Of a DNA stretch of 37,584 nucleotides, positions 1 through 37,584 are shown piece after piece. Source of the stretch: Bacteroidia bacterium (GTDB lineage Bacteria > Bacteroidota > Bacteroidia > Bacteroidales > Prolixibacteraceae); the NCBI GenBank assembly GCA_026391295.1, contig JAPLDS010000034.1, positions 7,013-44,596 of the forward strand. The letters run 5' to 3'. The position numbers were made by a program, and so were the translations under genes. How positions within the stretch are numbered: position 1 is the stretch's first letter; every line of letters starts with the position of its first letter. The notes under the pieces were generated by a model that had not been told where the DNA came from, did not search any database, and saw only the letters and a program-made list of their open reading frames with translations.

Positions 1-87
1 TTTAATCGATTTTTTCCTGAGCTTATTAACTATGTCGAACAAGTAGGTGAATTGAAAATTTCTCGACCTTTGGTATCCGTTTATTAG
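1..87 (+). CDS. C-terminal fragment of an unidentified protein (possibly M1-type aminopeptidase)
   Basis: The frame starting at base 1 is open for 28 codons and stops at TAG 85-87; the gene begins outside the window. The visible tail contains FPELINYV, then VGELK and RPL close to the end. The spacing of F-P, V-x-x-G-x-x-K and R-P resembles the end of the armadillo-like C-terminal domain of LTA4-hydrolase-type M1 metallopeptidases, but 28 residues are too few for a firm call. It converges on rodA with a 26-base gap and no obvious terminator hairpin between them. Confidence 0.4.
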   Translation, partial: FNRFFPELINYVEQVGELKISRPLVSVY

Positions 88-113
88 TTCTTACGGAAGG
101 TTTAGATCACTGA

Positions 114-1538
114 TTATCGCAAGTTTTTAGTTCTGCTTGCATCTAAACGCAAGAAGATAAATAGCAAGATGGTGAAGGCCCAAAGAGAAGAGCCCCCATA
201 GCTAAAGAAGGGGAGGGGTATTCCAATTACTGGAGCAAGACCTATTGTCATTGAGATGTTGATCGCTATATGGAAAAATAAAATGCAAGCTACTCCATAA
301 CCATATATTCTGCTAAACTGTGATCGCTGTCGTTCGGCGACTGCCACCAGTCGGATGAGTAAGATCAAGAATAAACCCAAGACCGTTGTTGCTCCTACAA
401 AGCCCCATTCTTCGCCAACTGTACAGAAAATAAAGTCGGTACTTTGTTCTGGAACAAAATTATACTTCGTTTGAGTCCCTTTTAAGAATCCTTTTCCAAT
501 GAATCCACCTGAACCAATGGCGATTTTTGATTGGTTTACATTATAGCCTCTTCCTAATTTATCATTTTTTATTCCCAAAACTTGATCTATACGGTCTCGC
601 TGATGGGATTCCAAGATGTTTGAGTAGAAATAATTCACTGATATACTGATGCAAACAGCAAATATAAAGAACAAGATAATCCTCCAGACCTCAGCAACAT
701 GGCGGAAGATACCATAGAAAATAAGCAGTAGTGCATCAAAGATTGTGGTGATCACAATTAATTGTAAGGGTGTGCCTCCAAGACCGGCTAAGCTATTGAT
801 TCCCCAAACTGCTAAAAATGTACCAATCAAAACTCCTAATCCAATAAAAGGTTCTTTAGTCGACTGTCTTAAAACACCATATGCAGCTAATGAGATGGCT
901 AATAGAAAAATTAATAGATTAAATTGGTCAAGCAGTAGTGCCAAGATAAAAAGCGCAGCAGCTGAGAATCCCCAGAAAAGCACCATTCCATTCATCCCTT
1001 CTCTGAAAAATACAAATACAAAGACTGCAAAAACTAAGGCAGAGCCAGTATCGTTTTGTAAAATAATAAGGATTGCAGGGAGCGCAATAATAGCCACTAA
1101 GATGAGATAGGATCGCATCTTCTGTATCTTAAACTCAAATTGACTAATGCATTTTGCTAACGCGAGATTTGTGGCAAATTTCCCAAGTTCTGCAGGCTGT
1201 AAGGCGATACTTCCAAATTCAAACCAAGCCCTTGCCCCATTGACCTCTTTACCTAAGAATAATACGGCAACAAGTAAGAGCACAGTTATCCCATAGATGT
1301 GATAGGCAAATGTCGTAAAGAATCGACTGTCAATGGTTAAAACCATTATAGCAAGGAAAATCCCGGCGAATATCCAAATAAGCTGTTTGCCATATTTCTG
1401 TCCAATATCTAGAATACTTTGGTGCTCGTCGCTATAGACTGCCGCATAGATATTTATCCAACCTAGAAAAACCAAGATTAGGTAAAGCAAGACTGTGATC
1501 CAGTCCAGATTAAACCATATGCTATTACTCTTTTTCAA
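114..1538 (-). CDS. rodA: Rod shape-determining protein RodA (SEDS peptidoglycan glycosyltransferase)
   Basis: A 474-residue polytopic membrane protein of the SEDS (FtsW/RodA/SpoVE) family, which polymerises lipid II glycan strands together with a class B PBP in the elongasome. About ten hydrophobic segments are visible. Family hallmarks are NGARAWFEFG near residue 100, the PAELGKF motif just after it, and the C-terminal PLPFFSYGGSS stretch. The start is a TTG codon (1536-1538) that overlaps the TGA stop of mrdA as TTGA; there is no nearby ATG and the N-terminus looks natural, so coupled translation is likely. It is the last gene of the purH-mreBCD-mrdA-rodA run. Length is normal for Bacteroidota RodA. 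Confidence 0.95.
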   Translation of the reverse strand: MKKSNSIWFNLDWITVLLYLILVFLGWINIYAAVYSDEHQSILDIGQKYGKQLIWIFAGIFLAIMVLTIDSRFFTTFAYHIYGITVLLLVAVLFLGKEVNGARAWFEFGSIALQPAELGKFATNLALAKCISQFEFKIQKMRSYLILVAIIALPAILIILQNDTGSALVFAVFVFVFFREGMNGMVLFWGFSAAALFILALLLDQFNLLIFLLAISLAAYGVLRQSTKEPFIGLGVLIGTFLAVWGINSLAGLGGTPLQLIVITTIFDALLLIFYGIFRHVAEVWRIILFFIFAVCISISVNYFYSNILESHQRDRIDQVLGIKNDKLGRGYNVNQSKIAIGSGGFIGKGFLKGTQTKYNFVPEQSTDFIFCTVGEEWGFVGATTVLGLFLILLIRLVAVAERQRSQFSRIYGYGVACILFFHIAINISMTIGLAPVIGIPLPFFSYGGSSLWAFTILLFIFLRLDASRTKNLR

Positions 1539-3364
1539 TCTCCGTGTTCAATATTCATGGTGGATATTAGATCTGAATTTATCATTGCATCTTCAAAATG
1601 CTGTCTATTTGGAGCAATTTTCCCCTTAAGATATTTCTCTATAATCAAACTCGCAATAGGAGCAGCGTATTTCGCTCCCCAGACCCCATTTTCAATATAT
1701 ACCGCAATGGCAATTTTAGGGTTTATTTTTGGAGAGAAGGCTACGAAAGCAGAGTGAGCCTCACCATGGGGGTTTTGTATGGTTCCTGTCTTTCCGCAGA
1801 CAGTTAAGCTATCTAATTTAGCGGTTGTCCGACCTGTTCCTTTTTCAACAACCTGTTCCATTCCATCCACAATCATTTCGTAGTTAGCCGCACCTGCTGC
1901 AAATACATGTTTCTCAAAATGCAAGGTGTCAAGGGCTACATTGTTCTCTTGAATACCCCGGACTAGATGTGGTGCAATGTAATAACCCCGGTTGGCGATG
2001 AGTGATACCATATTTGAAAGCTGAAGCGGAGTTACCAGAAGTTCTCCTTGTCCTATCGACAATGATCTGATAGTTAAGGAATTCCATCCTCCAGCACCAT
2101 AATATTTATTGTAATAGGCTACTGAAGGTACACTTCCTGAAGTTTCAGAAAATAGATCTCCTCCAATTTTTTTTCCTAAGCCCATTTCTAAAAGAGATTT
2201 TCTAAATGCATCAAGTCCATCGGCTGGAGTGGCATAGTGGTTGATTTCCGATTTAAATGATTGCCAGAAAAAAGAGTTGCACGATTCACGAATGGCTGAG
2301 ATAAGTGGTAACGGCGTTTCGTGGTTATGGGTACATTTAATTGGAGATGAGCCTTTTCCTGCACAAGAATAGCGCACGCTTTGCAATAATCCATCTTGCA
2401 GTCCAATTAAGGCATTGGCAAGTTTAAAGGTCGATCCTGGAGGATATGATGAAGTAATAGCTCTATTCAACATCGGTTTGTAGGGGTCGCTTAGGAGCTT
2501 GGCATAGTTCCTTGATCGCTCCCGACCAACAAACAAACCTGGATCAAACGTAGGAGAACTAGCTAACACTAAGATCTCACCTGTACTTGGCTCAATAGCG
2601 ACTATACTTCCTACTTTTCCGCTTAGTAATCTTTCACCATAAGCTTGTAGATCGGCGTTTAGCGTAGACACAAGATTCTTGCCTATCACTGCAGCTGTGT
2701 CTAATCGGCCATTTTCAAAGGATCCCTTCACAATTTGGTGCACATCAACCATTTTATAGGATATTCCTTTTATCCCTCTTAATTGATCTTCATAGGCTCT
2801 TTCAATACCACTACGGCCGATGTAGTCACCATTTTCGTAATATGGATTGCCATCGATGATTTTTTGATCTACCTCCCCAACATAACCTAAAACATGGGCA
2901 GCAATTTTTGAAGGATATTGTCTTAAAGTACGGGCCTGAATGAAAAACCCAGGGTATTTAAAGAGCTGTTCTTGCAAAACAGCATACATCTGCGAGGAGA
3001 GCTGCTTGATAATTGGTGATGGTTTAAACCTTGAATAGCTTTTGGCCTTATTTATTTCACTAATTAACTCCGCTTTGTCAACGCCAACTAAATGGCAAAA
3101 CGATAATGTGTCGAATGATTTTAATTCTCGAGGAGTAATTAAGACGTCGTAAGCTGCTTGATTATATACCAAAAGTTTACCATTTCTATCAAATATAACT
3201 CCTCGGGCAGGGTAGTTAATCTCTCGTCGTAGCACATTGCTAGCAGCCGAGATTTTGTAGGATGAATCTATTACTTGGATATAGAATAAGCGGATCACGA
3301 TAATCAGTGATACCAAGGAGAACAGGCCTATGATCAGATATTTGCGTTTGCTGTATAGATCCAC
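1535..3364 (-). CDS. mrdA: Penicillin-binding protein 2 (elongasome transpeptidase)
   Basis: A 609-residue class B PBP that cross-links peptidoglycan during cell elongation as partner of RodA. One N-terminal membrane anchor spans about residues 9-30. The PBP dimerisation region follows (ARGVIFDRNG near 53-62). The transpeptidase domain has all three active-site motifs: S311-T-F-K314, S361-C-N363 and K525-T-G527. The protein appears complete. Its stop overlaps the rodA start and it begins 14 bases after mreD, so the genes are surely cotranscribed. The minus-strand order mreB-mreC-mreD-mrdA-rodA is the classical cell-shape cluster. Confidence 0.96.
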   Translation of the reverse strand: MDLYSKRKYLIIGLFSLVSLIIVIRLFYIQVIDSSYKISAASNVLRREINYPARGVIFDRNGKLLVYNQAAYDVLITPRELKSFDTLSFCHLVGVDKAELISEINKAKSYSRFKPSPIIKQLSSQMYAVLQEQLFKYPGFFIQARTLRQYPSKIAAHVLGYVGEVDQKIIDGNPYYENGDYIGRSGIERAYEDQLRGIKGISYKMVDVHQIVKGSFENGRLDTAAVIGKNLVSTLNADLQAYGERLLSGKVGSIVAIEPSTGEILVLASSPTFDPGLFVGRERSRNYAKLLSDPYKPMLNRAITSSYPPGSTFKLANALIGLQDGLLQSVRYSCAGKGSSPIKCTHNHETPLPLISAIRESCNSFFWQSFKSEINHYATPADGLDAFRKSLLEMGLGKKIGGDLFSETSGSVPSVAYYNKYYGAGGWNSLTIRSLSIGQGELLVTPLQLSNMVSLIANRGYYIAPHLVRGIQENNVALDTLHFEKHVFAAGAANYEMIVDGMEQVVEKGTGRTTAKLDSLTVCGKTGTIQNPHGEAHSAFVAFSPKINPKIAIAVYIENGVWGAKYAAPIASLIIEKYLKGKIAPNRQHFEDAMINSDLISTMNIEHGD

Positions 3365-3378
3365 TTTTAGTAATTAGG

Positions 3379-3885
3379 CTAGCGTCTGAAAATTAAAAAT
3401 TGACTCAAAACAATTAATATTACGGAAAGAGCCGAGCTTAATATGATTCGAAGTAGAGTAATAAAAAATCCGTCGAATGTGAAGGCTTCTAGGAAGAATA
3501 GAAAGAAATGGTGAATCACCACTAATATCGACACATACGTAGCAAACCAATGAAATCCCATCGTGCCTACTCTCGGTGTTGAAAACGATTCTAACGTCTC
3601 GCGAGTGGTAATTAATTTAAGTATTAGTGGTCTTGCAAATCCGATTAGAAGTGTTGCTGAGGCATGTACGCCCGGAGTATTTGTAAATAGATCCATGGTT
3701 AACCCTAAGGATACAGCTAGAAATAGCATAAGGGCCTTTGGGGTGTCAAATGGTAATAGGACGATGAATAAGATATAGATATAGGGCGAAAGGACCTTAG
3801 CAATAACGATATTATTGAATATTAATACCTGTAATAACACAGATACTGCAAAAATCAGCACATATTTTAATTGACTAATTACCAT
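3379..3885 (-). CDS. mreD: Rod shape-determining protein MreD
   Basis: A 168-residue protein consisting almost entirely of hydrophobic segments (about five). It matches the small polytopic MreD family by size, hydropathy and position between mreC and mrdA; sequence conservation in this family is low, so context carries much of the call. MreD is thought to modulate the MreC-PBP2 interaction in the elongasome. The ATG start lies inside the end of mreC (11-base overlap), indicating translational coupling. Confidence 0.9.
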   Translation of the reverse strand: MVISQLKYVLIFAVSVLLQVLIFNNIVIAKVLSPYIYILFIVLLPFDTPKALMLFLAVSLGLTMDLFTNTPGVHASATLLIGFARPLILKLITTRETLESFSTPRVGTMGFHWFATYVSILVVIHHFFLFFLEAFTFDGFFITLLRIILSSALSVILIVLSQFLIFRR

Positions 3886-4738
3886 ACTTGTTTTGCGATT
3901 CCAATTGTTTAATCTCGTTTAGTTGTTTGTTCTCTATCAGACCTACTACAACTAAGTTTTTAAAATCAGCGGCAAGCATAACCTCGATTTTATAAAAGTT
4001 ACTTCCTGTGCCGATGGAGAAATCTGAAACTGTTCCTATCGTTAATCCTTCAGGGAAGCTAGAGGAATACCCTGTTGTAACTACGGTATCACCATTTTGA
4101 ACAGGAACATGGTAAGGCATCTCGTTTAGCTGAACTCTTCTATAGTCTTTCCCATTCCAGGACAAGGACCCAAAATAGTCATTTCTTTTGATTTTGGCAC
4201 TAATTTTCCATTTGCTGTTTAAAAGCGAGATCACGGTGCTGAAGTTCTCGGAGACATTGGTTACCAAGCCCACAACCTGACCATTAGCAATCACTCCCAT
4301 GTCGGGTTTGACTCCATCTTTTCGCCCTTTGTTCAGGGTGATAAAATTGTGTTGTTGATTAATTGAGTTGTTGATTACCCTAGCCGTCGTAAAGCGGAAT
4401 AGTGCTTTTTGAACCGAATCTTTCGCTATCCGAGGGAGGTAGATCGAATCGGCAGCTTTGTAATTGCCATGACTTGACTTAATGAGCAGTTGATTGAGTG
4501 CGGTCCGTAAGATGGCATTTTCTTCTGCCATCTTAATATTTACTGGTCTAATCTCAAAGATTTGAGTGTAAGATGAAAACTTTTCAAATAAAGTACCACT
4601 GAAAAAATTACTTGAGTCAAAAAAGGTAGCTCGTTGGTAGCTATTGTAAGTAACTACCATTGTTAAAGTTAGTGTTTGTAGTACGACAAACAAAAATATA
4701 ACATGATACCTGTAGAGTAGCTTGAATAAGTTTTTCAT
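3875..4738 (-). CDS. mreC: Rod shape-determining protein MreC
   Basis: About 287 residues: one N-terminal membrane helix (roughly residues 9-28), a coiled-coil-like stretch around residues 60-85, and a periplasmic beta-barrel domain containing NKGRKDGVKPDMGV and a later GDTVVTTGYSS-type segment typical of MreC. It scaffolds PBP2 and RodA in the periplasm. I chose the ATG at 4736-4738 rather than the TTG two codons upstream, because MKNLFKLLYRYH resembles family starts. It lies 41 bases downstream of mreB and overlaps mreD. Confidence 0.93.
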   Translation of the reverse strand: MKNLFKLLYRYHVIFLFVVLQTLTLTMVVTYNSYQRATFFDSSNFFSGTLFEKFSSYTQIFEIRPVNIKMAEENAILRTALNQLLIKSSHGNYKAADSIYLPRIAKDSVQKALFRFTTARVINNSINQQHNFITLNKGRKDGVKPDMGVIANGQVVGLVTNVSENFSTVISLLNSKWKISAKIKRNDYFGSLSWNGKDYRRVQLNEMPYHVPVQNGDTVVTTGYSSSFPEGLTIGTVSDFSIGTGSNFYKIEVMLAADFKNLVVVGLIENKQLNEIKQLESQNKYGN

Positions 4739-4779
4739 GGGCAAATTTTCAAATTACTTTGTCCGTCCTATTCGCTTAA

Positions 4780-5802
4780 CTAACGCAGTAAAAATGCAAA
4801 TTTCTCAACATTTTTAAGTGCTACTCCAGTACCACGTGCAACAGCTCTCAATGGATCATCAGCAATATGGAATGGTATATTAATTTTATCAAAAAGTCGT
4901 TTGTCTAAACCACGTAGAAGAGCTCCTCCTCCAGCAAGCCATATTCCTCTTGTCACGATATCTGCATAAAGTTCTGGAGGTGTTTGTTCTAGCGCACTGA
5001 TGATGGCTGTTTCTATCTTAGAGATTGACTTATCTAAACTATGAGCGATCTCCTGATATGACACTGGTACTTCAATTGGTAGCGCAGTCATCTGGTTTGG
5101 CCCACGAACGATGTAGTCAGCTGGTGGATCTTCAAGCTCAGAAAGTGCTGATCCAACATTGATCTTAATATCTTCTGCTGTCCGTTCTCCGATTTTGATG
5201 TTATGCTGATGACGCATATACTCTAAAATATCTGCTGTAAGATCATCACCTGCAATTCGTATCGATTTATTGGTTACGATACCCCCAAGCGAGATAACAG
5301 CAATTTCTGTTGTTCCTCCACCGATGTCAACAACCATGTTTCCTTCTGGTGCTTCAACATCAAGTCCGATACCAATTGCAGCAGCCATTGGTTCGTAAAT
5401 CATATAGACATCTCTACCGCCAGCATGCTCTGAAGAGTCACGTACCGCTCTGATTTCAACCTCTGTTGAGCCTGAAGGAATACAGATAACCATCTTAAGG
5501 GCAGGAGAGAAGAATCGTTTTTTTGGATTGATCATCTTAATCATTCCACGAATCATCTGTTCTGCCGCATTAAAGTCTGCAATTACACCGTCTTGCAACG
5601 GACGAATTGTCTTTAGATTTGCATGTGTTTTTCCTTGCATTTGACGAGCTTTCTCGCCGATGGCAACTAATTTATCGGTCTTCATATCTATGGTAACCAC
5701 TGACGGCTCATCTACCACAACTTTACCGTTGTGAATGATGATCGTGTTTGCGGTTCCAAGATCGATAGCTATTTCTTGAGTCAGAAAAGTAAATAAACCC
5801 AT
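4780..5802 (-). CDS. mreB: Rod shape-determining protein MreB (actin-like)
   Basis: A 340-residue bacterial actin that polymerises under the membrane and positions the elongasome. Phosphate-binding loop 1 is seen as IDLGTANT (about residues 13-20), phosphate 2 as DIGGGTTEIAVIS (about 158-170) and the adenosine motif as WLAGGGALLRG (about 288-298). Length and ends are typical for MreB and nothing is missing. It follows purH with a 32-base gap and has no clear promoter of its own there, so purH and the shape genes may share a transcript. Confidence 0.97.
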   Translation of the reverse strand: MGLFTFLTQEIAIDLGTANTIIIHNGKVVVDEPSVVTIDMKTDKLVAIGEKARQMQGKTHANLKTIRPLQDGVIADFNAAEQMIRGMIKMINPKKRFFSPALKMVICIPSGSTEVEIRAVRDSSEHAGGRDVYMIYEPMAAAIGIGLDVEAPEGNMVVDIGGGTTEIAVISLGGIVTNKSIRIAGDDLTADILEYMRHQHNIKIGERTAEDIKINVGSALSELEDPPADYIVRGPNQMTALPIEVPVSYQEIAHSLDKSISKIETAIISALEQTPPELYADIVTRGIWLAGGGALLRGLDKRLFDKINIPFHIADDPLRAVARGTGVALKNVEKFAFLLR

Positions 5803-5834
5803 AGTAAGATCTTTATATCTAGATTTTTATATTA

Positions 5835-7358
5835 TTAATGTTTAAAATGTCTGAATCCTGTAACCACCATCGACATGTTATGACTGTCGCAGAATTCAAC
5901 TGATAATTTGTCACGAATAGAACCTCCAGGTTGAATAACCGATTTGATTCCTTCGTTGTTCGCTATCTCAACGCAATCAGGAAAAGGGAAAAACGCATCT
6001 GAGGCCATTACAGCTCCATTCAAATCGAAGCCAAAAGACTTTGCTTTTTCAATAGCTTGTCTTAATGCATCAACACGTGAGGTTTGTCCAACTCCACTTG
6101 CGAGCAACTGATTTCCCTTTGCTAGTACAATAGTATTCGATTTTGACTGTTTAACCAAACGATTTGCGAATAATAAATCATTTATAATTTGATTGTCTGG
6201 TTTGATCTGCGTAACTGCCTGAAGATCTTCGACTGTTTCTCTTTTTGAATCCCTATTCTGAAGGATCACTCCATTCAATACACTTCGATAGTTTACATTC
6301 GGTAAATCGATGTTTTTTCGGATCAAAATAATCAGATTTTTCTTCGATTTTAAGTATTCTAAAGCCTCTTCAGTATAGGAAGGTGCGATAATCACTTCAA
6401 AGAAAATCTTAGCTGCTTCTTCTGCTGTGGCAAGATCTATCTCTCCGTTGGTGACAAATATTCCGCCATAGGCTGAGACTGGGTCGCCTGCTAAGGCTGC
6501 CATGTAAGAGTCGTAAACAGTGTCTCTTGATGCACAACCACATGCATTGTTATGTTTCAGAATAGCAAATGTTGTGGTAGTAAACTCGTCAATTAAATTT
6601 ACAGCAGCGTCTAAATCGAGTAAGTTGTTGTATGAGATCTCTTTGCCCGCTAGTTGGTCGAACATAGCCTCGAAATTTCCAAAGAAGACCCCTTGTTGAT
6701 GAGGGTTTTCTCCGTAACGAAGTTGTTTCGAAGTGTCGAAGCTTTGACGGAATTGATCGGGCCATGTACCCGCGAAATAGTTGTATATTGCTGAATCGTA
6801 ATGGGATGAAGTGGCAAAAGCTTCGCTCGCATATTTTCTGCGATCGGCTAATGTGGTAACTCCTTCACTTGTATTTAAGAGATTGAAAAGTGATCCATAT
6901 TGGGTTTGATTGGCAATGATTACCACATCGTTGAAGTTTTTAGCCGCTCCCCGGATAAGAGAGATACCACCAATATCAATTTTTTCAATTATTTCTGCAT
7001 CTGAGGCCCCAGAAGCTACGGTAGCTTCAAAAGGGTATAAGTCAACAATCACTAAATCTATTTCAGGGATATCATACTGGGCTAGCTGCGCTAGATCTCC
7101 GTCGTTTTCTCGACGAGCTAAAATTCCTCCAAAAACCTTAGGATGTAACGTTTTTACCCTTCCGCCTAAGATAGATGGGTAGGTAGTTAGCTCTTCTACA
7201 GCTGTTACGTTAATGTTTAAACTTTCAATGAAATCTTTTGTTCCACCAGTGGAATAAAATTTAACACCAAGCTGGTTGAGCTTTATAACGATCTCATCCA
7301 AGCCATCTTTATGATATACAGATATTAAAGCCGATTTAATTTTCTTTAATTCACTCAT
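5835..7358 (-). CDS. purH: Bifunctional AICAR transformylase / IMP cyclohydrolase
   Basis: PurH carries out the last two steps of de novo IMP synthesis: formylation of AICAR with 10-formyl-THF, then ring closure. The N-terminal MGS-like cyclohydrolase domain (about residues 1-150) has STGGT and GGRVKTLHPKVFGGIL. The transformylase domain has LRYGENPHQ, the catalytic-type KHNNACG and GDPVSAYGGI, and ends in SGFRHFKH-like VTGFRHFKH. I chose the ATG at 7356-7358 (MSELKK) giving 507 residues, the family length. The longer in-frame start at 7385 would overlap a TAAATTTG -7 box at 7383-7390. Cysteine in NACGCA, where other members often have a different residue, is a minor variation. Confidence 0.96.
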   Translation of the reverse strand: MSELKKIKSALISVYHKDGLDEIVIKLNQLGVKFYSTGGTKDFIESLNINVTAVEELTTYPSILGGRVKTLHPKVFGGILARRENDGDLAQLAQYDIPEIDLVIVDLYPFEATVASGASDAEIIEKIDIGGISLIRGAAKNFNDVVIIANQTQYGSLFNLLNTSEGVTTLADRRKYASEAFATSSHYDSAIYNYFAGTWPDQFRQSFDTSKQLRYGENPHQQGVFFGNFEAMFDQLAGKEISYNNLLDLDAAVNLIDEFTTTTFAILKHNNACGCASRDTVYDSYMAALAGDPVSAYGGIFVTNGEIDLATAEEAAKIFFEVIIAPSYTEEALEYLKSKKNLIILIRKNIDLPNVNYRSVLNGVILQNRDSKRETVEDLQAVTQIKPDNQIINDLLFANRLVKQSKSNTIVLAKGNQLLASGVGQTSRVDALRQAIEKAKSFGFDLNGAVMASDAFFPFPDCVEIANNEGIKSVIQPGGSIRDKLSVEFCDSHNMSMVVTGFRHFKH

Positions 7359-7382
7359 TCTTAAATTCTTAATAATTTTATG

Positions 7383-7390
7383 CAAATTTA
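7383..7390 (-). promoter_or_regulatory. Probable -7 box of the purH promoter
   Basis: On the minus strand this reads TAAATTTG, an exact fit to the Bacteroidota primary sigma -7 consensus TAnnTTTG. It would place the transcript start a few bases downstream and about 18 bases before the purH ATG at 7358. No convincing -33 TTTG is seen. Confidence 0.5.
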
Positions 7391-7515
7391 ATAAAAACCT
7401 TTAATTTTTCTTGTCTTTTTAGCTCCTCAATTGGTCTTTTTTTTGTGATTTTTTAATATTTTTTGAACGATGATGTAATAAATTCCTATTTTTAGAATAT
7501 AATTTGATAAAACGT

Positions 7516-8713
7516 ATGCTTCTAGTTCGTTTAATCTTCGAAAGTTTACGGTTTGCCTATCGCTCATTGGTGGTAAATCGACTTCGGACTTTTCTTTCAT
7601 TGTTAGGTATTACAATTGGGATTTTTTGCATTATCTCGGTCTTTACTGTGATCGACTCTCTTGAAAATACGATCCGGTCAAGTATGTCAAACCTTGGCAG
7701 TAACGTGATCTATGTTCAGAAATGGCCTTGGTCACCGCCACCAGGTGAGACGGAATACCCTTGGTGGAAATACCTTAACCGACCTGTTCCAACTCTTGAT
7801 GAGACAAACGAAGTATTGCGGCGTTCTACTTTAGCTCAATATGCGGTGTATAACTTCGGATTTAGTAGAACCCTTAAAAGTGGAAATAACAAAGCTGAGA
7901 ATGTTGAGATTATTGGTTCTTCCAATGGTTTAATCGAAACATGGAACTTAAAATTGCTGAGCGGTCGACCCTTGAAAGAAGAAGAGTTTAATTCTGGTGC
8001 AAGTAGTGTAATGCTCGGTGCAACAATCGCAGATCAACTTTTTCCAAATCGATCAGCAGTCGGAAAACAACTTAAAATACAGGGTTTTACAGTGAACGTC
8101 CTGGGTGCTGATACCTGCTCGATTAGCTGCACGAATGGTTGATCCGCGAAGTGATTTAGGACAAAGTATCATCGTAAAAGGGAAGCCTGATGTCACAGCT
8201 AGTCGACTTTCTGACGAACTTGAAGGGGTCATGCGATCAATACGACGAATAAAGCCGGCTGCAGAAAATAATTTTGCCCTTAATGAAGTGAGTCTAATCT
8301 CAGGTCAGCTCGATAGCGTATTCAAAGTTTTTAATATCGCAGGTTGGATCATTGGAGGGTTTGCAATCCTTGTTGGAGGGTTTGGAATTGCAAATATTAT
8401 GTTTGTCTCAGTCAAAGAAAGGACTAAAATTATCGGATTGCAAAAGGCACTTGGGGCTAAAAGTAAATTTATCTTACTTGAGTTTCTTTTTGAAGCGATT
8501 GTGCTATCAATTATAGGTGGGGCGATCGGTCTGATGATCATCTATGGCTTAACATTTGTGGTTAGCAGGACTTTTGATTTTAACCTTACCTTGTCGATGG
8601 GAAATATTATTACTGGCCTGTCAATCAGTGTGGTAATCGGACTTATTGCAGGTGTGGTTCCGGCTAGAACTGCCGCTCGATTAGATCCTGTTGAGGCGAT
8701 GAATAGAGTTTAG
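7516..8713 (+). pseudogene. MacB/FtsX-like ABC transporter permease, frame broken by an internal loss
   Basis: Two overlapping frames together form one MacB-type permease. The first frame (ATG 7516, or TTG 7504) runs to 8142 and has the N-terminal segment LRTFLSLLGITIGI and the periplasmic MacB core domain. After VNVLG (codon GGT 8104-8106) it becomes unrelated and stops. The second frame resumes at VLIPARLAARMVD from 8105 and continues through the three C-terminal membrane helices (ILVGGFGIANIMFVSV, EALGAK-like KALGAKSKFILLEF, GVVPARTAARLDP) to TAG 8713. Family members have roughly 15-20 residues between these two blocks, so a short segment of 3n+2 bases seems to be missing. Not a simple one-base slip. 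Such permeases export substrates with a separate or fused ATPase; none is adjacent here. Confidence 0.8.
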
Positions 8714-8752
8714 AGATTTCCCTGAAATGTTAAGCAGTTGAAAGACCCTGAC

Positions 8753-9571
8753 TTACTCTTTTTTTTCCAAGTCTAAAGCGATTAATTTCTCGATGTTATT
8801 GGTTAAATCAATAAATTCTTCAACCGATAACTGTTCGGGTCTTCTAGTTAGAAGCACGGCATCAAGTTCCTCAATTCGTGGAGAAAATCCTCTGATGCTG
8901 TTTCGAAGCATCTTGCGACGTTGGTTAAAAGCTTGTTTTACAACCTTGAAAAAGAGCTTCTCATTACACCCAAGCTCTGTTCTATCGTTTGCAGTAAGTC
9001 GTATGACGGCTGATTGAACTTTTGGTGGGGGCTCGAAGACGTGAGGTGGAACATCAATTAAATACTCAATGTCGTACCAAGCTTGCAGGAATACACTTAA
9101 TATTCCGTAGACTTTAGATCCTGGTCCAGAGGCAATTCGCTTGGCGACCTCTTTCTGAAGCATACATACAACTTCGGGAATTAACAATCTATTGTATAGT
9201 ACTTTAAAGAATATCTGAGATGAGATATTGTAAGGTAGGTTTCCGATTATTGCAAATGGAGTGTCTGAGACCTCTTTGGCAATGTCGATCTGAAGAAAAT
9301 CACCCGTGATAATTCGATCCTTTAACTGTGGAAAATGTTGATTTAAATAGTCAACAGATTCATGGTCTATCTCAATGACAGATGTTTCATAGGCGCTGTT
9401 TTCCAAAAGAAAATTCGTTAGAACACCCATTCCTGGACCAATTTCCAAAACCTTGGTGAGATTTGTCGCCTTTAGTGAATCGACAATCTCTTTGGCAATA
9501 TTTTTATCGGTTAGGAAGTGTTGTCCTAGACTTTTCTTTGGCTTTACTAACATGCTTACTTTTAGATTCAT
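8753..9571 (-). CDS. rsmA: 16S rRNA dimethyladenosine transferase
   Basis: RsmA (KsgA) dimethylates the two adjacent adenosines in the helix 45 loop of 16S rRNA late in small-subunit assembly. The 272-residue protein has KKSLGQHFLTD near the N-terminus, the SAM-binding LEIGPGMGVLT, the catalytic NLPYN motif and PPPKVQSAVI. The C-terminal domain includes NQRRKMLRNS. The start is ATG 9571; an ATG six codons in (9553) is also plausible. The gene is complete and converges with the broken permease gene across 39 bases. Confidence 0.95.
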   Translation of the reverse strand: MNLKVSMLVKPKKSLGQHFLTDKNIAKEIVDSLKATNLTKVLEIGPGMGVLTNFLLENSAYETSVIEIDHESVDYLNQHFPQLKDRIITGDFLQIDIAKEVSDTPFAIIGNLPYNISSQIFFKVLYNRLLIPEVVCMLQKEVAKRIASGPGSKVYGILSVFLQAWYDIEYLIDVPPHVFEPPPKVQSAVIRLTANDRTELGCNEKLFFKVVKQAFNQRRKMLRNSIRGFSPRIEELDAVLLTRRPEQLSVEEFIDLTNNIEKLIALDLEKKE

Positions 9572-9621
9572 TTTTGGATGAGCTATAAATCTGTGTCTTT
9601 GAAATAATTACTCATCGGGGT

Positions 9622-9629
9622 CAAAAATA
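9622..9629 (-). promoter_or_regulatory. Probable -7 box of the rsmA promoter
   Basis: The minus strand reads TATTTTTG, matching TAnnTTTG, about 50 bases upstream of the rsmA ATG. No clear -33 element. The plus-strand side of this 196-base gap (9572-9767) shows no equally good box for the following permease gene. Confidence 0.4.
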
Positions 9630-9767
9630 CAAAATTGTTAGCTGTTTTAATCAGCGGTTGTAAAATGCTCGTAGACAAGTCGCGCGATCAATTGCCTTTC
9701 GCTGATTATTCAACGAAGTAATTTTCCAAACCTAAAAAACGTTATTTTTACCACAAATGCATTTCAC

Positions 9768-11030
9768 GTGTCTCAGCTAAACATAGAACTATTTATTGCG
9801 CGTCGGATTTTTAGATCTCAGAAAACTTCCCGTAGGTTTTCCGAGTCTATTGTTTCATTTGCTGTTTTTGGAATAGCATTTGGACTTTTTGTGATGCTTT
9901 TGTCTATTGCCGTTGTGACCGGATTTAAGAAGGAGATACGCAATAAGGTTATCGGTTTTGGTTCTCATATTCAACTGGTTAATTTTGATTCTAACTCTTC
10001 TTATGAGACCGTTCCAGTCCCGAAGCATCAACCTTGGTTGTCGTCTGTAAGTCAATTGCCTGGGGTGAAAAATATTCAGGTATTTGCCACCAAACCTGGG
10101 ATTATTAAAACCGTCGATGAGATTCATGGGATCGTGGTCAAAGGGGTAGGAGCCGATTTCGACTGGTCGTTTTTCAAAGAAAATTTGGTAGAAGGATCGG
10201 TCTTTACAGTTTTAGACTCGGTAAGATCTGATGATGTTTTAATCTCCAAGCAGGTGGCTAAGTTGTTGAAATTAAAGGTTGGAGATCCTTTGTATACCTA
10301 TTTTCTCAATGAGGAAAGTAAGGAGCAGAAGATGCGAAAGTTTAAGATTTCCGGCATTTTCAGCACCAGTTTAGAAGAATTTGATCGCCTTTTTGTCTTG
10401 GCTGATCTTCGGCATGTACAAAAACTAAATAATTGGAATGAAGATCAAGTGAGTGGATTTGAAATTTCGATTTCAGACTTTAGTCAGCTCGCTTCCTTAA
10501 CACAGCAGGTTCGGCGCATCACCTTAAAATATTCGAAGGACGATGAGGCCGTCGTTCGTCCAGTTGCCATCACCTCTAAATATCCCCAGATCTTCGATTG
10601 GCTCAACTTATTGGATATGAATGTTTGGATAATCCTTGGATTGATTATTCTTGTTGCCGGATTTAATATGGTAAGTGGTTTGCTCATTCTAATGCTAGAA
10701 AGAACGACAATGATCGGCGTTTTGAAAGCTTTGGGTGCGCCTAATTGGAGCATTCGTAAGGTCTTTATCTATATCTCCACATTTCTTATTCTTCGTGGTA
10801 TGTTGTGGGGTAATCTCGCTGCATTTGCCTTTTTTCTTATTCAGAAACAATTTGGTTTGTTTACCCTCGATCCTACAGCTTATTATTTGAATACGGTCCC
10901 TATTAACGTTGAACTTTATCCAATTGTTTTGCTTAATCTAGGGACTATTTTCGTTACGCTGTTGATGTTGTTGGTCCCATCTTGGTATGTGACAAAGATC
11001 GATCCAGACAAGGCAATCCGCTTTGATTAG
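9768..11030 (+). CDS. FtsX-like ABC transporter permease, LolC/LolE family
   Basis: A 420-residue permease with one N-terminal membrane helix (SFAVFGIAFGLFVMLLSIAV, about residues 29-48), a large periplasmic domain and three C-terminal helices. It resembles LolC/E, which pull lipoproteins from the inner membrane for delivery to LolA. The N-terminal IARRIF and the C-terminal GVLKALGAPNWSIRKVF coupling segment and DPDKAIRF tail are family-like. The start is GTG 9768; the ATG at 9757 is out of frame and stops after seven codons. The ATPase partner (LolD type) is not in the window, so the substrate is inferred only from family. Confidence 0.85.
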   Translation: MSQLNIELFIARRIFRSQKTSRRFSESIVSFAVFGIAFGLFVMLLSIAVVTGFKKEIRNKVIGFGSHIQLVNFDSNSSYETVPVPKHQPWLSSVSQLPGVKNIQVFATKPGIIKTVDEIHGIVVKGVGADFDWSFFKENLVEGSVFTVLDSVRSDDVLISKQVAKLLKLKVGDPLYTYFLNEESKEQKMRKFKISGIFSTSLEEFDRLFVLADLRHVQKLNNWNEDQVSGFEISISDFSQLASLTQQVRRITLKYSKDDEAVVRPVAITSKYPQIFDWLNLLDMNVWIILGLIILVAGFNMVSGLLILMLERTTMIGVLKALGAPNWSIRKVFIYISTFLILRGMLWGNLAAFAFFLIQKQFGLFTLDPTAYYLNTVPINVELYPIVLLNLGTIFVTLLMLLVPSWYVTKIDPDKAIRFD

Positions 11031-11094
11031 CTCACTGACGCCATTTTTTACCTAAAAATATTTGCAGCGTGTCATTAGATATGCTGATTTTTTA

Positions 11095-11102
11095 TACTTT
11101 TG
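11095..11102 (+). promoter_or_regulatory. -7 box of the tRNA-Arg promoter
   Basis: TACTTTTG fits TAnnTTTG and lies 13 bases before the mature tRNA 5' end. The surrounding 13-mer TATACTTTTGCAC recurs exactly in front of tRNA-Ser on the other strand (near 19165), which supports both as real tRNA promoters. Confidence 0.6.
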
Positions 11103-11115
11103 CACCACTTTAAAA

Positions 11116-11189
11116 GGTCTGGTAGCTCAGCTGGATAGAGCAACAGATTTCTAATCTGTAGGTCATGGGTTCGAATCCCATCCGGATCA
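11116..11189 (+). tRNA. tRNA-Arg (anticodon TCT)
   Basis: A full cloverleaf of 74 nt: acceptor GGTCTGG pairs with CCGGATC (with G-T pairs), D-arm with AGCTCAGCTGGATAGAGC, anticodon stem ACAGA/TCTGT around loop TTTCTAA giving anticodon TCT, and T-arm ATGGG-TTCGAAT-CCCAT. The 3' CCA is not encoded. It reads AGA codons. Confidence 0.95.
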
Positions 11190-11199
11190 CAGAAAAAGC

Positions 11200-11240
11200 A
11201 AAGGCTTGTAAATAAATTATTTACAAGCCTTTCTGTTTTT
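11200..11240 (+). terminator. Intrinsic terminator after tRNA-Arg
   Basis: A perfect 15-bp inverted repeat (11200-11214 with 11218-11232, three-base loop) followed by CTGTTTTT, 10 bases after the tRNA. It may also serve the convergent ABC-F gene, which ends at 11274. Confidence 0.85.
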
Positions 11241-11273
11241 ATTAAGCCTTATTGAAGACTGTTTATCAGTCAA

Positions 11274-12884
11274 TTATTTTTGTTTGTTTCGCTCGAGTTC
11301 TCGCAAGTTGTCCATTTTCTTCTTCTGAAGAAAGCTGTTGATATCTCCTAAGTGTTCTTTGACCTGCTTGTTGCCAAACTCAAAAACCTTGGTCACTAAA
11401 CCGGATAGAAAATCACGATCGTGAGAAACAAGAATTAAGGTGCCATAAAAATTCATGTCAAGATGATTGGTAGGCTCATCAAGAATCAAAAGATTTACTG
11501 GCTCAAGCAGTAGTTTGATCATCGCTAAACGAGTCCGTTCTCCTCCAGATAATACTTTTACTTTCTTGGTGATATTGTCACCTCCAAACATAAATGCACC
11601 AAGAATATCTTTTATTTTACTTCGGATATCTCCCTTGGCAACATCGTCGATAGTCTGAAATACAGTCGTCTCTTCATCGAGCAGCGAGGCTTGATTTTGA
11701 GCAAAATAACCGATCATCGTATTGTGCCCAAGTGTTAGTGTCCCTTGGTAGTCTATCTCACCCATTAATCCTTTGACTAATGTTGATTTTCCTTCGCCAT
11801 TTTTCCCTACAAAGGCAACACGCTCGCCCCGCTGTATGGTTAAGGATGCATTTTTAAATACCACATGATCGTCATAGCTTTTACTCATTCCATCCAATAT
11901 AACAGGATAGTTTCCTGAACGAGGTGATGGCGGAAATTTAAGTCTTAAAGCCGAATTATCCTCTTCGTCAATCTCTACAATCGTAAGCTTTTCGAGCATT
12001 TTCACACGCGACTGAACTTGATTGGTCTTTGAGTAGGTCCCTTTAAAACGTTCGATAAAATCTTCGTTGTCGGCAATCATTTTACGCTGCTCTTCAAACT
12101 GCTTTAGCTGCTGGTCGCGACGTTCCTGTCGTAAAGTGAGATATTGTGAATAATTTACTTTGTAGTCGTAGATACGACCCATTGTAACTTCAATCGTTCT
12201 GGTTGTAATATTGTCGACAAAAGCCCTGTCATGAGAGATTAAAATAACTGCTTTGGCACTGTTGATAAGAAACTCCTCAAGCCATTGGATCGATTCGATG
12301 TCCATATGGTTGGTGGGCTCATCGAGTAAGATAAGATCGGGTTTCTTCAGCAGAATTTTAGCGAGCTCAATACGCATTCTCCAACCACCACTGAACTCAG
12401 CTGTTGGGCGGCCAAAATCTTCCCGTTGAAATCCTAATCCAAGTAAAATTTTTTCGACTTCTGCATCGTAATTGATCTCCTCGATGGCATAGAATTTCTC
12501 GCTTAACATCGAAACCTGGTCAATTAGGTCGTAGTAGCTCTCAGACTCGTAGTCTGTTCGAGTCGCCATCTCATGGTTTAAGGCATCGATCTCTTTTTGC
12601 ATCTCGAAAATCCCAGCAAATGCTTGAGCTGCTTCCTCGAAAACAGTTCGATTGTCATCGGCCATTAAATGTTGAGGAAGATAGGCTATCACTGCATCTT
12701 TGGGTGCCGATATCTTACCCGATGAAGGAGATTGGGCTCCAGCAATGATTTTAAGTAAGGTTGATTTTCCAGCGCCATTTTTACCCATTAGGGCAATCCG
12801 ATCTTTGTCGTTGATGACAAATGAAATATCTTTAAATAAGGTCGTTCCTCCAAAGGCTACGGTAAGTCCATCAACTGAGATCAT
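11274..12884 (-). CDS. ABC-F family ATPase with an 11-residue gap in the second ATPase domain
   Basis: A soluble protein of about 536 residues with two ABC ATPase domains and no membrane segments, so a ribosome-associated ABC-F (EttA/Uup/YheS-like) factor rather than a transporter. Domain 1: Walker A GKNGAGKST (34-42), signature FSGGW (164-168), Walker B LILLDE and H-loop SHD near 217-219. The linker region (about 240-310) is charged. Domain 2: GKNGEGKST (360-368), LSGGE (445-449), LLILDE, then NHLD followed almost at once by MNFYGTLILVSHD. Domain 1 has 25 residues from NHMD to the end of SHDR; domain 2 has only 14, so the helix between D-loop and H-loop is shortened by 11 residues. I chose ATG 12884 because the alternative start at 12926 lies upstream of a TATATTTG -7 box. 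Confidence 0.9.
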   Translation of the reverse strand: MISVDGLTVAFGGTTLFKDISFVINDKDRIALMGKNGAGKSTLLKIIAGAQSPSSGKISAPKDAVIAYLPQHLMADDNRTVFEEAAQAFAGIFEMQKEIDALNHEMATRTDYESESYYDLIDQVSMLSEKFYAIEEINYDAEVEKILLGLGFQREDFGRPTAEFSGGWRMRIELAKILLKKPDLILLDEPTNHMDIESIQWLEEFLINSAKAVILISHDRAFVDNITTRTIEVTMGRIYDYKVNYSQYLTLRQERRDQQLKQFEEQRKMIADNEDFIERFKGTYSKTNQVQSRVKMLEKLTIVEIDEEDNSALRLKFPPSPRSGNYPVILDGMSKSYDDHVVFKNASLTIQRGERVAFVGKNGEGKSTLVKGLMGEIDYQGTLTLGHNTMIGYFAQNQASLLDEETTVFQTIDDVAKGDIRSKIKDILGAFMFGGDNITKKVKVLSGGERTRLAMIKLLLEPVNLLILDEPTNHLDMNFYGTLILVSHDRDFLSGLVTKVFEFGNKQVKEHLGDINSFLQKKKMDNLRELERNKQK

Positions 12885-12904
12885 AATTGGTTTTTTGTAA
12901 AACG

Positions 12905-12912
12905 CAAATATA
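12905..12912 (-). promoter_or_regulatory. -7 box of the ABC-F gene promoter
   Basis: The minus strand reads TATATTTG, an exact TAnnTTTG match, about 20 bases before the ATG at 12884. It falls inside the longer possible reading frame and so argues for the shorter start. The rest of 12913-13186 is very AT-rich and shows no other convincing element. Confidence 0.5.
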
Positions 12913-13186
12913 GCACTTTCATTCAATTCACTAAGCGAAGTTTTTTATTCTATAGTCTGTTGTTAGTCAGGTTTTTAGTTTGTTATTTTTTGTTTTATTC
13001 GTATTTTATCTATTATAGTTCTGTGAATAGCCAACTAAATTGAGTTTCTATCTTTTATTTTTCTAAAAGGTCTCTTTTTTGAAGTTTTAAGTTGAGATTT
13101 TGATAAAATAATAGTTGTTTCGATTTAAAATTTATTAATTTTCACGATCAATTGATTTAGATTTTTAACATGCTAACTTGTTATCA

Positions 13187-13903
13187 ATGAAAAATTTAAT
13201 TCTTTTTCGTCCGTTCAGGAGACTTACTCTGCTGTTTGTCGTGGCAGTTGCTTTTAATTCGTGCTCTATATCACATAAATATGTGAAGGAGGCTAGGGCT
13301 AAATGGCAGAATGAAATAGGGGAGTTTAAGAAGCAGGATGTTGCTCATCCAGATCCACAAGGGGCGGTGCTATTTACAGGTAGTTCCAGCATTCGGTTAT
13401 GGTCAACACTTCAAGCTGATGTTAAGCCATATCCGGTTATTCAACGTGGTTTTGGCGGTTCAAAATTCTCTGATTTAGCCGTTTATGCGAAGGATATTAT
13501 TTATCCTCATCAGTTTATGGCTTTAGTAATTTTTGAAGCCAATGATATTACGGGCGACAAAACGGATAAAACACCCAAAGAGGTTGCGAAGTTATTTGAA
13601 AATATCGTTCAGGTTGTTCGTGAGAAATATACTCGGAAACCTATTTTTGTGGTTGCCATCACGCCGACCTCTAGTCGATGGAAGGTGTGGCCTCAAATTC
13701 AAGAGGCGAATCGATTATTGAAAGAGACTTGTCGAAAGTTACCAAATACTTATTTTATCGACACTGTTGCATTTTACTTAAACAAAGAGGGTAAGCCGCG
13801 AGATGAGCTATTTGGCAAGGATTTTCTTCATCAAAATCGAGATGGCTATCGGATTTGGGGAACGTTAATTCGAAAAAGTTTAGATGAAGTTTTAAGGCAA
13901 TAG
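13187..13903 (+). CDS. SGNH/GDSL-type hydrolase, predicted lipoprotein
   Basis: About 238 residues. The N-terminus has a positive region, a hydrophobic stretch (LTLLFVVAVAF) and the lipobox-like NSC, so it is probably a lipoprotein facing the periplasm or cell surface. SGNH hydrolase blocks are present: FTGSSSIRLW (block I, with serine where classical GDSL enzymes have Asp before the nucleophile), GFGG, EANDI and DFLHQNRDGY carrying the Asp-x-x-His dyad. The GSSS form of block I is known in one subgroup of the superfamily. Substrate is not evident; esterase or carbohydrate deacetylase activity is possible. ATG 13187 preferred over TTG 13178. Confidence 0.8.
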   Translation: MKNLILFRPFRRLTLLFVVAVAFNSCSISHKYVKEARAKWQNEIGEFKKQDVAHPDPQGAVLFTGSSSIRLWSTLQADVKPYPVIQRGFGGSKFSDLAVYAKDIIYPHQFMALVIFEANDITGDKTDKTPKEVAKLFENIVQVVREKYTRKPIFVVAITPTSSRWKVWPQIQEANRLLKETCRKLPNTYFIDTVAFYLNKEGKPRDELFGKDFLHQNRDGYRIWGTLIRKSLDEVLRQ

Positions 13904-13936
13904 CAGAATTTATTTAAAAATTAGCGCGGGAAAAGC

Positions 13937-13944
13937 TACCTTTG
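13937..13944 (+). promoter_or_regulatory. Probable -7 box upstream of the DUF4494-like gene
   Basis: TACCTTTG matches TAnnTTTG; TTTA lies 20 bases upstream as a weak -33. The leader to the ATG at 14047 would be about 95 bases. Confidence 0.45.
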
Positions 13945-14046
13945 TAGTTCATGATTTTCGTTCGCGTGGTATATCGATCCTAGTGCGATAATTATTAAAT
14001 GCATTGGGTGTCAACCCTATTTTATAACTTAAATTAATTTTCCTCG

Positions 14047-14622
14047 ATGAATACTTGGTTTGAATGTACTGCGAAATATGTTAAAATGGACGAGTCTGGC
14101 CATGAGCGGACTGTAGGAGAGACCTATTTGCTCGATGCCGTATCTTTTACGGAAGCTGAAAGTCGAATTTTCAAGGAGTTGGCTACCATGGTGACCGGTG
14201 ATTTTATGGTTAGTCGGATCTCTAAGACACGTATTTCGGAGATTATACCATCTGATAATGGTGATCGTTGGTATAAGGCGAAAGTTACTTTTATCACCGT
14301 TGACGAGGAGAGTGGCAAAGAAAAGCGCGTTTCGCAGATGGTCTTAGTCTTTTCTGATAGTATTAAGGCTGCATATGATCAAGTTATTGAGTCGATGCAA
14401 GGGATGATGGCTGACTTTGAGATTAGCGCGATTAGTGAGAGTACCATTTTAGATGTATTCCCCTATGAGGTTGGTGCTATTTTGCCTCCAGGTAATTTCA
14501 CCCCATTGGCTGCTGTCAGCCTGCCTGATATTGATGATGCAAACTTCTTAAGTGAGGTGCCAGAGTCTGAAGAGGTGAAGTCTGAAGAGTTGGAAGACGA
14601 AGAAGAGGAAACAGAAATTTAA
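14047..14622 (+). CDS. DUF4494-like protein of unknown function
   Basis: A 191-residue soluble protein starting MNTWFECTAKYVKMDE. It shows two similar halves: each has a segment of the type W(Y/F)xxxxxxxxDEsG-KERxV followed by a segment of the type SFTEAESRI or SIKAAYDQV and then ISAISES/VSRISKT. This internal duplication and the N-terminal sequence fit the Bacteroidota DUF4494 family. The tail from about residue 170 is almost purely acidic (Glu/Asp). No catalytic motif or signal peptide is visible. It stands 74 bases before the peroxiredoxin gene on the same strand. Confidence 0.75.
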   Translation: MNTWFECTAKYVKMDESGHERTVGETYLLDAVSFTEAESRIFKELATMVTGDFMVSRISKTRISEIIPSDNGDRWYKAKVTFITVDEESGKEKRVSQMVLVFSDSIKAAYDQVIESMQGMMADFEISAISESTILDVFPYEVGAILPPGNFTPLAAVSLPDIDDANFLSEVPESEEVKSEELEDEEEETEI

Positions 14623-14695
14623 GGATGAATCTCAAAACAAAATAAATCTTGAATTGTTATTTTATAGTAATTACACAAATTAAAAATTAAAATTT

Positions 14696-15328
14696 ATGAG
14701 CACATTAGTTGGAAAAAAAGCTCCAGAATTCAAAGCAAATGCCGTGATTAACGGTAATGATATTGTTGAAAATTTCTCACTTGATCAATTTATTGGCAAG
14801 AAATATGTGGTATTTTTCTTTTACCCCCTTGATTTTACTTTCGTTTGCCCGACAGAACTTCTTGCATTTCAAGAGAAGTTAGCTGAATTTGAGAAACGTG
14901 AAACAGCTGTTGTTGGTTGTTCTGTTGATTCTCAGTTCTCTCATTGGGCTTGGTTAAATACCGAAAAGAAAAATGGCGGTATTAAGAGCGTTAAATATCC
15001 TATCGTGGCCGATTTATCAAAAACTATCGCTGAAAACTATGGTGTTTTAGCAGGTGAGTATGATATCGACGAAGAAGGAAAGTCTGTATTTAACGGAGCT
15101 CCAGTAGCTTACCGTGGTCTTTTCCTAATCGATAAAAAGGGTGTTGTTCGTCATCAGTTGGTTAATGACCTTCCTCTAGGTCGTAGCGTTGATGAGGCTT
15201 TACGTACAGTTGATGCCTTACGCCACTTTGAAGAGTATGGTGAAGTTTGTCCTGCTAACTGGCAAGAAGGTAAAGATGCCATGAATGCAACTGCAGAAGG
15301 TGTTGCTGGATATCTTTCGAATCACTAA
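14696..15328 (+). CDS. 2-Cys peroxiredoxin (AhpC/Tpx1 type)
   Basis: A 210-residue typical 2-Cys peroxiredoxin that reduces hydrogen peroxide and organic hydroperoxides in the cytoplasm. The peroxidatic cysteine C51 sits in DFTFVCPTE and the resolving cysteine C185 in GEVCPANW. The residues between them (SVDSQFSHWAWL, PLGRSVDEALR) are canonical. The C-terminal tail is long enough for the usual helix. It is followed directly by a strong bidirectional terminator. No AhpF-like reductase gene is nearby. Confidence 0.93.
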   Translation: MSTLVGKKAPEFKANAVINGNDIVENFSLDQFIGKKYVVFFFYPLDFTFVCPTELLAFQEKLAEFEKRETAVVGCSVDSQFSHWAWLNTEKKNGGIKSVKYPIVADLSKTIAENYGVLAGEYDIDEEGKSVFNGAPVAYRGLFLIDKKGVVRHQLVNDLPLGRSVDEALRTVDALRHFEEYGEVCPANWQEGKDAMNATAEGVAGYLSNH

Positions 15329-15342
15329 TCCAAAGAATAGTT

Positions 15343-15382
15343 AATAAAAAGGGAGCTCAATCAATTGAGCTCCCTTTTTATT
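15343..15382. terminator. Bidirectional terminator between peroxiredoxin and co-chaperonin genes
   Basis: A perfect 18-bp inverted repeat with a four-base loop (TCAA); the core GGGAGCTCAA pairs with TTGAGCTCCC, and flanking A and T runs give a U-tract in both directions. It separates two convergent genes. Confidence 0.9.
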
Positions 15383-15398
15383 TTTAACCATCTTCAGA

Positions 15399-15782
15399 CT
15401 ATTCAAAAAGCCCCTCTTCGCGCACCGTCATAACAATGGCTGAGTGTGATAAGATGATGTATTTTTCCCCTTTGAACTCTATTTCATATCCCGATTTGGC
15501 AAGGTAAATTGCCAGATCTCCAACTTTAGCTTGTAAGGGGACATATTTGGTCGATTCGTTTTTCTCCTTCCAAGGTTCAACCTCGTCGTTGATCGCTGGA
15601 ATAGCAAAGCCTGGTCCTACTTTAATGATATATCCTGCTTGAATATTTTCTTTGTCAAGAACTGCGGCAGGAAGATAGAGTCCAGAAGTAGTTTGTTGAT
15701 TTGGATTTTTAGGCTTGACAAGTACTTTGTCTCCAATCATGATGATCTTTTCTAGATCTTTTGCGTCAAGATTTAAACTCAT
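15399..15782 (-). CDS. GroES-like co-chaperonin (Cpn10 family)
   Basis: A 127-residue protein with the Cpn10 fold pattern: IMIGDKVLVKPKN, SGLYLPA, AGYIIKVGPG, VPLQAKVGDLAIYLAKSGYEIEF, and the end SAIVMTVRE. It is longer than the roughly 90-100-residue classical GroES, with an N-terminal extension of about 14 residues and an insert PAINDEVEPWKEKNES. No GroEL gene is present, so it is probably a second, stand-alone Cpn10-like protein common in Bacteroidota rather than the groESL-operon copy. Confidence 0.8.
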   Translation of the reverse strand: MSLNLDAKDLEKIIMIGDKVLVKPKNPNQQTTSGLYLPAAVLDKENIQAGYIIKVGPGFAIPAINDEVEPWKEKNESTKYVPLQAKVGDLAIYLAKSGYEIEFKGEKYIILSHSAIVMTVREEGLFE

Positions 15783-15819
15783 AGGTGTTGCTTCTGTGGT
15801 TTTGAATATTTTGTAGTTC

Positions 15820-16659
15820 CTATTTCAATTGGGCTTCAATCCAAACCGGCAAATGATCGGAAGGGTATCGGTTGTTATTTGAGTCGGTAATGACCTTGTA
15901 GTTATTTACTTCCACCATTTTGTTGACGAAGATATAGTCGATTCTTTTCTCTAGTTTACTTTGAATATCGAAGTCGTTAAAGGTTCCCATTGGACCCTTA
16001 GGAGCCTCAATGGTGATTTGTCTAGCATCTTTTAATTTCTGCTTGATAACTAGAAGGGGCCTTTCTTCAGGCGTTAAATTGAAATCACCTGTCAATAATA
16101 GTGGGTCTTTTCGATCCGCAATCTCGCTGATTTTTTTTAAGATTAGTTCTGCTGATCGGATTCTAGCCGTGACTCCGATATGATCGAAATGGGTATTGAA
16201 GACATAAAATGTTTTATAGGTGTCGTTCTCTTTAAGTCGTGCCCAGGTACAGATTCTATTTAATGCGGCATCCCAACTTTTAGATGGTGTTTGCGGCGTC
16301 TTCGAGAGCCAGAAAGTGCCGTTTTCTAATAACGTATAGCGATGTGAGTTGTAAAAGATCGCGGAGAACTCACCGTTGACATTTCCGTCGTCACGTCCTA
16401 CTCCAACATAATCAAAGGTTTTCATCCCATCTTTAAGGTTCATAACTTGATCAAAGAGCGCCTCTTGCACACAAAAGATATCAGCCTTGTGTGTTTTTAG
16501 TAACTTAACAACTGCTTCACGACGCTTGGGCCAGCTATTTTCTCCATCGCCAGGATTGTTATAGCGGATGTTATAGGTGATCACATTCATAGGCTTCTGT
16601 GCAAAAGAGCTAAGGGATACAAAGAAGATAAATAGGAACAGTAAGAGGTTGGTTTTCAT
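15820..16659 (-). CDS. Secreted endonuclease/exonuclease/phosphatase (EEP) family protein
   Basis: A 279-residue protein with a cleavable signal peptide (hydrophobic residues 5-17, cleavage after SFAQ near 21). EEP superfamily motifs: TYNIRYN (metal-binding Asn), CVQEAL (catalytic-type Glu), NTHFDHIG (His), TGDFNL (Asp-x-Asn), RIDYIF and the final SDHLPV (His). The complete set implies an active metal-dependent phosphodiesterase or phosphatase outside the cytoplasm. It lies 37 bases upstream of the co-chaperonin gene on the same strand. Confidence 0.88.
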   Translation of the reverse strand: MKTNLLLFLFIFFVSLSSFAQKPMNVITYNIRYNNPGDGENSWPKRREAVVKLLKTHKADIFCVQEALFDQVMNLKDGMKTFDYVGVGRDDGNVNGEFSAIFYNSHRYTLLENGTFWLSKTPQTPSKSWDAALNRICTWARLKENDTYKTFYVFNTHFDHIGVTARIRSAELILKKISEIADRKDPLLLTGDFNLTPEERPLLVIKQKLKDARQITIEAPKGPMGTFNDFDIQSKLEKRIDYIFVNKMVEVNNYKVITDSNNNRYPSDHLPVWIEAQLK

Positions 16660-16709
16660 TCGAATAAATTTTAATTAACGGGTTTGTTAGGGTCTTTAAA
16701 TTCGAATGC

Positions 16710-16752
16710 AACCAGCATAAGCAGAATTATATCCATTCAACCTATGCTGGTT
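16710..16752 (-). terminator. Hairpin downstream of htpG
   Basis: A 10-bp perfect inverted repeat (16710-16719 with 16743-16752, AACCAGCATA/TATGCTGGTT) with a 23-base loop, 33 bases after the htpG stop. There is no strong U-tract, so its role as a terminator is only likely. Confidence 0.4.
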
Positions 16753-16784
16753 ACCTCGTGATAATCTTTCTTGAAAAGTATGAA

Positions 16785-18833
16785 TTATTTCAAGATGTCG
16801 ACGCTTCGTTTTACGAAATTATTTAGCGCTTCGCCTTTTAACATATTGTTGGCTAATAGTGCTAGATCGACAAGTTGTTTTGCCAGGTCATGAGAGCCAC
16901 CAAAAGCTTCCAGCGATTTGCGTTTCTTCTCTTCTGTTTCTGAGATTTTTTGTTCTGTGGCGGCAAGTAGATCTTTCTCTTCTTGCGTAATCTCTTCCTC
17001 TTTTTTACCCTCTTTTAATTTCTCAAGTGACTCTTTCTCTGACTTGTATTTTGAGATTTCTTTTGCAGATTTAGTCAACTCTTTTTCCAAGGTCTCTTGC
17101 TTGTCTGTCATGATCTTTTTGATCAGCGGATGGCTGACATTGACTACAAGATTATAACTGTCAGGAAGATCACCGTAAAAGCTCATGCCGCTTTGCATTT
17201 TCGACATGTCTTTCATTCTACGCATGAACTCATTTTGTGTCACCACCATTGGGGTAGCAGATTCTCCAAGATCTTGAAAATCGATGATGAATTGACCGCG
17301 ATCTTTCGGTGTGATCGCTTGGAATATTGGACTTAGCTCGTTTTTCTCATCGAGTGTTAAGACCTCTTTTTTCTCATCATTTTTGGCGATTAATTTATCA
17401 GCCACATCCGCATCTACACGAACGAAGTGTTTCTCTGGGAATTTCTGCTCGAAATGATTTAATAAAGGAGTAGCCAGCACATCGTTCATGATTAATACAT
17501 CATACCCTTTTTGTTTTGCTGCCTCAATGAAACTAAACTGCTCATCTTTGTTTGTTGCGTAGAGATAGACCAGTTTATTGTCTTTATCGGTTTGATTGGC
17601 TCCAATTAAGTTTTCATATTCTTCCATCGTAAATGATTTCCCATCACTATTTTGGAACAGGTAGAAATTAAGAGCTTTTTCATAGAACTTCTCATCTGTA
17701 AGCATACCGTATTCGATAAACAGCTTAAGATCGTTCCATTTGTTTTCGAATTCCGTTCTATTCTCTTTGAATAGTTCGGTCAGACGATCAGCTACTTTTT
17801 TCGTGATATGTCCACTGATCTTCTTTACATTCGAATCGTTTTGCAGATATGATCTTGAAACATTCAACGGAATATCTGGTGAGTCAATCACACCATGTAA
17901 GAGGGTAAGGAACTCAGGAACGATTCCTTCAACGGCGTCGGTGACAAATACCTGTGAGCAATAGAGTTGGATCTTATTTTTCTGAACCTCGAAATTGTTC
18001 TTCAGTTTTGGAAAATAGAGTATACCGGTCAGATTGAATGGGTAATCGACATTCAGATGAATATGGAATAGTGGTTCGTCACCAAAGGGGTATAGTTTAT
18101 GATAAAAGTCGACATAGTCTTCTTCTTTTAAGTCAACGGGCTTTTTCACCCATGCAGGCACAGTCTCATTGATCTGATTATCTTCTTCTGTCTCTACCTG
18201 TTTCCCATCATTCCAATCTTTTTTCTTGCCAAAGACAATTGGGGCCGGAAGGAATTTGCAATATTTATTCAGGAGCTCTGTAATCCGATTCTCTTCAAGA
18301 AACTCTTCAGATTCTGTATTGATATGCATGATGATATCTGTACCTACTGTTTCTTTATCAGTCTCTTCAAGGGTATATTCTGGTGAGCCATCACAGATCC
18401 AACGGACTGGTTTTGCTCCATCTTGGTATGATTTGGTTATGATTTCAACCTCTTCTGAAACCATAAACGAGGAGTAGAACCCAAGTCCAAAATGGCCAAT
18501 GATGGCATTGGCGTCGTCTTTGTATTTTTCTAAGAACTCATTTGCCCCTGAGAATGCAATTTGATTGATGAATTTTTCAACTTCATCAGAGGTCATTCCT
18601 ATTCCGTTATCAGAAATAGTAATTGTTTTAGCCTCTTTGTTAAGTTTGACAGCTACTTTCAAGTTCTCTACGCTTCCTTTGTATTTTCCTGTCGATGCAA
18701 TTGTTTTAAGTTTTTGTGTGGCATCAACGGCGTTTGAAACGATTTCACGAAGGAAGATATCGTGATCGGAATAGAGAAATTTCTTGATAATGGGAAATAG
18801 GTTATCACTTGTAACCCCAATTTTACCTTTCAT
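16785..18833 (-). CDS. htpG: Molecular chaperone HtpG (Hsp90)
   Basis: A 682-residue Hsp90. The N-terminal GHKL ATPase domain has LREIVSNAVDA, ISDNGIGM and GHFGLGFYSSF; the middle domain has the catalytic-arginine region LNVSRSYLQND; the C-terminal dimerisation domain ends in NNFVKRSVDIL. A long charged Lys/Glu-rich stretch (about residues 590-640) precedes the C-terminal part. All family regions are present. It acts on folding of client proteins in the cytoplasm. No clear TAnnTTTG box is seen in the 170 bases upstream. Confidence 0.96.
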   Translation of the reverse strand: MKGKIGVTSDNLFPIIKKFLYSDHDIFLREIVSNAVDATQKLKTIASTGKYKGSVENLKVAVKLNKEAKTITISDNGIGMTSDEVEKFINQIAFSGANEFLEKYKDDANAIIGHFGLGFYSSFMVSEEVEIITKSYQDGAKPVRWICDGSPEYTLEETDKETVGTDIIMHINTESEEFLEENRITELLNKYCKFLPAPIVFGKKKDWNDGKQVETEEDNQINETVPAWVKKPVDLKEEDYVDFYHKLYPFGDEPLFHIHLNVDYPFNLTGILYFPKLKNNFEVQKNKIQLYCSQVFVTDAVEGIVPEFLTLLHGVIDSPDIPLNVSRSYLQNDSNVKKISGHITKKVADRLTELFKENRTEFENKWNDLKLFIEYGMLTDEKFYEKALNFYLFQNSDGKSFTMEEYENLIGANQTDKDNKLVYLYATNKDEQFSFIEAAKQKGYDVLIMNDVLATPLLNHFEQKFPEKHFVRVDADVADKLIAKNDEKKEVLTLDEKNELSPIFQAITPKDRGQFIIDFQDLGESATPMVVTQNEFMRRMKDMSKMQSGMSFYGDLPDSYNLVVNVSHPLIKKIMTDKQETLEKELTKSAKEISKYKSEKESLEKLKEGKKEEEITQEEKDLLAATEQKISETEEKKRKSLEAFGGSHDLAKQLVDLALLANNMLKGEALNNFVKRSVDILK

Positions 18834-18899
18834 ACTATGTTGATTTTATAATTAATGTTTGCAATTATTTCACTTTTGTTGGTTATTCAAAGTGTATGC

Positions 18900-18934
18900 C
18901 AAAATCCTGTTACTGACTTCCTGTCAGAATTTTG
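18900..18934. other. Imperfect hairpin between htpG and tRNA-Trp remnant
   Basis: CAAAATCCTG and CAGAATTTTG form a stem with one C-A mismatch around a 15-base loop. It could be the remains of a terminator for the tRNA pair. The rest of 18834-19003 shows no gene. Confidence 0.3.
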
Positions 18935-19003
18935 ATATTGGGTGGCCATGGTACAGGACAAAATTTCACACGCTACCTTGTTAAACGACAAAGACCTCAA
19001 TAT

Positions 19004-19063
19004 ATTCGAACGCCCGACACCTGGTTTTGGAGACCAGTGCTCTACCAACTGAGCTACACCCGT
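19004..19063 (-). pseudogene. tRNA-Trp (anticodon CCA) lacking its 3' end
   Basis: On the minus strand from 19063: acceptor 5' strand ACGGGTG, TA, D-arm GCTC...GAGC, anticodon stem CTGGT/ACCAG around loop CTCCAAA (anticodon CCA), variable loop GTGTC, T-stem 5' strand GGGCG and T-loop TTCGAAT. The next bases should be CGCCC and then CACCCGT to close T-stem and acceptor, but the sequence reads ATATTGAGG. Only 60 of about 73 nt are present, so as written the RNA cannot form an acceptor stem. It follows tRNA-Ser by five bases and would share its transcript. Confidence 0.8.
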
Positions 19064-19068
19064 AGAAG

Positions 19069-19153
19069 CGGAGAGAGAGGGATTCGAACCCCCGGTACCT
19101 CTCGGTACAGCGGTTTTCAAGACCGCCGCAATCGACCACTCTGCCATCTCTCC
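19069..19153 (-). tRNA. tRNA-Ser (anticodon TGA)
   Basis: An 85-nt class II tRNA: acceptor GGAGAGA/TCTCTCC, anticodon stem GCGGT/ACCGC with loop CTTGAAA giving anticodon TGA, a long variable arm, T-arm with loop TTCGAAT, discriminator G. CCA is not encoded. All stems close, unlike the adjacent tRNA-Trp. Confidence 0.95.
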
Positions 19154-19164
19154 AAGAGCGTGTG

Positions 19165-19172
19165 CAAAAGTA
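19165..19172 (-). promoter_or_regulatory. -7 box of the tRNA-Ser/tRNA-Trp promoter
   Basis: The minus strand reads TACTTTTG within TATACTTTTGCAC, the same 13-mer as in front of tRNA-Arg, 11 bases before the tRNA-Ser 5' end. Confidence 0.6.
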
Positions 19173-19376
19173 TACTTTATTTTGATTCGTCAAAAATTAT
19201 CTGACATTATTTTTAAAGAATTTAAAGTTTAGGATAGAATTAGGTATTGTTGGATTTGTAATATTTTTTTACTTGATTTGCCTAGTTAATTTTTTTACAA
19301 CTTTATAATCATTTTTTTACAATTATTCCTTCTAGCCCTATAAAAGCTTGAAATAATTTTTTTTTAATAATTTTTG

Positions 19377-19384
19377 TATATTTG
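19377..19384 (+). promoter_or_regulatory. Probable -7 box of the HU gene promoter
   Basis: TATATTTG matches TAnnTTTG, 64 bases before the HU ATG, in a very AT-rich tract with long T runs. The preceding 19173-19376 has no gene. Confidence 0.5.
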
Positions 19385-19447
19385 TGAATTATATTTAACT
19401 TTCGGCAAATCTGAATCTTCGTTTAATAATTTAATTTCAAATTTACT

Positions 19448-19720
19448 ATGAACAAAACTCAATTAATTGATGCAGTTGCTGCTGAGGCAGGACTAACTAA
19501 AGTTGATGCAAGAAAAGCTGTTGATGCATTTGTAAAAGCAACTGGCGAACAACTTAAACAAGGTGAGAAAATCGCTCTTGTAGGATTTGGTACTTTCTCA
19601 GTGTCTGAAAGACCTGCACGTGAAGGTCGTAACCCACAGACTGGTGCAAAAATCAAAATTGCTGCTAAGAAAATTGTAAAATTCAAAGCTGGTAGCGAAC
19701 TTAACGACTCTGTACAATAG
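19448..19720 (+). CDS. DNA-binding protein HU
   Basis: A 90-residue HU/IHF family protein, exactly the usual length: MNKTQLIDAVAAEAGL, ARKAVDAF, VGFGTFSVSERPAREGRNPQTG (the DNA-contacting arm, about residues 47-65) and the end FKAGSELNDSVQ. HU coats and bends DNA as part of the nucleoid. Standalone gene with a long AT-rich leader and a perfect terminator 12 bases after the stop. Confidence 0.96.
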   Translation: MNKTQLIDAVAAEAGLTKVDARKAVDAFVKATGEQLKQGEKIALVGFGTFSVSERPAREGRNPQTGAKIKIAAKKIVKFKAGSELNDSVQ

Positions 19721-19732
19721 TCGTTTAAATCA

Positions 19733-19774
19733 GGCATAAAAAAAGGAGGTTTTTCAACCTCCTTTTTTTATGCC
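19733..19774. terminator. Bidirectional terminator between HU and MsbA-like genes
   Basis: A perfect 18-bp inverted repeat (19733-19750 with 19757-19774) with loop TTTTCA. The arms contain runs of seven A and seven T, so each strand ends in a U-tract. It ends HU on the plus strand and the exporter gene on the minus strand. Confidence 0.92.
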
Positions 19775-19783
19775 TATACTTTT

Positions 19784-21607
19784 CTAGAAGCTCTGCATCC
19801 CATGAAGCTTCTTGTAAATTCCGTCTAATGCAAGTAATTCTTCGTGATTTCCGCGCTCTACAATAGCTCCTTCGTGAAAAACACAGATTAAATCAGCATT
19901 CTTTATCGTCGAAAGTCGATGCGCAATCACAATAGAGGTTCTATTCTTCATGAGGTTCTCTAACGCCTCTTGGACTAGTTTTTCCGACTCTGTATCTAAA
20001 GCGGAGGTAGCCTCATCTAAAATCAAAATAGGGGGGTTTTTGAGCACCGCACGCGCAATAGAGACCCGTTGACGTTGACCGCCGGATAATTTGCCCCCTC
20101 GGTCACCTATGTTTGAGTAATATCCTTCCGCAGTAGCAGCGATAAATTCATGCGCATTCGCCACCTTAGCCGCAGCTTCTACTTGCTCTAGTGTCGCATC
20201 TTCCACACCAAAAGCGATATTATTAAAGAACGTATCGTTAAATAAGATGGGATCTTGGTTCACATTGCCCATAAGTCCACGTAGGTCGGCAATCTTATAA
20301 TCACGCACATCAATGCCATCTACACAGATTTGCCCCTCGCTGACATCATAAAAACGTGGAAGAAGGTCTACGAAGGTTGATTTACCAGATCCTGACTGTC
20401 CAACTAATGCAATAGTTTTACCAATAGGGATAGTTAGGTTGACCTTTTTAAGGACATCATCATCTTGATAGCGGAAGGTTACATCTTTATATTCAATCTG
20501 AGAAACAAAGGTTTTTACGGCGATGGGATTTTCTTTGTTGACGATGTTGTTTTCTGCAAGCATCACCATGTCAATTCGTTCCATAGATGCTAATCCTTTT
20601 TGGATCGCATAAAAGGCTGTGGTAAATGATTTCGCAGGATTAATAATACTATAGAAAAATACCAGATAGGTGATAAATCCTTGAGGCGTCAAAGCGCTAT
20701 TATGGCTTAAAACCAACTTGCCACCATACCACAACACCAATACAATAACGGCTGTTCCTAAGAATTCCGACATTGGATGAGCTAAATACCGGCGCCACAT
20801 CAGGCCATTCATAATATGATAGTAGTCCGAATTTTGCTTCTCGAAATGCTCGCCAGCCTTTTTTTCTGCATTAAAAGCTTTAATAATACGCAAGCCACTG
20901 AGTGATTCTTCAATGGTAGAAAGCAATTCACCCATTTTATTCTGACCACGCATCGATGGTTTCTTTAAGCTTTTTCCAACTTTACCGATTAAATACCCAA
21001 CTAAAGGGAGGATTAAAAAGACAAATAGGGTAAGCGACCACGACATATAGATCATAAAGGCTAATGACATTAATATGATAAGTGGATCTTTTAGGAGCAT
21101 CTCCAGTGAACTCATAATCGAGTTGTCGATCTCTTGCACATCACCAGTCATGCGGGCTATGATATCCCCCTTGCGCTCTTCAGAGAAAAATCCAATTGGA
21201 AGATGAAGGATTTTGGTGTACAGTTTGTTTCGGATGTCGCGAACCACGCCATTTCGCAAAGGAACAAGCATGTAGAGTGCCAAATAGGTGAAGAGCACTT
21301 TCAGAAACACCATAATCATCAGAAATATTCCAATGTAAACGAGTGCTTTTTCATTCCCGAACTTAAGGATGATATCGCTAAGCTGGTACATAATGTTATC
21401 CTTCAGACTACCTACGGTAAGTGCAAGCTCGGCAGGTTTAGTGGCTATCACTTTCTGTGTGCCAAATAGAACCCCCAGCACTGGCTCTAATGCCGCAAAC
21501 TGAAATGCCCCAAACATGGCAGCAAGCAGATTGAAGATAAACGCTCCCAAAACAAAGCGTTTATATGGCTTAACAAACCGTTTTAAAAGAAGGTAAAGAC
21601 CTTTCAC
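19784..21607 (-). CDS. ABC exporter, MsbA-like (lipid A flippase type)
   Basis: A 607-residue half transporter: a six-helix exporter domain (about residues 1-340) fused to an ATPase with Walker A GQSGSGKST (403-411), Q-loop near NQDPILFND, signature LSGGQ (507-511), Walker B ILILDE (527-532) and H-loop AHRLST. It resembles MsbA homodimers that flip lipid A-core across the inner membrane, though multidrug or peptide export cannot be excluded by sequence. It lies 45 bases downstream of purB on the same strand. Confidence 0.88.
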   Translation of the reverse strand: MKGLYLLLKRFVKPYKRFVLGAFIFNLLAAMFGAFQFAALEPVLGVLFGTQKVIATKPAELALTVGSLKDNIMYQLSDIILKFGNEKALVYIGIFLMIMVFLKVLFTYLALYMLVPLRNGVVRDIRNKLYTKILHLPIGFFSEERKGDIIARMTGDVQEIDNSIMSSLEMLLKDPLIILMSLAFMIYMSWSLTLFVFLILPLVGYLIGKVGKSLKKPSMRGQNKMGELLSTIEESLSGLRIIKAFNAEKKAGEHFEKQNSDYYHIMNGLMWRRYLAHPMSEFLGTAVIVLVLWYGGKLVLSHNSALTPQGFITYLVFFYSIINPAKSFTTAFYAIQKGLASMERIDMVMLAENNIVNKENPIAVKTFVSQIEYKDVTFRYQDDDVLKKVNLTIPIGKTIALVGQSGSGKSTFVDLLPRFYDVSEGQICVDGIDVRDYKIADLRGLMGNVNQDPILFNDTFFNNIAFGVEDATLEQVEAAAKVANAHEFIAATAEGYYSNIGDRGGKLSGGQRQRVSIARAVLKNPPILILDEATSALDTESEKLVQEALENLMKNRTSIVIAHRLSTIKNADLICVFHEGAIVERGNHEELLALDGIYKKLHGMQSF

Positions 21608-21652
21608 AAGTGTAGGTTATTAGTTTTTATAATCGTGGTTAACGATGTCTGC

Positions 21653-23002
21653 TTAAATAGAGACGCCTGTATAATTATACGGTGTGATAAGTTTTAATTC
21701 ACTTTTCAGGGCCTCGCTCACGTCTAGCTTATCAATAAATTCATGCATCACCTCACGATCGATCTTGCGATTTACACGCGTAAGTTCTTTTAAAGCCTCG
21801 TAAGGATTCGGATAAGCTTCACGTCGCAGAACGGTCTGAATAGCTTCCGCAATCACAACCCAGTTATCTTCCAGGTCACGATCGATAGCCTCTTTATTTA
21901 GGACTAATTTACCAAGTCCTTTCAAAGTTGATTTGATCGCTATGATTGTGTGCCCAATTGGTACTCCGATGTTCCGTAAAACGGTCGAGTCTGTAAGGTC
22001 GCGCTGCAATCTCGAGATCGGAAGTTTAGCTGATAAATGCTCAAATAGGGCGTTTGCAATACCTAAGTTACCCTCTGAATTTTCGAAATCTATTGGGTTA
22101 ACCTTATGTGGCATCGCGGAGGATCCAACCTCCCCTTTTTTAATTTGTTGCTTGAAATAATTCATGGAGATATAGGTCCATAAATCACGATCGAAATCAA
22201 TAAGTATGGTATTGATCCGCTTCATATTGTCGAATATCGCACCATCGCTATCGTAATGAGCAATCTGAGTAGTGGCCTGTGAGCGCTCTATCTTTAAAGC
22301 TTTACCTAGGAAGTTATTTCCAAATTCAGGCCAATTGATACTTGGATAAGCAACATGATGAGCATTGAAATTGCCTGTCGCACCTCCAAATTTACCGTAG
22401 AACGGAATATTCTTCAGACTAGCGAGTTGAACATTTAAGCGTTCTGCAAAAACTTTGATCTCTTTACCTAATCGAGTAGGTGTAGCTGGTTGTCCATGTG
22501 TTTTTGCCAACATCGAAACCTCTTCCCACTCTTTGGTCAGCGATTCCAATTTAGCGATTAGCTCTTCGATTAAAGGAAAGTATACCTTGTGAATCGCATC
22601 GCGCATGGAACAAGGTGATGCTGTATTATTGATATCTTGAGATGTTAGTCCAAAATGGATAAACTCTTTATACGATTGTAAATTTAAGGCATCGAATTTT
22701 TCCTTGATGAAATATTCAACCGCTTTAACATCATGGTTGGTGACTTTCTCAATATCCTTCACTTTATTTGCATCAGCTATCGAGAATGATTCATAGATCT
22801 GACGCAGTGCAGGCTTAAGTTTGGCATCAAAAGATTTTAGCTGAGGAAGCGGAAGCTCTACTAATGCAATGAAGTATTCAATCTCTACATAAACCCGATA
22901 TTTTATCAAGGCGTATTCTGAGAAATATTGACCTAATTCATCTACTTTGTCACGATATCTGCCATCTATAGGTGATATGGCGGTTAGGGATTGGATTTCC
23001 AT
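21653..23002 (-). CDS. purB: Adenylosuccinate lyase
   Basis: PurB cleaves SAICAR and adenylosuccinate with release of fumarate in purine synthesis. About 449 residues of the fumarase/aspartase superfamily: SPIDGRYRDKV near the N-terminus, TNHDVKAVEYF, HFGLTSQDINNTA, KTHGQPATPT and the signature loop GSSAMPHKVNPIDFEN with the catalytic serine. Start ATG 23002 chosen: the in-frame codon at 23026 overlaps a TACCTTTG -7 box. It is followed by the exporter gene; purH in the same window is in a separate unit. Confidence 0.96.
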   Translation of the reverse strand: MEIQSLTAISPIDGRYRDKVDELGQYFSEYALIKYRVYVEIEYFIALVELPLPQLKSFDAKLKPALRQIYESFSIADANKVKDIEKVTNHDVKAVEYFIKEKFDALNLQSYKEFIHFGLTSQDINNTASPCSMRDAIHKVYFPLIEELIAKLESLTKEWEEVSMLAKTHGQPATPTRLGKEIKVFAERLNVQLASLKNIPFYGKFGGATGNFNAHHVAYPSINWPEFGNNFLGKALKIERSQATTQIAHYDSDGAIFDNMKRINTILIDFDRDLWTYISMNYFKQQIKKGEVGSSAMPHKVNPIDFENSEGNLGIANALFEHLSAKLPISRLQRDLTDSTVLRNIGVPIGHTIIAIKSTLKGLGKLVLNKEAIDRDLEDNWVVIAEAIQTVLRREAYPNPYEALKELTRVNRKIDREVMHEFIDKLDVSEALKSELKLITPYNYTGVSI

Positions 23003-23025
23003 TTTGTCTCTTATTCTGTTTGCCA

Positions 23026-23033
23026 CAAAGGTA
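23026..23033 (-). promoter_or_regulatory. -7 box of the purB promoter
   Basis: The minus strand reads TACCTTTG, matching TAnnTTTG, 23 bases upstream of the purB ATG at 23002. It fixes the shorter start. No gene or other clear signal in 23034-23193. Confidence 0.5.
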
Positions 23034-23193
23034 GTAAATTCTCTGAAAATAGACTATTTGCCGCTTTTGTCGTTTGTTATTCTTGTGGATAGGGTTGAGG
23101 TGATATTCCAGACTCTTAGACATAGATCGCAATAGTGCCTTAATTGTAATCCGATAATTGTTAGGTGTTTGCGTGTAATTCCGATTCGTTAAG

Positions 23194-23688
23194 CTAGTTT
23201 TCTGCTGTATGTTTAACCTTCTTAATCGTCTCTTTTCTTGAGATTAACATAGGTACTGCAACGCCAACAGCAAGTGCCATCAAAATAAACAAGGTTTTTA
23301 GTCCGTAGCTTACCGTTTCAGCTAAAGAAATGGAGTAGGTGTCGCTTGTTGCGGCGGTACTTGAGAGCTTCATTAGTCCGAGCATCATCCGGTAGGCGAA
23401 AATCCCTGGAACCATAGGTATCACTGCGGGAATTGAAAATACCAATGGTGGGGCATGCTTCGTATGAGCTGCATAAACACTAAGAATTCCAATTAATGAT
23501 GCACCTGCAAAAGTGGCGATGGTAATCTCTACGTTTAATTGGATTAGGATAAGTTTTGTTAACCCTCCAAGAGCGGCAATAATCCAAATAATAAATAAGG
23601 TCCTTTGCGGCACATTAAATAGGATGGCAAAGCCAAGAGCTGCAAACCCAAACCAAATTCCTTTTTCTAATAGTGTAAAGAGCTCCAT
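23194..23688 (-). CDS. ThrE-type threonine/serine exporter, C-terminal half (small subunit)
   Basis: A 164-residue membrane protein with four to five helices. FIWIIAAL-like segments, VIPMVPGIFAYRMM (compare PGxPxx in the larger half) and the spacing fit the ThrE_2 (DUF3815) family, which pairs with the ThrE_1 half to form an amino-acid exporter. The partner gene is immediately upstream (56-base gap, same strand). Substrate is inferred from the family only. Confidence 0.85.
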   Translation of the reverse strand: MELFTLLEKGIWFGFAALGFAILFNVPQRTLFIIWIIAALGGLTKLILIQLNVEITIATFAGASLIGILSVYAAHTKHAPPLVFSIPAVIPMVPGIFAYRMMLGLMKLSSTAATSDTYSISLAETVSYGLKTLFILMALAVGVAVPMLISRKETIKKVKHTAEN

Positions 23689-23744
23689 AAATAATATATG
23701 TATTATAAGGTAGTGCCTTTTTCGAATTTCATAAACTTAGCTCC

Positions 23745-24515
23745 TTAGAGGCTATATATTTGCATCGCAAGCATTAATCCAAGTGCGATTGAAAAGGCGA
23801 TGATAAGCCCATTAACCCCTCTAACCATTCCGTTTAAGGTGTTTCCATCCATCAGATCGGAGAGTGAGTTGATTAAAGGGACGCCAGGAATTAGAAATAG
23901 CACCGATGTAGCTAGTGCATTTTCTGGAGAATGTCCAATATTCAACTTAATAGACAATCCCGCTACCATAGCTGCCGTAAAGGAGGCAAAAAAGATAGAA
24001 ATATAGGGATTGAATCGCATCTTTAGGGCTTCTTGGCGAATAAACAAACCGAAGAATGTGGCCGAAAATGCCACAATCATCTCTGGAGCTTCCCCTCCAA
24101 ATAATCGACAGAAAGAGGCGCCTGCGAGGGCTACTAAGGCAAGCACGACAAATCTGGGATAGTGGGGTAGTGCCTTTATACGTTCGATATCTTGATTGAT
24201 TTGCTCAACTGACAGTCCTTCTTCAACAACCCTCCAGCTCAGCCGACTAATGCCAGAAACCAGTTTGAAGTTTACCCCATGAGGTGGTGTTCGTTTAACG
24301 CTGCTGGTATGATCCAATCCACCTTCTTTATTGACGGTGAGCATCAGAGAACGACTAGTGATTAAGAGCTCAACTTCATACCCCAGGGCATCTGCAATTC
24401 TGTTGATGGTCGTTCGGACGCGACCTGTGCTTGCCCCATTGCCCATCAATAAGGTTCCCACATCGAGAAGCATCTCTTCAACAGCTTTTGAATTAGTGGT
24501 TCTTTCTTTAGCCAT
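23745..24515 (-). CDS. ThrE-type threonine/serine exporter, N-terminal half (DUF1212)
   Basis: About 256 residues. The N-terminal soluble part (1-110) has the DUF1212 features LLMGNGASTGRVRTTINRIADALG and LSWRVVEEGLS. The C-terminal part has about five membrane helices with FLIPGVPLINSLSDLMDG, the conserved ThrE motif. I prefer the ATG at 24515 (MAKERTT); 24530 is an alternative. TAACTTTA about 40 bases upstream could be a degenerate -7 box. Confidence 0.88.
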   Translation of the reverse strand: MAKERTTNSKAVEEMLLDVGTLLMGNGASTGRVRTTINRIADALGYEVELLITSRSLMLTVNKEGGLDHTSSVKRTPPHGVNFKLVSGISRLSWRVVEEGLSVEQINQDIERIKALPHYPRFVVLALVALAGASFCRLFGGEAPEMIVAFSATFFGLFIRQEALKMRFNPYISIFFASFTAAMVAGLSIKLNIGHSPENALATSVLFLIPGVPLINSLSDLMDGNTLNGMVRGVNGLIIAFSIALGLMLAMQIYSL

Positions 24516-24706
24516 CTTTAAATAAATCATTATTAAACTAATCAGGATTGTAAAGTTAGCATCAATTTTTGTTTAGAGGTGCAAAGAGATTTTAATTTTA
24601 TGATTTATATGTTGAACACTATTGTCATCAGCTTTGTTTAAACATTATTAACTAGTTAACTTTAAAATGTTGTATATTCTTATACTAAATACTAAATTTT
24701 TAGCGT

Positions 24707-25141
24707 ATGAAAAGGAATGAATTTTTGACCGCATTGGGAATATCCGCAAGTACAGTAGTTTTTGCGCCCTATCTCGTCTCTTGTAGTAAAGGTAGCTCGT
24801 TGAGCGACAGTGGAAATAATGGAACGCCAAGCGCAACCATTGACTTCACCCTTGACTTGACTATGCCTGCTAACTCAGCATTAAATACCAATGGAAGCTC
24901 AATGATTAGTAATGGAGTTATTGTTGCAAAAACCTCCGGTGGCATGTATATTGCAGTAGCTTCAAAATGTACGCATCAAGGCTATACCTTGGCTTATGAC
25001 AATGCGACTAGTGAGTTTCATTGTGCTAGTCATGGGTCGAATTTCACTACCACAGGACTGGTGGTCAATGGACCTGCAGCGACATCGTTAAAAGTTTATA
25101 AGACTCAACTGACTGGAACAACTCTTCGCGTTTATTCTTAG
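24707..25141 (+). CDS. Single-domain Rieske [2Fe-2S] lipoprotein
   Basis: A 144-residue protein with an N-terminal signal sequence and lipobox YLVSC (Cys26), followed by a Ser/Gly/Asn-rich spacer. The Rieske cluster ligands are C88-T-H90 and C106-A-S-H109 in CTHQG and CASHGSNF. It is therefore a membrane-anchored extracytoplasmic redox protein, not a ring-hydroxylase subunit. The N-terminus has KR where Tat signals have RR, leaving the export route open (folded Fe-S proteins usually need Tat). Partner enzyme is not evident. Its stop overlaps the ancestral stop of the convergent esterase gene. Confidence 0.85.
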   Translation: MKRNEFLTALGISASTVVFAPYLVSCSKGSSLSDSGNNGTPSATIDFTLDLTMPANSALNTNGSSMISNGVIVAKTSGGMYIAVASKCTHQGYTLAYDNATSEFHCASHGSNFTTTGLVVNGPAATSLKVYKTQLTGTTLRVYS

Positions 25142-25975
25142 CGTCTAAATTTCTCGCCAGCGAATTTCAATCCATCATAAAGGCCTGTGCGCCAATACGA
25201 CCAGGAGCGACCGCCATCCAATATGCAAGAGGGAATTGCCTTTGTAGAGGAAATCGTCGTCGCCACAATCGATGTAAAATCGGATGCTTTTAAATTTTTC
25301 TGCTGCCACGATGTGGATCAGATGAAGTGGATTCGTTGCTTTCCAAGTTTCACTAAGTCGCTCAGCCCCTTTTAAGTTTTTCCCGTAGATCGATTTGAAA
25401 TATCCATCATATTGACCATCTGGCTGCTGTGTGATCTCTTCATCTGAAAATACAGCACTGCTTAAGGCGATAACACTCGAGAAAAGATCGGGGTTGCGCA
25501 TTGCAAGGGATAATGAGCCATAGCCACCCATCGAAAGTCCACCGATGGCACGGAACTCTTTTTTCGCGCGGATGCGATATTCCTTCTCAATATAAGGTAT
25601 GAATTCTTGTGTGAACATATCCGACCAACGGTTTTTCCCGTCAAAGCTATTGCAATACCAAGCAACTTTTCCATCGGGTATAATCAAAATACAGGCTGGA
25701 AAGTCGCCTTCAGCAATCCCTTTGTCAGCTATTTGAGCCGCCTCACCAAATTGAATCCAGCCAGTTTCATCATCCGAAAATCCATGAAGAAGGTAGACAA
25801 CAGGATAACTGCGGCTCGACGTTTGATAGTCGGCTGGAAGATAGACCGAATAGTTTACTGGATAGTCAACGAGTTTGCTCTTAAAGCTTAGGCTTTCAAT
25901 CGTTTTTCCTTTTTGAGCAAAGGAGATTATGGGCAGAGCTAAAAATAGCAAGGGAAGTAGGAGAGTCTTTGTCAT
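25138..25975 (-). pseudogene. Secreted alpha/beta-hydrolase esterase, frame broken near the C-terminus
   Basis: A putative esterase (esterase D / feruloyl-esterase-like family) with a signal peptide ending SFAQ when started at ATG 25975. Present: oxyanion region LLHGFSDDETGW, nucleophile elbow GGLSMGG (Ser148 by this start), and the acid-residue segment YIDCGDDDFL. After HI (codon ATT, 25220-25222) the frame runs into an unrelated tail and stops at 25175. The other frame immediately continues with DGGRSWSYWRTGLYDGLKF and stops at TAA 25138. Members of the family have about 14 more residues here, so a 3n+2-base segment seems lost. In addition the catalytic His of the GGHSW motif reads Arg (CGC). 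Confidence 0.8.
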
Positions 25976-25993
25976 AAATGGGATAAATCTGAG

Positions 25994-26015
25994 TTCATCC
26001 ATCAGGTGACGGACA
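25994..26015. repeat. REP-like imperfect palindrome, copy 1
   Basis: TTCATCCATCAGGTGACGGA: near-palindromic around the centre. Matches copy 2 at 26070-26091 in 16 of the first 20 positions. Lies just upstream of the esterase start. Confidence 0.4.
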
Positions 26016-26069
26016 AAATTCGATTATTAAATGGTTTAGACAAAGATAGAAAATGATTGATTAAAAGAC

Positions 26070-26091
26070 TTCATCCGCCAGCAGACGGATG
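26070..26091. repeat. REP-like imperfect palindrome, copy 2
   Basis: TTCATCCGCCAGCAGACGGA then TG; CATCCG pairs with CGGATG. Lies between the DHOD-like gene end and the esterase start, so it could act as a 3' hairpin of the former. A pyrimidine-rich tract follows (26100-26150). Confidence 0.4.
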
Positions 26092-26147
26092 CACTTTGGA
26101 TTCTTTTTTTACTTTGCCATTTGCCCTTTTAATTTTCCATTTTTCTC

Positions 26148-27126
26148 TTACACCATCGGGTATTTTTTCAAAATTTCGTTCGATCTCATCAATATATCCA
26201 CATACTGAGCGCGTTTGTAGGCATACGGATCTTTGGTGTTTTTCATCGCTAATTTACCTCTGAAATCAGCAATTGTTTTGTAGCCACGAGCATCCATCCA
26301 CTCTTCAAGCATCTCGATCATTGTGGTGATATGACTTGCTTTATTGCGGTAGATAGCGCTCACCACCTGCACTGTTCCTGCACCAGCAAGGAGCATCTTA
26401 ATCATGTCGCTACCATCTGAGATCCCTCTGCTCGTGCAGATATCGGCCGCAATGTTGCCGTATAATAACCCTGCAAACCTCAGACTTAATTGATAATCTT
26501 TAGGATGGGTAAGATCGAAAGGATAGTAGAACTCTTCTGTCTCAATGTTTATCTCCGGTTGGAAGAAGCGGTTAAAAATCACGATGCCATCAACACCCGC
26601 TTGATCTAGTTTGCCAATAAGATTCAATGGATTAGAGTAGAAAACACTGAGTTTAACACTTACAGGTATTTTTAAAACGCTTTTTAATTTTTTCAAAATG
26701 TGTATCTGGCGGGCTTCGATATCGGCTCCAGTATGACTCCCATCAACAGGAACGTCGTAAAAGTTCAGCTCTAGTCCGGCAATACCTGTTTTTTCAAGCT
26801 CGAGTGCATACTCTTCCCACGACTCATCATACATAGCGTTTAAGCTAGCAAAGACAGGAATAGTCACTTTAGAAAGAAGTTTCTCCAGTTTGAAGATATG
26901 TTCTTTTGCACCGCCATGCTTCACCTCCGGAAAGAGATTAACCATTTCGGCATTTCGGTCGTCGTATTCTGCAAGTTGATCTTGAAGTTGTATCTGTTCG
27001 AGATGGATCTGTTCTTCAAAGAGAGAGCGGTAGAATCACATCGAGGTCTTCAACTAAACTTGAAGCACCAAGAATAATGGGGTTTTTTAGTTCAACACCC
27101 ATATAAGTAGTTCTTAAATCTGCCAT
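26148..27126 (-). pseudogene. Dihydroorotate dehydrogenase-like protein, frame broken near the N-terminus
   Basis: The gene starts at ATG 27126 with MADLRTTYMGVELKNPIILG, the FMN-barrel start of the dihydroorotate-dehydrogenase-like family. After DLDVI (27034-27048) this frame quickly stops. Another frame resumes with YRSLFEEQIHLEQIQL and runs through DRNAEMVNLFPEV to the stop at 26148, including ASLNAM, GLELNFYD, VSVKLSVF, GVDGIVIFNRF, TSRGISDGSDMIKMLLAGA and VQVVSAIYR. About 12 residues normally separate these blocks, so a 3n+2-base loss is likely. As it stands a shortened product could start at Met 26945, without the N-terminal part of the barrel. The family is FMN-dependent; its natural substrate is not certain. 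Confidence 0.8.
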
Positions 27127-27377
27127 ACGATTAAAGTTTTGATGGTTTATTAGTCTAATAAAATCAAGATAATACGCTTTTCGAAAGAGAACCTAAATGC
27201 ATTGAGAATGATCCTTTTAAAGGACTATAGATGCGAAATTAATCTTTTAATTTTTAATTGGCTATTTTTACGGCTGTAGATTTCACTTAAGATGGTAGTT
27301 TAAAAGGGTTTTGAATAAGCCCTCTGTCTTTGAAATTTTAATAAATTTTTTAAGAGGGTTATTTTTTTGCTACGTGT
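27127..27377. other. Intergenic region without a gene
   Basis: This 251-base AT-rich gap separates the divergent DHOD-like and phosphatase genes and should hold both promoters. TATTTTTTTG close to the phosphatase start is a poor variant of the -7 box (four instead of two spacer bases). No other feature seen. Confidence 0.4.
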
Positions 27378-27857
27378 ATGTCAAAAAAGCATATTTTATT
27401 CGTTTGTTTAGGTAATATTTGTCGATCTCCAGCTGCAGAAGCGGTGATGGTGGCTAAGTTAAAGAGCTCTAAATTAGACCATCTGTATAGTTGTGATTCT
27501 GCTGGGATCATCGGTTTTCATGCTGGCGCTAAGGCTGATCCTCGGATGTGTAAGCAAGCCCAAGAGCGTGGTTATTCAGTGACTAGTCTTTCTCGACAGG
27601 TTAGACCAGAAGTTGATTTCGACAAGTTTGATCTGATCGTTGCAATGGATGATCAGAATGTAAGGGATTTGACCAAACTAACAAGGTCGGACAGTGATCG
27701 TAAGAAGATCGTTAAAATAACTGATTTCTCTGCTGATTCAAGTTATACCGTTGTCCCTGATCCCTATTATGGAACGATAGCTGATTTTGATCTTGTATTG
27801 GATATTTTGGAACAGAGCTGTGATGGATTAGTGAACTTTTTAACTGACAAAAATTAA
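27378..27857 (+). CDS. Low-molecular-weight protein tyrosine phosphatase
   Basis: A 159-residue cytoplasmic phosphatase. The P-loop CX5R(S) is C10-LGNIC-R16-S, and the general-acid motif is VPDPYYG with D128. Both catalytic elements and the DSAG segment are present, and the length is typical. In bacteria such enzymes often act on tyrosine kinases of polysaccharide export or have arsenate-reductase relatives; the DPYYG motif favours the phosphatase. It is followed after four bases by a small lipoprotein gene, probably in the same operon. Confidence 0.92.
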   Translation: MSKKHILFVCLGNICRSPAAEAVMVAKLKSSKLDHLYSCDSAGIIGFHAGAKADPRMCKQAQERGYSVTSLSRQVRPEVDFDKFDLIVAMDDQNVRDLTKLTRSDSDRKKIVKITDFSADSSYTVVPDPYYGTIADFDLVLDILEQSCDGLVNFLTDKN

Positions 27858-27861
27858 GATT

Positions 27862-28203
27862 ATGAAGATTTTAAGACCTGCTTTATTCGTATTTTCTTTT
27901 GTATGTCTATTGATTAGCTGTGGCTTACCTCATCAGATTATTAAACATTACAAAGGGAAGTCGCAAGAGGAACTTGAGCTGACCATGGGCAAGCCATCGC
28001 GGATTGAAATAGGTGATTCAGGAGAGAAGATCTATGTGTATATGAAAAATAAGTACCTCAAGGCAGCTCCTATCAATACGGGGGCATATCAGTATGATAA
28101 ATTTATCAGTCCGCATACAGTTAAGACCGAGACCTATACTTTTTACCTCAATAAATCGAAGGTTGTTGAGAAGGTAACCTACGATTACGGTTATACCCGA
28201 TAG
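27862..28203 (+). CDS. Small predicted lipoprotein, SmpA/OmlA-like
   Basis: 113 residues with a lipoprotein signal (hydrophobic LFVFSFVCLLIS, lipobox ISC with Cys near residue 20). The mature part has GKSQEELELTMGKPSRIE followed by alternating beta-type segments ending KVVEKVTYDYGYTR, a pattern like the SmpA/OmlA (BamE-fold) proteins where a helix precedes G-x-P. The match is by pattern only. Cotranscribed with the phosphatase gene (four-base gap). Confidence 0.65.
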   Translation: MKILRPALFVFSFVCLLISCGLPHQIIKHYKGKSQEELELTMGKPSRIEIGDSGEKIYVYMKNKYLKAAPINTGAYQYDKFISPHTVKTETYTFYLNKSKVVEKVTYDYGYTR

Positions 28204-28256
28204 GGTTAATAGCTGCCTTAGTTTGGTAGAGATTTTTACCCTCTTCGAAATTTTTA

Positions 28257-28264
28257 TATCTTTG
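28257..28264 (+). promoter_or_regulatory. -7 box of the tRNA-Leu promoter
   Basis: TATCTTTG matches TAnnTTTG and lies 12 bases before the tRNA 5' end, the same spacing as at the other tRNA genes here. Confidence 0.55.
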
Positions 28265-28276
28265 TCGTATCATTCT

Positions 28277-28363
28277 GCCCAGATGGTGAAATTGGTAGAC
28301 ACGCCAGCTTGAGGGGCTGGTTCCGGTTACGGTGTGCAAGTTCGAGTCTTGTTCTGGGCACCA
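28277..28363 (+). tRNA. tRNA-Leu (anticodon GAG)
   Basis: A class II tRNA: acceptor GCCCAGA/TCTGGGC, anticodon stem CCAGC/GCTGG with loop TTGAGGG giving anticodon GAG, long variable arm, T-arm GCAAG-TTCGAGT-CTTGT, discriminator A. Here the 3' CCA (28361-28363) is encoded, unlike the Arg and Ser tRNAs in this window. Confidence 0.95.
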
Positions 28364-28368
28364 CTAAA

Positions 28369-28403
28369 GCACAATACCCACTGAAAGCCAGTGGGTATTG
28401 TGC
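28369..28403. terminator. Hairpin terminator after tRNA-Leu
   Basis: A perfect 15-bp inverted repeat (28369-28383 with 28389-28403) with loop AAAGC, five bases after the tRNA. There is no proper U-tract, only TAATATCT. It overlaps an in-frame GTG at 28391 that could otherwise be taken as a sulfatase start. Confidence 0.65.
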
Positions 28404-28489
28404 TAATATCTAGAATAGAATTATCTCGATTTGACATAGTTTTTATTCATTTAAATTTAGTGCTTAAAATACTGAAAAACAGTTGTACG

Positions 28490-29905
28490 ATGAGTTGGAC
28501 CTTCCCTAATTTAATAGCAGTAGCAATTGGTAGTTTAGTCGTGTTTGGATCTAATTTGGTCCAGGCGAAATCATCTAAATTGCCCAATATCATACACATC
28601 CATTCCGATGATCATCGGTCAGATGGTTTGCATGCCTTAGGGACGCCACAGCTCATCACCCCTAATTTAGATGCGCTGATTGAGCGAGGGGTCACGTTTA
28701 CCCATTGTTACACCATGGGATCTATGATCGGTGCTGTTTGTACCCCTAGTCGAACGATGCTTCTTACAGGTCGATCGTGGCAACGGATACCTGGAGCACC
28801 AGATGCAGCCTCGAATGCTGCTGATCCATCGACGTTTCTTCCTCGTGTGATCCAGTCGGCTGGTTATCAAACCTGGCATATGGGTAAGAAAGGCAATGGT
28901 TTTATAGCTGGTATTCAAGAGTTTGAAACCAGTATTATCGATGGTGGAATGGGTGAAACACCTCAGGATGATCGGGCACATTGTTGCAAGCGAATGGCTG
29001 ATCGTACGATTGAATTTCTAGAAAGCCGTTCGAAAGGCAAGGATTCAAAGCCTTTCTATATCTATCTAGCCCCTCCTGTTCCTCATGATCCACGCTTTGC
29101 AGAACCTGAGTTCCAAAAGCTTTACGACCCCACTAAAATAGTTCTCTCGTCTGCTTTTTTGCCCCTTCATCCGTTTGATAATGGCGAAATTACTGTTCGT
29201 GATGAGCAGACTGCCCCTTGGCCACGCACACCTCAAGATACCAAACAACAACTCGCCGATTACTATGCCTGTATTACGGGCCTTGATTATCACGTTGGGC
29301 GGATCCTCGCTGATCTAAAGACTAAAGGATTGCTAGAGAATACGATTGTGATTTTCAGTGGCGACAATGGTCTTTCGATGGGTGATCACGGACTCTTTGG
29401 GAAACAAAATTTATATGAATTTGGAGGTATGCATGTGCCGCTTGTCATTGCTGGTCCTGGCATATCGAAAGGGAAAAGTGATGCCCTCGTTTATCTGATG
29501 GATTTATTTCCAACTATAGCTGAGTTTGCCAAAGCAAAAGACCCTACGGGTGTTGATGGTAAGAGTCTAGTGCCTATATTAACTGGACAGAGAACGAAAG
29601 TGCGCGAAGTGCTTTACACCGGTTATCGCGATTGTCAGCGCTCTGTTCGTGATGATCGCTGGAAGCTAATCCGTTATCCACTTATTAATTACACGCAGTT
29701 GTTCGATCTTAATAATGACCCGCATGAATTAAATAATCTTGCCTATCAGGCGAATTCCAAGGAGATGGTTCAGAAGATGACGACTTTACTTGAAAAGGAG
29801 ATGGTTGATTATAGCGACAAATTTCCACTCGTTGTCTCCAATCCTAAAGCTGCCGAATGGACTCCACCACCAATTGGCAGTAAAATAAAGAAAGTGAAGA
29901 AGTAA
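28490..29905 (+). CDS. Secreted sulfatase (formylglycine type)
   Basis: About 471 residues with a signal peptide (IAVAIGSLVVFGSNLVQA). Sulfatase hallmarks: metal-binding SDDHRSD (Asp40-Asp41), the formylglycine motif C84-T-P-S-R88 followed by LTGR, PPVPHDP, SGDNGLSMGDHGLFGK with the second metal-site Asp-Asn, and the GKSLVPILTG region. The Cys form needs a maturase (anSME or FGE) that is not in this window. It likely removes sulfate esters from polysaccharides outside the cell; the particular glycan is unknown, and no SusCD or glycoside hydrolase genes are nearby. ATG 28490 was chosen because the upstream GTG lies in the tRNA-Leu terminator. Confidence 0.92.
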   Translation: MSWTFPNLIAVAIGSLVVFGSNLVQAKSSKLPNIIHIHSDDHRSDGLHALGTPQLITPNLDALIERGVTFTHCYTMGSMIGAVCTPSRTMLLTGRSWQRIPGAPDAASNAADPSTFLPRVIQSAGYQTWHMGKKGNGFIAGIQEFETSIIDGGMGETPQDDRAHCCKRMADRTIEFLESRSKGKDSKPFYIYLAPPVPHDPRFAEPEFQKLYDPTKIVLSSAFLPLHPFDNGEITVRDEQTAPWPRTPQDTKQQLADYYACITGLDYHVGRILADLKTKGLLENTIVIFSGDNGLSMGDHGLFGKQNLYEFGGMHVPLVIAGPGISKGKSDALVYLMDLFPTIAEFAKAKDPTGVDGKSLVPILTGQRTKVREVLYTGYRDCQRSVRDDRWKLIRYPLINYTQLFDLNNDPHELNNLAYQANSKEMVQKMTTLLEKEMVDYSDKFPLVVSNPKAAEWTPPPIGSKIKKVKK

Positions 29906-29950
29906 GTAGCGAGTAATTCATCGCTTCATGTTTGTTCCTCTATTTCGTGA

Positions 29951-31129
29951 TTAGTGGGCAGGCAAGGTGAATGTAAAACTGCTTCCTTTTCCGACTTCGC
30001 TTTCTACAGAAATTTTACCGGAGTGTTTTTCTACGAATTCCTTGCAAAGCATTAATCCCAAGCCTGTTCCGCTTTCGTTTTCTGTGCCTAAGGTTGATGT
30101 TTTTTCGCTTATTTTAAACAGATTACCAATTGCTTTTTCACTCATTCCAACCCCGCTGTCCTTAATAGAGATGGAGACTTCGCTATTTAGTTGAGTTGCA
30201 GTAATTAATATATTCCCGTTTTTGTTTGTGAATTTTATGGCATTGGTGATAAGGTTTCTTAAGACTGTGTTTATCATATTGCTGTCGGCAAATATGTTTA
30301 GGCCATCTGGGATCTCCTGTTTTATGGAGATTGATTTTGCCTTGGCTGCATTTTCCACTAAGCGGATAACATCACCAACCAAATTTTCAAGGGCGAATTC
30401 TTTTGGTGCAAATTCAATGGCACCTGTTTGGGCTTTAGACCAATCCAATAGATTTTCTAATAATTTAGAGGCATTTTTAGCCGATTGGTGTATTAGATTA
30501 ACATATTTTTCCGTTTTTTCTGCCCGATCTTGTTTTGAATCTTTGATTAATTCAGATAGTCCTACAATACCTATAAATGGATTTCTAAGGTCATGAGCTA
30601 TGATACCGAAGAATTTATCTTTTGTTGCATTTAGTTCTGCTAGTTGAGTATTTTGAGTAAGAATCTCCTCTTTTAAAAGTCTTCGTTCCGTAATATCTCG
30701 GGTTACACCTACCATAATCAAGGAGCCGGTATTGCTTTCGTGCAGTGGATAGACGAATACTTCGGTCCATAAGGTAGATCCGTCTTTGCAATAATATTCA
30801 TATTCCCCTTGGAAATTTGGTAGTGGTAAGCCAGCCGCGAAGGCCTGATTTAATTTTACCATATAGTCATAAGCCATGAGCTGTGATGCTGGAGTTATGA
30901 TCTCATCGATTGTTTGATTCATCGCTTCCTCGACTGTAAACCCGCGTAATTGTTCTACCGCAGGACTGATATAGGTAATTGTGCCATCAATTTTCATCGT
31001 CCAGATCACATCTCTCGCATTTTCAGCCAAAAAACGATAACGCTGTTCTTTAATCTGTAGTTCGTTATATGCTTTCTGAAGCTCGAGTAGTTCGTTTTGA
31101 ATCTCCTCGTTGGTTTGGTCCTTACCCAT
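29951..31129 (-). CDS. Soluble PAS-domain sensor histidine kinase
   Basis: 392 residues, no membrane segment. A short coiled coil (about 5-30) leads to a PAS domain (about 31-150, with RDVIWTMKIDGTITYISPAVEQ and the PAC end GVTRDITERR). The HisKA domain has the phospho-acceptor H179 in IIAHDLRNP; the ATPase domain has the N box with N296, G1 DSGVGMS (324-330) and G2 GTGLGL (354-359), ending FTFTLP. All catalytic boxes are intact. No response regulator gene is adjacent, so it is an orphan kinase with a cytoplasmic PAS sensor of unknown ligand. Confidence 0.93.
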   Translation of the reverse strand: MGKDQTNEEIQNELLELQKAYNELQIKEQRYRFLAENARDVIWTMKIDGTITYISPAVEQLRGFTVEEAMNQTIDEIITPASQLMAYDYMVKLNQAFAAGLPLPNFQGEYEYYCKDGSTLWTEVFVYPLHESNTGSLIMVGVTRDITERRLLKEEILTQNTQLAELNATKDKFFGIIAHDLRNPFIGIVGLSELIKDSKQDRAEKTEKYVNLIHQSAKNASKLLENLLDWSKAQTGAIEFAPKEFALENLVGDVIRLVENAAKAKSISIKQEIPDGLNIFADSNMINTVLRNLITNAIKFTNKNGNILITATQLNSEVSISIKDSGVGMSEKAIGNLFKISEKTSTLGTENESGTGLGLMLCKEFVEKHSGKISVESEVGKGSSFTFTLPAH

Positions 31130-31349
31130 AAGTCTTTTGTTTTTTATGCTTGAATTAATCGCTAAAATAAATTATAAAAAGTGATTAACCAACCTTTAAT
31201 TTTTTTCTATTCCATCTTCCATTTTAAATCTGGCTTTTTACCTTTTCATTTCCCCTTTTTTCTATGTTTAATTCGACCTCTTGTTAAGCTTTTTGGTATT
31301 TATTTTTTTAATAATCTATTTATTTAGACTAAATTGTAATTACACATCT

Positions 31350-31610
31350 TTATGTGTATTGAAAAGATTGGTGAAGTAATTTTTGCGGTATAATTTTGTC
31401 AACCATCCGTTTATTTTTTAGCGCATTGTCTTTCAGTTCGTTAAGTTGCTTTTTGGAGTGTTTTTTAGACGAGGCTTTAGTGGTTCTTTTCTGGGAATTC
31501 TTTGCTTGTAAATAACTAATGGGGCTTCGTTTGTCGAATGCTACCGAATAGTTAATAAAAATAATATATACTAATTTAATTATATATAACTAAGGTCTTA
31601 TTCCTTAGAA
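31350..31610 (-). pseudogene. Possible remnant of a basic protein (C-terminal end)
   Basis: The minus-strand frame ending at TAA 31350 is open for more than 80 codons and its last 65 or so look protein-like: NYSVAFDKRSPISYL, then a strongly basic Lys/Ser-rich run, then DNALKNKRMVDKIIPQKLL. There is no ATG or plausible start before an upstream stop. It may be the tail of a lost gene, or chance in AT-rich DNA. No family recognised. Confidence 0.25.
31391..31398 (+). promoter_or_regulatory. Candidate -7 box upstream of the giant protein gene
   Basis: TAATTTTG matches TAnnTTTG with TTG 20 bases upstream (31368-31370), close to the -33/-7 spacing of Bacteroidota promoters. The leader to the ATG at 31634 would be about 230 bases. 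Confidence 0.4.
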
Positions 31611-31633
31611 ATTCAAAACCTTTGGCAACCAAT

Positions 31634-34600
31634 ATGAAATTTCGCTTAGCCTATCGATTACTGTTTTTAATTTGTTTTCAATTAATGGGTTCTTTTGCAT
31701 TTTCGCAAACTGTGGGCGGTGTAAATCCATCAGATGATTATGACGGTGATGGCATAATTAACTCTATCGACTTAGATGATGATAACGACGGTATTTTAGA
31801 TGCCGTAGAATCTCCAGATTGTTATTATACAGCGAATGAGTGGCATTTTGGGAATCGCCCAGACATTACAGTAACCTCTGGCTTAGTAATGACCAGCCCT
31901 CAAAATCAGCCACAAAAATTAGTAGATGGAAAGAACAGTGGAGTTTCATATGATGTAAGGTTTGTGGCCACTACAACAGTAGGTTCAGGTCAAGAAGTAT
32001 ATAAGTTTAATATGAACATTCCTGTTAAACTTTCTAAAATAACCTTGGGGTACACTGGTATTTATTCTCAATTCAATGATGGAACTAAATTAATTTTAAG
32101 AGGATCTAATGATGGATCAACTTGGACGAATTTGTCAGGCACCAGTGGAACACCAGAGGTTATATATGATGCTACAATAAATACAAGTTCTGCTACGGAG
32201 ACTTCAACTATATATCCATACCCAGCAACAACCCAATACGGAACAAGTGCGAATATTTTTTCTGTAACACAAAATGCTGCAAAGTATCAATACTATGATA
32301 TATTTTGGTCAAGTGCAGGTGGGATTAATGCAACGGGTTATGCGAATGAAGTATATTTTGACGTAGCATCTGATTACAACGCAAGCGCTCATCCAAAAAT
32401 TTCTTGTAGTAATGATACGGATGGCGATGGCATTTTAAATCAACAAGACTTAGATTCTGATGGAGACGGCTGTCCGGATGCTAAAGAATCTGGAATTACT
32501 GCCACCTTAACTTCTGCATCAGTTACGAATTTAGTAGGTGCAACAATTGCATCTGGAACTTCCACTTCAACAATTCAAAATGCGATAGTAGCAGGAACGG
32601 GAACCTCTACTTTTGGCAATAATGGATTTGTAAATTCATTAGAAACAGCAAGTGAAAGTGGAATATATAGTGGGACCTACAATTATAATTATGCCAATAA
32701 TAAAACTTTAAGTACTTGCTTGGATTCAGATGGCGACGGAGTTCCTGATGTAAATGATTTGGATGATGATAATGATGGGGCATTGGATATTGTTGAATGT
32801 CCTGCGCCAGGAGTGAAGCCTTTGCTTTCGAGATTTGACATTGCTTCTGGAGCAAGTATGACTCAAAGCTTTACTGGATTTCCTGAGGAAGTATGGATTG
32901 ATATATGGGCACTAGATAATAATTTTAATTTAAAAATAAATGGATCTGATATTACCAATGTGAGTGAATTAAATTTTGCTCCAATGGGTGCTGCAAATCC
33001 TTATCCCAAACCTTACACTGATATTGTTAGAGCGGATGGGACTCCGATTTATCCAGCCGGTACTGTTTGGACTTATCCCAATACTGCACAGTATCCATTA
33101 ATAAGAGTTAAAATTAGTAATAATGGATATGCTAAAATTTATGGGTATGATTTTGTAAACGGAACTGGAAATTACAAAGAGTTAGTTTTAGTAAATGCAG
33201 TTTATCAAAAAGTGCCTATTAATTTATCAGGAACTAATACAATTGTTTTTAGTCAAGATAATACATGGGCGCCATCTTATTTGAATGCAGAATTCAATAC
33301 ATTTAACAGTGCAGGATTCTGTGATACTGACGGTGATGGGGTAGAAAATAGGTTGGATTTAGATGCTGATAATGATGGATGTAGTGATGCGTATGAATCT
33401 AAAACGACAACCAATACAAGTGTCAATTTCAAATATGACAATACGAATAATTTTGGAACTAACGGTTTTTTAAATTCATTGGAAACTGTTGCTGATAATG
33501 GTATATACAAAAGTAATTATCCATATGACTTCGCAATAGACCCAACAATAAAATCATGTCTGGACTCAGATACTGACGGCGTGCCAGATATTTATGATTT
33601 AGATGACGACAATGATGGTATTTTGGATGCTATTGAGTCTCCATCTTGTTTTTATAGTTTATCAGAATTGTCAAAACCCGCAACAGTTAGTTCGGATTTA
33701 AATCTGTATAATACTACTGGAACTTACGATTTAACTAATTCAATTGATGGTTTAGTTGCTACTTATACTGCTTTTAAATCGGGTCAATTTTTAGCCAATA
33801 AAGAAGTTTTAAAATATACTGCGAATAGTTTAATTGCCATAAATAGTCTTACGCTTAATTTAGATTTTAGGGCTATTTCCACAGATGCCAATAGTACTTT
33901 TAAACTACAAGGATCTGATGACAATGTATTATGGGATGACTTATCAAATGCGCCTATATCTTCTGTAGTGACTGTTTTTCCAGCTACTTTAGTTTTAAAT
34001 AATGATTTACAACCCACTAAAAAGTATAAATATTTTAGAATTTATGGAGTTGCAGGAACTACTAACTATGGTGGAGTTGCTGAAGCTACATTTAATTTAG
34101 CATCATCAACAAAATCCAGTGCAAATCCAAAATTAACTTGTATAAACGACACAGACGGGGATGGTATACCAAACCATTTGGATTTAGATAGTGACGGGGA
34201 TGCTTGTCCAGATGCGAAAGAAGCTGGCGTTATTGGAACACTTACTACAGGCTCGGTTGTAAATTTAACTACTCCATCAGGAACTGCTACTTCCACAACA
34301 TCAGGTGTTGCTAATTCAGTTGCAGCAGGTATTTATAGCGCCAATGGTTTTGCGGATGCCTTAGAAACTACGACAGAATCTGGATTATATTCAGGAACCT
34401 ACAATTACGATTTTGCAATCAATAAATTATTTAATGCTTGCACAGATACAGATGGTGATGGAGTTCCTGATTTGATTGATATTGATGATGACAATGATGG
34501 TATTTTAGATGCAATCGAATCGCCAACCTGTTTTTATAATAAGGATGAATTATCGGTACCGATTTCAATTAGTACCGAGCTACTTCCTAATTCAACCAAT

Positions 34601-37584
34601 GTAATTTCAAGAGCGATAGATGGAGACGCGACAACAAATGCCTCTTTTACTGTTAATCAAAATTGGATTGGTAAAGAAATTTTAAAAGTAGCAGCTGTAT
34701 ATCCAGTTACTATTTCTAGTCTTGATATTGATGTGCCATCAGGTTGGTCTTTTTCAAATACGGTAACTACTAATACATTTAAATTACAAGGATCAACTGA
34801 TAACTTTATTTGGACCGATTTGTCTGCAGCACTAAATTCTAGTTTGTCTGCAGCCACTTTAAGTATTGCAAATACGTTAGCGCCAAATAATAAATTTAAA
34901 TATTTTCGAATTATAGGAGTTGGTGGGGTGTCATATTATGCAGGAGCTTCTGAAATTAGATTGAATATTGCAAGCACATTTATCCAAAGTCAATACACAA
35001 AACCAACTTGTTTAACAGGCCGTAATGATGCAGATTTAATTCCAAATTATTTGGACTTAGATTCTGATGGCGATGGATGTAGTGATGCATTAGAGGCGGG
35101 GACTACCACAAGCACAACGGCAAATTTTGCCTTTACCGGTTCTCCGTCGGATTTTGGTGCTAACGGTTTTTACAATACACTTGAAAAAACCAATGCAGAG
35201 AGTAATTTGTACAAAGGGGTTTACACTTATTATTATGCAGACAATGCTTTATTCAATGCTTGTACAGATACAGATAGTGATGGTGTTCCAGATTTGATTG
35301 ATATTGATGATGACAATGATGGTATTTTAGATGCGGTGGAGTCGCCTACTTGTTTTTATAATACAGTAGAGTTATCACAACCAATTAGTATTTCTACTGA
35401 ATTATTACCGTATTCCACCAATTTGATTGGGTATGCAATTGATGCAATTACAACAACAAAATCAGCTTTTGACGTTTCTCAAAATTGGGTAGGTAAGGAA
35501 CTATTTAAATTGGAAGCCTTGTTCCCTATTCCTCTTGCAAGCTTGGATTTGGATCTTGTATCTTGGGCACTTTCTTTAACTGCAGCTAATACATTTAAAT
35601 TACAAGGTTCAGGAGATAATGTTGCTTGGGTCGATTTGTCTACTGCTCAAAGTTCAACCGCTACAACAGGTACGTTTACTTTACAAAATACAATAGCTCC
35701 AACAAATAAATATAAATATTATCGAATCATTGGGGTTGCAGGCGTTTCAAATTATGGTGGCGTAACTGATATTAGATTTAATTTAGCAAACAGTTTTATA
35801 CAAAGTCAATATACAAAACCAACCTGTTTAACTGGTCGTACTGATGGGGATCTAATTCCTAATCATTTAGATTTAGATTCAGATGGAGATGGATGTAGTG
35901 ATGCTTTAGAAGCGGGAACGACGACTTCTACGACGGCGAATTTTGCTTTTACGGGTTCAAATTTTGGGGCGAATGGATTTTTGAACACTTTAGAAACCGC
36001 TACTGAATCGGGAGTTTATACAGGAACTTATTATTATGATTATGCTACGAATTCAGCTATAAGCACGTGTACAGATAGAGACGGAGATGGAGTACCTGAT
36101 TACATTGATTTAGATAATGATAATGATGGAGTTTTAGATGCGGTTGAATCGCCAACTTGTTTTTATACTTTGGCAGAATTAGCTAATCCTGCTAATCCTG
36201 CTGAGGTAAGTAGCGAATTAACACAACATACTGCGAGTTTTGTTATTGGTAATTCAATTGATGGTGTTGGAACTACAGCTTCTGCATTCGCAACGGGACA
36301 AGATTGGGTTGGGAAAGAAATTTTCAAATTTACTGCCAAAAATTATATCGCTATTTCAGGAATGAGTTTTGATTTAGTGAGCTGGGCTTTGTCAAGTGCA
36401 GCAGCTAGTACATTTAAATTACAGGGTTCTGGGGATAATGCGAGTTGGAAGGATCTTTCAGTAGCGACTTTTTCTACTGCTACGACGGGAACATTTACCA
36501 TTTCAAATACACTTGCAACTAATACTAAATTTAAATATTACCGACTCATTGGTGTGGCAGGAACAAGTAGTTATGGGGGTGTTTATGAAGCAAGATTAAA
36601 CCTTGTAAGTTCTGCTAATGCCAGTGCGAATCCAAAAAATACATGTACCAATGATACCGATGGGGATGGAATATTAAACCAAAATGATTTAGACTCAGAC
36701 GGAGATGGTTGCCCAGATGCCATTGAAGCTGGAACGGCACAGTTAGGAACAACTGCTTTCGGGAATACTAGCTTTTTTAATCCATCGACGACAGGCGCTA
36801 ATGGTTTTGCAAATAAATTAGAAACAGCAACCGAAAGTGGAGTATATAGTGGTACATACAAGTATGTTATAGCCATAGTTCCCGAATTAAATGGCTGTTT
36901 AGATTCCGATGGTGATGGGATTTCAAATATTGATGATATTGATGATGATAATGATGGAATAACCGATCTTAAAGAGTTGAACTGTACCCTTACAAATAGT
37001 ACGGATGGTACCTGTACGGCTGCATTAAAATCTGCGAGCACCTATGGAATATTTACACATTGTTCCGGTTGGAATGCATTCGATTTCGATCCGTCGCCAT
37101 CTGTATTAGATAGAGCCGATTTTGATTATATGGGAGTGAATGGAACGGATCCATATTTTGATTTACAAGGTTCCTATGCAGGCCCAAATATAACTGGTAA
37201 GATGGTCAAAAGTTTTGCTACCACAGCTGGCCTTTCTTATACATTTGAAGTTGAATTAATTAGTGTTTTTGTGGATGATCCTACAACTGGATCAAAACCA
37301 TATTTGAGAGCCATAGATGCTTCTACAGGTATTATATTAGGAACTACATATTTAAACGGTTCTGGAATTCGGACGGTTAGCTTTACAGGTATTGGCAGTG
37401 CTACACTAATTACTTTAGGATACGATATTCGTCTTGGTAATATTGGTAGTTTATTCTGGAAAGGTGGTAAAATGACTCAAAATGGAGAAGCCTACCAAAT
37501 ATGTTCTTTGCAAGACACTGATAACGATGGTGTTCCGAATCAATTGGATTTAGATTCTGATGGTGATGGTTGTGCGGATGCGGT
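31634..37584 (+). CDS. Giant secreted multidomain protein with TSP3-type calcium repeats and discoidin-like domains (3' end outside window)
   Basis: Open from ATG 31634 to the window edge: 1983 codons without a stop. A signal peptide (LLFLICFQLMGSFAFS, cleavage near AFSQ) is followed by repeating units of 807-983 bases. Each has an a-repeat of the form DxDGDGVPDxxDxDDDNDGILDAVES-PTCFY, a beta-rich domain, a b-repeat DTDGDGIxNxxDLDSDGDGCPDAxEAG, and a linker FGANGFxNxLETAxESGxYxGxY. The a-repeats start near 31733, 32716, 33557, 34438, 35261, 36068 and 36895; the b-repeats near 32404, 33319, 34138, 35009, 35825, 36643 and 37513. Most beta domains (units 1 and 3-6) resemble discoidin/F5-8C modules (FKLQGSGDN, W.DLS, YRIIGVAG, YGG); units 2 and 7 carry unrelated inserts. 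The Asp-rich repeats resemble TSP3 calcium sites. Likely surface adhesin or glycan-binding protein; secretion (type 9?) signal would be at the unseen C-terminus. Confidence 0.85.
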   Translation, partial: MKFRLAYRLLFLICFQLMGSFAFSQTVGGVNPSDDYDGDGIINSIDLDDDNDGILDAVESPDCYYTANEWHFGNRPDITVTSGLVMTSPQNQPQKLVDGKNSGVSYDVRFVATTTVGSGQEVYKFNMNIPVKLSKITLGYTGIYSQFNDGTKLILRGSNDGSTWTNLSGTSGTPEVIYDATINTSSATETSTIYPYPATTQYGTSANIFSVTQNAAKYQYYDIFWSSAGGINATGYANEVYFDVASDYNASAHPKISCSNDTDGDGILNQQDLDSDGDGCPDAKESGITATLTSASVTNLVGATIASGTSTSTIQNAIVAGTGTSTFGNNGFVNSLETASESGIYSGTYNYNYANNKTLSTCLDSDGDGVPDVNDLDDDNDGALDIVECPAPGVKPLLSRFDIASGASMTQSFTGFPEEVWIDIWALDNNFNLKINGSDITNVSELNFAPMGAANPYPKPYTDIVRADGTPIYPAGTVWTYPNTAQYPLIRVKISNNGYAKIYGYDFVNGTGNYKELVLVNAVYQKVPINLSGTNTIVFSQDNTWAPSYLNAEFNTFNSAGFCDTDGDGVENRLDLDADNDGCSDAYESKTTTNTSVNFKYDNTNNFGTNGFLNSLETVADNGIYKSNYPYDFAIDPTIKSCLDSDTDGVPDIYDLDDDNDGILDAIESPSCFYSLSELSKPATVSSDLNLYNTTGTYDLTNSIDGLVATYTAFKSGQFLANKEVLKYTANSLIAINSLTLNLDFRAISTDANSTFKLQGSDDNVLWDDLSNAPISSVVTVFPATLVLNNDLQPTKKYKYFRIYGVAGTTNYGGVAEATFNLASSTKSSANPKLTCINDTDGDGIPNHLDLDSDGDACPDAKEAGVIGTLTTGSVVNLTTPSGTATSTTSGVANSVAAGIYSANGFADALETTTESGLYSGTYNYDFAINKLFNACTDTDGDGVPDLIDIDDDNDGILDAIESPTCFYNKDELSVPISISTELLPNSTNVISRAIDGDATTNASFTVNQNWIGKEILKVAAVYPVTISSLDIDVPSGWSFSNTVTTNTFKLQGSTDNFIWTDLSAALNSSLSAATLSIANTLAPNNKFKYFRIIGVGGVSYYAGASEIRLNIASTFIQSQYTKPTCLTGRNDADLIPNYLDLDSDGDGCSDALEAGTTTSTTANFAFTGSPSDFGANGFYNTLEKTNAESNLYKGVYTYYYADNALFNACTDTDSDGVPDLIDIDDDNDGILDAVESPTCFYNTVELSQPISISTELLPYSTNLIGYAIDAITTTKSAFDVSQNWVGKELFKLEALFPIPLASLDLDLVSWALSLTAANTFKLQGSGDNVAWVDLSTAQSSTATTGTFTLQNTIAPTNKYKYYRIIGVAGVSNYGGVTDIRFNLANSFIQSQYTKPTCLTGRTDGDLIPNHLDLDSDGDGCSDALEAGTTTSTTANFAFTGSNFGANGFLNTLETATESGVYTGTYYYDYATNSAISTCTDRDGDGVPDYIDLDNDNDGVLDAVESPTCFYTLAELANPANPAEVSSELTQHTASFVIGNSIDGVGTTASAFATGQDWVGKEIFKFTAKNYIAISGMSFDLVSWALSSAAASTFKLQGSGDNASWKDLSVATFSTATTGTFTISNTLATNTKFKYYRLIGVAGTSSYGGVYEARLNLVSSANASANPKNTCTNDTDGDGILNQNDLDSDGDGCPDAIEAGTAQLGTTAFGNTSFFNPSTTGANGFANKLETATESGVYSGTYKYVIAIVPELNGCLDSDGDGISNIDDIDDDNDGITDLKELNCTLTNSTDGTCTAALKSASTYGIFTHCSGWNAFDFDPSPSVLDRADFDYMGVNGTDPYFDLQGSYAGPNITGKMVKSFATTAGLSYTFEVELISVFVDDPTTGSKPYLRAIDASTGIILGTTYLNGSGIRTVSFTGIGSATLITLGYDIRLGNIGSLFWKGGKMTQNGEAYQICSLQDTDNDGVPNQLDLDSDGDGCADA
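34469..34512 (+). repeat. 44-base exact direct repeat, copy 1 (TSP3 a-repeat of unit 4)
   Basis: Identical to 35291-35334. It encodes the second half of an Asp-rich a-repeat (DLIDIDDDNDGILDA). Such identity at synonymous positions points to recent duplication or gene conversion between units 4 and 5. Confidence 0.85.
35291..35334 (+). repeat. 44-base exact direct repeat, copy 2 (TSP3 a-repeat of unit 5)
   Basis: Same 44 bases as 34469-34512, 822 bases apart, which is close to one repeat unit. Recombination between them would remove or add exactly one in-frame unit (822 is divisible by three). Confidence 0.85.

Follow-up and report, generated by a model that had tools for sequence, protein, structure and literature searches.

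Background

The two systems closest to the case described here are the errors of scaffolding and gap closing in draft assemblies and the formation of pseudogenes by short deletions. The former leave runs of N of estimated length, overlapping contig ends which were not merged, and short joins of wrong length which fall independently of the reading frame; the latter leaves frame-breaking losses in genes which are still recognisable. Scaffolding tools, gap-filling tools and assembly quality are treated in the existing literature (PMC9575681 among others).

The window studied here is the whole stretch of 37,584 nucleotides presented above, i.e. bases 7013-44596 of contig C49 in a 2.93 Mb draft genome of 81 contigs (estimated completeness 97.48%, contamination 1.55%). 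A sequence-only reading had pointed out five genes in it, each deprived of a short block. From the comparison with related genomes we conclude that these five short forms are very probably unmarked joins of wrong length in a scaffolded draft, and that they would be absent from the organism itself. They resemble known scaffolding and gap-closing errors in the respects just listed and differ from them in that the joins carry neither N nor an excess of mismatches, and are for that reason invisible unless a relative is at hand. They resemble pseudogene formation in breaking the frame of recognisable genes and differ from it in that indispensable genes of which no other copy was found are hit and that selection on the broken genes of the window is not relaxed.

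Methods

Bases 1-29905 of the window were aligned three ways by MAFFT with two genomes of the same genus, G006 (contig C6) and G016 (contig C91). A sample of about 464 kb of the draft (G000), window and overlaps included, was then compared with the same relatives; 335,475 bases could be aligned to at least one of them and 166,851 to both, overlaps of about 100 bases between stretches being kept in these figures. BLAST pieces below 78% identity or shorter than 500 columns were dropped before counting, and five loci of the draft had no usable match (L036, L045, L051, L053 and L187). Losses shorter than 20 bases were left out of the counts, and the losses of the relatives were sorted by hand.

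Short losses in the window and elsewhere in the draft

Both relatives are collinear with the window (G006 to base 29905, G016 to base 31566), with an identity of 87-92%. The gaps of more than 10 bases found in the window only, in the three-way alignment, measure 53, 33, 32, 41 and 35 bases (near 8107, 11451, 19005, 25216 and 27032; see Table 1), while all five blocks are kept in G006 and in G016. This confirms each of the five losses at the place where the sequence-only reading had put it, and makes their lengths exact. The same reading had estimated that three of them fit 3n+2 and that one is exactly 33, which is indeed the case: 53, 41 and 35 are of the form 3n+2 and the loss of 33 bases is in frame.

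The G006 copy of the MacB-like permease has MacB_PCD and FtsX domains, its esterase matches PF00756 and its dihydroorotate-dehydrogenase-like (DHOD-like) gene matches NF005741, of which the window retains a partial match; the ABC-F ATPase gene of the window matches NF000355, and the gene at window 16785 is HtpG. Of the same-genus genomes, 13 have a best match which extends across the ABC-F site, and all 13 exceed the length of the window there by exactly 33 bases, which places the change on the side of the window. When the G006 stretches were used as queries, no second copy of any of the five genes was found in the draft among the best 40 of 54-60 candidates, these matches being the copies of the window itself, distant paralogues and unrelated short matches.

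Table 1. Positions of the losses, N runs and other length differences in the draft and its two relatives
Feature	Position	Strand	Difference	Relatives aligned
MacB-like permease gene (7504-8713)	join 8104..8108	+	53 bases missing, frame broken, two ORFs	both
ABC-F ATPase gene (11274-12926)	join 11451..11452	-	33 bases (11 residues) missing, in frame	both
Truncated tRNA-Trp	19005..19063	-	loss of 32 bases covering the 3' end of the gene and one half of the terminator hairpin	both
Esterase gene (25175-26002)	join 25216..25218	-	41 bases missing, frame broken	both
DHOD-like gene (26148 to ~27125)	join 27032..27035	-	35 bases missing, frame broken	both
PcrA/UvrD-type helicase			62 bases lost	both
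ABC transporter ATPase, near end	L044:10310		22 bases lost	both
Alpha-L-fucosidase			105 bases lost, in frame	both
Lysyl-tRNA synthetase			134 bases lost	both
MsbA-like transporter			100 bases lost	both
CysN			107 bases lost, reading frame split	one
Dehydrogenase E1 protein			131 bases lost, reading frame split	one
S46-family peptidase			97 bases lost, reading frame split	one
N run of 142	contig C49 6871-7012, directly before the first base of the window		~57 bases in the relatives	both
N run of 61			stands for ~22 bases
N run of 28			stands for ~-5 bases
N run of 25 (lysS)			stands for ~5 bases
N run of 5			stands for ~-10 bases; identical 10 bases flank the Ns on both sides
Uncounted	L041:8865		24 bases, in frame	one
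Uncounted	L185:10395		72 bases, in frame	one
Uncounted, non-coding	L188:11553 (G000:C10)		141 bases absent	compared with G006
Uncounted	L037:14574 (G000:C43)		116 bases net; tandem tRNA-Gly-like copy of G006 missing	one
Uncounted, non-coding	L043:9289, L043:9365			one
Uncounted, non-coding	L043:17611, L044:6127, L044:6158, L055:3730			against one only
G006-only loss	W:14562		36 bases, in frame, acidic tail	both
G006-only losses	W:23096, W:23137		outside any own open frame	both
G006-only loss	L043:13316		66 bases, in frame, glycine-rich repeat	both
G016-only loss	W:26091		39 bases by MAFFT	both
G016-only, smaller	L046:8442		10 bases, out of frame	both
G016-only, smaller	L043:13243		13 bases, out of frame	both
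Loss in G006	L189:5152		35 bases, A+T-rich, own open frame of 254	one
Loss in G016	L186:9459		42 bases	one

Beyond the five losses of the window, the 335 kb of alignable sequence contains eight more unmarked losses inside genes, of 22-134 bases. The similarity in size which the sequence-only reading had noticed thus holds within the window (32-53 bases) but not as the property of a process, given the range found elsewhere in the draft. Frames are broken in 10 of the 12 losses from protein genes, whose lengths are not multiples of three. The weakest case is the 22-base loss in the ABC transporter ATPase, which could be real, the end of this gene being poorly conserved. The window represents 9% of the aligned sequence, yet it holds 5 of the 13 losses (Poisson P 0.008, calculated after the fact); thin coverage of this contig is our guess as to the reason.

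Within the 166,851 bases aligned to both relatives, a loss of at least 20 bases which breaks a frame occurs in neither of them. The few longer losses which they do have keep the frame in low-complexity parts, or are located outside own open frames. The set of losses, described earlier as not typical of point decay, is therefore in excess over what the relatives display.

As for the differences left out of the count, the flanks of the one at L188:11553 are identical to G006 at 60 of 60 positions on each side, well above the usual identity with this genome, and it may be a mobile stretch or one shared recently. The one at L037:14574 could be due to the collapse of a tandem repeat, or else to a real change in copy number.

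Losses from indispensable genes

Two genes indispensable to the cell are among those hit: tRNA-Trp and the gene of lysyl-tRNA synthetase (lysS) are broken, and no other copy of either was found in this draft of an estimated 97.5% completeness. The tRNA-Trp of the window gives a weak RF00005 match and no ARAGORN call; an intact tRNA-Trp is called at the corresponding position of G006 (L028). None of the 35 tRNA matches of the draft (from the best 150 of 216 candidates) is an intact tRNA-Trp: ARAGORN reads an anticodon other than Trp in 34 of them, and the remaining one, which has the lowest score, is the truncated copy of the window. Likewise tRNA-Ile(GAT), tRNA-Ala(TGC), tRNA-Val(GAC) and tRNA-Thr(TGT) received no call among the loci of the draft which were scanned. 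The genes of tRNA-Ile(GAT) and tRNA-Ala(TGC) often lie within rRNA operons, which such drafts tend to lose. It is possible that a second tRNA-Trp or lysS is located in the unassembled part of the draft.

For the biological question lysS is the most telling case. The sole lysS gene found in the draft contains a run of 25 N together with the unmarked loss of 134 bases, which breaks the frame; the gene is in pieces, the last of them in another frame. The missing part codes for a conserved stretch which we take to be motif 3 of the class II enzymes. A class I lysyl-tRNA synthetase gave no match in the draft, with a model which matched 8 of 14 control genomes. In the rest of lysS we counted no replacement change for 32 silent ones on its own lineage (405 codons; as for the other genes outside the window, nine offsets were tried and the one giving the most silent changes was kept). 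This shows that lysS is under strong selection.

Selection on the broken genes

The alternative which survives best is that the deletions are real and recent, the lineage losing genes by short deletions (that is, by pseudogene formation), possibly through end-joining. Blunt losses of 22-134 bases with 0-3 bases of microhomology are compatible with end-joining too, and the flanks are otherwise well kept, with no excess of mismatches at the joins. Nevertheless we consider this alternative very unlikely. It would have to accommodate the damage to tRNA-Trp and lysS in the apparent absence of other copies, and it predicts a decay whose traces are missing from the window. On their own lineage, the four protein genes which are broken in the window have, in their main parts, 8 replacement changes for 122 silent ones (the pieces from the C-terminus of the esterase and from the start of the DHOD-like gene being left out of the sums after several frames had been tried), versus 37 for 405 in 13 intact ORFs of the window. 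Hence these genes were not decaying. This speaks against gene decay by deletion, neither relaxed selection nor further inactivating changes being found in them.

The corresponding figures outside the window, in frames chosen as for lysS, are 4/58 for the helicase and 1/8 for the fucosidase; they are higher and less clear, with small counts, for the MsbA-like transporter (3/5) and the PafA-type gene discussed below (4/11). Gaps of 1-2 bases are not in excess either: 50 are found in the genome of the window only, versus 139 in G006 only and 119 in G016 only, non-coding DNA included.

A point in favour of real deletions is the esterase: at a site about 10 bases from the join, its codon is for Arg and that of the relatives for His. 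The sequence-only reading had taken this Arg in place of the catalytic His as a sign of real decay in that gene. The change is present, but the main part of the esterase shows only 2 amino-acid-changing changes versus 19 silent ones on its own lineage, and the decay is not borne out.

N runs and a duplicated join

The sample of the draft contains eight runs of N, of 5-142 bases. Five of these eight can be compared with the relatives, and all five have the wrong length (see Table 1). In the stretches compared, G006 and G016 have no N runs. Moreover, an unmarked, imperfect duplication of 34 bases at L047:15150 breaks a gene of PafA-type alkaline phosphatase, as if overlapping contig ends had been butted together. 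If the deletions were real, a second explanation would have to be found for the runs of N and for the duplicated join.

Sequence at the joins

Microhomology at the 13 joins amounts to 0-3 bases, with a mean of 0.77, when about 0.67 is expected by chance according to our own reckoning; it is of 1, 1, 1, 1 and 2 bases at the five joins of the window. Slippage or recombination between direct repeats was rejected, as repeats of this length are about at chance level. No shared sequence was seen by eye at the joins. The GC content of the missing blocks is 0.30-0.51, versus 0.39 in four stretches of the relatives. Three of the 13 contexts, the terminator of tRNA-Trp included, exceed 95% of random ones in folding stability, in a test which is weak because the random contexts took in non-coding DNA. 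The other ten are not unusually stable, and a general signature of hairpins or of composition in the missing blocks was rejected.

These observations bear on two further explanations. The first is an artefact of another kind, hairpins being lost or local repeats collapsed by the assembler or by the sequencing chemistry, as the sequence-only reading had proposed. It would suit the block missing from tRNA-Trp, which holds half of a long terminator hairpin, the three contexts within the most stable 5%, and the tandem tRNA-Gly copy missing at L037:14574. With ten ordinary contexts out of 13 and direct repeats of 0-3 bases, such a cause is not general, and we give it almost no credit. The second, a biological process removing short internal segments of DNA from genes which would be restored or tolerated somehow, had been suggested by the similar sizes of losses which in the window all lie in genes, but is scarcely believable given dissimilar sizes in the wider sample (22-134 bases), joins without shared sequence, no intact copy found elsewhere for the genes tested, and two relatives free of such losses where all three genomes align.

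Probable unmarked assembly joins

We therefore return to the artefact of assembly, which was one of the two branches left by the sequence-only reading. It gains support from the broken tRNA-Trp and lysS, the N runs of wrong length, the duplicated join, the bluntness of the joins, the broken frames and the unrelaxed selection. Neighbouring contigs with some 22-134 bases absent between them would have been set directly against each other, or the gap filled with fewer bases than it needed; with the join left unmarked, the affected genes, tRNA-Trp and lysS included, would thereby appear to have lost a block. The joins were made, we infer, in a step of scaffolding or gap closing. One simple model of a scaffolder is insufficient, since the gaps marked by N are over-long while the unmarked joins are short of bases; at least two steps of the pipeline may have contributed.

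If contig ends were error-prone, additional mismatches would be expected at the joins, and the 11 joins examined in this respect, with both relatives, have no excess: changes confined to the genome of the window affect 9 of the 252 sites which lie no more than 12 bases from a join, versus 4086 of 107951 (3.8%) in the background. Sequence errors beside the joins commonly accompany assembly join artefacts, though these can occur without them. Among the best 80 of 232 GTDB contig matches there was no second assembly of this species; the top match reaches 96% and the record of the window itself was possibly left out.

By plain extrapolation, made either without the window (8 losses in 304 kb) or with it (13 in 335 kb), the whole draft may contain about 75-115 unmarked short gaps. 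That the chromosome of an uncultured Bacteroidia truly bears on the order of a hundred blunt deletions of 22-134 bases, with tRNA-Trp and lysS among their targets, strikes us as next to impossible; if it were true, the missing parts would need to be restored or supplied by a partner cell. The draft passes quality control as 97.5% complete and 1.55% contaminated, and yet its unmarked gaps would mimic frameshifts, pseudogenes or missing motifs. Comparison with congeners reveals such gaps, and the result is to be read as a warning on draft genomes, without biological import.

Other observations on the window

A further gap found in the window only, of 10 bases, lies near 25133 at the end of the gene 24707-25141. 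Both relatives have two copies of a short direct repeat at this site, and the gap looks like ordinary slippage. After base 29905 the window has no match in the stretch of G006 which was compared. Further on, window 31622-37582 is occupied by an open frame which counts 1987 codons or more and runs past the end of the contig.
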